NCBI RefSeq assembly: GCF_018780385.1
Contig: NZ_JADMJO010000003.1
Coordinates: 1 to 64,000 of the forward strand
DNA length: 64,000 nucleotides
Origin: Hydrogenophaga sp.
GTDB lineage: Bacteria; Pseudomonadota; Gammaproteobacteria; Burkholderiales; Burkholderiaceae_C
Direction of reading: 5' to 3'
In this document: positions 1-64,000 of the stretch, in pieces
How positions within the stretch are numbered: the stretch's first letter is position 1
How the letters are laid out: every line of letters begins with the position of its first letter
The notes under the pieces: model-generated
Databases searched by the model: none
Seen by the model: only the letters and a program-made list of their open reading frames with translations
Told to the model about the DNA's origin: nothing
Program-made: the position numbers and the translations under genes

Positions 1-1055
1 AGGTTGGTGCGGAACACGGTGTCGTCAAAGTTGCGCGCGCCCACGAAGCCGCCGGTGTTCACGTCCACCGTGGTCAGCGCCTCGGTCTGGTCGATCACCA
101 GATAGCCGCCCGATTTGAGGTCGACCCGCCGGCTGAGCGCGCGCACGATGTCTTCGTCCACGTTGAACAGATCGAAGATCGGCCGCTCGCCGCTGTAGTG
201 CTGCAGCTTGGCCACGGTGTCGGGCATGAACTCGGCGGCAAATGCGGTGAGCAGGCCGTGCTGTTCACGCGAATCGATGCGGATGGACTGTGTGTCGGCC
301 CCCACCAGGTCGCGCAGCACGCGCTGCATCAGGTTCAGGTCTTCGTGCAGCAGCGTGGCCGAAGGCTGGCGGGTGGCGGCTTCCTTGATGCGCAGCCAGG
401 TCTTGCGCAAATAGGCCGTGTCTTCGGCCAGTTCTTCGTCGGTCGCGTCTTCGGCGTTGGTGCGCAGGATGAACCCGCCCGCTGCGGTGCCGTCGGTGGT
501 GGCCGTCAACTGCAGCAATCGCTGTCGCAAGGCCTCGCGCTGGGCCGGTGGAATTTTCTGCGAGACACCGATGTGGTTGTCCTGCGGCAGAAAAACCAGC
601 AGGCGGCCCGCGATGCTGATCTGCGCGGTGAGGCGGGCACCCTTGGTGCCGATCGGGTCCTTGAGTACCTGCACCATCAGCGCCTGGCCTTCAAAGATCT
701 GGCGCTCGATCGGCAGCACCGGGTTGGGCGTGAGCAGTTTGCCGTTGGCGCCGGGTGCTGGCGCAGTAGGCTCGGATTCGGCCGCTACCGGTGCGTTGGC
801 GCGTGGGGCCGCGTGTTTGGCTGCAATGTTGGGCATGAGGTCGGCCACATGCAGGAAGGCCGCGCGGTCCAGACCGATGTCGATGAAGGCCGACTGCATG
901 CCGGGCAGCACACGCGACACCTTGCCCAGGTAGATGTTGCCGACCAGACCCCGCTCCAGCGTGCGCTCCAGGTGCACTTCCTGCACCGCCCCCTGCTCCA
1001 CCACGGCAACCCGCGTTTCCTGCGGCGACCAATTGATCAGAATGTCCTGGCTCAT
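1..1055 (-). CDS. rng: Ribonuclease G, C-terminal end cut by the window edge
   Basis: Endoribonuclease of the RNase E/G family, which processes the 5' end of 16S rRNA and degrades mRNA in the cytoplasm. The 351 codons in the window start MSQDILINWSPQE, run through the S1 RNA-binding region (about residues 35-125, interrupted by an Ala/Pro-rich insert near residues 80-105) and reach the Asp of the metal-binding VDVNTGG motif near residue 329, just before the window edge. Full family members are about 490 residues, so roughly 140 C-terminal residues lie outside. The maf gene lies 28 bp upstream, so both are probably co-transcribed. Family assignment is secure; the missing end cannot be judged. 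Confidence 0.95.
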   Translation of the reverse strand, partial: MSQDILINWSPQETRVAVVEQGAVQEVHLERTLERGLVGNIYLGKVSRVLPGMQSAFIDIGLDRAAFLHVADLMPNIAAKHAAPRANAPVAAESEPTAPAPGANGKLLTPNPVLPIERQIFEGQALMVQVLKDPIGTKGARLTAQISIAGRLLVFLPQDNHIGVSQKIPPAQREALRQRLLQLTATTDGTAAGGFILRTNAEDATDEELAEDTAYLRKTWLRIKEAATRQPSATLLHEDLNLMQRVLRDLVGADTQSIRIDSREQHGLLTAFAAEFMPDTVAKLQHYSGERPIFDLFNVDEDIVRALSRRVDLKSGGYLVIDQTEALTTVDVNTGGFVGARNFDDTVFRTN

Positions 1056-1083
1056 GGGGCCCTTCTCCGTGGCGCGTTGCGGT

Positions 1084-1722
1084 TCAGATCAGCCGCACAC
1101 CGGCGGCGTGCAGCACCTGCGCTGTCTCGTGCGCGGGCAAGCCCATGATGCCCGAATAGCTGCCGCTGATGTGGCTCACCCAGAGGCTGGCCCGGCCCTG
1201 AATCGCGTAGGCGCCAGCCTTGCCCATGGGTTCGCCGCTGGCGACGTAACGCGCGATCTGCGTGCTGGTCAGCGGCTCGAACGTGACCCACGAGGTGGAC
1301 AGGGCAGCGTGGATGCGCGGACTGCGCTTGCCGGGCACGCCCACCGCCACAGCGGTGAGCACGCGATGGCGCTGGCCCGCCAGGCTGGCGAGCATTTTTG
1401 TGGCCTCTTGCGCGTCGGCCGGCTTGCCCAGGATGCGCCGACCCAGCGCCACGGTGGTGTCGGCGCACAGCACGGGTGCGGGAGGCAGGCCCCGGTGCTT
1501 CAAACGCGCCAGCGAGGCCTGCAGCTTCAGCCCGGTGACGCGCTGTACATAAACTGCCGGTGCTTCACCCGGCATAACGGCTTCCAGCGATTCCGCGTCT
1601 TCGCCGGCATCGGGCAGCAGCAATTCGCAGCGAACGCCCCACTGTTCCAGCAGCTGTTTGCGGCGTGGGCTCTGGGAAGCGAGGTAGATGAAGTCGGAGC
1701 GGCGGAGCGTGGGGGCGGTCAT
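1084..1722 (-). CDS. maf: Maf-family nucleotide pyrophosphatase (septum formation inhibitor-like)
   Basis: Maf-like NTP pyrophosphatase, 212 residues, which in this family hydrolyses modified or non-canonical nucleoside triphosphates (dTTP/UTP or m7GTP subtypes). The N-terminal signature [12 protein letters not shown] (about residues 13-24) is typical, as is the later CADTTVALG segment. The reading frame is open further upstream, but the ATG chosen here gives the usual start and overlaps the rlmH stop by 4 nt (ATGA), which indicates translational coupling. It lies between rlmH and rng in a compact minus-strand operon, an order common in beta- and gammaproteobacteria. The exact substrate subtype cannot be read from sequence alone. 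Confidence 0.93.
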
Positions 1723-2186
1723 TCTCTGTGATAGGGGTGGTTGGCGTTCACGGACCAGGCGCGGTAGAGCTGCTCGATCAACAGCACCCGCACCATGGCG
1801 TGTGGCAGGGTCAGGTCGGACAAGCGGATGCGCTGGTGCGCCGCGGCGCGAAACGCCGGGTCCAGGCCATCGGGGCCGCCAATGACGAGCGCCACGTCGT
1901 CGCTCTCCAGTTGCCACTCGTTCAACTGTTGGGCCAGGGCCTTGGTGGTGAGGGTGGTGCCGCGCTCGTCCAGCGCCACGACGCGCGAGCCGCGCGGGAT
2001 CGCGGCTTCGATGCGCTCGCGCTCGGCCGCGAGCAACGTCTCCAGGGTCTTGGAGCCGCGCGGCTCCGTCTTCACGGCTTTGAGTTCCACCCGAAGCTCG
2101 GGCGGAAAGCGCTTGGCGTAATCGTCGTAGGCGGTCTGAGCCCAGTCGGGCACACGTTGCCCGACCGCGACGATCAGCAGCTTCAT
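1719..2186 (-). CDS. rlmH: 23S rRNA (pseudouridine1915-N3)-methyltransferase RlmH
   Basis: SPOUT-family methyltransferase that uses SAM to methylate pseudouridine 1915 in helix 69 of 23S rRNA on the assembled 70S ribosome. At 155 residues it has the normal family length. The trefoil-knot SAM site is seen as LVIGGPDGL (about residues 100-108), and the conserved C-terminal end reads NHPYHRE. The start chosen ([10 protein letters not shown]) overlaps the stop of rsfS by 4 nt (ATGA), and its own stop overlaps maf the same way, so rsfS-rlmH-maf are translationally coupled. RsfS and RlmH adjacency is widespread in bacteria and supports the call. Confidence 0.96.
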
Positions 2187-2947
2187 GCCTTCCTGGGGGC
2201 TGCTGCCTTGGTGGTTTTGCGCGCGGGCGCCTTGGCTGCGGGCTTGGCCGCTGCTTTCGGTGCAGCTTTGGCGGCCGGCTTCACCGCGGTCTTTGCGCCA
2301 GGCTTGGTGGCCGAGCGGGGTTTGACCACCAGTTTCTGCAGTGCGGTTTTCGGTGCGCTGGCGACAGGTTTGCGGGTGGTCTTTGCAGGTGCCGACTTGG
2401 ACGCCGTTTTCACCGCAGGCTTCTTGGCGGCCGTCTTGGCCGGGGCTGCAGCGGCACCACGCGCCGCCGACTGTGCAGCCTTGCGCGCCGTGCTCTTGGC
2501 GGGTTGTGCGGCGGCGGTGACCACCGGCTTCTTGCGGCTGGTCTTGGCAGGCTTGGCCTCGGCCACCACGGGCCTCTCGGCACCGTGTTTCAGGCGCACG
2601 GGCTTGGCGCCCCAGATCTCTTCGAGCCGGTAGTACTGGCGGATCACGGGTTGCATCACATGGGCCACGGCAGCGCCGCAGTCCACGATGATCCATTCAC
2701 CATTGTCTTCACCCTCAATGCGGGGTTTGTCGAAGCCGGCTTCGCGCACGGCATCGCGCACGCTGGCGGCCAGGGCCTTGGTCTGACGGTTGGAAGTGCC
2801 GCTGGCAACGATCACACGCTCAAAGAGCGGTGAGAGGTGTTCGGTGTTGAAAACCACGATGTCCTGACCCTTGACGTCCTCCAGTCCGTCGACGATGGCG
2901 CGCTGGAGTCTCTGGATGTCTTTTTTGGCAATGGTTTCGCTGGTCAT
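2183..2947 (-). CDS. rsfS: Ribosomal silencing factor RsfS with long Lys/Ala-rich tail
   Basis: RsfS (Iojap/DUF143) binds ribosomal protein uL14 and blocks subunit joining during starvation. Residues 1 to about 120 are the complete RsfS domain, including the [13 protein letters not shown] segment and the [17 protein letters not shown] end. The protein then continues for about 130 residues of Ala, Lys, Pro, Thr and Arg in low-complexity repeats, resembling histone H1 or AlgP tails. Typical RsfS proteins are 105-130 residues, so the 254-residue total is twice the family length. The tail is in frame, uninterrupted and ends by overlapping rlmH, so it is probably translated. Basic tails of this kind usually bind nucleic acid; that role here is inference. 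Confidence 0.93.
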
Positions 2948-3591
2948 GTGGGATTCTGATAAAGGTGATGGGTTGAAATGTAGCTTGCGACGGCCTCGGG
3001 CACCAGAACCTCCAGGGCACGGGCGCTCTGCGCCGCCTGTCCCAGTCGGGCTCGCACGGCGGTCGCACTGATGTTCTTGAGCGGCATGTCCAGCCGTTCG
3101 AAAGGAAGCCCCACCTGCGACAGGTCGGTCTCGACCTCTTGGTCCAGCGGGGCGTCAGCACCAATGTTGGTGGCGCGGTTGGCCACCGCCAGCGTGGCCA
3201 GGTCCAGCACCTCCTGCCAGCGCACCCAGGTGCGAAAGGCCAGCAACTGGTCGGCACCGAGCACCAGAAACAGCTGAGCACCAGGGTACTCGCGCCGCAG
3301 TTCGTGCAGCGTGTCGGCGGTGTAGCTCGGGCCCTCGCGGTGGATTTCGCGCTCGTCGATCTTCACACGGGCCAGGTCGTCGAACGCGAGATGGCACATG
3401 GCCACCCGATCGACGGCGGGTGAAAGCACCCGGGTCTTGTGCCAGGCGTGCCCGGTGGGCAGGATGTGCAGCACGTCCAGACCGAGCAGCTTGAGCGCGG
3501 TTTCTGCCAGGGCGCGGTGCGCCCAGTGCGGTGGGTCGAACGCGCCACCGAACATGCCCACGCGGCGTGGACCTGCGCCATCGGCCTTCAA
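2944..3591 (-). CDS. nadD: Nicotinate-nucleotide adenylyltransferase NadD
   Basis: Converts nicotinate mononucleotide and ATP to deamido-NAD in NAD synthesis. The nucleotidyltransferase signature [14 protein letters not shown] occurs near residues 13-26 (the usual H-x-G-H is H-W-A-H here) and the ISATAVR motif near residue 188. No ATG precedes the signature closely; I chose a TTG start that overlaps the hemF stop (TTGA) and has an AAGGA ribosome-binding site 6 nt upstream, giving 215 residues, the family length. A GTG two codons before the internal Met is the alternative. The 3' end overlaps rsfS by 4 nt, so it belongs to the same operon. Confidence 0.9.
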
Positions 3592-4505
3592 AGCCAATCC
3601 TTGCGCACCAGGAAATCCTTGTAGAGCCGTTCCTCGGGCGTGCCCTTCTTGGTCTTGCGGTTGTACGCCCAGCTCACCAGCGGCGGCATGGACAACAGGA
3701 TGGACTCGCTGCGCCCGCCCGATTGCAGGCCGAAATGGGTGCCACGGTCCCACACGAGGTTGAACTCGACATAGCGCCCGCGGCGATAGAGCTGGAAGCT
3801 GCGCTCGCGCTCGCCGTAGGGGGTGTTCTTGCGGCGATCGACGATGGGCAGGTAAGCGTCGAGAAAGGCATCACCGACCGAACTCATCATGGCGAAGCTG
3901 CCGTCGAAGCCGAGTTCAGAGAAATCGTCGAAGAACGCACCACCGATACCGCGTTGCTCGTCGCGGTGCTTCAAATAGAAATACTCGTCACACCATGTCT
4001 TGAAGCGCGGGTATTTGTCGACGCCGAAAGGGTCGAGCGCGTTCTTCACCGACTGATGGAAATGCACCGCGTCTTCTTCGAAGCCGTAGTACGGCGTGAG
4101 GTCCATGCCCCCGCCAAACCAGCACACCGACTCGCCACCAGCCGGCGTGGCCGCGAGCATGCGCACGTTCATGTGCACCGTGGGCACATAGGGGTTGCGC
4201 GGGTGGAACACCAGCGAGACGCCCATGGCTTCAAACGGCGCACCTGAGAGTTCGGGGCGGTGCTGCGTGGCGGAGGGCGGCAAGCGAGGACCGGTGACGT
4301 GCGAGAAGCCGCAACCCGCCCGCTCGAACACGGCGCCGTCTTCGAGGATCTGGGTGACGCCGTTGCCCTGCAGGGTTTCGCCTGACGGTTTGGTCCAGCG
4401 ATCCACCACGAAGCTGCCACCATCCACCATGGCCACGGTGGAGGTGATGCGGTCCTGCAGGTCGATGAGGAACTCACGCACGGAGGACAGAGAAGTCTGT
4501 TTCAT
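3588..4505 (-). CDS. hemF: Oxygen-dependent coproporphyrinogen-III oxidase HemF
   Basis: Oxidative decarboxylation of coproporphyrinogen III to protoporphyrinogen IX in heme biosynthesis, using O2. At 305 residues it matches family length. Recognisable blocks are [12 protein letters not shown] (about residue 104), [13 protein letters not shown] (about 130) and the C-terminal [22 protein letters not shown]. The start [13 protein letters not shown] is the first ATG in frame after a noncoding gap. It overlaps nadD by 4 nt and lies 74 bp downstream of purD on the same strand. The assignment is secure from sequence alone. Confidence 0.97.
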
Positions 4506-4579
4506 GGTCTGGCCGATTCAGCGAAAAAAAGCACGGGCGGGGACTGCACTGGCGCATCACGCGGTGGTGTGAGCCGGAC

Positions 4580-5854
4580 TCAAAGCGCACGGTACCCGAT
4601 GTCGCGGCGGCACTGCATGCCATCAAAGTGAATGTCATTCACCACCTCGTAGGCGCGCTGCTGTGCCAGGGCAACCGTCTCGGCCAGAGCGGTCACGCAC
4701 AACACACGGCCGCCCGAGACCTGCACCTCTTCGCCGGCCGTGGCGGTGCCGGCATGGAACACCATGCGGTCGGCGGCATCGGCTGGCAGACCAGTGATCG
4801 CATCGCCCTTGCGCGGGCTCAGCGGGTAGCCAGCGGCGGCCAGCACCACGCCCAGCGCCACGCGCGAATCCCAGTCGAGCGTGACTTGGTCCAGCTCGGC
4901 GCGTGTGGCCGAGAGCAGCACCTGCGTGAGGTTGCTCTTGAGACGCATCATGATCGGCTGGGTTTCCGGGTCGCCCATGCGGCAGTTGAACTCCAGTGTC
5001 TTGACACGGCCATCGGGCGTGATCATCAGGCCTGCGTACAGAAAACCGGTGTACGGAATGCCGTCGACGGCCATGCCGCGCAGCGTTGGCAGGATCACCT
5101 CGTTCATCGCGCGCTCGTGCACCGCGGGCGTAACCACCGGCGCGGGCGAATACGCGCCCATGCCGCCGGTGTTGGGGCCCTGGTCGGCGTCCATCAGGCG
5201 TTTGTGATCCTGGCTGGTGGCCAGCGCCAGCGCGTGCTCGCCGTCGCACAGAACGATGAAGCTGGCTTCCTCGCCCTCGAGGAATTCTTCAATGACAACG
5301 CGCGCGCCGCCTTCGTTGTGCGCCACACCCAACTTGTTGTCCAGCAGCATGAAGTCGATGGCTTCGTGCGCCTCCGCCGCCGTCATGGCCACCACCACGC
5401 CTTTGCCAGCCGCCAGCCCGTCGGCCTTGACGACGATGGGTGCGCCCTCGGCATCCACGTAGGCGTGCGCCAGGGACGGGTCGGTGAAGGCCTGGTATTT
5501 CGCGGTGGGAATGCCGTGGCGCTGCATGAAGGCCTTGGAAAACGCCTTGGAGCTCTCCAGCTGCGCGGCCGCTTTCGTGGGGCCGAAGATCGGGAGGCCG
5601 TGGCCGCGAAACTCGTCCACCACACCGGCAGCCAAGGGCGCTTCAGGCCCCACCACAGCAAGCGCCACGCCTTGGGCCTGCGCCCATTCACGCAGCGCCA
5701 CCTTGTCGGTGATGTCGAGGTTGATGAGGTCCGGGTCGCGCGCCGTACCGGCGTTGCCGGGTGCCACAAACACCTGACTCACGCCGGCGTCGTGCTTGAG
5801 TTTCCAGGCCAAGGCGTGTTCGCGGCCACCGCCGCCAATGACGAGGACTTTCAT
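4580..5854 (-). CDS. purD: Phosphoribosylamine-glycine ligase PurD
   Basis: GAR synthetase, the second step of purine synthesis, joining phosphoribosylamine and glycine with ATP. 424 residues, full length. The N-terminal MKVLVIGGGGREHALAWKL is the classical PurD start; the ATP-grasp region contains VVKADGLAAGKGVVVA (about residues 141-156), and the metal-binding FNCRMGDPETQ segment (about 288-298) is intact. It is preceded on the minus strand by yebC with a 73-bp gap that holds a GC-rich hairpin (see that entry). Housekeeping gene without oddities. Confidence 0.98.
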   Translation of the reverse strand: MKVLVIGGGGREHALAWKLKHDAGVSQVFVAPGNAGTARDPDLINLDITDKVALREWAQAQGVALAVVGPEAPLAAGVVDEFRGHGLPIFGPTKAAAQLESSKAFSKAFMQRHGIPTAKYQAFTDPSLAHAYVDAEGAPIVVKADGLAAGKGVVVAMTAAEAHEAIDFMLLDNKLGVAHNEGGARVVIEEFLEGEEASFIVLCDGEHALALATSQDHKRLMDADQGPNTGGMGAYSPAPVVTPAVHERAMNEVILPTLRGMAVDGIPYTGFLYAGLMITPDGRVKTLEFNCRMGDPETQPIMMRLKSNLTQVLLSATRAELDQVTLDWDSRVALGVVLAAAGYPLSPRKGDAITGLPADAADRMVFHAGTATAGEEVQVSGGRVLCVTALAETVALAQQRAYEVVNDIHFDGMQCRRDIGYRAL

Positions 5855-5874
5855 TCGGGCCTCCGACGAGCCGC

Positions 5875-5930
5875 CTCTAGGAGGCCAGCCCCCTCGGGGG
5901 GCAGAGAGCGATAGCGATCGTGGGGGTTCA
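5875..5930. repeat. GC-rich intergenic palindrome between yebC and purD
   Basis: The gap between yebC and purD holds a short perfect palindrome (CCCCCTCGGGGG core, about 5890-5901) followed by a purine-rich GCAGAGAGCGATAGCG stretch. Its form resembles short GC-rich palindromic intergenic repeats that I recall from Comamonadaceae genomes. No second copy was noticed in this window, so the repeat status is inference. There is no T-tract after the stem on either strand, which argues against an intrinsic terminator. Confidence 0.35.
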
Positions 5931-6653
5931 TATGTTCATTTCGGCGTTGTGAAAAACACCTTGCACATCGTCGAGGTCTTCAAGGACGTCCAGCAGCTTC
6001 TGCATGCGCACGGCATCCTCACCGGTGAGCTCGACCGTGTTCTCGGCGCGCATGGTCACTTCGGCGATCTCGGGCATGAGGCCCGCAGCTTCCAGCGCAT
6101 TCTTCACGGCTTCAAAGTCGGTCGGTGAGGTCAGCACCTCGATGGCGCCGTCTGCGTCTGTGATCACGTCGTCGGCCCCGGCCTCCAGCGCCACCTCCAT
6201 CACCTTGTCCTCAGACGTGCCGGGTGCAAACACGAGTTGTCCGCAGTGTTTGAACTGGAACGACACCGAACCGTCGGTGCCCAGGTTGCCGCCGTGTTTG
6301 CTGAAGGCGTGGCGCACCTCCGCGACGGTGCGAACCTTGTTGTCGGTCATGGTGTCGATGATCACCGCCGCGCCACCGATGCCATAGCCCTCGTAGCGAA
6401 TCTCTTCCAGGCTCACGCCTTCGAGCGTTCCTGAGGCCTTTTCCACGTTGTACTTGATCCGGTCGGCCGGCATGTTGGCGGCCTTGGCCTTGTCGATGGC
6501 CAGGCGCAGGCGCGGGTTCATGGCGGGGTCGCCGCCACCCTGGCGCGCGGCCACGGTGATCTCACGGATCACGCGGGTCCAGATCTTCCCGCGCTTTTCG
6601 TCCTGGCGGCCCTTGCGGTGCTGAATGTTTGCCCATTTGCTGTGTCCGGCCAC
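5928..6653 (-). CDS. YebC/PmpR family protein (TACO1-like)
   Basis: Member of the YebC/TACO1 family, described in different bacteria as a transcriptional regulator and, more recently, as a factor that helps ribosomes through difficult sequences. The N-terminus [18 protein letters not shown] is diagnostic, and the 241-residue length is normal. The following VRNxxx-type acidic C-terminal domain ([20 protein letters not shown]) is present. It lies upstream of purD on the same strand and diverges from the HerA-like gene, with about 100 bp between them for both promoters. The name of the family is secure; the physiological role is not readable here. Confidence 0.95.
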
Positions 6654-6752
6654 GAAATTGTCCTTTTGCCTGCTTGGGCTTTGATCTAATAAGCCTGCGA
6701 TTTTACGTTTTCACCCGCCCTGCTCCGAACCCGCACACAAGGAACCTCCGCC

Positions 6753-8303
6753 ATGGCCGAACCGATGCTGATCGCCCAGAACGCCACCACCACCTGCCAA
6801 CTGCTGCCGGGGCTGGCCAACCGCCACGGCCTCATCACTGGCGCCACCGGCACCGGCAAGACGGTGACGCTGCAAACCCTGGCCGAGCAGTTCTCCAACA
6901 TCGGCGTGCCGGTGTTCATGGCCGACGTCAAGGGCGATCTCTCGGGCATCAGCCAGAAGGGCAGCTTCGGCGAGAAGATCAGCAAGGTCTTGCAGGAGCG
7001 CGGTATCACCCTTCCTGCCTCGCAGGCCTGCCCTGCCATGCTGTGGGACGTGTTCGGCGAACTCGGCCACCCGGTGCGCGCCACCGTCAGCGACATGGGC
7101 CCGCTGCTGCTGGCGCGCATGCTCAACCTCAACGACACGCAGTCGGGCGTGCTCAACCTGGTGTTCAAAATCGCCGACGACAACGGCCTGCTGCTGCTCG
7201 ACATGAAGGACCTGCGGGCCATGCTGCAGCACATCGGCGACAACGCCAAGCAGTTCACCACCGAGTACGGCAACATCAGCGCGGCCAGCATCGGCGCGAT
7301 CCAGCGCGGGCTGATGCAAGTCGAGCAACAGGGCGGCGACAAATTCTTCGGCGAGCCCATGCTCGACATCAGCGACTTCATGCAGACGGTGGACGGCAAG
7401 GGCGTGATGAACATCCTGGCGGCCGACAAGCTGATGAACGCGCCGCGCCTGTACGCCACCTTCCTGCTGTGGATGCTCTCCGAGCTGTTCGAGACCCTGC
7501 CCGAGATCGGTGACCCCGAGAAGCCGAAGCTGGTGTTCTTCTTCGACGAGGCCCACCTGCTGTTCAACGAGGCGCCCAAGGTGCTGATCGAGCGCATCGA
7601 GCTGGTCGTGCGCCTGGTTCGCTCCAAGGGCGTGGGCGTGTATTTTGTGACCCAGAACCCGCTGGACATCCCGGACAGCGTGCTCGGCCAGTTGGGCAAC
7701 CGGGTGCAGCACGCGCTGCGTGCCTTCACGCCGCGCGACCAGAAAGCGGTGAAGTCCACCGCGCAGACCATGCGGCCCAAGGCCGGTCTTGACATTGAAG
7801 CCGCCATCACCGAACTCGCCGTGGGCGAGGCGCTGGTGAGCCTGCTCGACGCCAAGGGTCGCCCCAGCGAAACCGAACGTGTGTTCGTGGTGCCGCCAGG
7901 CAGCCAGCTCGGCCCCATCACCGACGCCCAGCGCCAACAACTGCGCCAGGACTCGCTGGTGGCCGGTGTCTATGAAAAACTGCTCGACCGAGAAAGCGCC
8001 TACGAGATGTTTGCCAACCATGCGGGCAAGCGCGGGGCGCAAGCCGAGCCCGAGGCCACCAAGGACGCCCCCCGGACGCCCCGCATTCCCGGCGCCGCGA
8101 AACAAGAGCCCGAAGCCGCCGACGGCGGCGGCATTGGTGGCATGGTCAACGAAGCCCTCTTCGGCCGCACCGGTCCACGCGGCGGCCAATACGACGGCCT
8201 GGTGCAGACGATGGCCAAGACGGCCGCGCGCACGGTGGCCAGCGGCCTTGGCCGGCAGATCCTGCGCGGCGTGCTGGGTGGCCTGCTGGGCGGCAAACGC
8301 TGA
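6753..8303 (+). CDS. HerA/YjgR-like ATPase (DUF853 family)
   Basis: P-loop ATPase of the HerA-FtsK superfamily, of the YjgR/DUF853 type, 516 residues. Walker A is seen as [13 protein letters not shown] (about residues 28-40), Walker B as [13 protein letters not shown] (about 259-271), and an arginine-rich segment [15 protein letters not shown] follows. The C-terminus ends in a Gly-rich [15 protein letters not shown] tail, as in YjgR. The function of this family is not established; DNA translocation is inferred only from the superfamily. The DUF1499 gene follows after 14 bp on the same strand and is probably co-transcribed. Confidence 0.88.
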
Positions 8304-8317
8304 CCGGAGACACACCC

Positions 8318-8803
8318 ATGAAATTCGCCGTCTACATCGGCCTGGCCGCCATCGTGCTGGCGCTCGTGGCAGCGCAGTTCGGCCTGTTGAGTGGCCAGCA
8401 ACCGGCAGACCTGGGTGTGAAGGACGGCCGCCTCAAGCAGCCCTCACGCACCCGCAACAGTGTGAGCAGCCAGGCCGTGCTGTTCCCCGACCACCCACAG
8501 CGCGCCTACGCCACCATCGATCCATTGCCGTTCAAGTTGGCCGGCGCTGCCGCTTCGCTCAAGGCGCTGGAAACCGTGCTGCGAGACATGCCCGGCGTGA
8601 CCATCGTCGAGCAGCGCCCCGACTACCTCTACGCGCAGGCTCAAACGCGCTGGCTCAAGTTCGTTGATGACGTGGAGTTCTGGGCCAACCCCGCCAGCGG
8701 CGTGATCGAGCTGCGCAGCGCCAGCCGGCTGGGACGGGAAGACTTCAGCGTGAACCGCAAGCGCATCGAGGCCATTCGCGCTGCCTACCTCGTGGCACCC
8801 TGA
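8318..8803 (+). CDS. DUF1499 family exported protein
   Basis: 161 residues with an N-terminal hydrophobic segment (about residues 4-24) that is a signal peptide or membrane anchor, followed by a DUF1499 domain. Recognisable are the NSVSSQA segment, the AxxTRWLKFVDDVEFW stretch and the final IELRSASRLGREDFSVNRKRIEAIR, which is the typical end of this family. Function unknown. It starts 14 bp after the HerA-like gene and is followed by a bidirectional terminator. Confidence 0.85.
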   Translation: MKFAVYIGLAAIVLALVAAQFGLLSGQQPADLGVKDGRLKQPSRTRNSVSSQAVLFPDHPQRAYATIDPLPFKLAGAAASLKALETVLRDMPGVTIVEQRPDYLYAQAQTRWLKFVDDVEFWANPASGVIELRSASRLGREDFSVNRKRIEAIRAAYLVAP

Positions 8804-8821
8804 GCCGCGTTGCGACCCAAC

Positions 8822-8850
8822 AAAAAGGCCCGGGATCACCGGGCCTTTTT
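8822..8850. terminator. Bidirectional intrinsic terminator between DUF1499 gene and clpA
   Basis: AAAAAGGCCCGG, a 4-6 nt loop, then CCGGGCCTTTTT: a perfect GC-rich stem with A-tract on one side and T-tract on the other, lying between two convergent genes. It should terminate transcription from both sides. Confidence 0.9.
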
Positions 8851-8868
8851 GCTGGGGGACGAACTGAC

Positions 8869-11205
<2,337 letters not shown>

Positions 11206-11297
11206 TGGGCACGTCCTTTGGGCTTGGGTGAACGGAGAAGCAAACGTCTGGAAGACAAAATGAAATGAATCGAGGGGAAGATGGGGAGCGTTGTGCT

Positions 11298-11654
11298 TTA
11301 TTCAACTGGCTCGCTCATGCATTGAAGCGGGTGTCCAGCAGACCGTGCGGCCTGGAGCACCTGATCCACCTTGGTGCTGGCCACGTCACGCGAATACACG
11401 CCGCAAATGCCTTTTCCCTCCAGATGGATCTTGAGCATGATCTGGGTGGCGGTTTCACGATCCTTGCTGAAAAACTCCTGAATGACGTGTACCACGAACT
11501 CCATGGGCGTGAAATCGTCGTTGAGCAAGACCACTTGAAACATCTGGGGTGGTTTGGTGCGCTGGGCGCGCCGTTCGAGCACCACCGACTCGTCGTTGCT
11601 GACGCTGGGTGGCGCCGTCGGGTTTTCGGGTTTTTTGGGGTTCTGGGTGGCCAT
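11298..11654 (-). CDS. clpS: Clp protease adaptor ClpS
   Basis: Adaptor that delivers N-end-rule substrates to ClpA. 118 residues from the ATG chosen ([12 protein letters not shown]); an in-frame start 14 codons further upstream exists but lies in the noncoding leader. The core [19 protein letters not shown] and the [16 protein letters not shown] segment are intact, including the Asn-Asp-Asp substrate pocket. The N-terminal 35 residues are the usual disordered extension that enters ClpA. Followed by clpA on the same strand. Confidence 0.97.
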
Positions 11655-11895
11655 GAAAACCATTCTAGCGGCGCCCATCTGCCCACATCGCCACACGGGA
11701 ATAGGTGTGGCCTTTCACTCAAAACTGCACCCCGCCCCGATAGCGGGGTCGATCGCTGGAGGAAGGTCTTTTCCATGCCTCATTGTGAGGCGAAAGCCCG
11801 GATGAAAACCACCAAGCTGGGCGCCTTCTTGCCGGTTTTTCGTTGGTTTGCTCACGCACCAGCCCATCAGTAGCGCGCTGAGCCCAGTGCCTGGT

Positions 11896-13422
11896 TCAGG
11901 CCAGCTTGAAGACGGCCACCGCCTGAACCAGTTGCTGCGCCTGGTGCTTCAGGCTCGCTGCCGCTGCAGCCGATTCCTCAACCAACGCGGCGTTCTGCTG
12001 GGTGACCTGGTCGATCTGGCTCACCGCCTGTCCGACCTGGGCCACGCCGGAGCTTTGTTCGGTGCTGGCCGCGCTGATCTCGCCCACGATGTCGGTGACA
12101 CGCCCGATGGAACTCACGGTCTTCTGCATCGTCGCGCCGGCCTGGTCGACCAGCGCGGTGCCTTGTTCCACCTGTTGCACGCTGGCGTTGATCAGGAGCT
12201 TGATTTCCTTTGCCGCCTGCGCGCTTCGTTGCGCCAGGTTGCGCACCTCTGCGGCCACCACCGCAAAGCCTCGGCCCTGCTCGCCTGCCCGCGCCGCCTC
12301 GACCGCTGCGTTGAGGGCCAGGATGTTGGTCTGAAATGCGATGCCGTCGATGGTGCCGATGATGTCGGCGATGCGGCGGCTGCTCTCGTTGATGCCCTTC
12401 ATGGTCAGCACCACGTCGGACACCGCCCGACCGCCCTCGATGGCCACGCCACGTGCCTCTTGCGCGAGCAGGTTGGCCTGACGGGCGTTATCGGCGTTCT
12501 GCGTGACCGTCGTGCCGAGCTGCTCCATGGAGGCAGCGGTTTGCTGCAAGGAACTGGCCTGCTCCTCGGTGCGCTGGCTGAGTTCATGGTTGCCCTGAGA
12601 AATCTGCGAACTGGCGGTGGCCACGCTCTCGCTGCCCTGGCGCACCTGTGACACCACGCCAGCCAGGCTCTCGTTCATGGCCTTGAGCGCCTGCAGCAGC
12701 TCACCGGTCTCGTCCGTGCTGGTGACTTCAATCGTCCCACTGAGGTCACCTGCTGCCACGGTCCTGGCCACCTGCAGGGCCCGGTTGATGGGCCGCGTGA
12801 TGCTGCGGCCGATGAGCACGGCAGCGCCGATGCCGGCGAGCGTGGCGATCAGCATCAGCCCCAGGCTCAGGGCACTGGCGCGCTGGCTGGCCGCGGCCGC
12901 GGCGACGGCCTCGGCCTCGGAGCGCTCTGCGATCTTGCCAACGGCCTTGTCGATCAAATCAGAGGGCGCCCTGTCCATACCCTTGACGGCTTCGTCGCCC
13001 ACCGCGGCATCGAAGCCGGCCCCCGAGAAGGCGGAAAAACCTTTGCGGTAGCCCTCGCCCATGGCGGCATGGGCCTGGAGGAACTGGCTGACGAGCTGTT
13101 GCGCCTCGCCCGGCGGCAGCGATGCCTGCAGGCGGGCGGCGGTGGCGGCAATCTCACCTTCCTTCTTCTGGAACGCGCTCCAGTAGCGGTCTCGCTGCTT
13201 GTCGTCCTTGCCGCGCAGCAGCGTGTTCTTCCATTCCTGCACCTGTGTCTTGAAGTCGGAAAGCATGCCGGCGGCCATGCGTTCCTGCGCATAGTCCACT
13301 TCGATCAGTTGGTGGTAAGTGGCCAGCGACTGGCGCAGTTGCTGGATGCCAAACAGGCCGGCGGATGCCACCAGCAGGAGGGCCACGCCGATGGCGAGCG
13401 GAAGTTTGTGACGGATCTTCAT
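11896..13422 (-). CDS. Methyl-accepting chemotaxis protein (4HB-type chemoreceptor)
   Basis: Inner-membrane chemoreceptor, 508 residues. TM1 spans about residues 8-27 after MKIRHKLPL; a helical periplasmic domain of about 150 residues follows (no PAS or Cache motif seen), then TM2 ([24 protein letters not shown], about 190-213), a HAMP domain starting [11 protein letters not shown] and the signalling domain with hairpin tip [28 protein letters not shown]. The protein ends just after the signalling domain without the C-terminal pentapeptide used by CheR/CheB in enterobacteria. I chose the ATG at MKIRHK because the upstream extension is not membrane-protein-like. The ligand cannot be inferred. 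Confidence 0.93.
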
Positions 13423-13582
13423 GACTTGTCTCGATGGGAATGTGCGGCCACAGAGCGTGGTGCCGGTCTCCCATGTTTTCGACACCGGCGCCGTGCGCTT
13501 GAACCCGCTCAAGCCCGCAACTGACCTCGTTCGACACGTCAAATTGCGCTGCGCACCAAGTTGGCGCAGCGCGAGCGGTTGG

Positions 13583-14836
13583 TCACATGTTGTCGATCAT
13601 CACCTGACCAAAACCCGAGCAACTCACCTGCGTGGCGCCTTCCATCAAGCGGGCGAAGTCGTAGGTGACCTTCTTGCTGGCGATCGACTTCTCGATGGAG
13701 CTGATGATCAGATCGGCAGCCTCGGTCCAGCCCATGTGGCGCAGCATCATCTCGGCCGAGAGGATTTCTGAGCCCGGGTTTACGTAGTCCTTGCCGGCGT
13801 ACTTGGGCGCGGTGCCGTGCGTGGCTTCGAAGCAGGCCACGGTGTCGGACAGGTTGGCACCGGGCGCGATGCCAATGCCGCCGACCTGGGCCGCCAAGGC
13901 GTCCGAGATGTAGTCACCGTTCAGGTTGAGCGTGGCCACCACCGAGTACTCGGCCGGGCGCAGCAGTATCTGCTGCAGGAAGGCATCGGCGATGCTGTCC
14001 TTGACGATGATGTCCCGTCCCGTCTTGGGGTTCTTGAACTTGCACCACGGGCCGCCGTCGATCAGTTCAGCGCCGAACTCTTTTTGGGCCAGCGCGTAGG
14101 CCCAGTCCCGGAAGCCACCTTCGGTGTACTTCATGATGTTGCCCTTGTGCACGATGGTCAGGTTGGGCTTGTCGTTGTCGATCGTGTACTGGAGAGCCTT
14201 GCGCACCAGGCGCTCCGTGCCTTCGCGCGACACCGGCTTGATGCCGATGCCCGAGGTGTTCGGAAAGCGGATCTTGGTCACGCCCATCTCTTCCATCAGG
14301 AACTTGATGAGCTTCTTCGCCTTGTCGGACTCGGCTTCGTACTCAATGCCGGCGTAGATGTCTTCCGAGTTCTCCCGGAAGATCACCATGTTGGTCTTCT
14401 CGGGCTCTTTCAGCGGCGATGGCACGCCCTTGAAGTACTGCACCGGGCGCAGGCAGACGTAGAGGTCGAGTTCCTGGCGCAGCGCCACGTTGAGCGAGCG
14501 GATGCCGCCACCCACGGGCGTCGTCAGCGGGCCTTTGATGGAGACAACGTACTCGCGCAACGCGGCCAGGGTTTCTTCCGGCAGCCACACGTCAGGGCCG
14601 TAAACCTTGGTCGACTTCTCACCCGCGTAGACCTCCATCCAGTGGATCTTCTTTAGGCCGCCGTAGGCCTTGGCCACCGCAGCATCGACCACCTTGAGCA
14701 TCACCGGCGTGATGTCCAGCCCGGTGCCGTCACCTTCGATGTACGGCACGATGGGCTGGTCAGGCACATTGAGCGACATGTCGGCGTTGACGGTGATTTT
14801 CTCGCCCTGGGCGGGCACTTTGATGTGTTGGTACAT
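13583..14836 (-). CDS. icd: NADP-dependent isocitrate dehydrogenase, dimeric type
   Basis: TCA-cycle enzyme oxidising isocitrate to 2-oxoglutarate with NADP. 417 residues, the length of E. coli Icd. The isocitrate/phosphorylation loop is visible as [22 protein letters not shown] (written here in parts: [13 protein letters not shown] then [14 protein letters not shown]), with the Ser that AceK phosphorylates in enterics. The coenzyme region [14 protein letters not shown] near the N-terminus and [19 protein letters not shown] near residue 340 are typical. About 0.7 kb away there is a second, unrelated monomeric isocitrate dehydrogenase, so the cell has both types. This duplication is discussed as a finding. 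Confidence 0.97.
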
Positions 14837-15049
14837 GTTGGAGAGCTCCGTGGTGTCTGGTGCCGGCGGCCGGCTCGCGCAGAGCCCAGGCTCGCCTGAA
14901 GGTCGCGCTGACGCGCTGCGGAAATTCTAGTCCCCCACCATCCAACCCGACGCAGCATGGAAGCCTTTCGGCCCGATACACACCAGACACACGCCGGGCA
15001 TTGGGTTGGCGGAGAATGCGGGCCTGAAGCGAACCACCCCATTCATTGC

Positions 15050-15499
15050 ATGAAAAAACTGTCCATCCACCTGCTGTCTCTGCTGTTCCTCGTGGTGGGG
15101 CCGGCCTGGTCCCAGGATGCGCCCCAGCTTCAATTGCCACGGGTCACACTGTCGGCCGGCATGCACCTGATCCACGCCCAAGTGGCGGCCACCCCGCAGG
15201 AGCGCGCCGTGGGCCTCATGTTTCGCAAGGAGATGCCGGTCAACGAAGGCATGCTGTTCGCGTTCGAACAAGCCTCGGAGCAATGTTTCTGGATGAAGAA
15301 CACCCTGCTCCCGCTGACGGCGGCGTTCGTGACCGACGACGGCACCATCGTCAACCTCGCGGACATGCAACCGCAGAGCCTGGTTTCGCACTGCTCCACC
15401 AAGCCAGTGCGCTTTGTGCTGGAAATGAACAAAGGCTGGTTCGACAAGCGCGGCCTGAAGGCCGGCTCAAAGTTGAGCGGCCCACCGTTCACACGGTAG
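15050..15499 (+). CDS. DUF192 family exported protein
   Basis: 149 residues beginning MKKLSIHLLSLLFLVVGPAWSQ, a clear signal peptide with likely cleavage after the Ala-Trp-Ser or Ser-Gln, followed by a DUF192 domain. The family signature AVGLMFRKEMPVNEGMLF and FWMKNTLLPLTAAFV are intact. The function of DUF192 proteins is unknown; they are small beta-barrel-like exported proteins. I chose the ATG directly before the signal peptide over an upstream in-frame ATG. It lies on the opposite strand between the two isocitrate dehydrogenase genes. Confidence 0.9.
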   Translation: MKKLSIHLLSLLFLVVGPAWSQDAPQLQLPRVTLSAGMHLIHAQVAATPQERAVGLMFRKEMPVNEGMLFAFEQASEQCFWMKNTLLPLTAAFVTDDGTIVNLADMQPQSLVSHCSTKPVRFVLEMNKGWFDKRGLKAGSKLSGPPFTR

Positions 15500-15526
15500 G
15501 CCGCCTTACTTACTCACACGCCCTCT

Positions 15527-17764
15527 TCAAACCTGCACTGAAGCCAGTGCCGCGTTGAAGGTCTTGCTGGGCCGCATGATGGCTTCGAGCTTGTCGAAGT
15601 CGGGCTTGTAGTAGCCACCAATGTCCACCGGCTTGCCCTGCACGGCCGCCAGTTCGGCCACGATCGCCTTCTCGTTGTCGGCCAGTTGCTTGGCCAGTGG
15701 AGCGAACTTGGCTGCCAGCGTCGCGTCGTCGGTTTGAGCAGCCAGTTCCTGAGCCCAGTACAGCGCCAGGTAAAACTGGCTGCCCCGATTGTCGAGCTGG
15801 CCGGTCTTGGGTGAGGGGTTCTTGTTGTTGTCCAGCAGCTTGCCGGTGGCCGCGTCCAGCGTCTTCGCCAGCACCTTGGCCTGCGGGTTGCCGGTCTTCA
15901 AGCCCAGGTCTTCCATCGACACCGCCAGGGCCAGGAATTCACCCAGGGAATCCCAGCGCAGGTGGTTTTCTTCCACCAGCTGCTGCACATGTTTGGGCGC
16001 CGAGCCGCCGGCGCCCGTTTCGTACATGCCACCGCCGGCCATCAGCGGAACGATGGACAGCATCTTCGCGCTGGTGCCGAGTTCCATGATGGGGAACAGG
16101 TCGGTTAGGTAGTCGCGCAGGATGTTGCCGGTGGCGCTGATGGTGTCCAGGCCGCGGATCACGCGCTCCAGCGTGTAGCGCATGGCACGCACCTGGCTCA
16201 TGATCTGGATGTCCAGGCCACTGGTGTTGTGCTCGTGCAGGTACATCTTGACCTTGGTGATGAGCTGCGCTTCGTGCGGGCGGTACTGGTCGAGCCAGAA
16301 CACCACGGGCATGCCCGAATTGCGCGCCCGGTTCACGGCCAGCTTGACCCAGTCGCGGATCGCCGCGTCCTTGACCTGGCACATGCGCCAGATGTCGCCC
16401 TGCTCCACGTCCTGGCTGAGCAGCACTTCGCCGGTGGCCAGGTCGGTGATGTTGGCGACACCGTCTTCGGTGATCTCGAAAGTCTTGTCGTGCGAGCCGT
16501 ATTCCTCGGCCTGCTGAGCCATCAGGCCCACGTTGGGCACCGTGCCCATGGTTTTGGGGTCGAAGGCGCCGTGCCACTTGCAGAAGTTGATGATCTCCTG
16601 GTAGATGCGGGCAAAGGTGGACTCGGGCATCACGGCCTTCACGTCCTTCAGGCGGCCGTCGGCACCCCACATCTTGCCGCTGTTGCGAATCATGGCCGGC
16701 ATGGAGGCGTCGACGATCACGTCGTTGGGCGAGTGGAAGTTGGTGATGCCCTTGGCCGAGTCGACCATGGCCAGCTCGGGGCGGCCTTCATGGCAGGCGT
16801 GCAGGTCGCGCTTGATCTCGTCCTGCTTGGACTGCGGCAGCGTGGTGATCTTGTTGTAGAGATCCACCATGCCGTTGTTGACGTTGACACCCAACTCGTC
16901 GAACAGCTTTCCGTGTTTCTCGAAGGCGTCCTTGTAGAAGATCTTCACGCAGTGGCCGAACACGATGGGGTGCGAGACCTTCATCATGGTGGCCTTGACG
17001 TGCAACGAGAACATCACGCCGGTCTTGTGCGCATCCTCGATCTCCTTTTCGTAGAAAGCCAGCAGCGCTTTCTTGCTCATGAACATGGAGTCGATGATCT
17101 CGCGGTCGAGCAAGGAGACCTTGGACTTGAGCACGATGGTCTTGCCGCTCTTGGTGATCAACTCCATCTTGACGTCGCGCGCCTTGTCCAGCGTGATGGA
17201 CTTTTCACCGTGGTAGAAGTCACCCGCGTGCATGTGTGAGACGTGCGAACGTGAAGCTTGGCTCCACTCGCCCATGCTGTGCGGGTTCTTGCGCGCGTAT
17301 TCCTTCACGGCCCTGGGCGCACGGCGGTCCGAGTTGCCCTCGCGAAGGACCGGATTGACGGCGCTGCCGGTGCACTTGGAGTAGCGCGCGCGCAGCGCTT
17401 TTTCTTCGTCGGTCTTCGGATTTTCCGGGTAGTCCGGGATCGGGTAGCCCTTGGCTTGCAACTCCTTGATGCAGGCCACCAGCTGCGACACCGACGCGCT
17501 GATGTTGGGCAACTTGATGATGTTGGCTTCGGGCTTGAACGTCAGCTTGCCGAGTTCGGCCAGGTGATCCGGCACGCGCTGCGCTTCGCTCAGGCACTCG
17601 GGGAAGGCGGCCAGCACACGCGCGGCCACTGAAATGTCACTGGTAGCGACGTTGATGCCCGCTGGTGCCGCGAAGGTGCGGATGATGGGCAGGAACGCAC
17701 TGGTCGCCAGCAAGGGGGCTTCGTCCGTCAGGGTGTAAATGATGGTGGGTTGCTGGCTGCTCAT
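15527..17764 (-). CDS. NADP-dependent isocitrate dehydrogenase, monomeric type
   Basis: Monomeric isocitrate dehydrogenase (IDH-II type), 745 residues, the family length, unrelated in overall sequence size to the 417-residue enzyme nearby. The N-terminus [20 protein letters not shown] is diagnostic, as are [21 protein letters not shown] (substrate region, read in parts) and [11 protein letters not shown]. The start was placed at the ATG giving this N-terminus rather than an ATG 16 codons upstream. Both enzymes catalyse the same reaction; in organisms carrying both, expression usually differs with temperature or carbon source, but no regulatory site was recognised here. Confidence 0.96.
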
Positions 17765-17953
17765 CGCGTATCTCCAAAATTGTTGGGCTGAGGTCTTCGA
17801 ATCGTCCGGCACGGGATGTCCGTCGGGCTGGATACGAACCGTATGTGATTTTGCTTTCCGGAGCCTGATTCAAACCCGGATTTTTGAACCGCTATCTCAC
17901 CATGCAAAAAGAGCAGCGAAATATCTGATTTCTTTTTTTAGATTTCCATCAAC

Positions 17954-17984
17954 AAAAAGGGCCCGAAGGTTGCCCTTCGAGCCC
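17954..17984 (-). terminator. Intrinsic terminator downstream of sodB
   Basis: On the minus strand: GGGCTCGAAGG, loop GCAA, CCTTCGGGCCC, then TTTTTGTT. A long stem with one mismatch and a T-tract, 20 nt after the sodB stop. Confidence 0.85.
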
Positions 17985-18004
17985 AGTCATCGGGAAGCGG
18001 TCCT

Positions 18005-18586
18005 TCAAGCGAAGTTGGCTTCGGCGAACGACCAGTTCACCAACTTGTCGAGGAAGGTTTCCACGAACTTGGGACGGGCATTGCGGTAGTCGATGTAGTA
18101 GGCGTGCTCCCACACATCCACGGTCAGCAGGGCCTTGTCGCCGGTGGTCAGCGGGGTGCCGGCGGCGCCCATGTTGACGATGTCGACGGAGCCGTCGGCC
18201 TTCTTCACCAGCCAGGTCCAGCCCGAGCCGAAGTTGCCCACGGCGGACTTCACGAAGGCTTCCTTGAAGGCGGCGTAGCTGCCCCACTTGGCCGTGATGG
18301 CCGCGGCCAGAGCGCCGGACGGCTCACCGCCGCCGTTGGGCTTCATGCAGTTCCAGAAGAAGGTGTGGTTCCAGATCTGCGCGGAGTTGTTGTAGATGCC
18401 ACCGCTGGATTTCTTCACGATGGATTCCAGGTCCATGGCCTCGAACTCGGTGCCCTTTTGCAGGTTGTTGAGGTTGACCACATACGCGTTGTGGTGCTTG
18501 CCATGGTGGAACTCCAGTGTTTCACGGCTGTAGTGGGGAGCCAGTGCGTCCAGGGCGTAGGGCAATGCGGGCAGGGTGTGTTCCAT
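18005..18586 (-). CDS. sodB: Superoxide dismutase, Fe/Mn family
   Basis: Cytoplasmic superoxide dismutase, 193 residues. Metal ligands are all visible: His in [13 protein letters not shown] (about 27), His in NHTFFWNCM (about 74), and Asp and His in [15 protein letters not shown] (about 157 and 161). The sequence [17 protein letters not shown] and [13 protein letters not shown] match the iron-type SodB of proteobacteria, so Fe is the likely metal. Single gene, followed by an intrinsic terminator. No oddities. Confidence 0.96.
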
Positions 18587-18687
18587 GGGGTTCCTCGTGA
18601 GTGGTGTTGTTGAAAGACTCGCCGACAGGTTTGGGCAGGCCTGCGATCAGGCGGCCATTGTAGGCACGTGACTGTGCATCGATGGTG

Positions 18688-20031
18688 TCAGGGTTTCTGG
18701 TCAGGCGCTTGCACGCGCACATCAAGCCTGCCATCGGCCAGCGTGGCCCTCAGCTGCTGGCCAGGGTGCGCCTGAGCGGCTCGCGTCACCGCCAGGCCTT
18801 GTTCGTCGGTGAGAAATGTATAGCCGCGCTCCAGCACCAGTTGGGGATCGAGCAGGCCCAGCGAGAGCTCGCACCGTTGCAAGCGCTGCTGCTGCTGGTT
18901 GAACGAGCGTTGCAAGGCGCTCGGCAGCTGTGCTTCCAGGGCCTGCAACCGGCTGCGCCGCTGTTGTGTGCCCAGCATCCAGCCGCTCTGCAGCCGATGC
19001 TGCAAGCGGCTGAGCTGCTGCAGGCTGTCGTGCAGGCGTGCAGACGGACGCCCCATGCGCTGCGCCAGCCGGTCCAGCCGCTGACCGCGTTGGTCAAGGA
19101 TGCCGAAGGCCGCCGTGCCCAGCCGCTCCTGCAGGTAGTCGAGTTCGCCCAGGCGTTGTTCGCGCGCCGGGGCACAGAGTTCTGCCGCAGCGGTGGGTGT
19201 GGGCGCCCGCAGGTCCGCCACGAAATCTGCCAGTGTGAAATCGGTCTCGTGCCCAACGCCGCACACCACCGGCATGGGCGCACGTGCCACCGTGCGCACC
19301 AGTTCGGGATCGTTGAAAGACCACAGGTCTTCCAACGATCCGCCACCACGCACCAGCAGCAAGACCTCGCTCTCGCCCATCTCTGTGTGGCGTCGGTAGG
19401 CAGTTTGAAGAGCCGCACACAGTTCGGCTGGCGCCTGGGCGCCCTGCACCGACGCCGGATAGATCACCACGGGCAGATGCGGCACCCGCCGCTGGAGAGC
19501 GGTCACCACGTCGCGCAAGGCAGCCGCCCCCAACGACGTGACCACACCGATGCTGTGCGGCTGGGGCGGCAAGGGCCTCTTGCGCGCCGCCTCGAACAAG
19601 CCCTCGGCCTCCAGTTGGGCCTTGAGCCGAAGGAACTGCTCGAACAGCGCGCCCTGCCCGGCCGGCTGCAAGGTGTCCACGATCAGTTGCAGTTCCCCGC
19701 GCGCGCCGTACACGTCGAGCTTGCCGCGGGCCTGCACGAGTTGTCCATCGCGCGGCGCAAACGTGAGCTGCTCGGCCGAGCGCCGAAAAAGCGCGCAACG
19801 CACCTGCCCGGTTTCGTCCTTCAAGGAAAAATAACAATGGCCGCTGGCTGCGCGCGAGAAGCCAGAAATCTCTCCGCGCACCGCCACCGGATTGAAACGC
19901 GCGGCCAGCGTGTCCGCCACTGCTCGCATGAGCGGGCCAACCGCCCACACGCGCCCCGCCGATGGGGCGTCCGTTCCGGAAAACGGTTCAACCACGGGCG
20001 TCTCCCAGGAAAAGGTGTCCACAGGCCGCAT
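18688..20031 (-). CDS. xseA: Exodeoxyribonuclease VII large subunit
   Basis: Large subunit of exonuclease VII, which degrades single-stranded DNA in both directions together with XseB. 447 residues. N-terminal OB-fold (AVRGEISGFSRAASGHCYFSLKD, in parts GEISGFSRAAS and GHCYFSLKDETGQVRCALF, about residues 45-80), catalytic domain with PHSIGVVTSLGAAALRDV and RGGGSLEDLWSFNDPEL, and a C-terminal coiled-coil rich in Leu, Gln and Arg. An in-frame GTG two codons upstream is the alternative start. No xseB is visible in the window. Confidence 0.96.
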   Translation of the reverse strand: MRPVDTFSWETPVVEPFSGTDAPSAGRVWAVGPLMRAVADTLAARFNPVAVRGEISGFSRAASGHCYFSLKDETGQVRCALFRRSAEQLTFAPRDGQLVQARGKLDVYGARGELQLIVDTLQPAGQGALFEQFLRLKAQLEAEGLFEAARKRPLPPQPHSIGVVTSLGAAALRDVVTALQRRVPHLPVVIYPASVQGAQAPAELCAALQTAYRRHTEMGESEVLLLVRGGGSLEDLWSFNDPELVRTVARAPMPVVCGVGHETDFTLADFVADLRAPTPTAAAELCAPAREQRLGELDYLQERLGTAAFGILDQRGQRLDRLAQRMGRPSARLHDSLQQLSRLQHRLQSGWMLGTQQRRSRLQALEAQLPSALQRSFNQQQQRLQRCELSLGLLDPQLVLERGYTFLTDEQGLAVTRAAQAHPGQQLRATLADGRLDVRVQAPDQKP

Positions 20032-20343
20032 GAACACTGGCCTTCAGGTGCAAGAAGCCTGCTTGGGCAGGGTGGGGCGAATAGCGCATTGATTCAGAAG
20101 CGTTTTGCACTGCCTGTTTGCTGATCGATCTGTCAAAACTGAAGCCCCGCGCGGGCTCGCGCCACTTGCGCGCCGGGTTCTTCACAAAGTTATCCACAGA
20201 ATCTGTGCACGAAGCCACCACGTGGCGTGGTGCATAGGGTACGGGGTTGGGGGCCGTTTCGCGGGGTGGGTGCCACCCCTGAGACATAATCGCCGCACTG
20301 TCTTGCGCCGCGCGACCCAGCGGCACCCGCCTGGAGCCCAGAC
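20032..20343. other. Intergenic region between xseA and exbB with one DnaA box
   Basis: This 312-bp gap separates divergent genes. It carries no convincing ORF. I see one perfect DnaA-box-like 9-mer (separate entry), and GGAG seven bases upstream of the exbB TTG start. No riboswitch-like or terminator structure was recognised. Confidence 0.6.
20190..20198 (+). promoter_or_regulatory. DnaA-box-like 9-mer (TTATCCACA)
   Basis: Exact match to the strong bacterial DnaA box. It is single and lies between divergent xseA and exbB, so it is more likely a regulatory or chance site than part of a replication origin. Confidence 0.45.
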
Positions 20344-20985
20344 TTGCTTTCCATCATACAAGCCGCCGGATGGCCCATCTGGCCATTGATCCTCTGTTCC
20401 GTCATCGGATTGGCTCTCGTCATCGAACGATTCGTCAGTCTCAAAACAGCCAAGATCTTCCCCCCCAAACTGCTGGACGAGGCCATCATGGTGTCGCGCA
20501 ACGGCGTGCCAGGCCCGGACGTGGTGACCCAGCTCGAACAGAACTCCGTGCTCGGCACCGTCCTCGCCAGCGGTTTTCGCACCTTCAACAGCAACCCGCG
20601 CGCCAGCGAGGACGACTTGCGCGCCAGCCTGGAGGGCGCCGGTCGCCAGGCCGCAGCGCAACTTCAACGCTACCTCGGCGCGCTGGCCACCATCGCATCG
20701 GCGGCACCTCTGCTGGGCCTGCTGGGCACCGTCATCGGCATGATCGAGATCTTTGGCTCCCAAGGGGCGCAAGGGGCCGGTGTGGTGCCAGGCGTGGGTG
20801 ACCCTGCCCAATTGGCCCAGGGCATCTCCATTGCTCTCTACAACACGGCCTTCGGCCTGATCGTGGCGATCCCCGCGCTCATCTTCTGGCGCTATTTCCG
20901 CGCCCGGGTCGACGACTACTTGCTCAGTCTGGAGCTGGCGGCTGAGCGTTTTGCGCGCCACCTGCTGAGCCTGCGCAAACATTGA
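20344..20985 (+). CDS. exbB: ExbB/TolQ-family proton channel subunit
   Basis: Inner-membrane proton channel subunit of the MotA/TolQ/ExbB family, 213 residues, forming a pentamer that with ExbD energises TonB-type transport. Three transmembrane segments are visible: about residues 8-26 (WPIWPLILCSVIGLALVI), 114-140 (IASAAPLLGLLGTVIGMIEIF) and 160-183 (IALYNTAFGLIVAIPALIFW). The start is TTG with GGAG 7 nt upstream. exbD follows after 4 bp, so the two are one operon; in Burkholderiales this pair typically precedes lpxK. No tonB is seen nearby, so the partner protein is unknown. Confidence 0.92.
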   Translation: MLSIIQAAGWPIWPLILCSVIGLALVIERFVSLKTAKIFPPKLLDEAIMVSRNGVPGPDVVTQLEQNSVLGTVLASGFRTFNSNPRASEDDLRASLEGAGRQAAAQLQRYLGALATIASAAPLLGLLGTVIGMIEIFGSQGAQGAGVVPGVGDPAQLAQGISIALYNTAFGLIVAIPALIFWRYFRARVDDYLLSLELAAERFARHLLSLRKH

Positions 20986-20989
20986 AGCC

Positions 20990-21427
20990 ATGAACTTCCG
21001 TCCCGGCTCGCGCGATGAACCCGAGATCAACCTGATCCCGTTCATCGACATCCTGCTGGTGGTGCTCATATTCCTGATGCTCACCACCACTTACAGCAAA
21101 TTCACGGAGCTCAAGGTGAACCTGCCGGTGGCCGATGCGCAGGCACCCAAGACCAACATCCAGGAAGTCGTCGTGGCGGTCGGCAGCGACGGGCGCTACT
21201 CGATCAACAAGCAGGTGCTTGAAGGTGCCAGCGTCGAATTGCTCACAAGCGCTTTGAGCCAGGCATCACAAGGCAACGCCGAGACGGTGATCATCATCAG
21301 CGCCGATGCCACGGCCACCCACCAGTCGGTCATCAACGTGATGGACGCAGCGCGTCGCGCAGGCCTGGTCCAGATCACGTTTGCCACCCAGCAGACGGGC
21401 GCCGCTGCAGCCCGTGGCAAACCCTGA
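20990..21427 (+). CDS. exbD: ExbD/TolR-family protein
   Basis: 145-residue partner of ExbB with one N-terminal transmembrane helix containing the essential Asp (NLIPFIDILLVVLIFLML, about residues 15-32) and a periplasmic domain ending in the usual ADATATHQSVINVMDAARRAG segment. The gene starts 4 bp after exbB. Together they use the proton gradient to power an outer-membrane process. lpxK follows after 25 bp. Confidence 0.93.
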   Translation: MNFRPGSRDEPEINLIPFIDILLVVLIFLMLTTTYSKFTELKVNLPVADAQAPKTNIQEVVVAVGSDGRYSINKQVLEGASVELLTSALSQASQGNAETVIIISADATATHQSVINVMDAARRAGLVQITFATQQTGAAAARGKP

Positions 21428-21452
21428 CGGGCTGAACCCCCATCGCGCGCCG

Positions 21453-22523
21453 ATGAGTCGGTCCCGCTGGCAGGCGCTGTGGTTGGTGCACTCCCGCAAG
21501 CGAGGTTGGCTGGCCTGTCTCCTGTGGCCGGTCTCACTGGTTTACGCCGGCCTGATGGCGCTGCGGCGTGCCCTGTATGCACTCGGCATCTTCAAGACGC
21601 ACCGCATCCAGGTGCCGGTGATCGTGATCGGCAATGTGGTGGTGGGCGGCGCGGGCAAGACTCCCACGGTGATCGCGGTGGTGAACCACCTGCGCGAGCA
21701 GGGCTGGCGGCCTGGCGTGGTCTCGCGCGGCCACGGCCGGCACAGTCAGGAGGTTGTAGAGGTCACGCCCGACACCCCACCCGAGGACGGCGGCGACGAG
21801 CCCGCCCTGATTCGTCTGCGCACGGGTGTCCCCGTGTTTGTGGCTGCCAGCCGTGTCGCTGCAGCGAACACTTTGGTGGACGCGCACCCGGAGGTGAACA
21901 TCCTGGTTTGCGACGACGGCCTGCAGCACTGGGCTTTGCACCGCGATCTGCAGATCGTCGTGTTCGACGACCGTGGCACAGGCAACGGCTGGTTGCTGCC
22001 AGCTGGCCTGCTGCGCGAAGCGTGGCCCCGCAGTTCCAGCGGCAGCCTGCCGACGGATCTGGTTTTGCACCAGCACCGTGAAGATGCGACTGCGCCCGCA
22101 CGGGTCAGCGCGCCCGGCGCATCGTTGTTCAGCGCAACACGGCGGCTTGCCACTCATGCCGTGGGTCCAAGCGGAGAACGCATGCCACTGCACGAGTTGT
22201 GCAACCACCGCCTGACCGCCGTGGCCGGCATCGCCAGACCCTCGGTGTTTTTTGACATGCTGCATGCAGCGGGCCTGCGACCCGAGCTGGAAGTGGCTTT
22301 GCCCGACCATGCCGATGCGGCCGACTATGCCGCGTTGACCCACGACCCCGCGCGCACCCTGCTTTGCACCGAAAAAGATGCCGTCAAGCTGTTTCCCTTG
22401 CTGACCCATATGCCACCCGCCACGCGCGTCCAGGCCTGGGCCGTGCCTCTGGAAATGACGCCAGACCCGGCCTTCTTCAACACGCTCGAACACCACCTCC
22501 TGGCGCTCGGACGCAAGCCCTGA
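21453..22523 (+). CDS. lpxK: Tetraacyldisaccharide 4'-kinase LpxK
   Basis: Phosphorylates the 4' position of the lipid A precursor at the inner-membrane face. 356 residues from ATG at MSRSRWQALW. The P-loop is GNVVVGGAGKTPTV (about residues 63-76), preceded by a hydrophobic N-terminal anchor (GWLACLLWPVSLVYAGLMAL). The catalytic region VCDDGLQHWALHRD (about 150-163) and the late CTEKDAVKLFPL are intact. It belongs to the exbB-exbD-lpxK-Trm112-kdsB-adk gene order common in Burkholderiales. A longer in-frame start overlapping exbD exists but would not give a typical N-terminus. Confidence 0.96.
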   Translation: MSRSRWQALWLVHSRKRGWLACLLWPVSLVYAGLMALRRALYALGIFKTHRIQVPVIVIGNVVVGGAGKTPTVIAVVNHLREQGWRPGVVSRGHGRHSQEVVEVTPDTPPEDGGDEPALIRLRTGVPVFVAASRVAAANTLVDAHPEVNILVCDDGLQHWALHRDLQIVVFDDRGTGNGWLLPAGLLREAWPRSSSGSLPTDLVLHQHREDATAPARVSAPGASLFSATRRLATHAVGPSGERMPLHELCNHRLTAVAGIARPSVFFDMLHAAGLRPELEVALPDHADAADYAALTHDPARTLLCTEKDAVKLFPLLTHMPPATRVQAWAVPLEMTPDPAFFNTLEHHLLALGRKP

Positions 22524-22550
22524 ACGGGCTCGCGCGACTATCATCGCGAG

Positions 22551-22757
22551 ATGGACACCAAACTGCTCGAACTGCTGGTCTGCCCCGTCACCAAAGGGCC
22601 CCTGATCTTCAACCGCGAGAGTCAGGAACTGCTCTCTCGCAGCGCGCGTCTGGCCTACCCGGTGCGCGACGGCATCCCGATCTTGCTGGAACATGAGGCC
22701 CGTCCGTTGACCGACGACGAAGCCGCGCGACCCAACGCACCCACGCCTCAGCCATGA
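22551..22757 (+). CDS. Trm112/YcaR-like small protein
   Basis: 68-residue member of UPF0434/Trm112, small proteins that in many organisms activate methyltransferases; in E. coli ycaR lies between lpxK and kdsB, as here. The N-terminus [18 protein letters not shown] aligns well, but the usual second Cys of the Cys-x-x-Cys zinc motif is Thr (CPVT), so zinc binding by this motif is doubtful. It overlaps the kdsB start by 4 nt (ATGA). Partner and role are unknown. Confidence 0.9.
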
Positions 22758-23536
22758 GCGCTGCGCCGGAGCCTAACGGCTTTGTGGTTTTGATCCCCGC
22801 ACGACTGGCCTCCTCCCGCCTGCCCAACAAACCCCTGGCCGACATCGCGGGTCTGCCCATGGTCGTTCGGGTGGCCCGGCAAGCGCAACTCAGCGCTGCT
22901 CGCGTGTGTGTGGTGGCGGCTGACGACGTGCGCATCGTTGAAGCTTGCAAGGCACACGGCGTCAACGCCATCCTCACCCGCAACGACCATCCCAGTGGGA
23001 GCGACCGGCTGGCCGAGGCATGCACCATGCTGGGCTTGTCAGATGACGAGGTGGTGGTGAATGTGCAAGGGGACGAACCCCTGATCGACCCCGATCTCAT
23101 CAATGCCGTGGCTGCCCAGTTGCAAGCCCGAACCGATTGCGTCATGAGCACGGCAGCGCACGCTATTGATCAACTGGCCGATTTCCTGAATCCCAACGTC
23201 GTCAAGGTCGTGCTGGACCGCCGGCAGACGGCGCTTTACTTCAGCCGTGCGCCCATGCCATGGTGGCGCGACGGCATGGCTGCCGATGGCTCTCCGGCGC
23301 TGCCCTCACCCGCGCCCTTGCGACATGTGGGCATCTACGCGTATCGCGTGGGATTTTTGAAGCGATTCCCCGGGCTGGAACCCGCGCCGCTGGAAACCAT
23401 GGAATCGCTGGAGCAACTGCGGGTGCTGTGGCACGGCGAGCGCATTGCGGTGCACCTGAGCGCAGTCGCTCCCGGTGCGGGCGTCGATACGCCGCAGGAC
23501 CTCGACAGGGTGCGGCGCATGCTGTCTCTGGACTGA
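22754..23536 (+). CDS. kdsB: 3-deoxy-manno-octulosonate cytidylyltransferase KdsB
   Basis: Activates KDO with CTP for LPS inner-core synthesis. 260 residues. The CTP-binding N-terminus [18 protein letters not shown] (about residues 12-29), [14 protein letters not shown] (about 76-89) and [12 protein letters not shown] (about 98-109) are all intact. It overlaps the Trm112-like gene by 4 nt and precedes adk by about 160 bp. Function and pathway follow directly from the motifs and from lpxK nearby. Confidence 0.97.
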
Positions 23537-24349
<813 letters not shown>

Positions 24350-24360
24350 CCGACCTCTCT

Positions 24361-24395
24361 CACAAAAAACCCGGCCTCGAGCCGGGTTTTTTGTG
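24361..24395. terminator. Intrinsic terminator after adk
   Basis: CACAAAAAACCCGGC, short TCGA loop region, GCCGGGTTTTTTGTG: a nearly perfect palindrome with A- and T-tracts, working in both directions between convergent genes. Confidence 0.93.
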
Positions 24396-24406
24396 AGCGC
24401 AGCGCT

Positions 24407-24886
24407 TCAAGCCGGGCTGGAACGCAAGCCGTACACCTTGCCGCCTAGAAACACGTATTCGGCCCGCACGATGGCAGCACCCACCTCGTCCTTGAACGTG
24501 AAGCCCACCAACGAGAGCGCATCTCCGTTCTTGATCTCGGGCATCTGCCACTGCCCCAGGCGAAACAGTGGCGCCAACTCCACCTCCCAACGCCGATCGC
24601 GCCGCGTCGGAACCACCGACTTGGCCAGCAACGCGGGCCCGTCGACACCGGCGGTTTGCGCTGGCAGCGCACGCTGGGCCAGATCGGCGGGCAGGCGCAA
24701 CGTTTCAGGCAGCTCGAGCACCAGTTCAGCGTGCGGGTTGCGCCATTTCACATCGTCGGCCTTGCCCTCAAGGTAGATCGGGCGGCTCTGATCGAAACTG
24801 CTCCAGCCATGGTGCGCAAGGGCACCCGTGGCGCCACCGCCCCAGCCCAGCAGCGCCGCCAGTTGTACAAAATCACGTCGTTGCAT
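24407..24886 (-). CDS. DUF6152-like exported protein
   Basis: 159-residue protein with a likely exported N-terminus (MQRRDFVQLAALLGWGGGATGALA), containing an RR pair that could be a Tat-type signal. The mature start HHGWSSFDQSRPIYLEGK and the WRNPHAELVLELP stretch match proteins annotated as DUF6152. Function unknown; the presence of a folded copper- or heme-type centre is not evident. It is preceded after 11 bp by a small membrane protein gene, probably in one operon. Confidence 0.7.
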   Translation of the reverse strand: MQRRDFVQLAALLGWGGGATGALAHHGWSSFDQSRPIYLEGKADDVKWRNPHAELVLELPETLRLPADLAQRALPAQTAGVDGPALLAKSVVPTRRDRRWEVELAPLFRLGQWQMPEIKNGDALSLVGFTFKDEVGAAIVRAEYVFLGGKVYGLRSSPA

Positions 24887-24897
24887 GGTGTTCTCCT

Positions 24898-25317
24898 TCA
24901 GACATAGGCGATCCAGCGCCCACAGGTGATGACCAGAATCCAGATCACCGAGGACAAGAGCATGCTCACACGGGCAGTGGTGTCCTGGAGCTGCAGCGAA
25001 CGGCGCGCATGAAACCAGGCCGCATTGCAACCAGCCAGCATGATCAGCACCATTTTGATTGTGAACACGCGATTGGCCAGCAGTTCCCCGGGTTGAGTTC
25101 CAAACATCAACAATCCAGTCACCGCGGCCAGGCCGAAGCCCAAGCCGACCAGCCCCAGACTCAACCGCGCCAGAGGCTCGATCGGTAAAGCAGACGCCCA
25201 TCCAAAAACACGCAATTCGAGCATCACCAGATTGCCGAGGATCAGGGCCACGCCCATCAGGTGGACCACCTCCAGCATGGGGTAGGCCCAGGGGTGTGCA
25301 CCCAGAGCCACCAGCAT
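24898..25317 (-). CDS. Four-helix integral membrane protein, DUF6644-like
   Basis: 139 residues, nearly all hydrophobic, with four transmembrane helices (about residues 14-36, 50-72, 84-103 and 118-137). The first helix carries HPWAYPMLEVVHLMGVALILG with two His residues, as in small cytochrome b-like or copper-associated membrane proteins; axial-ligand function is only a guess. Immediately downstream (11 bp) is the DUF6152-like gene and 1 bp upstream ends the asparaginase gene, so all three may form an operon. Confidence 0.7.
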   Translation of the reverse strand: MLVALGAHPWAYPMLEVVHLMGVALILGNLVMLELRVFGWASALPIEPLARLSLGLVGLGFGLAAVTGLLMFGTQPGELLANRVFTIKMVLIMLAGCNAAWFHARRSLQLQDTTARVSMLLSSVIWILVITCGRWIAYV

Positions 25318-25318
25318 G

Positions 25319-26296
25319 TCAGGCGTCCAGGAGTTGCAACGCCAGCCCCAAGCGTGCCTTCACGGGCGAGAGGCCGGCCGAGTCAGGTAGCGGTTGCCCG
25401 GCATGCGGCACCACACGGCCCTGCGCGCATCGGCTGGCCACGACCACATGGATCCCACTGGCCTGTGCTTGTTTCAGCGCCACCAGCAAGTCGTCGTGCA
25501 CCGTTCCGTTGCCCGTGCCCGCCACCACGATGCCGCGCAACCGGCTTGCGTTTACGGGGGTGTGGCGGAGCAAGGCCCGCACCATCTCGCCATCGGCGCC
25601 GGCGTGGCTGAACATCAGTTCCACGCGCGGAAGTGCGGCAGCGCCCAGCAAACGGTGCAGGCCTGCGGCGTCGTGCGTGCCCTGACTCGCGGCTGGCGGC
25701 CAAGGTCTGAAAAGACGCAACTGAGCCTCTTCCACACAGCCCAGAGCACCTGCATCACCGGAATCGAACGGGTCCGTCCTGTAAGGATGCACCTTGGCCA
25801 CGTCCAGGGCGCCGTGAATGCGCCCCGCGCACACGACGACCACGCCGCAGGCCTGCGGATGCAAGGCCACCGCCACCGCGTCGCTCAGATTCTGGGGCCC
25901 GTCAGGCACCAATGCTGTGGCTGGCCGCATCGCGCACGTGAGCACCACCGGCTTGGACGGACGCAGCAAAGTCTGCAGCAAGAAGGCCGTCTCCTCGATC
26001 GTGTCGGTGCCGTGTGTGATCACGATGCCGGCCACCTCGGGCCGATCCAGATGCTCGGCCACCCGCGTGGCCAAGGCTTGCCACACGCCCAGCACCATGT
26101 CCTTGCTGTTGATCTGTGCCACCTGCTCCACGTCCAGCGGACAGGCAGCCAAGGCTGGAACCATCGCCACCAGATCGCTCACCGCCACCTGCCCCGCCAC
26201 ATAGCCCACGTTGTCGCTCGACTGGGTTGCACGTCCGGCAATCGTTCCGCCGGTACCCAGAACCACAAGGCGACGCGCCTGGTTTTCATTAAGCAC
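25319..26296 (-). CDS. Type I-like asparaginase
   Basis: 325-residue L-asparaginase/glutaminase-family protein. Catalytic motifs: VVLGTGGTIAG (about residues 11-21, with the nucleophile Thr) and ITHGTDTIEETAFLLQ (about 92-107, with the Thr-Asp pair). No signal peptide is visible, so it is probably the cytoplasmic type. Hydrolyses asparagine to aspartate and ammonia. It lies back-to-back with lexA, sharing an upstream region that contains two SOS boxes, one or both of which may affect it. Confidence 0.93.
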   Translation of the reverse strand: MLNENQARRLVVLGTGGTIAGRATQSSDNVGYVAGQVAVSDLVAMVPALAACPLDVEQVAQINSKDMVLGVWQALATRVAEHLDRPEVAGIVITHGTDTIEETAFLLQTLLRPSKPVVLTCAMRPATALVPDGPQNLSDAVAVALHPQACGVVVVCAGRIHGALDVAKVHPYRTDPFDSGDAGALGCVEEAQLRLFRPWPPAASQGTHDAAGLHRLLGAAALPRVELMFSHAGADGEMVRALLRHTPVNASRLRGIVVAGTGNGTVHDDLLVALKQAQASGIHVVVASRCAQGRVVPHAGQPLPDSAGLSPVKARLGLALQLLDA

Positions 26297-26313
26297 TTGC
26301 CAAGTCCTTTGAA

Positions 26314-26329
26314 CTGGTTAAAAATACAG
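26314..26329 (+). promoter_or_regulatory. LexA (SOS) box 1
   Basis: CTG-N10-CAG with AT-rich centre (GTTAAAAATA). Upstream member of a tandem pair in front of lexA, 19 bp from the second box. Confidence 0.85.
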
Positions 26330-26332
26330 CCA

Positions 26333-26348
26333 CTGGATAAGAAAACAG
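26333..26348 (+). promoter_or_regulatory. LexA (SOS) box 2
   Basis: CTG-N10-CAG with AT-rich centre (GATAAGAAAA). Tandem with box 1, as in E. coli lexA, where two boxes give tight autoregulation. Box centres are 19 bp apart, so two LexA dimers can bind next to each other. Confidence 0.88.
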
Positions 26349-26403
26349 TAACCCACCTGTCGGATACCCCGCCCGGTGAGGCATCCACCCCGATGAGGTT
26401 CAC

Positions 26404-27090
26404 ATGCTCGACATGCCCGCCACCACGCCCAAGCTCACCGCCCGGCAACAGCAGATTCTGGAACTCATCCAGACCGCCATTGCACGCACCGGTTCCCCGC
26501 CCACGCGGGCCGAGATCGCCAGCGAGCTCGGTTTCAAATCGGCCAACGCGGCCGAAGAGCACTTGCAGGCACTGGCGCGCAAAGGGGTGATCGAATTGGT
26601 CAGTGGCACATCGCGCGGCATCCGCCTGCGCAGCGAAGACCTGCGCTCCATCAACGATTCGCGCGGGCGCCAGCTTACACTCCCGCTCCCCAGCCTGTCC
26701 CAGTTGATGCTGCCCCTGATCGGGCGCGTGGCTGCGGGCTCTCCCATCCTGGCGCAAGAGCATGTGGATCAGACCTACCACGTGGAGCGCAGCCTGTTCC
26801 AGCGCGAGCCCGACTACCTGCTCAAAGTCCGTGGCATGTCCATGCGCGACGTGGGCATCATCGATGGCGATCTGTTAGCGGTGAAATCCGCCAAGGAGGC
26901 CAAGAACGGCCAAATCGTGGTCGCCCGCCTGGGTGACGACGTCACCGTGAAGCGCTTCATGCGGCGGCAAAACGTCATCGAACTTCATGCCGAGAATCCG
27001 GACTACAAGACCATCGTGGTCGAGCCCGGTGACCCGTTCGAAATCGAAGGCCTCGCGGTGGGCCTCATCCGCAACAGTTTCCAACTCTGA
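26404..27090 (+). CDS. lexA: LexA repressor
   Basis: SOS master repressor, 228 residues. N-terminal winged helix ([20 protein letters not shown] ... [23 protein letters not shown]), then the C-terminal S24 peptidase domain. The Ala-Gly self-cleavage site is in GRVAAGSPI (about residue 113), catalytic Ser in [11 protein letters not shown] (about 149) and catalytic Lys in [10 protein letters not shown] (about 186). Two CTG-N10-CAG boxes lie 56-90 bp upstream of the start, showing autoregulation. Preceded by an Ala/Pro-rich start region; an alternative start codon (the second Met) four residues in would also work. Confidence 0.97.
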
Positions 27091-27224
27091 CCCCTCGGGT
27101 CACGTTGCCTCAGCAGGTGGCGGGCGTTTGGTCCGACGAGCACACGGCTCGTCTTGGACACATCCCTGCGTTGGCGACTTCCTTGCAATCCTGCCTGTGT
27201 TCAACCCCTCATCTGGAGTTTCGC

Positions 27225-27599
27225 ATGGGAAAAATCTTCAATACCAACACGTGGCGAGCCCCCCTGCAGTTGATCGACTGCTGGTTGCCCCTGCCGTCCC
27301 AACGCCATGCCCGTCCGGCCACTTCAGCTGTTGCGGCCAGGGCCATGCAACGCTTTGCCCGTGCCGGCTGGCTGAACCGGGAAGCGGCCAACAACGCCCC
27401 ACCTCATACACATCCGGCTCCTGTGGCTGAGCCGCTCGCTTCATCAACCTGCCGGGTCCGCGTGCTGCGTCAAGCCGAGACCCGTCCCGTGAAGCGACCG
27501 GACATGCGTCTCGTCATATCCGGCCCGATCAACGATGTTTGCGCCGAACTGGATCGCCTTGCTGCGCTGGAGCAGGCGTCCATGGCACGCGCAGCCTGA
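27225..27599 (+). CDS. Unrecognised 124-residue protein
   Basis: A 124-residue protein starting MGKIFNTNTWRAPLQLIDCW, with GGAG seven bases upstream of the ATG. The middle is Pro/Ala-rich and low in complexity, the end (ISGPINDVCAELDRLAALEQ) looks like a small helix bundle. No family was recognised. It follows lexA after 134 bp on the same strand and could be transcribed from it, which would make it SOS-controlled; that is inference. Codon usage looks like its neighbours, with G or C at most third positions. Confidence 0.55.
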   Translation: MGKIFNTNTWRAPLQLIDCWLPLPSQRHARPATSAVAARAMQRFARAGWLNREAANNAPPHTHPAPVAEPLASSTCRVRVLRQAETRPVKRPDMRLVISGPINDVCAELDRLAALEQASMARAA

Positions 27600-27643
27600 G
27601 GCGACAAAGCCGCCTCCCTGGAAGGCGCGGGCACAATAGGCCC

Positions 27644-28651
27644 ATGAACATTGTGATTCTTGACGACTACCAGGACGCGGTTCGAAAGCTGAAATGCGCT
27701 GAAAAGCTGGAGTCTTACCCTGCCAAGGTATTCACCAACACCGTCAAGGGCGTCGGCCAGTTGTCGGTCCGCCTGCGTGACGCCGACGTGCTGGTGCTGA
27801 TCCGTGAACGAACCCAGATCTCTCGCCAGCTCATCGAGAAGCTGCCACGCCTCAAGCTCATCGCCCAGACCGGGCGGGTGGGTGGACACCTTGATGTGGC
27901 CGCCTGCACCGAGCGCGGCATCGCAGTGGCCGAAGGTGTGGGCTCCCCCGTGTCGACGGCCGAGCTCGCCTGGGCCTTGATCATGACGTCGATGCGGCGG
28001 ATTCCTCAGTACGTGTCCAACCTGAAGCATGGCGCCTGGCAGCAAGCGGGGCTCAAGTCTTCCGCCATGCCGACCAACTTCGGCGTGGGCATGGTGCTGC
28101 GTGGCAAGACGCTCGGGGTCTGGAGCTATGGGCGCATCGGCCAGTTGGTTGCGGGCTACGGCCACGCTTTCGGTATGCGCGTGATCATCTGGGGCAGCGA
28201 AGCTTCACGCGCCCGAGCGGTGGCCGACGGCTTTGAAGCGGCGGAGAGCCGGGAGGCCTTTTTCGCCTCGAGCGATGTGTTGACGTTGCACCTGCGGCTG
28301 AGCGAGACCAGCGCTGGCTGCGTCACGCTGGAAGACCTGGGTCGCATGAAGCCCACGGCTTTGCTGGTCAACACCTCACGCGCCGAATTGATCGAGCCCG
28401 AGGCATTGCTCGCCTCGCTCAACCGCGGTCGCCCGGGATTGGCGGCGGTCGACGTGTTCGAGTCCGAGCCGATCCTGCAGGGACACGCTCTGCTGCGACT
28501 GGAGAACTGCATCTGCACGCCCCACATCGGCTATGTGGAGCAAGACAGCTACGAGCAGTATTTTTCCTCGGCGTTTGACAACGTCGTGAACTTCATCAAG
28601 GGCACGCCCACCAACATCGTGAATCCCGGCGCTTTGCAGGTTCGCCGCTGA
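27644..28651 (+). CDS. D-2-hydroxyacid dehydrogenase family protein
   Basis: 335-residue NAD-dependent 2-hydroxyacid dehydrogenase of the PGDH/GyaR family. N-terminal MNIVILDDYQDAVRKL, Rossmann motif WSYGRIGQLVAGYG (about residues 150-163), Arg in LLVNTSRAELIE, and the catalytic His in CTPHIGYVEQDSYEQYF. These YEQYFxxAFDN-type ends occur in family members of Burkholderiales whose substrate is not known. It is followed by a terminator and stands alone. The substrate cannot be determined. Confidence 0.88.
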   Translation: MNIVILDDYQDAVRKLKCAEKLESYPAKVFTNTVKGVGQLSVRLRDADVLVLIRERTQISRQLIEKLPRLKLIAQTGRVGGHLDVAACTERGIAVAEGVGSPVSTAELAWALIMTSMRRIPQYVSNLKHGAWQQAGLKSSAMPTNFGVGMVLRGKTLGVWSYGRIGQLVAGYGHAFGMRVIIWGSEASRARAVADGFEAAESREAFFASSDVLTLHLRLSETSAGCVTLEDLGRMKPTALLVNTSRAELIEPEALLASLNRGRPGLAAVDVFESEPILQGHALLRLENCICTPHIGYVEQDSYEQYFSSAFDNVVNFIKGTPTNIVNPGALQVRR

Positions 28652-28671
28652 CCGGTCCAGCCCACTCAGGA

Positions 28672-28697
28672 AAAACGCCGCATCTGCGGCGTTCTTT
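28672..28697. terminator. Bidirectional intrinsic terminator between convergent genes
   Basis: AAAACGCCGCA, loop TC, TGCGGCGTTCTTTT: nine-bp GC-rich stem with T-tract, between the convergent dehydrogenase and FimV-like genes. Confidence 0.88.
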
Positions 28698-28717
28698 TGA
28701 AGGGTTGCTGGTGAAAC

Positions 28718-30838
28718 TCAGGTCTTCTTGCCGGACGTTCGGGCGCCTTCGGACTCATTCGGCAAGTCAAAATCAAGAACCTCGAAGTCGATGAGATTGC
28801 CCTCCGCCTCCCGGATCTCAAAGTCTGCAGGCTGGGTGGGTCTGGTCGATGCGTCCACCGCTGAGTTCACCTCGGGCAACAAGGCTTCAAAGCCGTCCAT
28901 CTCTGCAAAGTCGTCCAGATTGATGTCCAGACCCAGACGGGACGAGGCCGGGGGCATGCTCTCCAGACCCATGGGCTGGGTGTGTCGCTCCGAGGCATCG
29001 TGCAGCGACGCACTCACCATGGACACCGACTTGTCAGCCGCCTTTAGCGGCTGCATGGCGGTGTGCGGGAAATCTCCACTGGCGCGGGAGGCTCGGTTGT
29101 CACGCTCGATGAGGTCTTTGGCGATCGCATGCAGCATCAGCAGTTCGCGATAGGCCTCCAGATCAAACACCTCGGACGCACTGTCGGTGGAGTCACGGAA
29201 GAGCGATTGTTCAATCAAGTCCAGCACCCGGGGTTCCGGCCACAGCGCCTGGATCCGGCTGAACGCGGTTTCGTACGCCTCAAGCCCTCGGCCCCGTTGC
29301 GAATAACTGTCAAACGGTGGCGCACCCGCGTTGAACACGTGGTTGAACTCTTCGCGCAGACTTTCGTAGTCGCTGCGGCGCCCCAGCCGGTGGTAGATAT
29401 GGAACAGGTCCATATAGGTGAGTGCGCTGGGCTCGTGGCTTTCCGTCAGGTGATCCTTGAGGACCTGGATGGCTTGCTCGTCTTCGCCCAGCGACACGAA
29501 GAAATCGGCCTGCTGCTGCACGTCGAACAACTCCTCGGTGGCCACCGACCGGGACACGCCCAAGGCGCTGGTGGAAAACTCCCGCCGATCTCGTGCGGAC
29601 AACGGCGCCGCGATCTGCTCGTTCACCCGCGCACCCTTGGCGCTCAAAGCCGTTTCATTGGGGCTCGTCAGCCCATCAAACGAAGAATCCTGGTCAAGAT
29701 CGATGTCCAGATCCGCGCCGCTGCCCAGCGGAGTGAATCCGGAAGTCACCTTGGACATGCCGGCATCCGGTTGCAGTGGCACCAACACCGTCTTCTCTTC
29801 GTCCTCAGGTGCCCACCAGGCGCGGGAGGCTTCCGAACCCTGAACCATGGCCTCTTGGCGGCGGCGCAGCACCAACAACACGGCCAGCATGGTCAGCAGC
29901 AGCAATCCGCCCAGAAGATAGACCAACCAGTTCTGGTAGCGCTGCGCTTGCGATCGTTCCAGTCGTGAATTCAAATCGCCCAGTGCGACCTGGGCTTGCG
30001 TCTGCTCCGCACGAAGCCGCGCCACCTCGGATTCCAGCGCGGCCAGCTTCTGTCCCTCGCGCAGGATGTCTTCGGGCGAGGCGTTGATGTTTTTCCAGAG
30101 CTGGGCTGCCGCAGCCCGTGTTTCTTCAGACGTACTGGGTTCGCTCAGCAGCAGGGGTGAGAGCTTGAGGGTGGGGTCGCGTTCAATACCGGTGCTGAGG
30201 TCGATGGGATCCAGCTGCAACCGGGGCGCTGCGGCCACGGGTGGCTTGACAGGCGAGCGGCGCACCACCGAAGGCGCTCGCGCGGGCGGCGCGTCTGCGC
30301 GCGAAGATGCTGCGGGCCTGGGTTGGGATGGGCTTGCAACGCGCGCGGCGGTGGATGCCGGAGCCGACGACGGGGGCACGCCAGCGGCATTGGGCGTAGC
30401 CGTCGCTCGCGGCAAGGTCGAGGGCGCCGCGGCTGTGCCTGTGGAGGGCTGCACCGCAGCCGTGACCGGCTCGTTGACCAGATCGGCCAGCAACACGAAA
30501 CGGCGTGTGAACTGGGTGCCGCACCCGGCTCGCACATAAAGGGTGACGAAAGGCTCATTGACCGGCAGATTGGACTGAACCCGCACCGATGCTTCTGCAT
30601 CGGGCGTGGTTCTTTGCGGCGATGTCCGCACCAAGCTGGGCGACACCTGGGTGTCGCCGTAGAAGACGTCGGTCTCGATGCAAAGGTTGGCCAGGTCCTC
30701 GCCAGGTGCCAGCAGCACCTGCACGCGCACATCGAGCGCGCGCCCGATCATGGCGGCGCCACTGTGACGACCGAGGGTCACGGCGGAACTGCTCAAGGCA
30801 GTTGATAGCAAAATACAACCTGTCCAGTACTTGCGCAC
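28718..30838 (-). CDS. FimV-like inner-membrane protein
   Basis: 706 residues. N-terminal signal peptide (MRKYWTGCILLSTALSSSA), a periplasmic domain of about 110 residues with one Cys pair candidate, a long Pro/Ala/Ser-rich linker (about 120-190), a coiled coil (AALESEVARLRAEQTQAQ), one transmembrane helix (NWLVYLLGGLLLLTMLAVLLVL, about 305-326) and a cytoplasmic part with an acidic TPR-like region. The LDINLDDFAEMD end is typical of FimV/TspA proteins, which act in type IV pilus assembly and cell polarity in Pseudomonas and Neisseria. The usual LysM domain was not recognised. No pilus genes are nearby. Confidence 0.65.
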   Translation of the reverse strand: MRKYWTGCILLSTALSSSAVTLGRHSGAAMIGRALDVRVQVLLAPGEDLANLCIETDVFYGDTQVSPSLVRTSPQRTTPDAEASVRVQSNLPVNEPFVTLYVRAGCGTQFTRRFVLLADLVNEPVTAAVQPSTGTAAAPSTLPRATATPNAAGVPPSSAPASTAARVASPSQPRPAASSRADAPPARAPSVVRRSPVKPPVAAAPRLQLDPIDLSTGIERDPTLKLSPLLLSEPSTSEETRAAAAQLWKNINASPEDILREGQKLAALESEVARLRAEQTQAQVALGDLNSRLERSQAQRYQNWLVYLLGGLLLLTMLAVLLVLRRRQEAMVQGSEASRAWWAPEDEEKTVLVPLQPDAGMSKVTSGFTPLGSGADLDIDLDQDSSFDGLTSPNETALSAKGARVNEQIAAPLSARDRREFSTSALGVSRSVATEELFDVQQQADFFVSLGEDEQAIQVLKDHLTESHEPSALTYMDLFHIYHRLGRRSDYESLREEFNHVFNAGAPPFDSYSQRGRGLEAYETAFSRIQALWPEPRVLDLIEQSLFRDSTDSASEVFDLEAYRELLMLHAIAKDLIERDNRASRASGDFPHTAMQPLKAADKSVSMVSASLHDASERHTQPMGLESMPPASSRLGLDINLDDFAEMDGFEALLPEVNSAVDASTRPTQPADFEIREAEGNLIDFEVLDFDLPNESEGARTSGKKT

Positions 30839-30914
30839 GCCAGAGTTCCTTCTTTCGTTCGTTGGGCGATTCTGTCATAGCTCCAGAAGCACTCATTCCA
30901 AATACAACACGCTT

Positions 30915-32435
30915 ATGCAACCCATTTTTCAGAACACCGGCCTCGTCGGAACCGGCGCCATGGGCCGCGGCATCGCACAGATGGCAGCCCAGGCGGGCAG
31001 CCAGGTCTGGCTGTTCGATGTCCAGCCTGGCGCGGCCCAGGCGGCGCGTGACGCATTGCACGCCACCTGGCAGACGCTGGTGACCAAGAACAAGATGTCC
31101 GCCGAGCAGATGCAGGCCTGTGTGGACCGCCTGCATCTGGCCAATGCCTTGAGCGACCTCGCTCCCTGCGATCTGCTCGTCGAGGCGATCGTTGAGCGGC
31201 TCGACGTCAAGCAACGCCTTTTCGCCGAGCTCGAAGGCATCATCGGGCCCGAGGCGGTCTTGGCCACCAACACATCGTCCTTGTCCATCACCGCCATTGC
31301 CGCGCCACTCAAGCGCCCCGCGCAGCTGGCGGGCTTCCACTTCTTCAACCCGGTGCCACTGATGCGCGTGGTGGAGGTGATCGCCGGTTTGAAGACCAGT
31401 GCAAAGGTTTGCCAGCAGCTCACCGACTTCACCCGCCAGTTCGGCCACACGCCCGTGACCGCGCAGGACACGCCCGGCTTCATCGTGAACCACGCCGGAC
31501 GTGGCTACGGCACCGAGGCACTGCGGGTGGCGGGTGAGCGCGTGGCCGACTTCGCCACGATCGACCGCATCCTGAAGGATCAGATGGGTTTTCGCCTCGG
31601 CCCGTTCGAGCTGATGGACCTGACCGCGCTGGACGTGTCGCACCCGGTGATGGAGTCGATCTACCACCAGTACTTCGAGGAACCGCGTTATCGCCCCAGT
31701 GTGATCACCGCACAGCGCCTGGCCGGCGGCGTGGTGGGCAAGAAGGTGGGTGAAGGCTTCTACACGTACGACAAGGGCGTGGCACAAATACCGGCCGAGC
31801 CCGTTGTGCCTGTGGTGGCAGAGATGCCGCCGGTGTGGGTGTCGCCCAAGGCGGCGCGACGCGCGGAGCTCTACCTGTTGCTGAAAAATCTGGGCGCTCA
31901 GATCGAGACGGCGGCTGCGCCCTCCTCTCTCGCCCTGATCCTGGTGGCCCCCCTGGGCCTGGACGTGACCACCCTGGCCGCCGTGGAGCGGCTCGACGCC
32001 ACACGCACCGTCGGCATCGACATGATGCTCGACGACGCTGCGGTGAAACGCCGCGTGCTCGCCACCAACCCCGCCACCCGCTCTGACATGGCCCAGGCCG
32101 CTCACGCGCTCTTCGCGCGTGACGGCAAGGCGGTCAGCGTGATCCGCGACAGTGGCGGCTTTGTCACGCAGCGCGTGGTAGCCACCATCGTCAACATCGC
32201 CGCCGACATGTGCCAGCAGGGCATCTGCTCGCCGGCCGATCTGGACGTGGCCGTCACGCTGGGCCTGGGTTACCCCACGGGTCCACTGGCCATGGGCGAC
32301 CGCATCGGTCCGACGAACATGCTGGAGATTCTGTTCAACCTTCAAACGGTCTACGGCGACCCGCGTTATCGCCCCTCGCCCTGGCTGCGCCGCCGCGGCG
32401 CCCTGGGCTTGAGCCTGACGCACGAAGAAGCCTGA
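30915..32435 (+). CDS. 3-hydroxyacyl-CoA dehydrogenase
   Basis: 506 residues. Rossmann domain from residue about 9 (GLVGTGAMGRGIAQMAAQAG), catalytic region with GFHFFNPVPLMRVVEV, C-terminal 3HCDH domain repeated twice, the arrangement of PaaH and similar enzymes. Oxidises 3-hydroxyacyl-CoA to 3-ketoacyl-CoA with NAD in beta-oxidation. It starts at MQPIFQNTG; an upstream in-frame ATG lies in the noncoding leader. The enoyl-CoA hydratase follows after 25 bp. An aromatic-degradation role (phenylacetate pathway) is possible but no other paa gene is here. Confidence 0.9.
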   Translation: MQPIFQNTGLVGTGAMGRGIAQMAAQAGSQVWLFDVQPGAAQAARDALHATWQTLVTKNKMSAEQMQACVDRLHLANALSDLAPCDLLVEAIVERLDVKQRLFAELEGIIGPEAVLATNTSSLSITAIAAPLKRPAQLAGFHFFNPVPLMRVVEVIAGLKTSAKVCQQLTDFTRQFGHTPVTAQDTPGFIVNHAGRGYGTEALRVAGERVADFATIDRILKDQMGFRLGPFELMDLTALDVSHPVMESIYHQYFEEPRYRPSVITAQRLAGGVVGKKVGEGFYTYDKGVAQIPAEPVVPVVAEMPPVWVSPKAARRAELYLLLKNLGAQIETAAAPSSLALILVAPLGLDVTTLAAVERLDATRTVGIDMMLDDAAVKRRVLATNPATRSDMAQAAHALFARDGKAVSVIRDSGGFVTQRVVATIVNIAADMCQQGICSPADLDVAVTLGLGYPTGPLAMGDRIGPTNMLEILFNLQTVYGDPRYRPSPWLRRRGALGLSLTHEEA

Positions 32436-32460
32436 CCGACACCCCACCGGACGCACGCAC

Positions 32461-33240
32461 ATGACCGCAAGCATCAAGAGCCACAGCCATGGTCAGACCA
32501 TGGTGTTGACCATCAGCAACCCGGAGCACCGCAACGCGCTGGGCCCCGACATGTACGCCGCCGGTGTGGAGGCGCTCAACGTGGCCGAAAGCAGCCCTGA
32601 GGTGCGCAGCGTGGTGATCACCGGCGAAGGCAACCACTTCTGTGCGGGTGGCAACCTGCAGCGCTTGCTGGCCAACCGCCAGCAGCCGCCCGAGGTGCAA
32701 GCGCAGAGCATCGAAGGCCTGCACAACTGGATCGAAACCATCCGTGCGTTTTCCAAGCCCGTCGTTGCGGCCGTGGAAGGCTCGTGTGCCGGCGCGGGTT
32801 TCTCACTCGCCCTGGCCTGCGACATGGTGGTGGCTGCGCACAGCAGCGTGTTCGTGATGGCCTACAGCAACGTGGGGCTGTCACCCGACGGCGGCGCCAC
32901 CTGGAGCCTCATGCGAGCCCTGCCCCGCGCGACCGCACTGCAACTGCTGATGTGCGGGGACCGCATCGGCGCCGAGCGGCTACAGCAGTTGGGCGTGATC
33001 AATACCGTGAGCGCCACTGGCGAAGCGCTGGTCGATGCGCTCGCGCTGTGCGAGCGTCTCAACGCCCGCGCCCCCAATGCCCTGGCCAGCATCAAGGAGC
33101 TGGCCAACGATGCCCCCACCGTGTTGCTCCACGCACAGCTGAGCGCCGAACGCGACCACTTCGTGCGCAACCTGCACCACGCGAACGCGGGAGAAGGCAT
33201 CGACGCCTTCGTCAACAAGCGCCCGGCCAACTACCGTTGA
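32461..33240 (+). CDS. Enoyl-CoA hydratase/isomerase family protein
   Basis: Crotonase-superfamily enzyme, 259 residues. The oxyanion-hole motif is seen as HFCAGGNLQRL (about residues 60-70) and GSCAGAGFSLALACDMVVAAHSS (about 107-129, read in two parts); the catalytic Glu/Asp site lies around NVGLSPDGGATWSL. It has one domain and no extra segment. In the operon it stands directly after the 3-hydroxyacyl-CoA dehydrogenase, fitting sequential hydration and oxidation of an enoyl-CoA. The substrate is not readable. Confidence 0.9.
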   Translation: MTASIKSHSHGQTMVLTISNPEHRNALGPDMYAAGVEALNVAESSPEVRSVVITGEGNHFCAGGNLQRLLANRQQPPEVQAQSIEGLHNWIETIRAFSKPVVAAVEGSCAGAGFSLALACDMVVAAHSSVFVMAYSNVGLSPDGGATWSLMRALPRATALQLLMCGDRIGAERLQQLGVINTVSATGEALVDALALCERLNARAPNALASIKELANDAPTVLLHAQLSAERDHFVRNLHHANAGEGIDAFVNKRPANYR

Positions 33241-33349
33241 ACCGACGCGCAAGCAAGGCGGCGCGGGCCGTCTGCGCGCATACCCTGAGCCCGTTGCCAC
33301 GTCCCAGTGGCGACAATCATTGACTTTCCAGTCACTCAAAAGACAGCCC

Positions 33350-34069
33350 ATGGACGAACCGATTCTGACAATGGAAGAACGCGAGGCGATCAACAGTGGT
33401 CGCTGGTTCTCCAACCTTTCTCCCTCCCTGCGGCACGACATACTCCGATGCGCCTACGTCAAGCGATTCAAGGACAGCGATCTGATCGTCGCCCGAGGCG
33501 ATCCGCCTTCCGAATGGACGGCGGTGGCCAAGGGTGCGGTGCGCGTGAGTTCCACGTCGCTCTCGGGCAAGCAGATCACGCTGACCTATGTGGAGCCGGG
33601 CGTGTGGTTTGGCGACGTGGCGATGTTCGACGGCGACCAGCGCACGCACGATGCCTATGCCCACGGACCCACCACGCTGCTGTGCGTGGCCCGCACCGAT
33701 TTTCAGAAGATTCTCAGCTCGCACATCGAACTGTACGAGGCTTTGATGCGCCTGCAGGCGCGGCGCATCCGCACCTTGTTCGGTCTGGTGGAAGACCTCA
33801 ACACCCTGCCCTTGCGCGCACGCCTGGCCAAACAACTGCTGCACCTGGTGCGCAGCTACGGCGTGCCCTGCCTGGCCGACGGCAACGAGATGCGCATCGG
33901 CCTGCAGCTGGCGCAGGAAGAGCTGGCTCAGTTGCTCGGCGCTTCGCGTCAGCGGGTGAACCAGGAACTCAAGTCGATGGAGCGCGACAACGCGATCCGC
34001 ATCGAGCAGGGGGGACTGGTGGTGCGCAACCGGGACATGCTGATGCGAATCGCAGAAGCCGAAACCTGA
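33350..34069 (+). CDS. Crp/Fnr-family transcriptional regulator
   Basis: 239 residues from ATG at MDEPILTMEERE (a TTG 10 codons upstream is the alternative). N-terminal cyclic-nucleotide-binding beta-roll (about 20-140), a long connecting helix, then a winged helix with AQEELAQLLGASRQRVNQELKSM (about 190-212, read in two parts). No Cys cluster is visible for an Fe-S sensor, so it is neither Fnr nor Anr type. Its position inside an acyl-CoA catabolic cluster suggests local regulation. Ligand unknown. Confidence 0.88.
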   Translation: MDEPILTMEEREAINSGRWFSNLSPSLRHDILRCAYVKRFKDSDLIVARGDPPSEWTAVAKGAVRVSSTSLSGKQITLTYVEPGVWFGDVAMFDGDQRTHDAYAHGPTTLLCVARTDFQKILSSHIELYEALMRLQARRIRTLFGLVEDLNTLPLRARLAKQLLHLVRSYGVPCLADGNEMRIGLQLAQEELAQLLGASRQRVNQELKSMERDNAIRIEQGGLVVRNRDMLMRIAEAET

Positions 34070-34118
34070 GGCACCGCGCGATGGCCTTCTTCCCCACCTC
34101 CTCCCAAGGCCATCAGAC

Positions 34119-35204
34119 ATGAGCGACACCCAGAACTTCACCGGCACACGCCCCGTGGCCGGCCAACACGCTTTCGACGAAGCCGCCCTGGCCACCTGGC
34201 TTCAAAGCCGGCTGCCCGGTTTTGAAGGTCCACTGACGGTGGAGATGTTCAAAGGCGGCCAGTCCAACCCCACCTACAAACTCATCACGCCCCAACGCGC
34301 CTACGTGATGCGCGCCAAGCCGGGCCCGGTGGCCAAGCTGCTGCCCTCGGCACATGCCATCGAGCGCGAGTTTCGTGTGATGAGTGCGCTGCATGACACC
34401 GGCGTTCCGGTGGCGCAGATGCACGTGCTGTGCGAAGACGAGTCGGTGATCGGCCGCGCGTTCTACATCATGGAATGCGTCAACGGGCGCGTGCTGTGGG
34501 ACCAGTCCCTGCCCGGCATGACGAACGAACAACGCGGCGCAATCTACAACGAGATGAACCGTGTCATCGCCGCGTTGCACACCGTCAAGCCACTGGCCAT
34601 CGGCCTGGACGGCTACGGCAAGCCCGGCAACTACTTCGAACGTCAGATCGGCCGCTGGAGCAAACAGTACGTTGCATCCGTCACGCAGCCCATCCCCGAG
34701 ATGGACCGGCTCATGGAATGGCTGCCGAACAACATCCCGGCCATGGCGCGTGACGAGTCGATGCTGTCGGTGGTGCACGGCGACTTCCGGCTCGACAACC
34801 TGATGTTCCACAGCGAAGAGCCGCGTGTGCTCGCCGTGCTCGACTGGGAGCTCTCAACCCTGGGCCATCCGCTGGCCGACTTCAGCTACCACTGCATGTC
34901 CTGGCACATACCGCCCGGCATGTTCCGAGGCATCGGCGGGCTCGACGTGAAGGCCCTGGGCATTCCCACGGAAGACGAGTACATCGCGCTCTACTGCGAG
35001 CGCACCGGCATCGCAGCGCCGGCGCAACTCAAGGCCGACTGGAACTTCTACCTCGCCTACAACATGTTCCGCCTGGCGGCCATCCTGCAAGGCATCGCCA
35101 AGCGGGTCGAGGCCGGCACGGCATCGAGCGACCAGGCGGTGAAGTCCGCCACTGGCGCTCGCCCCATGGCCGAGATGGCCTGGCGATTCGCCAGCGGCAC
35201 CTGA
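34119..35204 (+). CDS. APH-fold phosphotransferase (ACAD10/11 kinase-domain-like)
   Basis: Aminoglycoside-phosphotransferase-fold kinase, 361 residues. Key motifs: [12 protein letters not shown] (catalytic Asp and metal Asn, about residues 222-233) and [16 protein letters not shown] (metal Asp of the DxD-type site, about 243). The acyl-CoA dehydrogenase gene begins 37 bp downstream. The same two domains occur fused in human ACAD10/ACAD11, whose kinase phosphorylates 4-hydroxyacyl-CoA so that it can be degraded; family members of this kind are not antibiotic-resistance enzymes. The 4-hydroxyacyl-CoA substrate here is inferred from that gene pairing. Confidence 0.85.
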
Positions 35205-35241
35205 ACAGTTTCAAACACCCGATCACTCACAAGGAGACACG

Positions 35242-36501
35242 ATGAATTTCGACTACACCGACAAGGTCAAGGACATGCGCGAGCGCCTGCTGGCGTTCAT
35301 GGACGAGCACATCTACCCGAACGAGGCGCGCTTTTTCGCCGAGATCGCGGCCAACCGCGCCAAGGGCAACGCCTGGATCCCGACCACCATCATCGAAGAG
35401 CTCAAGCCCAAGGCGCAGGCCGCCGGCCTGTGGAACCTCTTCCTGCCGCGCAGCCCCCGCGCGCCACAGGGCCTGTCCAACCTCGAGTACGCACCCATGT
35501 GTGAAATCATGGGGCGCGTGCCGTTTGCCGCCGAGGTCTTCAACTGCTCGGCGCCCGACACCGGCAACATGGAAACCTTCGAGCGCTACGCCAGCGAAGA
35601 ACTCAAGGACGAGTGGCTCGAGCCGCTGCTGCGTGGCGAGATCCGCTCGGCCTTCCTGATGACCGAGCCCGACGTGGCTTCGTCGGACGCGACCAACATC
35701 GAGTGCAGCATCGAGCGCGATGGCGACGAGTATGTGATCAACGGCCGCAAGTGGTGGTCGTCGGGCGCGGGGGATCCACGTTGCGCGGTCTACATCGTGA
35801 TGGGCAAAACCAACCCCGACGCGCCGCGCCATTCGCAACAGTCCATGATCATCGTGCCCGCCAACAGCAAAGGCGTCACCATCGTGCGACCACTCTCGGT
35901 GTTCGGCTACGACGACGCGCCCCACGGCCACATGGAGGTGGTGCTCAAAAACGTGCGCGTGCCGATCGGGAATCTCTTGCTGGGCGAAGGCCGTGGTTTC
36001 GAAATCGCGCAAGGCCGCCTGGGCCCCGGCCGCATCCACCACTGCATGCGCTCCATCGGCTCGGCCGAACGCGCGATCGAACTCATGTGCAAGCGCTTGA
36101 ACAGCCGCGTTGCGTTTGGCAAGCCGGTGTCGAGCCAGTCGGTGTGGCACGAGCGCATTGCCGATGCGCGCTGCCGCATCGAGATGGCGCGCCTGCTCAC
36201 GCTGAAGGCCGCCTACATGATGGACACCGTGGGCAACAAGGTCGCCAAGGCCGAGATCGCGATGATCAAGGTGGTGGCGCCCAACATGGCTTGCGACATC
36301 ATCGACATGGCGATCCAGGCACACGGCGGTGGCGGCGTGAGCGACGATTTTCCGCTGGCCTATGCCTACGCCAGCCAGCGCACCCTGCGCCTGGCCGACG
36401 GTCCGGACGAAGTGCACCGCATGTCGATCGCCAAGCTGGAGCTGGCCAAGCACATGCTCATCAAAACCGAAGTGGAGATGCCGATCACGCGCGGCTCTTG
36501 A
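35242..36501 (+). CDS. Acyl-CoA dehydrogenase (ACAD10/11-like)
   Basis: FAD-dependent acyl-CoA dehydrogenase, 419 residues. N-terminal helical domain [21 protein letters not shown], substrate/FAD region [17 protein letters not shown] (about 138-154), and C-terminal [20 protein letters not shown] plus [16 protein letters not shown]. It starts 37 bp after a phosphotransferase with which it probably works: in animals these two activities form one protein (ACAD10/11) that handles 4-hydroxy fatty acyl-CoAs. It closes the cluster that begins with the 3-hydroxyacyl-CoA dehydrogenase at 30915. Confidence 0.92.
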
Positions 36502-36522
36502 GGCCGCCTGCCCGCGAATGAT

Positions 36523-37188
36523 TCAGCGGGCAGCCATCTCCATGGCGCGTTGACTCGCGCGGTCAAACAGAGCCAAGGCGTGCAACGCGGTGGCCGTGTC
36601 GCCACTGCGGTCGATCTGCATGCGCAAATAGGTCTTGCCACGTTGCAGCATGAGCATCACCGGCGTCTCTTCGGAGACCCACTCGGGCCAGTCCATCAAC
36701 TGCTGTTCGGTCTCGCTGTCGATCCAGCGCCTGGCGATGTCAGGCGTGTCGGTGAGCACCGCGTAACGGCCCCAGAAGCGCCGGTCCGGTCCTGCCCAAC
36801 CCGCATCGCGGTAGGTGGCCAGCCACCTCACCTCTTCGGGCACCACGCCCGCCATGGTCTGCAGGTCGTCTGTGTACTGCGAATAGAGCGCCCGCGACTG
36901 CTCCTCCAGCAGTTCCTTCAACCGACGGTTCATCACCACGACATTGCCTTCCTGCTTCAGACCAAGGTCGGCGCGCGCCATCAACTCCATGCCCTGAATG
37001 AACGGGCGAGAGGCTTGCAGGCACTGGATGCGCACCGGGCGGTCCTGCCAACGACCGGCAAGCGCATACGCCCCACCCGTCATCGGGTTGAAACTCAGCG
37101 CGTGGTCCTGCGCCCATTTGGCCAGTGGCGCCGAGCGGGCTCGCAGCCAGGTCGTGGGCGTCAAGGCATTCTTCAAGCGTGCATACAT
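36523..37188 (-). CDS. Unrecognised 221-residue protein
   Basis: 221 residues starting MYARLKNALTPTTWLRARSA, without signal peptide or transmembrane segment. Central GRYAVLTDTPDIARRWIDSE and WVSEETPVMLMLQRGKTYLR stretches look like a well-folded domain, but I do not recognise the family. It is convergent with the acyl-CoA dehydrogenase and divergent from the GST gene, with 67 bp to the latter. G or C at third positions is normal for the host, so it is probably an old chromosomal gene. Confidence 0.7.
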   Translation of the reverse strand: MYARLKNALTPTTWLRARSAPLAKWAQDHALSFNPMTGGAYALAGRWQDRPVRIQCLQASRPFIQGMELMARADLGLKQEGNVVVMNRRLKELLEEQSRALYSQYTDDLQTMAGVVPEEVRWLATYRDAGWAGPDRRFWGRYAVLTDTPDIARRWIDSETEQQLMDWPEWVSEETPVMLMLQRGKTYLRMQIDRSGDTATALHALALFDRASQRAMEMAAR

Positions 37189-37255
37189 GGTTTTCGGTTT
37201 TACCTTAGAGTGCGGCAGCTTGCGCACGGCAAGCACGCACACAAAGGCCGATTTG

Positions 37256-37960
37256 ATGATCAATGTCCACTCCTGGCCCACGCCCAACGGCCACAAGGTC
37301 CACGTCATGCTCGAAGAGTGTGGTTTGCGCTTGGGTCGTGACTGGCAAGTCCACGCCGTCAACATCGGCCAGGGCGACCAGTTCCAACCTGAATTCCTGA
37401 AGATCAGCCCGAACAACAAGATCCCGGCGCTGGTCGATTCCGATGGCCCGGATGGCAAGCCCATCAGCCTGTTCGAATCGGGCGCGATCCTGCTGTACCT
37501 GGCAGCCAAGACGGACAAGTTCCTGCCGAAGTCGGACCGGGCGAAGTTCAAGGTGCTGGAGTGGCTGATGTTCCAGATGGGGGGCGTGGGTCCGATGCTC
37601 GGCCAGGCGCACCACTTCCGCATCTATGCGCCCGAGAAGATCGAGTACGCCGTCAACCGCTATACCAACGAGGCCAAGCGCCTCTATGGCGTGATGAACA
37701 AGGAACTCGAGAACCAGACGTTCATTGCGGGCAACCAGTACACCATCGCCGACATCGCGATCTTCCCTTGGTTGCGCAGCTGGCAGAACCAGGGCATCGA
37801 CTGGGCGGACTACCCGCATCTCAAGGAATGGTTCGACAAGATTGCTGCACGCCCCGCAGTGCAACGCGGGGTGGCGGTGCTCGCCGATGCCCGCAAACCA
37901 CTCACCGATGACAAGGCGCGTGACATCCTGTTTGGCAAGACTCAGTATGAAAAGAGATGA
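37256..37960 (+). CDS. Glutathione S-transferase family protein (YfcG/YghU-like)
   Basis: 234 residues. Thioredoxin-fold N-terminal domain (MINVHSWPTPNGHKVHVMLEE) with the cis-Pro region NNKIPALVDSDG and the glutathione-binding SLFESGAILLYLA (about residues 66-78), then a helical C-terminal domain. The sequence resembles YfcG/YghU nu-class enzymes that act as disulfide-bond reductases rather than as classical transferases. It starts 67 bp from a divergent gene of unknown function and ends 57 bp before tRNA-Pro. Confidence 0.9.
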   Translation: MINVHSWPTPNGHKVHVMLEECGLRLGRDWQVHAVNIGQGDQFQPEFLKISPNNKIPALVDSDGPDGKPISLFESGAILLYLAAKTDKFLPKSDRAKFKVLEWLMFQMGGVGPMLGQAHHFRIYAPEKIEYAVNRYTNEAKRLYGVMNKELENQTFIAGNQYTIADIAIFPWLRSWQNQGIDWADYPHLKEWFDKIAARPAVQRGVAVLADARKPLTDDKARDILFGKTQYEKR

Positions 37961-38017
37961 AAGAAGAGCCTGCGCTCCAGAACCGACCATTTCAGCAGGT
38001 ACAATTCGCAGCTTAGT

Positions 38018-38094
38018 CGGAGCGTAGCGCAGCCTGGTAGCGCATCTGCTTTGGGAGCAGAGGGTCGCGAGTTCGAATCCCGCCGCTCCGACCA
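38018..38094 (+). tRNA. tRNA-Pro (TGG)
   Basis: 77-nt cloverleaf: acceptor CGGAGCG/CGCTCCG pairs perfectly, anticodon stem TCTGC/GCAGA encloses loop TTTGGGA with anticodon TGG (reads CCA), T-arm GTTCGAATC, and a genomically encoded CCA end. Confidence 0.97.
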
Positions 38095-38105
38095 TTCATC
38101 GAAAA

Positions 38106-38134
38106 AGAAAAAGGCCCACTCTGTGGGCCTTTCT
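38106..38134 (+). terminator. Hairpin/terminator between the two tRNA genes
   Basis: AAAAAGGCCCAC, loop TCT, GTGGGCCTTTCTT: strong stem with T-rich tail just after tRNA-Pro. The two tRNAs are probably separate transcripts. Confidence 0.75.
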
Positions 38135-38157
38135 TCTATGTGCTGCCGGTTATCTGT

Positions 38158-38234
38158 CTGCCCGTAGCTCAACCGGATAGAGCAGCTGCCTTCTAAGCAG
38201 CAGGTCGGGGGTTCGAGTCCCTCCGGGCAGGCCA
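38158..38234 (+). tRNA. tRNA-Arg (TCT), integration site
   Basis: 77-nt cloverleaf: acceptor CTGCCCG pairs perfectly with CGGGCAG, anticodon stem GCTGC/GCAGC encloses loop CTTCTAA with anticodon TCT (reads AGA), T-arm GTTCGAGTC, encoded CCA. Its 3' 18 bp (GTTCGAGTCCCTCCGGGC) are repeated at 51673-51690, and a tyrosine recombinase gene follows, so the element uses this tRNA as attB and restores its 3' end. Confidence 0.96.
38211..38234 (+). repeat. attL: 3' end of tRNA-Arg
   Basis: 18 bp GTTCGAGTCCCTCCGGGC, followed by AGGCCA (end of the tRNA). Exact 18-bp copy at attR, where the continuation is GCCA, meaning AG was lost. This is the functional copy because the tRNA has a perfect acceptor stem here. 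Confidence 0.88.
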
Positions 38235-38268
38235 CATCAACTTCTCACACCGTCTCGAATCGACTTGT

Positions 38269-38301
38269 AACCCGCGTGTTTCCTGGCACTGCGGGTTTTT
38301 T
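38269..38301 (+). terminator. Likely terminator downstream of tRNA-Arg, inside the element
   Basis: AACCCGC, 15-nt loop, GCGGGTT then a run of T. Seven-bp stem; probably terminates tRNA-Arg transcription before the integrase gene. Confidence 0.6.
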
Positions 38302-38323
38302 GTTGTCTCACACCCTCTCTGTC

Positions 38324-38397
38324 GATACCATGACATACCGTAACAAAAGCGGTATCTGTCGCGGTATCTGGTCTTTGCCAGTCGCTGGATACCGTCA
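38324..38397. promoter_or_regulatory. Cluster of GATACC/GGTATC repeats near attL (candidate arm-type sites)
   Basis: Two direct copies of GCGGTATCTG (38349-38358, 38361-38370) and inverted GATACC copies at 38324-38329 and 38388-38397, with a further ACATACCG between. Related GCGGTAT and CGGTACC sequences occur near attR (51602-51621). Such repeats on both sides are typical of arm-type sites bound by the N-terminal domain of tyrosine recombinases, or of operators for int expression. Confidence 0.5.
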
Positions 38398-38409
38398 CAA
38401 GGGGTAGCC

Positions 38410-39651
38410 ATGGCTCTGACCGACACTTTCGTGAGACAGGTGAAGCACTCCGGCCGACCTGCCGGGGACAAGCACACTGACGGTGCCGGCATGTACCTCC
38501 TCGTGAAGGCTGCCGGCCGGTACTGGCGTCAGGACTACGCCTTCTCTGGCAAGCGGAAAACGCTTGCGCTGGGCGTGTACCCAGACGTCTCGCTCGCCAA
38601 GGCCCGCCAGCGGCGCGACAAGGCGCGGGAGCTGCTGGCTGACGGCGTCGACCCCGGTGTTGCGAAGCGGGCGGGAAAGTTGGCCACGTCGGTGGCTGCC
38701 GCCAACACCTTTCAGGCGGCAGCTCGAGAGTTTCATGCCAACCAGGCCGGAGGCTGGAGCCCGAGGTACGCCGCGCGCTGGATCGAGCGCATGGAAAAAG
38801 ACCTGTTCCCCTACGTCGGCCGCTTGACGTTGACCGAGATCTCGGCGCCGATCCTGCTTGACGCCCTGCGGAAGGTGGAAAAGCGAGGGGCCAATGAAAC
38901 CGCCCACACGTTACGCCAGACTGCTGGCCAAGTGTTTCGCTACGGTATCCAGACTGGCCGGTGCGAGCGAAACCCGGTTGCCGATTTGCATGGAGCCCTC
39001 AAACCGATCGTGGTGAAGCACATGTCTGCGGTGTTGGAGCCCCAGCAGGCAGGCGAGTTGCTGCGCGCCATCGACGGGTATACCGGCCAGCCCGCCACTC
39101 GGGCCGCGCTGACCCTGTCCGCCCTGCTCTTCCAGCGGCCCGGCAACATCAGGCAGATGGAATGGGCATGGATCGATTTCGACAAAGCCATGTTGACGAT
39201 CCCCTCCGCGGAGATGAAGCGCCGGCTCGCTCAGAAGCTCAACGGCCGGCCGCACTTGGTGCCTCTTTCACCGCAGGCCCTGGCAACCCTGAAAGAGCTC
39301 CAGCCGCTGACAGGCCATGGGCGCTTCGTCTTTCCGAGCCTGCGCACCGGCGAGCGGCCCATGAGCGAGAACACCGTGAACGCCGCACTGCGCCGCCTGG
39401 GCTTCACGGGCGACGAAATGACCGCCCACGGTTTTCGCGCCATGGCTCGAACACTGTTGATCGAGCGCATTGCAGGAATCTCGCCCGAAGTGATCGAAGC
39501 GCAACTGGCGCACGGCAAATCGGGACCGCTGGGCATGGCCTATGACCGCGCGGAGTTCATGGAACAGCGTCGACAGATGATGGACGTGTGGGCCGACTAC
39601 CTGGACAGGCTGCGTGTGGGCGCGAAGATCATCCCGTTAAGGGCAGCGTGA
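38410..39651 (+). CDS. Tyrosine recombinase, DUF4102/P4-type integrase
   Basis: 413 residues. N-terminal DUF4102 arm-binding domain (MALTDTFVRQVKHSGRPAGD), SAM-like core-binding domain (about 100-200), and catalytic domain with Arg in FQRPGNIRQMEW (about residue 242-247), HGFRAMAR (His about 340, Arg about 343), and the nucleophile Tyr in GMAYDRAEF (about 378). All catalytic positions are present, so it should be active. Immediately downstream of tRNA-Arg, which it should use as the target. Its stop overlaps a short ORF at 39651. Confidence 0.95.
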   Translation: MALTDTFVRQVKHSGRPAGDKHTDGAGMYLLVKAAGRYWRQDYAFSGKRKTLALGVYPDVSLAKARQRRDKARELLADGVDPGVAKRAGKLATSVAAANTFQAAAREFHANQAGGWSPRYAARWIERMEKDLFPYVGRLTLTEISAPILLDALRKVEKRGANETAHTLRQTAGQVFRYGIQTGRCERNPVADLHGALKPIVVKHMSAVLEPQQAGELLRAIDGYTGQPATRAALTLSALLFQRPGNIRQMEWAWIDFDKAMLTIPSAEMKRRLAQKLNGRPHLVPLSPQALATLKELQPLTGHGRFVFPSLRTGERPMSENTVNAALRRLGFTGDEMTAHGFRAMARTLLIERIAGISPEVIEAQLAHGKSGPLGMAYDRAEFMEQRRQMMDVWADYLDRLRVGAKIIPLRAA

Positions 39652-39863
39652 TGGGCGAGCGTCGTGTACGGGAGGCTGACGCGCGCTCCGTTGCCCTTGA
39701 GCTGACCGACCGTTGCATCTACTGTGGTGGAGCCAAGCGAGGGACCACTGTCTGCGAGAAGATGCGCCTCACGACACAAGGGGCAGTCTTTCAGGTTGTA
39801 GCCTTTGGGGATGGCGCCGCCCGCGCTTCGGGAAAAACGAGCACGGGTGGCGCAGGTATGTAG
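39651..39863 (+). CDS. Possible 70-residue protein overlapping the integrase stop
   Basis: ATG overlaps the integrase stop (TGATG). 70 residues with one Cys pair (CIYC, about residue 23-26). It overlaps the opposite-strand membrane-protein gene by 73 bp. No family recognised; could be a coupled small protein or a chance ORF. Confidence 0.25.
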   Translation: MGERRVREADARSVALELTDRCIYCGGAKRGTTVCEKMRLTTQGAVFQVVAFGDGAARASGKTSTGGAGM

Positions 39864-40534
39864 GCAAGGAGATCGCCAGATTTCCTTTTAGCGACGCGAA
39901 TCGCAAATCTCTGTTTCCGCTCCTCTCCGTTCCAGTCTGTGTAGCAGATCACGCATGAAAGATCTTGCCCAATGTGCTGAACAGAAAGCGCAAACGACAT
40001 CTCCACTGCAGTGCCGCCATTGAAAATTAACGGGAGTTCTTCGCCTTCAAACAAGAGAGACTCGTCCTCATCTGCGTAAATCGCTAAGCGCGAACACAGG
40101 CGCCCCATATTGGTCATCGTCAAGTAGAAAAGGTCTTTCCCGTGGTGCACAAGTCCGCCCGCAAGTTGCACGTCAAACACCGGCTGGTTCGACAAAAATG
40201 TTGCCCGACGCCTTTCTTCTTCTCGAGCGAGTTCAAACTCATGCTGGCGCTGCGTTGTCTCCACTAGTGCCCGTTGTTGGTCTACTGACGCCTGCAGCTC
40301 CTTCACCTGCAAGTTGAGCGCCGTGGTGTTCTGTCGCAGCTCCTCGCCCTGCTGGAGGTAGCCGAGCACTAGCCACAAAAACGCCAGTGGGCTGGCTGCG
40401 CCTGCAAGGGCATCACCCAGCTCATTCGGGGTCATTTTCATCACTGGATCGCGTTGGACATAGGCGTAGATTGCCAAGGCGACAACGTACGCGATGGTGA
40501 CCAACATCCCAATGCTGTATCGCTTGTCGGTCAT
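39791..40534 (-). CDS. Two-helix membrane protein with coiled coil, unknown function
   Basis: 247 residues. Two transmembrane helices (about residues 8-26 and 47-65), a coiled coil rich in Gln, Glu and Arg (about 65-115), then a compact domain with FDVQLAGGLVHHG and LFYLTMTNMGRLCSRLAIYADEDESLL that has a beta-rich pattern. No family recognised. The domain order, two TM segments, coiled coil and soluble domain, occurs in several phage-defence membrane effectors, which makes a defence role possible but unproven. It lies 7 bp after the small membrane protein gene at 40542 and shares its promoter. Confidence 0.7.
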   Translation of the reverse strand: MTDKRYSIGMLVTIAYVVALAIYAYVQRDPVMKMTPNELGDALAGAASPLAFLWLVLGYLQQGEELRQNTTALNLQVKELQASVDQQRALVETTQRQHEFELAREEERRRATFLSNQPVFDVQLAGGLVHHGKDLFYLTMTNMGRLCSRLAIYADEDESLLFEGEELPLIFNGGTAVEMSFALSVQHIGQDLSCVICYTDWNGEERKQRFAIRVAKRKSGDLLAYIPAPPVLVFPEARAAPSPKATT

Positions 40535-40541
40535 TCACACC

Positions 40542-40784
40542 TCAGCGAGTGGCGGTCAGATCATCGTCGGACTTGTACCCATCCCGCACCCTGACACGAC
40601 GGGCCTCGGCGATCAGGATCTCGTTCGTCTTCTTCTCCTCACGGATGAGCTCGCGCAGAAGATCCTTGGTGCCGAAGATCGCGAAGGGCATCAAGATCCA
40701 CAAAATCGCGATGAGCAGGACAAGCAGGCCCAACAGCAACATGACTACCCCACCAACTGCCTGCATCCCTTCCATACCGTCCAT
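40542..40784 (-). CDS. Small single-helix membrane protein, unknown function
   Basis: 80 residues from ATG preceded by AAGGAGG (6-7 bp spacing). One long hydrophobic segment (about residues 11-39: VGGVVMLLLGLLVLLIAILWILMP in part) followed by a charged region (LLRELIREEKKTNEILIAE). Not a recognised family. Its stop lies 7 bp before the membrane protein gene at 40534, so the two are an operon of element cargo. Function unknown; small membrane toxins or helper subunits of effectors look similar. Confidence 0.7.
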   Translation of the reverse strand: MDGMEGMQAVGGVVMLLLGLLVLLIAILWILMPFAIFGTKDLLRELIREEKKTNEILIAEARRVRVRDGYKSDDDLTATR

Positions 40785-40945
40785 ATCCGCCTCCTTGAAA
40801 AAGGCCGATCGTACGCTGCCCTGCCGTTTCAGAACTCCAAAAACCATCCTCTCGGCGCTAGACGCACCTTGATCCAGCGGCGGACCAAATCGATTCGCTT
40901 TCTATGGCCGGTCGCCCACAAGCGGCCATGCCGATAATGCACTGC

Positions 40946-41587
40946 ATGACCTACTTCTTCACTCTCGAGTTCAGTCACGAGTTGCTTGTGGACGACGACG
41001 AGCCTTCAAGGTACGTGAAGGAAATCGAAGGTGTCGTTTGGGTCTATCGAGGCAGTCGCAAGCATCGCGCGGGCCGGTTTTCAATCTTCATCATCAACGT
41101 GGAGCGAGCTCTAGCGAATGACGAATCGGTGTTCGACATCTTTGACTACGCGTCGACAACAATGGGTTATCTACTGCTCTATGGCGACGATGGGGAGTAC
41201 GCCCCCGAAGTGACCGCAATACTGCCAGGCGGTGAGCGATGGAGTCCGAACCTCCTAATACTGGATCGTTTGGAGGTGCTCCCCAAGTACCGGGGCTATG
41301 GCATCGGCCTGCGGGTGCTGCGCTGCCTCCAAGAGCAGTTCAGCATGGGTTGCGGCTTGGTCGCAATGAAGCCCTTTCCCCTTCAATTTGAGGGAGGGGA
41401 TCCGGCGGAGAAAGAAGGTGATCCGAAGTTCGTGACGATGGGCCTTGGAGACTTCGACCGAAATCAGGGCCGTGCAACGGCAAGACTCTGCAGGTACTAC
41501 GCCCAACTCGGCTTTATCGGTGTGCCGGGAACCGATTTCATGATCTCAGACCCTCTGATGGACCTCCCGCCACTCGTCGGAAGTTGA
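40946..41587 (+). CDS. GNAT-like N-acetyltransferase-fold protein
   Basis: 213 residues. Central LDRLEVLPKYRGYGIGLRVLRCLQEQF contains an R-G-Y-G-I-G motif resembling the acetyl-CoA-binding motif A (Q/RxxGxG/A) of GNAT enzymes, near residues 110-122. Sequence similarity to a named family was not recognised beyond this. It has no transmembrane segment. Substrate unknown; GNAT proteins on mobile elements include toxins and modification enzymes. Start uncertain: Met at 40904 and 40928 are also possible; the chosen one has no strong ribosome-binding site. Confidence 0.6.
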   Translation: MTYFFTLEFSHELLVDDDEPSRYVKEIEGVVWVYRGSRKHRAGRFSIFIINVERALANDESVFDIFDYASTTMGYLLLYGDDGEYAPEVTAILPGGERWSPNLLILDRLEVLPKYRGYGIGLRVLRCLQEQFSMGCGLVAMKPFPLQFEGGDPAEKEGDPKFVTMGLGDFDRNQGRATARLCRYYAQLGFIGVPGTDFMISDPLMDLPPLVGS

Positions 41588-41595
41588 CTTTTCGG

Positions 41596-41633
41596 AATAC
41601 ATAAAGCCGTGCGTCGATTCGACTTTATGCATT
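41596..41633. promoter_or_regulatory. Inverted repeat upstream of the RHH-like gene
   Basis: AATACATAAAG (41596-41606) and CTTTATGCATT (41623-41633) form an 11-bp inverted repeat with one mismatch and a 16-bp gap, ending 13 bp before the start of the RHH-like gene. A likely operator for it or for another element regulator. Confidence 0.55.
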
Positions 41634-41645
41634 ACATTAAGTCGC

Positions 41646-41831
41646 ATGGCGAATAAAGAACTCGAAGCACGACCTCGTATGGGTCGGCCACCGATCCCTG
41701 AGGAACAAAGGACTGTGAATGGATCGATTCGTTTGACTCCAGATCGCTGGGCAAAGTTGAGAGAACTGGGAACAGGCTGGCTCAACAAAGCGATCGACCG
41801 CGCGAAGGCTCCGGGACCTGAGCGCAAATAA
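41646..41831 (+). CDS. Small ribbon-helix-helix-like protein
   Basis: 61 residues, MANKELEARPRMGRPPIPEEQ then VNGSIRLTPDRWAKLRELG and WLNKAIDRAK. The middle part matches the ribbon-helix-helix pattern (hydrophobic-polar alternation, then GxxWLxxAIDxA) common in small proteins of Burkholderiales genomic islands. Probably a DNA-binding repressor or an antitoxin without a recognised partner. An inverted repeat lies just upstream, and a hairpin lies just downstream. Confidence 0.6.
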   Translation: MANKELEARPRMGRPPIPEEQRTVNGSIRLTPDRWAKLRELGTGWLNKAIDRAKAPGPERK

Positions 41832-41832
41832 C

Positions 41833-41868
41833 GAAGGCCGGCAGCGCTTGGACCCGCTACCGACCTTC
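41833..41868. terminator. Hairpin between RHH-like gene and S24-like gene
   Basis: GAAGGCCGGCAGC (41833-41845) and GCTACCGACCTTC (41856-41868) pair over 13 bp with two G-T/mismatch positions, 10-nt loop. A run of T is absent, so this may be an attenuator or mRNA-stability element rather than a terminator. Confidence 0.4.
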
Positions 41869-41904
41869 TAACCACAACGTGCAACATCTGAAAGGACGCA
41901 CACC

Positions 41905-42426
41905 ATGGCTACATTGGATTCTAGATCCCCGAGCAATGTGATCGACTTTGAGAATTTCGCGGACCGACGAACCCTGACCGCTCATCAAACACGACACGTG
42001 GAAACGGATGGGAGAAGCGTCGACGGGAAAGAACTAAAACTGGAGGAAGGATTGTTCAACTTCGCCCAGCTTGCGCTGAAGAAGAGTGCATACGCGATGC
42101 GTGTCTGCGGCGATATCGGACATCCGACGATCCGCGAAGGCGAGTTCATTGTGATCGAGCCTCACCTGAAAGCTGCGCCCACTGACAGGGTGGTAGTAGC
42201 GCTCAAGGATGGCAGGACGATGCTGCAGGAGCTGCTCGTAGACCGGCCTAAGAGCATCACACTGAGGTCGCTGGACGGAGCCACTCGGCGCACCATCCAG
42301 CGCAACGAACTCCGCTCAGTGTTCGGCGTTCAGGTGGTGACATCGATCGTCTCGGCTCGATTGCTTGCGAAACCTCCTCTGGACACCTCCATCCACATAC
42401 CTGCCGTGGGGTCGAAGTTCTCCTGA
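41905..42426 (+). CDS. S24-fold protein lacking the catalytic dyad and a clear HTH
   Basis: 173 residues. The middle (YAMRVCGDIGHPTIREGEFIVIEP, about residues 62-85, read in parts) aligns with the LexA/UmuD S24 domain, whose catalytic Ser stands in G-D/M-S-M; here that place is Ile (about residue 71). The catalytic Lys position (TVKRL in LexA) reads TMLQEL, with Gln near residue 108. The domain therefore cannot self-cleave in the usual way. The first 60 residues are charged and not a recognisable HTH. Possibly a decoy or dominant partner of a phage repressor. It follows the RHH-like gene and hairpin. Confidence 0.6.
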   Translation: MATLDSRSPSNVIDFENFADRRTLTAHQTRHVETDGRSVDGKELKLEEGLFNFAQLALKKSAYAMRVCGDIGHPTIREGEFIVIEPHLKAAPTDRVVVALKDGRTMLQELLVDRPKSITLRSLDGATRRTIQRNELRSVFGVQVVTSIVSARLLAKPPLDTSIHIPAVGSKFS

Positions 42427-42672
42427 GCTATCAACCTGTCGCGTTCGGCAATGATGTTTTTCAAAGCCTCTTGACCTTGGACGGTATCAAGGTATGTGCG
42501 CCACCGAAGTGACTCCGCCTGCTCCGGCTATCGCAAGTCCAACAAAGGTTCCAAGCTTCCTTCATGATGTTCCCGGCGCTGGTGGGGGCAGGTTCAAATC
42601 TGAGCACGCTCGCGCTTTGTGGAAAAGCGAGGTTCACATCGTTGGTGGAGGCATCCGTCAATGTCGGAGGTG

Positions 42673-42915
42673 CTAGTTATAGAACAGCTCGATCATTTGC
42701 TGCCCAGTGGCGCCCTGGAAGGTAAGAGTGACCTTTCGCGGCGGCGCGGCCCAGTCGTCGGTGATGAGCTCGTCGATGAGTTGCTTCCCGGTCTTTCCCT
42801 GATGGATCAAGCGATCATGTTTTGCTAAGACACCGATCTCGAAGTACTCCTCCGAATAGCTATCGTCGGCGTACACGATCGATACCTTCACTGTCTTATG
42901 GGCATCCTTGGTCAT
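42673..42915 (-). CDS. Unrecognised 80-residue protein
   Basis: 80 residues, MTKDAHKTVKVSIVYADDSY then WAAPPRKVTLTFQGATGQQMIEL. Start chosen at the second of two ATGs because AAAGGA then lies six bases upstream. It overlaps the end of the gene at 42918 slightly or abuts it, consistent with an operon. Looks like a small beta-alpha protein; no family recognised. Confidence 0.6.
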   Translation of the reverse strand: MTKDAHKTVKVSIVYADDSYSEEYFEIGVLAKHDRLIHQGKTGKQLIDELITDDWAAPPRKVTLTFQGATGQQMIELFYN

Positions 42916-42917
42916 GT

Positions 42918-43262
42918 TCATTCCTTTGGCCAGGTAGATATCGCGTAGCTGAGCTCTTCACGAGCATCGTCAACAGATCTGAGCCAGCCGCTGTTCTTAG
43001 GGCTGGTGTTGGTGGGTGAGCGCATAGCAATGTGCGCGCTTCGGAGGGCAGAGGCGAACGTAGCTGCGAGCCAGTCATCGACATGAGCAGATTCTCGACG
43101 CTCGAACTCTTTAAGTCGCAGTTCAAGGTGCTGCTTGAGGCCTTTGTACTCGGCCTTCGCATCATCTTCGCTGGCACACTTCGTTGTCACGGACGAGCCC
43201 ATCTGCGAAAGCGATTCAGCCCGTACCTCCAGTTGCCGAAGCTCATCTAGATAGGCGTGCAT
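42918..43262 (-). CDS. Unrecognised helical 114-residue protein
   Basis: 114 residues, MHAYLDELRQLEVRAESLSQ, then DDAKAEYKGLKQHLELRLKEFERRES: strongly helical, likely coiled coil, no membrane segment. GAGGAA lies just upstream of the ATG. It is followed without a gap by the 80-residue gene at 42915. Not recognised; probably element cargo. Confidence 0.6.
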   Translation of the reverse strand: MHAYLDELRQLEVRAESLSQMGSSVTTKCASEDDAKAEYKGLKQHLELRLKEFERRESAHVDDWLAATFASALRSAHIAMRSPTNTSPKNSGWLRSVDDAREELSYAISTWPKE

Positions 43263-43386
43263 GCAATTTCCTCTTTTACAGATCATCGGTCCATCGTCAG
43301 ACTAGTAGCCGTCCTCCATTACAGTGCAGTCCCACCAGTGGGCCATAAGGGCGCGGCGCTGAATGACGGTCTATAGCCGAGGGCGG

Positions 43387-43929
43387 TCAGAACATGTTCG
43401 CGAAAAGCAACCTCCAGCCAGGCACTTTTGGCGGAGGTTTGGGATTTGCGACAGCGATGGCCTGCTCGTATTCGCAGGCCATGGCCAGTGCCTTGAGCAT
43501 TGGTGGCTCCTTCGTTGACACCTCGGCGGCGTACCGCTTCTTCCACATGGCGACCTGCTCCATGGTCAGGTCATCTATAGGGACCCCCTCGATGTCGGCG
43601 ATCAGGAGCATCAGTTTTACGGCCAACTCGTTATGGAGCACGCGCCGAGACGAGTAATTGAAAACCAACGAGAGAAAGCCTAGACCGGCTATCACCGATG
43701 CAGCGAACGGCAACCAGCATTCCAGCGCCTTGGCGAGGATTGTTGCCCCGAGAAGGACGGAGATCGCTGTTGTCGCTTTATCGAGTTTGTCGAACCACGC
43801 CTCGCGTCGTCTGTGATAGCGGTATGCGATCCAGAGGCGATGCCAGAGTTCGCAGCGAAGATCCCACTCGTCAGGCGGCCGATTGGTATGGAGCATCCCC
43901 TCCGTGGCATCTCCGTCCTGGGCCGCCAT
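43387..43929 (-). CDS. SLATT-like two-helix membrane protein
   Basis: 180 residues: charged N-terminus ending RYHRRREAWFDKLDKATTAISV, two closely spaced transmembrane helices (about residues 55-74 and 79-98), then a charged C-terminal helix. This layout (Arg/His-rich run, pair of TM helices, amphipathic helix) is that of SLATT-domain effectors found with SMODS/SLOG systems; I recognise it by layout rather than by strong sequence match. It is the second gene after the Pro-rich short ORF at 44100 on the same strand, and no cyclase or SLOG gene is visible here. Confidence 0.55.
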   Translation of the reverse strand: MAAQDGDATEGMLHTNRPPDEWDLRCELWHRLWIAYRYHRRREAWFDKLDKATTAISVLLGATILAKALECWLPFAASVIAGLGFLSLVFNYSSRRVLHNELAVKLMLLIADIEGVPIDDLTMEQVAMWKKRYAAEVSTKEPPMLKALAMACEYEQAIAVANPKPPPKVPGWRLLFANMF

Positions 43930-43932
43930 GCT

Positions 43933-44100
43933 TCACTTCTTTGATGAAGGGGGTGAGGATGGCGCTGGGCGCGGCCCCGGAGGCGGAGCAGGAGAGAAAT
44001 ACTCCAGCACCTTTCCGCCCCTGCCACCGTGATCGTGGGCCGGGCCTCTCGTGGGTTGCGGGCTCGGGGCGGGCGGTGGGCCGCTTGGCTTTTTGTTCAC
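43933..44100 (-). CDS. Short Pro/Gly-rich protein upstream of the SLATT-like gene
   Basis: 55 residues (MNKKPSGPPPAPSPQPTRGP...), GTG start with AGGAG five bases upstream on the minus strand. Its stop lies 3 bp before the ATG of the SLATT-like gene, so translation is probably coupled. Low-complexity and Pro-rich, with a VLEYFSPAPP segment near residue 31. Role unknown; the ribosome-binding site supports it as a real gene. Confidence 0.5.
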   Translation of the reverse strand: MNKKPSGPPPAPSPQPTRGPAHDHGGRGGKVLEYFSPAPPPGPRPAPSSPPSSKK

Positions 44101-44183
44101 TCCGTCTCCTATGTTTTGTTACAAGTGTAGTGGAGCATACCAATTGTGGTGACGTGCCAAAGTACGTCACGGCTTCGCGCACA

Positions 44184-44429
44184 TCAGGCCAATGATTGGC
44201 TGTTCTCGAAGTGATGCTCTTCGAGCTGCGCGAACAACCGTTCCATTTCATCCAAGCTTGACACAGAGCCCAACGGCCTGTGCGGCCCCACCAATTCGGC
44301 CTCCGTCTCGCGGAGCAACTGCGTCCAGCAAATCATTGTTTCCAGCGGCTGCTCGGCACCGGGCGTACCCGGCCCCTCCCCGCATGGCTGCGGCTTTGGT
44401 TCGATGGAATGGCTTGGCGGTTTGGTCAT
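44184..44429 (-). CDS. Unrecognised 81-residue protein
   Basis: 81 residues from MTKPPSHSIEPKPQPCGEG; further in-frame ATGs at 44489 and 44522 overlap the preceding gene. Ends LDEMERLFAQLEEHHFENSQ, a helix. No family recognised. It follows the gene at 44844 on the same strand. Confidence 0.45.
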   Translation of the reverse strand: MTKPPSHSIEPKPQPCGEGPGTPGAEQPLETMICWTQLLRETEAELVGPHRPLGSVSSLDEMERLFAQLEEHHFENSQSLA

Positions 44430-44460
44430 GGGCTCAGTGTCACCAGGCAGCTCGGGCTCG

Positions 44461-44844
44461 TCAACGCAACGTGTCTGCGAGCGCTTCATCGGCAGCGATC
44501 TGAGCATGTGTGCACTGGGCAAAACCTGCCAGTTGCAGTCCGAGGATGTGGGCCTCGCGATGGGACATGCTCAACGACTGGTCCCCCACTTTGGCCGTAA
44601 CAGGGCCGCCGATTTCCTCGATCGTCAGGCCTACCGGCCGAATCGGTGGCTGCGCCCGAAGTAGTCGAAACACCCCTGCCTTCAAGCGGCGCAGGCTTTC
44701 GTCGTCCTCGATGAACCGCTTGCGCAGCACCTCGCGGGTGATGACTTGGTCGTGGGCGTGCAGGTCCATGATGGCCCCCCAGAGGATGTCTTTGGTGCGC
44801 CGACCCGCTGCGGGCTTCACACTTTCGGAGGAGATGACATTCAT
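44461..44844 (-). CDS. Unrecognised 127-residue protein with iterons and a homopolymer upstream
   Basis: 127 residues from MNVISSESVKPAAGRRTKD. The part WGAIMDLHAHDQVITREVLRKRF then RRLKAGVFRLLRAQPPIRPVG resembles a helical DNA-binding fold, but no family was recognised. Upstream, in order from the start: 9 bases, an 11-C tract on the coding strand, a GGGG/CCCC palindrome, then four 12-bp iterons (44921-44968). No Shine-Dalgarno precedes the ATG. The frame is open further upstream to 45141, so a longer protein is possible; slippage in the C-tract could switch frames. May be a replication-control or transcription factor. Confidence 0.5.
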   Translation of the reverse strand: MNVISSESVKPAAGRRTKDILWGAIMDLHAHDQVITREVLRKRFIEDDESLRRLKAGVFRLLRAQPPIRPVGLTIEEIGGPVTAKVGDQSLSMSHREAHILGLQLAGFAQCTHAQIAADEALADTLR

Positions 44845-44853
44845 TCTGGAGCT

Positions 44854-44880
44854 GGGGGGGGGGGTGGCGGGGGCCCCCCC
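44854..44880. repeat. 11-base G/C homopolymer and palindrome upstream of the 127-residue gene
   Basis: Plus-strand G11 at 44854-44864, then TGGC and GGGGGCCCCCCCC (44868-44880). On the coding (minus) strand this is an 11-C tract ending 9 bases before the ATG. Long homopolymers slip during replication, which can change expression or frame. Confidence 0.7.
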
Positions 44881-44920
44881 CGAGATCCCATTTATAGCTG
44901 TTTGGGGGCCTTGAAGTAGT

Positions 44921-44968
44921 GCGTACCTCCTTGCGTACCTCACTGCGTACCTCACTGCGTACCGGCAC
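44921..44968. repeat. Four 12-bp iterons (GCGTACCTCACT type)
   Basis: GCGTAC recurs exactly every 12 bp at 44921, 44933, 44945 and 44957. The first three copies extend to GCGTACCTC; the last reads GCGTACCGG. A period of 12 bp is slightly over one helical turn. Likely binding sites for a replication initiator or repressor, next to the gene at 44844. Confidence 0.65.
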
Positions 44969-45031
44969 TGCCCCATTCCCGGCTTCCCACCATGTGTCCC
45001 GAAAGCTTGAGAGATGGAAGAATCTTGTCGT

Positions 45032-45175
45032 TTAAAACGGCGCCAGCGAGATGAACACTTCGACCGGGCCAGGACCGTGATATACAGCTTCACCTGTTGA
45101 TGTGATGCGAACGATCCGCCAGTTGTCGCGTTGCTCGACATGGTAGGCGGTAGCTGGAAGCTCGAGCACCGTTTC
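45032..45175 (-). CDS. Possible 45-50-residue protein, weak
   Basis: An open frame on the minus strand with the segment ELPATAYHVEQRDNWRIVRIT and a PVEVFISLAPF end looks like a real small beta protein, but the start (GTG, about 45175) is uncertain and it lies just beyond a terminator. It may need its own promoter. Low confidence. Confidence 0.3.
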   Translation of the reverse strand, partial: ETVLELPATAYHVEQRDNWRIVRITSTGEAVYHGPGPVEVFISLAPF

Positions 45176-45194
45176 CACAGGGTAAGGCAGGCGT

Positions 45195-45219
45195 AAAAAA
45201 GCCCGCGAGAGGCGGGCTG
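45195..45219 (-). terminator. Intrinsic terminator of the KilA-N-like gene
   Basis: Minus strand: AGCCCGCC, TCTC loop, GCGGGCT then TTTTTT. It follows the stop of the gene at 45243 by 24 bp. Confidence 0.85.
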
Positions 45220-45242
45220 TTGGGGGAAGGGAATGGTCAGGA

Positions 45243-46217
45243 CTAGTTGCGTCCGATGCCTTTCGGGTCCTTGTAAGCCGACAATGCGATCTGGGCAAAC
45301 GAAGCCGGGAGGGCGCGGTCTCGCACCTTTGAGTTCAGGTAGTTCTCGAATTTGCCTTCACCAACGTATGTCTCTCGAAACCAGCGCCTGAACTCTCCCA
45401 GCGCGGCGTCCGGATAGCACCATGGCTTCTGCGGATTGGACATGGCCTGGGGAAAGTAATCTGGGTAGTTGTGCTCGTAGTTGATCCTGGCGCCGTATTT
45501 CGCATCAGACTTGCCTCCAGTCCAATGCTTGCCCCAGCCGATGCCGACTGAAATGTCAGGAACAAAGTTGCTGTCGATCATCAGTCCTTGCTGACCAAGG
45601 TGAACGATCATGTCCGAGATCTCTTTAAAGATGCTGAAATATCCGTTCGGAACGGAGTTGTAGACAAGCGAAACACGATCGTGGAACTGCCGCCAGACCT
45701 CCGGCACATGGTTCTGCGGGTCATATCCCACCTGCGTGTAGATGAAATCATGGAGCGCCTTGCCCGCAAGCAATCGGAAGTTCTTTTTGGCGTCATCTGT
45801 TGGCTTGTCGAAGGCGTGATACTCGAGAACAGCTAGGCAAACCACGTCCGAGTAAGCATGGAAGAACTCGCCAGCTTGACGGATCTCAACATAAGGCGTG
45901 GCGACAAAAATGCCCTTGTCTGCCAAAATTTTCTTGACAGCACGCGCCAGTGGGTTGGGCGCTTGGCTGTTCCAACTCTGCGCCAGTTCAGAGACGCGGC
46001 TGCTGTCTATTCCGCATAGACCGGCAAGTCCGCGCCCCGTGAGGAATGCCGTGCCGTCCGACAGCACCCCCATGCCTATGCCGTTGATCTCCAGTTGCTT
46101 GTCGATGAACAACTCACCCTGTCCGGCAGGGGTGCGCGGGTTAGGGGTTAACGTCGCAGGTAACTTATTGATTCCTAGAGACTTTTGGGTGCGCGGATTT
46201 GTTGGCTTCGACGGCAT
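45243..46217 (-). CDS. KilA-N/antirepressor-like protein, about 324 residues
   Basis: 324 residues from MPSKPTNPRTQKSLGINK (AAGGA six bases upstream; the ATG at 46268 has none). Residues about 45-75 (ELFIDKQLEINGIGMGVLSDG, then TAFLTGRGLAGLCG) look like the N-terminal part of phage KilA-N/antirepressor proteins. The C-terminal half is well conserved-looking (SVPNGYFSIFKEISDMI, DISVGIGWGKHW, NYPDYFPQAMSNPQKPWCYPD) but I cannot name it. Length and N-terminal type would fit prophage-encoded abortive-infection proteins such as BstA, an untested idea. It ends in a strong terminator. Confidence 0.65.
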   Translation of the reverse strand: MPSKPTNPRTQKSLGINKLPATLTPNPRTPAGQGELFIDKQLEINGIGMGVLSDGTAFLTGRGLAGLCGIDSSRVSELAQSWNSQAPNPLARAVKKILADKGIFVATPYVEIRQAGEFFHAYSDVVCLAVLEYHAFDKPTDDAKKNFRLLAGKALHDFIYTQVGYDPQNHVPEVWRQFHDRVSLVYNSVPNGYFSIFKEISDMIVHLGQQGLMIDSNFVPDISVGIGWGKHWTGGKSDAKYGARINYEHNYPDYFPQAMSNPQKPWCYPDAALGEFRRWFRETYVGEGKFENYLNSKVRDRALPASFAQIALSAYKDPKGIGRN

Positions 46218-46553
46218 GAATCTTCCTTGATCATTTGAATACGGCCCGCTCGATTCTCCCTTGCCCATTGTCAAAGCGCCAGTCGGCCCGGCGTGACGTT
46301 CTCCACGCTCACCGCTTCCGCCACTCCCAAGGCGGCCCGGCCTGCATAGACCAGACCCCGCGACCAGCGCCACGCCGATCGTGCAGGCTATCCTGGTCGA
46401 GGTTTTGCCGTTCCTCACTGGCTCGACTTGAGAGACCCGCTACACGCCCGCCTTGATGTAGGGCCAAGCAGCGAGAGCCAACGCTGCCAAAGAAACTGGG
46501 ATGGCCCAGCCCGCCCACTTTGCCGAACGCTCCGCAAGGGCAGTTCACAGACT
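46218..46553. other. Intergenic region upstream of the KilA-N-like gene
   Basis: 336 bp between the start of the KilA-N-like gene and the stop of the gene at 46554. No convincing ORF and no terminator were recognised. It should hold the promoter of the KilA-N-like gene. The frame upstream of its start is open to 46418 but lacks a ribosome-binding site. Confidence 0.5.
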
Positions 46554-47129
46554 TCACGCGGTAGGCAACTGTTGTTCGGGATGCGCCTGCACGTGCTCGC
46601 GCTTGAGCAGGAAAAGTGCGTTCTTCAGGGCGGTTTCCGCTTGCCTTGCGCGGTCGCGAAACTCGCCCTGCTCCGGTGGTGATCGGCAGAGATCAGCGTA
46701 GGCCAAGCGCGCGGCCCGTAGCCTGAGCTCAACCACCTCCATTGATTGCTTGGTGGCCAGTGCCCGCGGAAACTCAAGGTCACCTTTCAAGGCATCGTCA
46801 AGCGCGGCCAGGCGGAACTCTTCCGCACCAGCATCGAGCTGGCGCTGCATGCCCGTCATGGCTTCGGCAATCGTCGCCGGGTGAGTCTTCCGCATCGCCA
46901 CGTCGTCCGCGCGCGCCTGCAGCAGCGTGAGCGCCGCCGTCAGGCGTTCGATCTCAGGGTGCCCCGCGAACAGCGCGTCCGGGAGGCCCCTCGCGATCTG
47001 ATCCGAGTCGCGCGGGCTGGCACCCTCCTCCAGGCGCGGCCCTCGGTGATATGCCGAGTAGCCCGAGAGGATGGTTTTGCTGGCTTCGTGGCCCTGCCAC
47101 AGCCGTTCGACGGTCGAGAGGTTCTGCAT
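46554..47129 (-). CDS. Helical phage-type protein, 191 residues, unknown function
   Basis: 191 residues from MQNLSTVERLWQGHEASKTIL (AGGAAG five bases upstream). Mostly helical and charged, with LTAALTLLQARADDVA and MEVVELRLRAARLAYADLCR segments. No transmembrane part. It follows the structural-like gene at 47185 on the same strand after 56 bp and may work with it. No family recognised. Confidence 0.6.
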   Translation of the reverse strand: MQNLSTVERLWQGHEASKTILSGYSAYHRGPRLEEGASPRDSDQIARGLPDALFAGHPEIERLTAALTLLQARADDVAMRKTHPATIAEAMTGMQRQLDAGAEEFRLAALDDALKGDLEFPRALATKQSMEVVELRLRAARLAYADLCRSPPEQGEFRDRARQAETALKNALFLLKREHVQAHPEQQLPTA

Positions 47130-47184
47130 GATTCTTCCTGTTGAGTTGAGATGGTTCCGCGCGTGATGTGAGCCGGGCGTAGCC

Positions 47185-48516
47185 CTAGCGCACCTCCTCG
47201 AACTGGGGCTGACCCTGTGCATCGAGGCTCACGACACGGACGCTGCGATCACCTACGGTGTAGGTCTTGCCCACCTCGTAGTTCTCGGGGCGAGAGCCTT
47301 TCGTGCGGCCAGCCTCGCCGCGGCGCACCTGGGCGGCCATGTCGACCACCTGGCCAGTGCGGTTGTCCACCACCAGCGCCGGGCCGCGCAGCTTCACGAC
47401 CCCTCCGCTACCGTCGGGCGCCGCGTATTCCTCACCAGGCACCACGGTGTAGCCGGGGTTGGCTTCGCTTTTGCCCTGCAGCGCCATCAGGGTCTGCGCC
47501 GCAGCCTTGCGCTTCGCATCGGTATCGGCTGTTACGTAGGCGCTGCGCGCGGCTTGCAACTGCTCCGACTCGGCCATGGTGTTCGCCCGAAAGCCGCGCG
47601 CGCTCGCGCTATTGAGTTCCGATTCGGCCTGACGGCGTACGCCCAGATCCGCGACGCCGCGCGCAATCTCGGTTTGGTCGGCTGTGGCCTGCCGCTTGCT
47701 GGCGCTGTTGGCCAGGCGCGAGCGCAGCAAGTCGTCCATCGTGGTCTTGCGCGGGTTCATGCCGGCGTTGAAGGCGTTGATGCCCTGGGCGTCCTTCACC
47801 TGCTTGTCGTAGGTGTAGCGCTGATCGGCCGTCATGCCGTTGCGCGGGTCGAACGGGCGATCGAGGATTGCTTTTGCTTCGCCTGGGGCCATGCCGGGCA
47901 CCACGCTGACGCCGGCGCCGCGCGGCTTGAAGCCCGCGGCCTGGGCCCCTTGGTAGTTCAGCGGGCCGCTGATGTTCTCGCCACTGAACTCCTTGATGCC
48001 ATTGGGCTGGCGGCGCACGCCAACCATGCCCAGACCAAGCGCTTGATCGCCAGAGGGAGCCACACCACCGGTGGCAGGGCCTGGCACGCCCCCAGGGGCT
48101 CGTGGGGCGGCGGCGGGGTTGGAGGTACCAGCGACACCCGATCCGTTGACTTGTGCGGCCGCACCACGGCCGTCCGCATCGGCGGCATTCAGCAGCGACA
48201 CGCCTGCTGCCAGCGGAACACTGGGCGCGAGCACGCCCTGGACAAGAGGTGAAGAAAATCCGGTGGCCACCTTGGCGGCGCCTTTCAGCAGGCCGGCGAC
48301 GACGGGCCCACCGATCGGCGCGAGGGCTGCAGCGGCATTGCTCACGCCACGGGAAAACTCGGTGCCGTTGTCGCGGGTGCCGCTACCTCCTTTCCACCCC
48401 ATAGGTGCGGAGCTGGGGATTTGGTCGACTGGGCTCTTCTTGCCGGCAAGCAGTGGGGCTGTTCCCAGACCTTGCTGGGGCTGGCGCGGCTGGGCATCTT
48501 GGGTTCGTGTGTACAT
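47185..48516 (-). CDS. Gly/Ala-rich phage structural or ejection-like protein
   Basis: 443 residues. An N-terminal Gly/Ala/Pro-rich part (about 40-180) with AAAALAPIGGPVVAGLLKGAA, a helical middle with MNPRKTTMDDLLRSRL and QATADQTEIARGVADLGVRRQA, and a C-terminal beta-like end (NYEVGKTYTVGDRSVRVVS). Reads like an internal virion, ejection or tail-fibre-base protein of podovirus-like phages, but no family was recognised. It is the only gene of that kind in the element; neighbours are replication and regulatory genes. It starts 63 bp after the P-like gene. Confidence 0.5.
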   Translation of the reverse strand: MYTRTQDAQPRQPQQGLGTAPLLAGKKSPVDQIPSSAPMGWKGGSGTRDNGTEFSRGVSNAAAALAPIGGPVVAGLLKGAAKVATGFSSPLVQGVLAPSVPLAAGVSLLNAADADGRGAAAQVNGSGVAGTSNPAAAPRAPGGVPGPATGGVAPSGDQALGLGMVGVRRQPNGIKEFSGENISGPLNYQGAQAAGFKPRGAGVSVVPGMAPGEAKAILDRPFDPRNGMTADQRYTYDKQVKDAQGINAFNAGMNPRKTTMDDLLRSRLANSASKRQATADQTEIARGVADLGVRRQAESELNSASARGFRANTMAESEQLQAARSAYVTADTDAKRKAAAQTLMALQGKSEANPGYTVVPGEEYAAPDGSGGVVKLRGPALVVDNRTGQVVDMAAQVRRGEAGRTKGSRPENYEVGKTYTVGDRSVRVVSLDAQGQPQFEEVR

Positions 48517-48579
48517 GATGGTTGTCCGGTGGGTATTTGTTGAAATGTGGGGAGAAAGCGGGCGGGAGTTCGTGGTCGG

Positions 48580-49215
48580 TCACCTCTTCCCCTTCATCGC
48601 AGAGAACTCTCGCGCAGGCACCGCTGCGGGAGATCGTTCTGGCGGTGAGACCTTGCTTTCAAGGCGGCGCAGCGTCGCGACCTCATCACCACCGGCGAGG
48701 CGAACCGCCTCGGCGATCAGCGCTCGCACGGTGTCCAGGCCTTCGCCTGGCTTGACCATGCCCATGCACACGCTGATCCTGGCGTTGTAGGTGGCCATGG
48801 CTTCGGTTCGGGCGCGCGCGGTGTATGACGACCTCAGGCCCTCCGACATGGGGATCTTGAATTGCGACTCGGGTGCAGGCCTCCGTGGCTGGATTGCTTT
48901 GCAGAGGGCCACGAACTCGGGCAGCGTCGGCGGGTACTTCGAGTGATCCACCTTGCAGCGCTCGGCCGCCGCGCGCACCACATCGCCGTCAAAGCCGTCG
49001 AGCTCGTGTTGCCAGACCACCATGGCCGACTTGATGCCGCGGTCCTTGCCCTCGGCGTCCACGTCGCCGGTGGTGTACCGCGAAAGCAGCAAGGTGCCGT
49101 ACCAGGCATGAAACAGCATGAACAGGCCTTTGACGCCGGCCTGCAGGTCTTCAGGCTGCGCCGACACCGCGCCGATTTGCGCGCCCTTGATAGCTTGGGT
49201 GATGGTTTTAGACAT
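48580..49215 (-). CDS. Lambda P-like replication protein (helicase loader type)
   Basis: 211 residues from MSKTITQAIKGAQIGAVS. The stretch GLFMLFHAWYGTLLLSRY and then HSKYPPTLPEFVALC are the pattern of the phage replication protein P family, which brings host DnaB helicase to the origin. It overlaps the O-like gene end by 8 bp, giving the classical O-P gene pair. The element thus has its own origin-firing system but depends on the host polymerase and helicase. Confidence 0.8.
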   Translation of the reverse strand: MSKTITQAIKGAQIGAVSAQPEDLQAGVKGLFMLFHAWYGTLLLSRYTTGDVDAEGKDRGIKSAMVVWQHELDGFDGDVVRAAAERCKVDHSKYPPTLPEFVALCKAIQPRRPAPESQFKIPMSEGLRSSYTARARTEAMATYNARISVCMGMVKPGEGLDTVRALIAEAVRLAGGDEVATLRRLESKVSPPERSPAAVPAREFSAMKGKR

Positions 49216-50122
49216 GGGTGGCTCCGTCGAAGATCGCTGCTGCTGCTGCGGTGAAGCGGCTCGTGGAAAGCGCTCGGCTCTGCGTCTGCCGCTCATGCGG
49301 CTTGAGCCAGTCGGCCTGGAGGCCTTGAGAGCCGCGCATACACCAGACCTGCAAGAAGGCATCGAGAGGCAGGCCGGCCGTCACAGCTTCGCGCCGGGCT
49401 CCGTCCACAACTGTCTCAGTCACGGGCGCCTTCTTGGCCTTGCGCAACGCCAGCCAGTCGACCCAGGTCTGCTCGGCAACGTCGTCCGGTCTGCCAACTC
49501 CGGCGGCGGTGCTGCGCTTGCGAGGTGCTACACCACCGTCAGGTGGTGGAGATGTAGGAATTGGAGACGGAGACGGAGACGGAGACGGAGACGGAAACGG
49601 AAACGGAAACGGAAACGGAGACGGAGATGGAGACGGAGCAATGCTGTCTTCGGCTGGTTGCATGCACCCAGCACCATCCTCGCCTGCTGCGCTCGTGCTA
49701 CCAGCATTGCAGGCAGCATCTCGGAGTGCGGCGTACTCAGGCACCTGGCGGTTCGCCTCAGCGACACCGTGATGGCGCTTGGCCGCGTTCCACTGGGCTT
49801 TTTGTGACCGCATCTTGGCCCCGGCCGCCCATGGGTTGTGCTCGGCCCAGTCATGGATCGCGCGTGTGCCGACCTCACCGTCGAGGAATCGCACCTTCGC
49901 CAGCTCGCCAATGAAGGCACCATCAGCACCTCCCCAGTCGGCCGCCAGTTCGATGTCCTCATCGGTCATGCCGCTCAAGTCCCCATCGCTGCGGTTCGAT
50001 GCAGCCCAGAGGAAGAGGCACACAAGACCCCAGCCACCGGCCGGGCCCAGCCGACGGATCAGCTTCTTCGTCTTCGGGTGCGACGGAAGGCCCGTCGAGA
50101 TTCGTGCATCGGCGGCCATCAT
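49208..50122 (-). CDS. Lambda O-like replication initiator with (Ser/Phe-Pro)n linker
   Basis: 304 residues from MMAADARISTG. The N-terminal winged-helix part (HPKTKKLIRRLGPAGGWGLV, then DIELAADWGGADGAFIGELA) is typical of phage replication initiator proteins of the O type. The middle (about residues 163-188) is a run of Ser-Pro and Phe-Pro dipeptides coded by 12 hexanucleotide units. The C-terminal part (about 205-300) should bind the P-like partner. It overlaps the P-like gene. Because the lambda origin lies inside O, the hexamer block may also be part of the origin. This is inference. Confidence 0.75.
   Translation of the reverse strand: MMAADARISTGLPSHPKTKKLIRRLGPAGGWGLVCLFLWAASNRSDGDLSGMTDEDIELAADWGGADGAFIGELAKVRFLDGEVGTRAIHDWAEHNPWAAGAKMRSQKAQWNAAKRHHGVAEANRQVPEYAALRDAACNAGSTSAAGEDGAGCMQPAEDSIAPSPSPSPFPFPFPFPSPSPSPSPSPIPTSPPPDGGVAPRKRSTAAGVGRPDDVAEQTWVDWLALRKAKKAPVTETVVDGARREAVTAGLPLDAFLQVWCMRGSQGLQADWLKPHERQTQSRALSTSRFTAAAAAIFDGATHV
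49563..49634. repeat. 12-unit hexanucleotide tandem repeat inside the O-like gene
   Basis: Plus strand: 5 x GGAGAC, 4 x GGAAAC, then GGAGAC, GGAGAT, GGAGAC. On the coding strand these give Ser-Pro and Phe-Pro dipeptides. Since the unit is six bases, gain or loss keeps frame and varies only linker length. Confidence 0.9.
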
Positions 50123-50502
50123 GGAACCACCTTGCTGCCGGTTCGGATGACATGCCGCGGCTGCTTGCGCAGTTTCGGCTCGGTGTCAAGGACATAGAGT
50201 GCCGAACGCGTGTGCTCAAAGCCATCTTGATCCCAAAGGGTCACGCGCTCTGTACGAATCACGTATCCAAAACGATCGCGCAACTCCTTCACGCGAGCGG
50301 CACATGAGTACGCGCCGAGTCTCCGGAGCTCGTACGAGGTCTTGGGGCCGGTGCGCAGTGCATCAAGAATGCGCTGGCGCTGGGCTTCCGCAGTCGTGCT
50401 CTTCGCACTACACTTAGCGTTGTCCGTTTTCTTATTTCCCTGAAAGCCCCCGGCCTGGCCGCCTGGGGCTTTTGCTTTTTCTGGGTGGTCGTTCCGGTTC
50501 AT
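50119..50502 (-). CDS. Winged-helix (HTH_39-like) regulator
   Basis: 127 residues from MNRNDHPEKAKAPGG. Residues about 40-75 (AEAQRQRILDALRTGPKTSYE then LRRLGAYSCAARVKELRDRFG) fit a helix-turn-helix of the HTH_39 type common in phage and satellite genes. The C-terminal part (WDQDGFEHTRSALYVLDT) is beta-like. The ATG overlaps the stop of the gene at 50732 and its own end overlaps the O-like gene start by 4 bp, showing coupling in the replication operon. Confidence 0.7.
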   Translation of the reverse strand: MNRNDHPEKAKAPGGQAGGFQGNKKTDNAKCSAKSTTAEAQRQRILDALRTGPKTSYELRRLGAYSCAARVKELRDRFGYVIRTERVTLWDQDGFEHTRSALYVLDTEPKLRKQPRHVIRTGSKVVP

Positions 50503-50732
50503 CGCGAACCTCCGATCTGCGCCAAGAACTCCAGAACGGTTGGCCAGGAGTCGAAAGACCGGGCGTGACCCCAGCGACTGACCACCCATGAGTCTTTGCC
50601 GTCTGCGCCGCGGCCGCCGGCAATCAGCGCATGGCCACGAAGTGCGTACTCGGCGCGGGCATTTGCAAACGATTTTTGACTTGGATGGTGACCCGTGACG
50701 AGGTCCTCTGATGTCGCAACCAGGGCGGTCAT
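50499..50732 (-). CDS. Small phage-type protein, 77 residues, unknown function
   Basis: 77 residues (MTALVATSEDLVTGHHPSQK), overlapping the stop of the AlpA-like gene and the start of the winged-helix gene by 4 bp on each side. No family recognised. The coupling supports it as a real gene. Confidence 0.6.
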   Translation of the reverse strand: MTALVATSEDLVTGHHPSQKSFANARAEYALRGHALIAGGRGADGKDSWVVSRWGHARSFDSWPTVLEFLAQIGGSR

Positions 50733-50938
50733 GCTGACCCCTGCCCAGCCAAAAGGCGGCGGATGTCACCGACCTTGAAGCGCGTGCACTTGGCGCCGAG
50801 GCGTACGGGCTTCGGGAAGTCAGGCTCGAGACTCGTGCGCCGCCAGACGGTCGAGGGTGCGATGCCGGCGAGAGTGCGAAAGGCCGTCACCGGCAAAAGA
50901 GCCGAATCGGGCAGAGAGTCGAAATTTTTGAGATCCAT
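50729..50938 (-). CDS. AlpA-like regulator or excisionase
   Basis: 69 residues from MDLKNFDSLPDSALLPVT. A MerR-like winged helix: LPVTAFRTLAGIAPSTVWRRT then DFPKPVRLGAKCTRFKVGDIRRLLA. AlpA proteins switch on replication and excision genes in P4-like satellites and in phage-inducible islands. It is the first gene of the replication operon, at the end of the element opposite to int. An upstream in-frame ATG 24 codons away gives no better match. Confidence 0.75.
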   Translation of the reverse strand: MDLKNFDSLPDSALLPVTAFRTLAGIAPSTVWRRTSLEPDFPKPVRLGAKCTRFKVGDIRRLLAGQGSA

Positions 50939-51010
50939 GTTGCGTCCTGGTGCGCAACGCCTGGTGGTGATCAAACACCGGACGCTGCGCGGGTTGAAAA
51001 CTGCGCGCAA

Positions 51011-51187
51011 CAGGAAATGTCTACCTCAGTTCAGAAAAAATGAAACCCTAGTGGGGGTCATCGAGGCGGACTGGCATCGTACGGATGCATTGCTCGCCGA
51101 CAAAGGACTGCCGGCTCAGCCCGGGGAACCGAGCCTTCAGGGCCCGCGCAAGTCGGTGATACTGCGTCTTTCCTCGAAAGGAGTGGT
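51011..51187. promoter_or_regulatory. Divergent control region between AlpA-like operon and the 51188 gene
   Basis: 177 bp with several TGCGC-containing repeats (TGCGCAACGCC, CTGCGCGGGTTG, CTGCGCGCAACA, about 50950-51010 into the region) and an imperfect palindrome around TGGTGATCAAACACC. Probably carries operators for an element repressor. No coding frame is supported. Confidence 0.4.
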
Positions 51188-51382
51188 ATGCAGTTGGAAA
51201 TGGGTGACGTGAAGTTGCACACCGTGGAAATTGAAGGGGTGGCCTACACAATCCGGATCGGGTACGTCCCCAACGGGTTTTGGTGGAAGTGCGCTGGAGG
51301 CTTCGATTGCGACGGAGTCAAATCGAATCGCGAAGTCGCGTTGGCGGATGCAATCGCTGAGATCAAGGCCCGTAGCCTGTAG
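51188..51382 (+). CDS. Small 64-residue protein, unknown function
   Basis: 64 residues from ATG preceded by AAAGGAG. MQLEMGDVKLHTVEIEGVAY, with TIRIGYVPNGFWWKCAGGFD, looks like a small beta-barrel protein. It is the only element gene on the plus strand near attR, divergent from the AlpA operon. Possibly the counterpart regulator or a recombination helper; no family recognised. Confidence 0.55.
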   Translation: MQLEMGDVKLHTVEIEGVAYTIRIGYVPNGFWWKCAGGFDCDGVKSNREVALADAIAEIKARSL

Positions 51383-51601
51383 GGCCGTCGAGCGCGGCCG
51401 CTCCGCGTGAAGCGTGGGAATGGCCTCGGCGCCGCCACAAGCTGGTAGAACCGGCTCGCGCACTAATCAGCCCTGGCGCGTGTGGTGGATGGCAGGTTGG
51501 CGGTCAAAGGCGCTTCTCCCGTCGTGCTGTCGACCTGATCCAAACGGCCTGCAGACCAGCCGTGTCTCAGCGACCCAACAGTCAGGGCACTTTTGGTTTT
51601 C

Positions 51602-51621
51602 GCGGTATTTTTCACGGTACC
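51602..51621. promoter_or_regulatory. GCGGTAT/CGGTACC repeats near attR (candidate arm sites)
   Basis: GCGGTAT (51602-51608) and ACGGTACC (51614-51621), 12 bp apart, matching the GCGGTATC repeats beside attL. Candidates for integrase arm-type binding on the right side. Confidence 0.45.
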
Positions 51622-51672
51622 CATGGACTTCATCCGGCTGAAAGCTAGCCTACATGCGGTCTGCAGGCCGAT

Positions 51673-51694
51673 GTTCGAGTCCCTCCGGGCGCCA
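51673..51694 (+). repeat. attR: copy of tRNA-Arg 3' end with 2-nt deletion
   Basis: GTTCGAGTCCCTCCGGGC, identical to attL over 18 bp, then GCCA. Compared with the tRNA end (AGGCCA) the bases AG are missing, so this copy is not functional and has drifted after integration. It marks the right boundary of the element. Confidence 0.85.
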
Positions 51695-51701
51695 ACCCTT
51701 T

Positions 51702-52334
51702 TCAGGGCGCGGTCCGCTTGGTGGTCGCCAGAAGCCCCGCAGCCAAAAGAAAAACAACGCCGGTGACACGGTTGAAAGCCTGGGCGCGGCGCGGCTGTTG
51801 AAGCCACTGCCTGGCACGCGCCGCGGTCAGTGCGTAGACAGAAAGCCAGAAGAGTTCGAAGAAGACAAACGTGACTCCGAGGATCACGAACTGCGTTGCT
51901 TGCGGCGCCGAAGGCTCGATGAACTGAGGAAAGAGCGCGCCAAAGAACAGCAACGCTTTCGGGTTGCTGGCTCCCACCAGAAGGCCGCGCGCAAACAGCG
52001 ACTGGGCGTTGCCGGCGCGCAAATCGTCACTGGGAACGTTCAGGCTTGATGCCTTGGACAACAAAGACGTCACACCCAGGTAAGCGAGGTAGGCAGCACC
52101 CAACCACTTGAGCGTTGAGAAAAGCACCTCCGACGCAGCGAGGGCGGCCCCCAGCCCAAGCATGGAAAGGCACATGAGGCCAGCAATGGCTGTCGTGCTT
52201 CCGAACGCCGCCGCCAGCGCACGGCGTGGGCCGTGCTGAACCGACGTTGAAATGCACATGAGCACGCTGGGCCCGGGGGTGACAGTCAGTACGAGTACGG
52301 CTGCCACGTACAGCAACCAAGTGGAAAGTGTCAT
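51702..52334 (-). CDS. LysE-family amino-acid exporter
   Basis: 210 residues, six hydrophobic segments, starting MTLSTWLLYVAAVLVLTVTPGPSVLM with the TPGP signature of LysE/RhtB exporters. Exports amino acids or related metabolites; substrate not readable. It is the first chromosomal gene after attR, and diverges from a flavodoxin gene. An upstream in-frame ATG was rejected because the extension is not membrane-like. Confidence 0.92.
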   Translation of the reverse strand: MTLSTWLLYVAAVLVLTVTPGPSVLMCISTSVQHGPRRALAAAFGSTTAIAGLMCLSMLGLGAALAASEVLFSTLKWLGAAYLAYLGVTSLLSKASSLNVPSDDLRAGNAQSLFARGLLVGASNPKALLFFGALFPQFIEPSAPQATQFVILGVTFVFFELFWLSVYALTAARARQWLQQPRRAQAFNRVTGVVFLLAAGLLATTKRTAP

Positions 52335-52512
52335 GAGATGGGCGTTGGATGAAAGTGGGACCCCACACTGGGGCGCTGCGTCGTGCGCGATTTTCGCTGA
52401 TGGCGATACGCTCCCGGCGGAAAGCAGCGCGCCGATCTGGCGGGAGGTCCAAAGATCGGGGTTTCCCCGGGTGGTTTGCAATAAAACATGAAGTATATTG
52501 CGTGCACTTCAT

Positions 52513-52986
52513 ATGAGCACCCCTTCCAAACTTCTCATCCTGGTTGGCACCATGACCAACACCGCCGAGCATGTGGCTCAGGCCATCGAGATGGGTTGCG
52601 CCGATTTGATGCCGTCCATTGAAGTCCGGCTGATGGAAGGTCTGGACATCCGGGTTTTTGAGGAAGATGCACTTTACGTCATCTGCTCATCCACCCACGG
52701 CTCGGGCGATGTGCCCGACAACGCCCACCATCTGTACGAATCCCTGGCCAGCGAGCCCAGGTACCTGGGCTCGGTGCGCTACGGCGTCATCGCCCTGGGC
52801 GACAGCGCCTACGCCCAGACGTTCTGCAACGGCGGCTTGCAGTTCGACGAACGTCTGGCGGATCTGGGCGCGGTGCGCATTGGTGAGGTGTTTCGCCACG
52901 ACGCGTCGGCTGGTACCGAACCCGAGGTGGTTTGCACGGCCTGGGCGCGCGAGTGGCTGGCCCTCGCCTTGCATGCCACGGTCTGA
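52513..52986 (+). CDS. Flavodoxin-like protein
   Basis: 157 residues from [20 protein letters not shown]. The FMN-phosphate loop is [12 protein letters not shown] (about residues 10-21), and the FMN-ring loops include [14 protein letters not shown] (about 61-74) and [14 protein letters not shown] (about 95-108). A small electron-transfer flavodoxin of the MioC/CysJ-like type; partner unknown. Divergent from lysE, with 178 bp between. Confidence 0.88.
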
Positions 52987-53121
52987 AGCCGAGCACCTCC
53001 GATTCACATATAAATAGTTCAAGCCTCAAGTACGGGTTATTCTGTATCGTCAATCGCGACCTCGCCGTCTACAGTGCCCTGACACCCCACAGCTTTCCGC
53101 CAACCCAACTGGAGATCCTCA

Positions 53122-54309
53122 ATGACCACTCGCCGACTTGTCCTGACCCGCAGCGCTGCCGTGATCGGCGCCGCGTCCACCGGCCTGCTGCTGCCCGAAA
53201 TCGTGCGCGCACAGTCGGACAAGGTCCGTGTGGGTTTCATGCTGCCCTACACCGGCACCTTCGCCCAGTTGGGGGTGGCGATTGAAAACGGTTTCCGCAT
53301 GGCACTCAACGAACAGGGCGGCAAGCTCGGTGGCCGCGAGGTCGAGTTCTTCAAGGTCGATGACGAATCCAACCCGGCCAAGGGCATCGAGAATGCCACC
53401 CGCCTGGTGCAGCGCGACAAGGTCGACGTGCTCGTGGGCACCGTGCACTCCGGCGTGCAGATGGGCATTCACAAAGTGGCGCGCGACAGCGGCGTGCTCA
53501 GCCTGATCCCCAACGCCGGCGTGCACGTGGCCACCCGCGCCCAGTGCTCCCCCAACGTCTTCCGCACCTCGTTCACCAATTCCCAGCCCACGCTGGCGCT
53601 GGGCAAGGCCATGATGGAACGCGGCCACAAGAAGGCCGTGTGGATCACCTGGAACTACGCGGCTGGCGACGAGGCGTTTGAAGGTTTCGAGAAGAGCTAC
53701 ACCGAGGCCGGCGGCACCATCATCAAGAAGCTGGGTCTGCCCTTCCCCAACGTGGAATTCCAGGCGCTGCTGACCGAGATCGCCTCGCTCAATCCCGATG
53801 CCGTGGCGTGCTTCTTTGCGGGTGGCGGCGCGGCCAAGTTCCTGCGCGACTTCGCGGCAGCCGGCCTCAACAAGAACATCCAGCTCTACGGCTCGGGCTT
53901 CCTGACCGAGGGTGTGCTGGATGCCGCCGGTGATGCCGCCAACGGCGTGCTGACCACCATGCACTACAGCGATTCGCTGGACACGCCGCGCAACAAGAAA
54001 TTCCGCCTCGACTACGCCAAGACCTTCAAGCTGCAGCCCGACGTCTACGCCGTGCAGGGCTACGACACAGGCTTGTTGCTCGTCAAAGGGGCCAACGCTG
54101 TGAAGGGCGACCTGAGCAACAAGCCAGCGCTGTACGCCGCCATGAACGGCGCGGAGATCGACAGCCCGCGTGGCAAGTGGAAGATGAGCGCGGCCCACAA
54201 CCCGATCCAGGACATGTACCTGCGCAAGGTCGAGAACAAGGAAAACAAGGTGATCGGCATTGCACAGAAGGCCGTGGCCGACCCGGCCACCGGCTGCCGC
54301 ATGGGCTGA
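53122..54309 (+). CDS. ABC transporter substrate-binding protein (branched-chain amino acid/aromatic acid type)
   Basis: 395-residue periplasmic protein with Tat- or Sec-type signal (MTTRRLVLTRSAAVIGAAST, with RR), likely cleaved near ARAQ. Peripla_BP_6-type fold: KVRVGFMLPYTGTFAQLG and later YGSGFLTEGVLDAAGDAANG. First gene of a five-gene transporter operon (permeases, two ATPases). Located beside pobA and an IclR regulator, as hba/benzoate transporter genes are elsewhere, so 4-hydroxybenzoate or a related aromatic acid is the likely cargo. That substrate is inference. Confidence 0.9.
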   Translation: MTTRRLVLTRSAAVIGAASTGLLLPEIVRAQSDKVRVGFMLPYTGTFAQLGVAIENGFRMALNEQGGKLGGREVEFFKVDDESNPAKGIENATRLVQRDKVDVLVGTVHSGVQMGIHKVARDSGVLSLIPNAGVHVATRAQCSPNVFRTSFTNSQPTLALGKAMMERGHKKAVWITWNYAAGDEAFEGFEKSYTEAGGTIIKKLGLPFPNVEFQALLTEIASLNPDAVACFFAGGGAAKFLRDFAAAGLNKNIQLYGSGFLTEGVLDAAGDAANGVLTTMHYSDSLDTPRNKKFRLDYAKTFKLQPDVYAVQGYDTGLLLVKGANAVKGDLSNKPALYAAMNGAEIDSPRGKWKMSAAHNPIQDMYLRKVENKENKVIGIAQKAVADPATGCRMG

Positions 54310-54421
54310 AGCCGGGCGGACCTGCGCCCGATCCGGGCGGGTCGCACCCAGGGCCGGCGCCTCACGGGCGCTGGCCTGTTTTTTGCACGCTTTCAAGATC
54401 CCACGACCCACCTGCTCGCCC

Positions 54422-55285
54422 ATGGATTTCGCCAACTTCCTCATCCAGCTGCTCAACAGCCTGCAATACGGCCTGTTGCTGTTCATGCTGGCCGCGGGCC
54501 TCACGCTGATCTTCGGGATCATGGGTGTGGTCAACCTCGCACACGGCAGCTTCTACATGCTGGGCGCCTACCTCGCGTGGTTCCTGGTGGGCCAGTTGGA
54601 CAGTCTGGTGCTGGCCATCGTGCTGGGCACAGTGATCGCCGTGGCGCTGGGCTGGCTGCTGGAATGGACCCTGTTCCGGCACTTCTACCACCGCGACCAC
54701 CTCGACCAGGTGCTGCTCACCTTCGGCCTGATCTACATCTTTGAAGAGGTGCGCTCCATCCTCTGGGGCGATGACGTGCACGCGGTGCAAGTGCCCGAGG
54801 TGCTGAACTGGTCGATCCCGCTGACCGAGAACCTCTCGTACCCGGTGTACCGGCTGGTGATGTCGGGCGTGTGCATTGCGCTGGCACTCGGCCTGTATCT
54901 GCTGATCTCCAAGACGCGTCTGGGCATGAAGATCCGAGCCGGGGCGTTCAACCGCGAGATGACCGAGTCGCTGGGCATCAACATCCGCCTCATCCACGGC
55001 GTGGTGTTCGCCCTGGGCGTGGCATTGGCCGCCATCGCCGGCATGATCGCCTCGCCCATTGCAAGCGTCTACCCGGGCATGGGCAACTCGGTGCTGATCA
55101 TGTGTTTCGTGGTCGTCGTTATCGGTGGTATCGGTTCGGTGCGCGGCGCCCTCGTCGCGGCACTGCTCGTGGGCCTGGTGGACACGTTCGGCAAGGTGCT
55201 GGTGCCACAGATCGCTGGCATGGCGGTTTACATGCTGATGGCGGCGGTGCTGCTCTACAAGCCCGAAGGGCTCTTCAAACAATGA
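54422..55285 (+). CDS. livH: Branched-chain-type ABC permease LivH-like
   Basis: 287-residue integral membrane permease with eight or so hydrophobic segments (e.g. YGLLLFMLAAGLTLIFGIMGV then NLAHGSFYMLGAYLAWFL). Start at MDFANFLIQLL; a longer in-frame start was rejected. The stop overlaps the livM start by 4 nt (ATGA). Confidence 0.95.
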   Translation: MDFANFLIQLLNSLQYGLLLFMLAAGLTLIFGIMGVVNLAHGSFYMLGAYLAWFLVGQLDSLVLAIVLGTVIAVALGWLLEWTLFRHFYHRDHLDQVLLTFGLIYIFEEVRSILWGDDVHAVQVPEVLNWSIPLTENLSYPVYRLVMSGVCIALALGLYLLISKTRLGMKIRAGAFNREMTESLGINIRLIHGVVFALGVALAAIAGMIASPIASVYPGMGNSVLIMCFVVVVIGGIGSVRGALVAALLVGLVDTFGKVLVPQIAGMAVYMLMAAVLLYKPEGLFKQ

Positions 55286-56274
55286 GCTCCCCCAAAGCCC
55301 AACTCGAAAAGCTGCCGCGCAGCATCCAGGCCATTTTGGTGCTGGGCGCCATCGCGCTCGCCGCGTTTCCGCTCATGCCGCTGACTGGGGTCGACTTCTA
55401 CCTGCAGATGCTCTCGCAGATGATGATCCTGGCGATCTTCGCCATGAGCCTCGATCTGCTGCAGGGCGTGAGCGGCCTGGTGTCGCTCGGCCACGCAGCC
55501 TACTTTGGTCTGGCCGGTTATGCGCTGGCCTTCCTCACGCCGGCCGACACGCCCATCAGCCTGTGGTGGGCCCTGCCTGCATCTGCGCTGGGCGCGGGCC
55601 TGGCGGCGCTCATCATCGGCTTCTTCGTGGTGCGCACGCACGGCATCTACTTCATCATGGTCACCATGGCGTTCGCGCAGATGGTGTTCTTCCTGTTCTT
55701 CGACAACAAGGTGCTCGGTGGATCGGACGGCGTGTACGTGAACTTCCGGCCCACCGCCTCGGTATTCGGCTGGACCGGCATCGACCTGGAAAACAAAACC
55801 ACCTTCTATTACTTCACGCTGCTGCTGCTCGTGCTGGTCTATGCCTTCCTGCGCCGCCTGCTGTTCTCGCCCTTCGGCCGCGTGCTCGCCGGCATCCGCG
55901 TGAACGAGCACCGCATGCGCGCGGTGGGCTATGGCACCTTTGGCTACAAGCTCGCGGCCTTCACGCTGGCCGGTGCGCTGGCCGGTGTGGCGGGCTTCCT
56001 GTGGGCCGCGCAAACGGGCTACGTGAACCCCGAGCTCATGGGTTTTCACATGAGCGCACACGCCATCATGATGGTCATCCTCGGCGGCATGGGCAACTTC
56101 GCCGGTGCCATCGTGGGGGCCTTTGCATTCGAGTACGTGATGCACTTCTTCAAGGACCTCACCAAACACTGGCAACTGCTCATGGGCAGCTTCATCGTGT
56201 TGGTGGTGGTGTTCGCGCCGCGCGGCCTGCTCGGTCTGGTTGGGCAGTTGTCGAAGAAGCGGGAGGCGCCATGA
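55282..56274 (+). CDS. livM: Branched-chain-type ABC permease LivM-like
   Basis: 330-residue permease, hydrophobic segments typical for LivM, including VSLGHAAYFGLAGYALAFL and ALAGVAGFLWAAQTGYV. Start at MSSPKAQLEKLPRSIQ, overlapping livH by 4 nt. Stop overlaps livG by 4 nt. Confidence 0.95.
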   Translation: MSSPKAQLEKLPRSIQAILVLGAIALAAFPLMPLTGVDFYLQMLSQMMILAIFAMSLDLLQGVSGLVSLGHAAYFGLAGYALAFLTPADTPISLWWALPASALGAGLAALIIGFFVVRTHGIYFIMVTMAFAQMVFFLFFDNKVLGGSDGVYVNFRPTASVFGWTGIDLENKTTFYYFTLLLLVLVYAFLRRLLFSPFGRVLAGIRVNEHRMRAVGYGTFGYKLAAFTLAGALAGVAGFLWAAQTGYVNPELMGFHMSAHAIMMVILGGMGNFAGAIVGAFAFEYVMHFFKDLTKHWQLLMGSFIVLVVVFAPRGLLGLVGQLSKKREAP

Positions 56275-57032
56275 GCGAACTCATCCTCAGCGCCCGCAAC
56301 CTCACCAAACGCTTCGGCGGACTGGCCGCCGTCAACGACGTGTCGGTGGATCTGCACCGCGACCGCATTCACGCCGTGATCGGCCCCAACGGCGCGGGCA
56401 AGTCCACCCTGACCAACCTGCTCTCGGGTGACCTGCCGCCCACCTCGGGCCGCATCTCGCTCAACGGCACCGAGACCGCCGGCAAGAGCCCCGAAAAAAT
56501 CTCGCGCCTGGGGCTGGGACGCAGCTACCAGAAGACCAACATCTTCCTGCCCTTCACCGTGTGGGACAACGTGCGCCTGGCCGCGCAATCGCGCGAACGG
56601 CACGCGCCGTGGAACGTGCTGCGCTGGGTGTCATCGGCCAGCGCCATGGGTGCGGTGAACCAGCGCTGCGAACGTGCGCTGGAACTCGCCGGCCTCACAG
56701 CACGCGCCAACGTGGTGGCCGGCACCACCAGCCACGGCGAGCAGCGCCAGCTGGAAATCGCCATGACCCTGGCCACCGAACCCACCGTGCTGCTGCTCGA
56801 CGAGCCCCTGGCCGGCATGGGCCAGGCCGAGGCCGAGAGCATGGTGGCGCTGTTGCTGCGCCTGAAGAAAGACCACGCGATGATGCTGGTGGAACACGAC
56901 ATGGATGCCGTCTTCACCCTGGCCGACCAGCTCACCGTGATGGTGAATGGCCAGGTGATCGCCAGCGGCACACCGACCGAGGTGCGGGCTGATGCATCGG
57001 TACAGGCCGCCTATCTGGGCGAGGAACACTGA
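56271..57032 (+). CDS. livG: ABC transporter ATPase LivG-like
   Basis: 253 residues. Walker A GPNGAGKSTLTNLLSG (about 37-52), signature HGEQRQLEIAMTLA in place of LSGGQ, Walker B VLLLDEPLAGM. Overlaps livM and livF by 4 and 1 nt. Cytoplasmic ATPase of the five-gene transporter. Confidence 0.95.
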   Translation: MSELILSARNLTKRFGGLAAVNDVSVDLHRDRIHAVIGPNGAGKSTLTNLLSGDLPPTSGRISLNGTETAGKSPEKISRLGLGRSYQKTNIFLPFTVWDNVRLAAQSRERHAPWNVLRWVSSASAMGAVNQRCERALELAGLTARANVVAGTTSHGEQRQLEIAMTLATEPTVLLLDEPLAGMGQAEAESMVALLLRLKKDHAMMLVEHDMDAVFTLADQLTVMVNGQVIASGTPTEVRADASVQAAYLGEEH

Positions 57033-57748
57033 TGAGCACAACCGTATTGATCGAAGCGAAGGGCCTGAACACCCACTACGGCGCCAGCCACATCCTGCGC
57101 GGCATCGACTTCACGGTGGGCCAAGGCCAGACCATCGGTCTGATGGGCCGCAACGGCATGGGCAAGTCCACGTTGCTCAAATCCATCATGGGCATCGTCA
57201 AACCCAGTGGCGGCAAGGTGCACGTGAAGGGTCGCGACATGACCGGTGCACCCACCTTCGAGATCGCCCGCCTCGGCCTGGCCTACGTGCCCGAAGGTCG
57301 CGGCATTTTCGGCAACCTGAGCGTGAGGGAAAACCTGGTGATGTCTGCCCGCGCCGGAACCAAAGGCCAGCGCGACTGGACCTACGACCGCGTGCTGGAA
57401 ACCTTCCCGCGCCTGGCCGAACGCCTGAACCACGGCGGGCAGCAACTCAGCGGCGGCGAACAGCAGATGCTCACCATCGGCCGTGCGCTCATGACCAACC
57501 CCGACCTGCTGATTCTCGACGAAGCCACCGAAGGCCTGGCGCCCCTGATCGCGCGCGAGATCTGGCGCATCTGCGGCTTGATCCGCGAAAGCGGCATCAG
57601 CAGCATCATCGTGGACAAGAACTGGAAACACGTGACCCAGATCACCGACCGCAACGTGATCCTGGTCAAGGGCGAAGTGGTGTTCGAAGGCAGCTCCGAG
57701 GAACTGCTCTCTCAGCCCGGTCTGCTGGAACAGCACCTGGGCGTCTGA
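57032..57748 (+). CDS. livF: ABC transporter ATPase LivF-like
   Basis: 238 residues. Walker A GRNGMGKSTLLKSIMG (about 39-54), signature QLSGGEQQMLTIGRALM, Walker B LLILDEATEGLAP. Last gene of the transporter operon, its start overlapping the stop of livG. Confidence 0.95.
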   Translation: MSTTVLIEAKGLNTHYGASHILRGIDFTVGQGQTIGLMGRNGMGKSTLLKSIMGIVKPSGGKVHVKGRDMTGAPTFEIARLGLAYVPEGRGIFGNLSVRENLVMSARAGTKGQRDWTYDRVLETFPRLAERLNHGGQQLSGGEQQMLTIGRALMTNPDLLILDEATEGLAPLIAREIWRICGLIRESGISSIIVDKNWKHVTQITDRNVILVKGEVVFEGSSEELLSQPGLLEQHLGV

Positions 57749-57752
57749 GCGC

Positions 57753-58535
57753 TTAAAGCAGCGGCCGCAGCTCGCGCGCGGCATCCTGCAGCAACGGCAA
57801 CATGTCGCGCTGGAACTGCGGCGAATCCATGCGCTCGGCGGACGACACCACGTTCAGCGCAGCCACCGCCTTGCCCTGCATGTTGCGCAGCGGCACCGCC
57901 AGCGCAAACACCCCCAGCTCGTGCTCCTCGCGTGCGATCGACACGTCGTTGCTGCGCACCTGAGCAATGACGGCCTTGAACGCTTTGTGGTCGACCGCGG
58001 TGTGCGGCGTCAACCGGGGCAGTTCGCGGCCTTTGAGCCAGGTCGCGAACTCGGATCTCGGCATGGCCGCGAGCAGCACCCGGCCGGTGGACGTGGCATG
58101 CGCGGGCAGCCGCGCACCCAGGTGCAGCCCATAGGCCATGAGCCGTTGCCCGCCGATGGACACGTTGCGCGCAACGATCACCACCTCGTCACCGTCGAGC
58201 ACGGCCGCCGAAAAGGAGTCTCGCGTCAGGGCCGCGAGTCGGTTCAACGTGGGCTGCAGCAGCCGCGGCAGACGGGCCGAGGCCAGGTAGCTCCCGGAGA
58301 ACCGCAGCACCTTGGCCGAGAGCCAGTAGTGGCTGCCATCGGTGTCGAGATACCCCAGGTGCGCCAGGGTGAGCAGGTGGCGCCGGGCCGCCGCGCGCGT
58401 GAGGCCGGCGCGTTCGGCCGCCTGCGTGGCGTTGAGCCGCTGGCGCTGGGTATCGAAGCTTTCCAGCACCGCCATGCCTTTGGCCATGCCTTCGATGAAA
58501 TCTGCCTTGGCTATTGCGTGCTCGGGTGCGTTCAT
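57753..58535 (-). CDS. IclR-type regulator, divergent from pobA
   Basis: 260 residues from MNAPEHAIAKADFIEGMAKG. N-terminal winged helix (LNATQAAERAGLTRAAARRH, then LLTLAHLGYLDT), C-terminal IclR effector domain with AHATSTGRVLLAAMPRSEFA. Same type as PcaR/PobR of aromatic catabolism. It is divergent from pobA, with 138 bp between that hold a near-perfect direct repeat, and its stop lies 4 bp from the end of livF. It probably activates pobA in response to 4-hydroxybenzoate. An upstream in-frame ATG was rejected. Confidence 0.88.
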   Translation of the reverse strand: MNAPEHAIAKADFIEGMAKGMAVLESFDTQRQRLNATQAAERAGLTRAAARRHLLTLAHLGYLDTDGSHYWLSAKVLRFSGSYLASARLPRLLQPTLNRLAALTRDSFSAAVLDGDEVVIVARNVSIGGQRLMAYGLHLGARLPAHATSTGRVLLAAMPRSEFATWLKGRELPRLTPHTAVDHKAFKAVIAQVRSNDVSIAREEHELGVFALAVPLRNMQGKAVAALNVVSSAERMDSPQFQRDMLPLLQDAARELRPLL

Positions 58536-58571
58536 GGGCGGATTATGCGCCGGGCAACCCTTATTGCGCGG

Positions 58572-59864
<1,293 letters not shown>

Positions 59865-59967
59865 CATCGGGTCGACTCGATGGGGACGGGCGACGCTGTC
59901 GCCCGTTTGCGTTTCGGATGGCCCCTGCGGCGGTACATTGCAGCGACCTCACCCACCCGACGCGCCC

Positions 59968-60873
59968 ATGACCGCCACCACCCGCCCTGCCCCTGCTCTC
60001 AAACCCCTGCGCGGCGTGCGCGTGCTCAGCCTTGCGCTCAACCTGCCGGGGCCGGCCGCGCTCATGCGCCTGAAAGCGATGGGTGCTACATGCCTCAAGG
60101 CCGAACCGCCCGTGCCCAAGAGCGCATCAAGCGGCGACCCCATGGGCCAGTACAACCCCAAGGCCTACGCCACGCTGCACGACGGCATCAAGACCATCAC
60201 CATCGACCTCAAGACCGAGAAGGGCCAGGCCACGCTGCACAAGGCCCTGGCGCGCACCGACCTGCTGCTCACCTCGTTCCGCCCTTCCGCACTGACCAAG
60301 CTCAACCTGGGGTGGAAGGCGTTGCACAAGCAATACCCGGTGCTCAGCGTGGTGGCCATCGTGGGTGCACCGGGTGAGCGCGCGGAAGAACCCGGCCACG
60401 ACCTCACCTACCTCGCCGATGCCGGCCTGGTGCCCGGCCTGGAGCTGCCCGCGACCCTGTTTGCCGACATGGGCGGCGCCCTCATGGCCAGCGAAGCGGC
60501 GCTCAAGGCGGTGATGGTGCAGAAGTCCACCGGCAAGGGCGTGTTTCAGGAGGTGGCCTTGTCGGATGCCGCAGCCTGGCTCGCCCTGCCCCGCACCTGG
60601 GGCCTGACGCAACCCACCGGCGCGGTGGGCGGTGCGCACGCGGGTTACCGCGTGTATCCCTGCAAGGACGGCCGCGTGGCTGTGGCTGCGCTGGAACCGC
60701 ATTTCGCGGCCGCGCTGTGCAGCGCAGCCGGCCTGTCGGCGAGTGACATGCGCACACTGTTCAAGCCCGACACCCACGCGGCCATCGCCACCTTCCTCAA
60801 AGGCATGACGCGCAAGCAGCTCGATCAGTTGTCGGTGGCGAAAGACATTCCGCTGCACACGCTGGCCACCTGA
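59968..60873 (+). CDS. CaiB/BaiF-type CoA-transferase, short form
   Basis: 301 residues from MTATTRPAPALKPLRGVRVL. The catalytic Asp of the family stands in GHDLTYLADAGLV (about residue 147). Typical members have 360-430 residues, so this is a shortened member lacking part of the C-terminal region; still, the ends look intact and no frameshift is seen. Moves CoA between carboxylic acids; substrate unknown. It follows pobA after about 100 bp and may be in the same aromatic-acid pathway. Confidence 0.8.
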   Translation: MTATTRPAPALKPLRGVRVLSLALNLPGPAALMRLKAMGATCLKAEPPVPKSASSGDPMGQYNPKAYATLHDGIKTITIDLKTEKGQATLHKALARTDLLLTSFRPSALTKLNLGWKALHKQYPVLSVVAIVGAPGERAEEPGHDLTYLADAGLVPGLELPATLFADMGGALMASEAALKAVMVQKSTGKGVFQEVALSDAAAWLALPRTWGLTQPTGAVGGAHAGYRVYPCKDGRVAVAALEPHFAAALCSAAGLSASDMRTLFKPDTHAAIATFLKGMTRKQLDQLSVAKDIPLHTLAT

Positions 60874-61470
60874 TCAAGCCGCCAGCACGGCGGCGGCCCA
60901 CGCTGGCAGCTTGGCCGGAATCACGGGCGGCAAGCCTCGGCGGCAGCGAGCCACCAGCCGTGGCGGCTGGATGGCGGTGCCCGAGGTGTCGTAGAGCAAG
61001 GCCAGGTCGGCCAGGCGCACGGCGTCCTTCAAATGCCCCAGGGTGCGCGGGTAGCGCGCCAATATTCGGTCGGGTGGCACGGCGTGGCCGCCTTCGCGCA
61101 CCCGCTGGGCCACACGGCGCACGAGTTGCTGCGCATCGTCCACGCACACCACCAGCAGCACCGTGCGAAACCCCGCGGCCCGGGCAGCGCCCATGAGTTG
61201 CAGTTTGGAGGGGTGGGAAAACACGGTTTCGCTCACGAACGAGTGGCCCGCGGCCAGCAGCGTGGCGCGGCGCTGGTCTGCCCATGCTCTGGCCTGTTCG
61301 GAGCGCGCTTTCGGGTCGATCACCTGCGCCAGGTGGGTCGCCTCAAACAGGTCGGCGTTGACGAATTCCAGTTGGGTCGGGATCAGCCCCTCTGTCACGG
61401 CGGCGCGATACAGCGTGGATTTGCCGGCTCCGTTGGGCCCGGCCAGCAGGTAAAAAACCGGTGGCGTCAC
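60874..61470 (-). CDS. Zeta-like P-loop kinase toxin
   Basis: 198 residues, P-loop near the N-terminus (LAGPNGAGKSTLYR, about residues 9-22) and the FVNADLFEAT and SFVSETVFSHPSK segments with catalytic Asp and Arg/Ser-Glu. This matches zeta toxins and AAA-like kinases that phosphorylate UDP-sugars. The gene overlaps the end of the ParD-like antitoxin gene by 4 bp, in the order antitoxin-toxin. Toxicity is inferred from the pairing; a non-toxic kinase cannot be excluded. Confidence 0.75.
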   Translation of the reverse strand: MTPPVFYLLAGPNGAGKSTLYRAAVTEGLIPTQLEFVNADLFEATHLAQVIDPKARSEQARAWADQRRATLLAAGHSFVSETVFSHPSKLQLMGAARAAGFRTVLLVVCVDDAQQLVRRVAQRVREGGHAVPPDRILARYPRTLGHLKDAVRLADLALLYDTSGTAIQPPRLVARCRRGLPPVIPAKLPAWAAAVLAA

Positions 61471-61811
61471 GCAGCGCGGCGGGCGGCGGGTGCCTTGCTG
61501 CGGTTGTCCTGCACGGTCTGGCGCACGGCCTGGGCCAGACGGCCGCTGGATTCGGCGGCGAGAAAGCGGGCTTCGATGGCGTCCAGCGGATCGGCCGGCA
61601 CCGCGTGCCGCGCAGCCGCGTCGTAGCGGGCAATGGCCTCGCGGGCTTCCTGCACCGTGAGGCCGGTTTCTTCGGCAATGCGCCCGAGCGTGGCCCAGTA
61701 CTCGATTTGCCCGGCGACCGAGCGCCGCTGTGGCTGCGCAGCCTCACGCGCCTGCTGAACCAGCCCGGCGGGCAACTTGACAGAGGAAAATGCGGAAGCG
61801 GTGGCGGACAT
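61467..61811 (-). CDS. ParD-like antitoxin
   Basis: 114 residues from MSATASAFSSVKLPAGLVQQ. Beta strand plus helix pattern SVKLPAGLVQQAREAAQP then RSVAGQIEYWATLGRIAEE is typical of ParD-like ribbon-helix-helix antitoxins. The C-terminal part (ARFLAAESSGRLAQAVRQTV) is helical and should bind the toxin. Start chosen at Met 16 of the open frame, after which the motif begins. It overlaps the zeta-like gene by 4 bp. Confidence 0.8.
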   Translation of the reverse strand: MSATASAFSSVKLPAGLVQQAREAAQPQRRSVAGQIEYWATLGRIAEETGLTVQEAREAIARYDAAARHAVPADPLDAIEARFLAAESSGRLAQAVRQTVQDNRSKAPAARRAA

Positions 61812-61898
61812 GAAACATCTCCTGTTTGGCGCATTTTGCGCCATTCGGGACAGCATGGCAAGCCACCCTCTCCGTCCATCGACCCATCACTCAACATC

Positions 61899-62579
61899 AT
61901 GCGAAAACAGGGAATCGTGGTGCGCTGGGATCCAGCCAAGGCGTTCGGCTTCATCCGCAGCGAACAGACCGTTGCCGACATCTTTTTCCACATGCGGGAT
62001 TTCAGCGGTCACCAGCCGCCCAGCGAAGGCCTGCCGGTCACGTTCCAGGAAATCCATGTGGGTGGCAAGGGGCCACGCGCCCTGTCGGTGGAGCCGCTGC
62101 GCAACGAGGTGAAAGCGCCGTTCGAGACGCCCAAGGCGGTCGTGCCGCCCGAGGCCGAGTTGTTGCCTCGCACCGCGCCCGCCAGACGATCTCCCTCTGC
62201 GCGCAAGAAGCGCCGCGAAGAGCTGCCGCTGTGGATCGGCCTGGGGCTGATCGCCTTCTGGTTGCTGCTGTGGCTGGTGGGCATCGGGCTGGGCCGCTTT
62301 CCGTGGGTGATCCTCACCGCAGTGGTGTTGATCAACCTGGGCACCTTCTACATGTACTGGCGCGACAAGGACGCCGCGATCAGCGAAACCCAGCGCACGC
62401 CCGAAGACCAGCTGCACGCGCTGGCGCTGGTGGGCGGCTGGCCGGGCGCCTGGTTTGCGCAGCAGATCCTGCGCCACAAGACGAGCAAGCAGCCGTTTCG
62501 GATGTACTACTGGATCACCGTGGCGGTAAACACCTCAGCCCTGCTTGGCTGGATTGCCTGGCCAGCTTTCGCGGGATGA
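61899..62579 (+). CDS. Cold-shock-domain/DUF1294 membrane protein
   Basis: 226 residues. N-terminal cold-shock-like domain ([22 protein letters not shown], in parts, with the FGFI RNP1 pattern and [12 protein letters not shown]2 pattern), a Pro/Arg-rich linker (about 80-105), then four hydrophobic segments of DUF1294 with [17 protein letters not shown]. This combination is common in proteobacteria. The function is unknown; nucleic-acid binding at the membrane is the straightforward reading. Divergent from the ParD gene. Confidence 0.88.
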
Positions 62580-62588
62580 GGCCAGCGA

Positions 62589-64000
<1,412 letters not shown>

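Follow-up and report, generated by a model that had tools for sequence, protein, structure and literature searches.

In Salmonella phage BTP1 (Owen et al. 2021), bstA stands beside the repressor gene of a full phage and is accompanied by a tested self-immunity element, aba, that repeats CCCGCCA at a spacing of 56 (PMC8585504). Aba provided in trans suppresses BstA at high copy only; the way in which the DNA silences the protein is called an open question by those who discovered it (PMC8585504) and again in the consulted part of a 2024 paper (PMC10884400). The occurrence of bstA outside full prophages is already reported: the consulted part of PMC8585504 counts 15/72 BstA homologues without phage genes nearby, and that of PMC12629846 places BstA in LESGI-1 islands of Pseudomonas; satellite-type elements with int, alpA and replication genes are not described in those parts. 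Gram-negative PICIs (PMC6092414) unite an integrase, an AlpA master regulator and primase-based replication within about 12-15 kb; their att sites are described as never occupied by prophages, and phages both induce them and package them in particles. PICMI satellites (PMC10803314) are small, carry int, alpA and a primase gene, and occupy a fis site. We analysed a 64,000-nucleotide stretch of Hydrogenophaga sp. DNA (the window) and describe an element that we consider, with somewhat better than even confidence, to be a phage-satellite-type island that has integrase, AlpA-like and O/P genes, lacks any recognised gene for terminase or capsid, and bears a self-exempting bstA-aba module read by a helix of BstA.

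The element lies in a tRNA-Arg (TCT) gene (38158..38234, forward strand; ARAGORN), the 3' end of which forms attL. As the first-pass annotation had claimed, 18 bp of this end, GTTCGAGTCCCTCCGGGC, are repeated exactly on the forward strand, at 38211-38228 (attL core) and 51673-51690 (attR core), and the cores enclose 13.46 kb. When up to three mismatches are tolerated, GTTCGAGTCCCTCCGGGC is found twice in the 64 kb; shuffled versions give 0.08 matches on average, and 1/100 of them reached two. GC content is 0.605 inside the element, 0.640 in the left flank and 0.653 in the right flank. The attR copy lacks AG, as that annotation had also stated, because CGGGC is followed by GCCA where the tRNA copy reads CGGGCAGGCCA. 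The same CGGGCAGGCCA stands at the element-free site of two related genomes (G001 and G026), which is consistent with the earlier idea of drift, in which two bases were lost while the tRNA itself was restored by element DNA. A search of related genomes for an empty site, also proposed earlier, found one in the congener G001 (L015), where homology to the window reaches 38243 and resumes from 52456. Window positions 51691-52455, outside attR, are thus also missing from G001; the LysE-type gene that they hold (51702-52353) was rejected as part of the element because of its position outside attR, although G001 lacks it at its empty site.

Several genes of the element have counterparts in L031, an element from another genus. 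The tyrosine integrase (413 aa; 38410..39651, forward; PF13356, PF22022 and PF00589) is 61% identical to that of L031, and its Arm-DNA-bind_3 domain (PF13356), which we take to be the renamed DUF4102, agrees with the DUF4102-type integrase of the first-pass annotation. It is followed by p247 (39791..40534, reverse; phrog_9267), by p227 (40904..41587, forward), with weak GNAT similarity under the cut-off, and by an S24-peptidase (CI/UmuD-like) protein (41905..42426, forward; PF00717, E 4.5e-6) in which profile searches found no HTH family match. On the reverse strand, p180 (43387..43929; phrog_11791) and p226 (44461..45141; phrog_8117, a family shared with p137 of L031) lie on one side of bstA, and p222 (46554..47222; 35% identity to p203 of L031) and p443 (47185..48516; about 81 aa related to p497 of L031, E 1.7e-9) on the other. 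The O/P replication module annotated earlier stands for its O-like initiator (49208..50122, reverse; phrog_9474, E 4e-13; phrog_678, E 2e-12), and the P-like helicase loader is a weak match (48580..49362, reverse; phrog_109, E 0.0036). Also in reverse are a winged-HTH protein (50119..50769; PF14090), p77 in an alternative frame overlapping it (50499..50732; 44% identity to an L031 protein) and the AlpA-like regulator or excisionase seen earlier (50729..51010). The last is weak when taken alone (PF05930, E 0.0079, under the Pfam cut-off) and is backed by the AlpA of L031, which itself scores E 4e-7 and to which it is 32% identical.

Family searches of 20 ORFs, a set that includes some overlapping ORFs in other frames, gave no match for terminase, portal, capsid, tail or lysis functions, and the terminase, portal and capsid genes of a complete prophage were accordingly not found. 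The same ORFs gave no relaxase, transfer or primase family, and family searches recognised neither terS nor a capsid-redirecting gene. In the whole genome, the single large-terminase match (phrog_2) is on contig C17, whereas the window lies on contig C77; TerL_ATPase (PF03354) has no match in the source genome, and near DNA matches to phage records were not found. With the Gram-negative PICIs the element shares an integrase, a replication module, an AlpA-type regulator, its length and the lack of any detected structural or lytic family; it differs in its O/P-type replication, in p443 and in having no recognised terS or capsid-redirecting gene. With PICMI satellites it shares int, alpA, small size and no recognised capsid remodelling gene, whereas it is larger, is integrated at tRNA-Arg and has no match to the primase of the int, alpA and prim set.

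L031 (genome G280) spans 15.9 kb at a tRNA-Gly gene with its own 17-bp att repeat (626 / 16461). It has int, alpA-, p77-, p443- and p222-like genes and phrog_8117 in common with our element; unlike it, L031 has a primase-helicase and a weak SSB-like gene rather than O/P, adds p750 and a DUF5681-like gene, and has no bstA match. The earlier suggestion to look for other copies thus yields a relative, although one in which the replication module is not shared. No large terminase matched in the genome of L031, which is 73% complete. A viral contig of 16.5 kb, L192, is a possible third member: its integrase is 68% identical, further proteins match L031 (alpA 61%, excisionase-like 54%, DUF5681-like 41%), and one matches p61 of the window (57%). 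Among related integrases in viral contigs, 9/10 have an alpA-like match in the contig stretch covered, and two IMG/VR contigs of 16.1 kb and 11.8 kb carry such an integrase at tRNA-Arg(TCT); the integrase-bearing contigs, between 7.7 and 47.5 kb long, are possibly fragments. The satellite-like character given by the first-pass annotation is supported in part, by the anatomy, by L031 and by these integrases, and is tempered by p443.

In L031, the p443 relative p497 sits directly before a podophage-type late gene (putative ejection-type role); a reduced-prophage origin therefore keeps some probability, and the earlier statement that the element has no packaging or capsid gene, good for the 20 ORFs by family match, is qualified to this extent. 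This neighbourhood is what a deletion remnant would display, and attR is short by 2 bp. Relatives of p443 occur in 2/299 family genomes, the source genome counted, and in none of the viral contigs and phage records searched. For p222/p203, a two-pattern scan of viral contigs gave 95 pattern matches, none of them confirmed, and among 399 genomes of the order only the source genome scored strongly (three others, E 5e-4 to 9e-4). Both genes are thus rare in this sample. An AF2 model of p222 from two sequences was poor (pLDDT 48.5).

The main gene missed by the first-pass annotation is that of the bstA-aba module, which codes for an abortive-infection protein. From the chosen ATG, bstA encodes 324 aa (45243..46217, reverse); the longest ORF has 391 aa, to 46418, and from this ORF come the profile E-values that place the protein in the BstA family (phrog_6287, 1.8e-84; PADLOC BstA, 7e-113). 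A terminator-like hairpin lies directly 3' (45200..45218, reverse) as a consensus match only, two being found in the stretch against 2.0 expected by shuffling, and a sigma-70-like promoter was not found in 44300-46700. BstA has matches in two of 67 genus genomes and in two of 399 family genomes (one weak), and none was confirmed in viral contigs. In at least three of the 80 relative loci kept from 125, bstA stands near int, alpA-like and primase genes (L102, L108 and L127). A PDB sequence search gave nothing significant, and Foldseek gave no PDB match at E <= 0.001 (best, DdrC, E 0.05). In the AF2 model, helices at residues 61-68 and 72-81, in a block with pLDDT over 90, are predicted to form a helix-turn-helix, and residues 1-33 fall under 50; the N-terminal tail encoded by the repeat region is predicted to be disordered.

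At the 5' end of bstA, CCGCGCACCC occurs twice, at 46187..46196 and 46130..46139 (reverse), as a predicted aba repeat with a spacing of 57 bp, about 5.4 helical turns at 10.5 bp per turn. The family and the paired 5' repeats agree with BTP1 and its spacing of 56; the repeat there is CCCGCC, whereas here it is CCGCGCACCC with both copies inside the ORF, and bstA follows p222 in an element with no recognised virion genes. An exact repeat of at least 8 bp at 55-57 bp is present in 38/79 dereplicated bstA loci. Cross-locus pairing predicts 1.19 (at most 5 in 300 permutations) and shuffling a mean of 0.33 (at most 4), and every other spacing from 10 to 120 is found in at most one locus. The remaining 41/79 have no such exact repeat; a looser repeat score is passed by 65/79 against 9.4 expected. 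Among five further loci, a new strong repeat was seen only on an Azospirillum plasmid; the locus of Salmonella phage S135 has the BTP1 repeat again, and those of Klebsiella, CL707 and Sagittula are weak or blank. By analogy with BTP1, the paired repeat probably marks the DNA of the element as exempt from BstA.

The repeat sequence covaries with one stretch of BstA, around the second helix of the predicted helix-turn-helix. The peak, at residues 71-81, has a partial r of 0.447 against a median of 0.05 and was reached by 0/500 permutations in each of four sets (start residue 67 or 71); the covariate, identity in the rest of the protein, is a crude control for phylogeny, and the Mantel test is not a phylogenetic one. 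Another stretch attains 0.306 when the smallest subset, of 22 loci, is taken. Repeat similarity against the N-terminal and the C-terminal part of BstA gave partial r values of 0.33 and 0.41, which do not separate the two parts; the localisation comes from the sliding-window version only, which was picked after that comparison proved unclear. The window and L103 both combine CCGCGCAC sites with the helix DSSR[VI]SE, and AAGGAAATC sites go with NAHIGT. L116 has the repeat unit of the window at a spacing of 67 with a different helix, which counts against a simple code. The covariation suggests that BstA binds aba directly, which is not described in the consulted parts of the literature searched, and the comparison of many relatives hints at how BstA may read its aba tag.

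It is conceivable, though in our judgment very improbable, that the 57-bp repeat reflects the protein sequence or common descent and is no site for BstA. The spacing is a multiple of 3, the two window copies are read in one frame as NPRT, and homologous loci cannot be counted as independent. When 7-bp repeats are admitted, 8 loci show a 57-bp pair in a control stretch within the gene (+400 to +570), so some of the signal does come from shared descent. However, 10/38 loci have a spacing of 55 or 56, the first BTP1 copy lies upstream of the start codon, the units vary among loci while both copies agree in the cross-locus control, and the encoded tail is predicted to be disordered. The origin of the whole element can be questioned as well. 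We regard it as unlikely, yet worth weighing above any other alternative, that a podoviral prophage was integrated at tRNA-Arg and that the block after P, up to and including the genes for terminase, portal, coat and most of the tail, was deleted, with int, O/P, p443 and bstA left behind. Such a loss would fit viral contigs with an O relative (12/29 over 35 kb) or a p750 relative (18/20 at 18-43 kb), the p750 homologue that ends the virion-side gene run of both PAE2 and EBPR podovirus 1, the PAE2 integrase gene about 2.6 kb beyond it, and phage bstA genes that adjoin a CI-type repressor gene or stand one gene away; the degraded attR and an S24 protein that may have lost its HTH domain point the same way. 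On the other hand, L031 shares p222-, p443-, p77- and phrog_8117-like genes in another genus, tRNA gene and replication context, so two independent deletions leaving the same set would be needed, and the unconfirmed p222 relatives in the viral-contig scan also speak against it.

Improbable, too, is a defence island or integrative element moved by its integrase alone or by a conjugative helper and never packaged by a phage. An integrase with defence and uncharacterised cargo and with no recognised terS would suit this explanation, and the consulted part of PMC10121019 describes islands of this kind whose mobilisation is unclear; the O-like and weakly P-like replication genes, the AlpA-like regulator and the lack of relaxase or transfer families among the 20 ORFs argue against it.

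If the element is a phage-satellite-type island, AlpA and Int would excise it once a helper phage is active, O and P would bring in the host replisome, and the helper would package it. BstA, judging from BTP1, would stop the replication of incoming phage DNA. The DNA of the element would be spared because the first bstA codons carry two putative BstA-binding sites 57 bp apart, which may be read by residues 72-81 of BstA, the second helix of its predicted helix-turn-helix.

A more speculative proposal, to which we give little weight, is a copy-number licence in which the aba copies of the replicated satellite titrate BstA and free the helper, aba being more broadly a pair of BstA sites under a helix-to-DNA code. 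If so, BstA would stall any entering phage and make the growth of the helper conditional on that of the satellite, and the specificity of BstA would be predictable from sequence. As an answer to how aba silences BstA, we propose a pair of direct repeats read by one BstA helix whose sequence predicts the repeat. Carried by satellite-type elements with no recognised virion genes, such a self-exempting replication block would hit the helper phage and not a sibling prophage.

The 13.46-kb island in tRNA-Arg (TCT) carries a gene left unnamed by the first-pass annotation, the abortive-infection gene bstA (45243-46217, minus strand; phrog_6287, E 1.8e-84; PADLOC BstA, E 7e-113). Twenty ORFs of the element were scanned against Pfam and PHROGs and ten against PADLOC, and these scans identified an integrase, a winged-HTH protein, and an S24-type protein; one replication gene is O-like and another, by a weak match, P-like, and the AlpA match is weak as well. 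None of the 20 ORFs matched a Pfam or PHROGs family for terminase, portal, capsid, tail, lysis, relaxase, or primase. Cargo of no assigned role lies at 39791-41587 and 43387-43929 (phrog_9267, phrog_11791, and a weakly GNAT-like protein); p180 resembles, by eye, a two-helix membrane protein and is perhaps a second defence. We also note GGAGAC/GGAAAC six-base tandem repeats within the O-like gene (49557-49637), encoding a Ser/Pro/Phe-rich linker, and a perfect 16-bp inverted repeat (40840-40855 and 47063-47078, 6.2 kb apart) that could reflect chance, an inversion, or a regulatory site.

The element is bounded by an exact 18-bp repeat of tRNA-Arg (38211-38228 and 51673-51690; 13,462 bp start to start). 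In the congener G001, homology picks up within about 60 bp of the same tRNA-Arg at what is position 52456 of the window, with a flavodoxin-like gene (judged by eye), and the G001 locus is an empty site. The loss of AG from attR, claimed earlier from the window, is borne out because the element-free sites of G001 and a second related genome, G026, terminate in CGGGCAGGCCA, whereas the window attR reads CGGGC and then GCCA. Between attR and the flavodoxin-like gene lies a LysE/RhtB-type transporter gene (by eye; 51702-52353, minus strand) that is missing there in G001; in another related genome, G032, a stretch similar to this gene region is found about 1.6 kb from the flavodoxin-like gene, near tRNA-Ser.

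A search of 299 family genomes with the element protein p443 recovered one other genome, G280, of another genus, in which a 16.8-kb contig (L031) carries a whole element bounded by a 17-bp repeat of a tRNA-Gly 3' end (626 and 16461). Its integrase is 61% identical to that of the window, and it also encodes AlpA, a relative of p77 (44%), phrog_8117, p750, a p203 that is 35% identical to p222 of the window, a p497 with similarity to p443 across about 81 residues (E 1.7e-9), and a gene that we take to be DUF5681-like. Where the window has O/P, L031 has a primase-helicase gene and an SSB-like gene (weak match). Small genes of no assigned role are located left of alpA (3378-4756) and between the DUF5681-like gene and the integrase (14223-14749). 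Among viral contigs, an integrase scan gave 10 loci, in nine of which the stretch retrieved had an alpA-like match; two of nine scanned for tRNAs lie at tRNA-Arg(TCT), their contigs being 16.1 and 11.8 kb long, but small size is not the rule because three of the ten contigs exceed 30 kb. The 16.5-kb IMG/VR contig L192 could belong to this lineage as a third member; its integrase is 68% identical to that of the window, and it matches p61 of the window (57%) as well as the alpA (61%), excisionase-like (54%), and DUF5681-like (41%) proteins of L031.

The window element and L031 share odd genes despite different replication modules and sites, which is easier to explain by a satellite lineage than by two parallel deletions. 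No large terminase was found by PHROG profile in G280 (73% complete), while the same profile was positive in 11 of 14 control genomes. A prophage origin is suggested by p750, whose relatives occur in 20 viral contigs (18-43 kb in 18 cases) and adjoin weak p497 matches in 5 of 27 loci (that of G280 excluded). The p750 homologue of PAE2 and that of EBPR podovirus 1 close the virion-side gene run, downstream of a coat protein (P22-type in PAE2); placed by the P22 gene order, p443 would be an ejection-type protein. A reduced podophage descendant now living as a satellite thus fits as well. A phage-like region on contig C17 of the window's own genome is a possible helper; the single phrog_2 large-terminase match of that genome lies there among phage-like genes (by eye; stretch L180 at G000:C17:1-20000, and stretch L181).

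We kept 80 of 125 BstA relatives in a scan of genome contigs and probed their neighbourhoods with PHROG scans and with a small set of integrase, alpA, and primase queries in tblastn. At least three of the 80 loci have all three genes near bstA, namely those of Rhodanobacter (L102), an unclassified proteobacterium (L108), and Halomonas (L127); L125 has a 28% integrase match and an alpA-like match only. The clearest case is L108, where host-like genes (by eye) flank a group made up of bstA, a primase gene, a DUF5681-like gene, an AlpA/excisionase-type gene, and an integrase gene that lies beside tRNA-Leu; eight of its ORFs were scanned, with no virion-category match. Its 13-bp end repeat (copies 7.5 kb apart) is weak evidence of an element boundary because the same search yielded two 12-bp repeats. 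Genome-wide, large-terminase matches number three in the L108 genome and one (weak) in that of L102. That bstA can lie outside a full prophage was already known, since Owen et al. (PMC8585504) give phage genes near 79% of 72 homologues and none near 15 of 72, and PMC12629846 describes Pseudomonas islands carrying BstA.

The aba of Salmonella phage BTP1 is a DNA-based 63-bp element with CCCGCC at each end, active in trans only at high copy (PMC8585504). The window bstA carries CCGCGCACCC at 46196-46187 and 46139-46130, 57 bp apart; these are the only two copies in the element and two of five in the window. We surveyed 83 regions (the window, three phage loci, and 79 scan loci, the partial L174 left out), or 79 after dereplication. 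Exact repeats of at least 8 bp were found at spacings of 55, 56, and 57 bp in 2, 8, and 28 loci, and at any other spacing from 10 to 120 bp in at most one locus each. In three control stretches, 8-bp repeats at 57 bp occurred in 0, 2, and 0 loci; the 7-bp counts were 1, 8, and 3, so shared descent contributes some of the signal. Taking copy 1 and copy 2 from different loci gave an expectation of 1.19 (no more than 5 in any of 300 permutations), compared with 38 observed, and a looser score was reached by 65 of 79 loci versus 9.4 expected. The units themselves vary (AAGGAAATC, AAGGAACTC, CGATCACC, GGTCACC, CCGCGCAC, and others). The literature searched on anti-BstA, which took in subscription journals thinly and no bioRxiv preprints, describes no such repeat outside BTP1.

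Repeat and protein vary together. In the 47 loci whose 7-bp repeat falls at 50-63 bp, a Leu preceding the CG of the first BstA helix accompanies a spacing of 57 in 27 of 30, and Met a spacing of 55-56 in 13 of 15. In 38 loci, unit similarity was compared with identity per 11-residue BstA stretch, the remainder of BstA serving as covariate, and the partial correlation peaked at residues 71-81 (0.447; median 0.05; best elsewhere 0.212), a value reached in none of 500 permutations. The peak started at residue 67 without the largest clade or the two largest, and at 71 with one locus per helix (0 of 500 permutations each), although a different stretch attains 0.306 in the smallest subset (22 loci). 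In an AF2 model built from 42 sequences (pLDDT 81, pTM 0.57), the window BstA has helices at 61-68 and 72-81, a predicted helix-turn-helix by position, consistent with the KilA-N-like prediction in PMC8585504. The tail (1-33) is predicted to be disordered and encodes both repeat copies (codons 8-11 and 27-30). Outside the test set, an Azospirillum plasmid bstA with the helix NAHIGT has CAAGGAAATC at 57 bp, matching the prediction from helix to unit, and Salmonella phage S135 has the same unit as BTP1; repeats are weak or absent in a Klebsiella phage, CL707, and a Sagittula plasmid. The unit CCGCGCAC is common to three distant loci, the window, L103, and the Limisphaerales MAG L116; the last, with a spacing of 67 and a different helix, does not fit a simple helix-repeat code. 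We infer that aba is a pair of BstA-binding sites.
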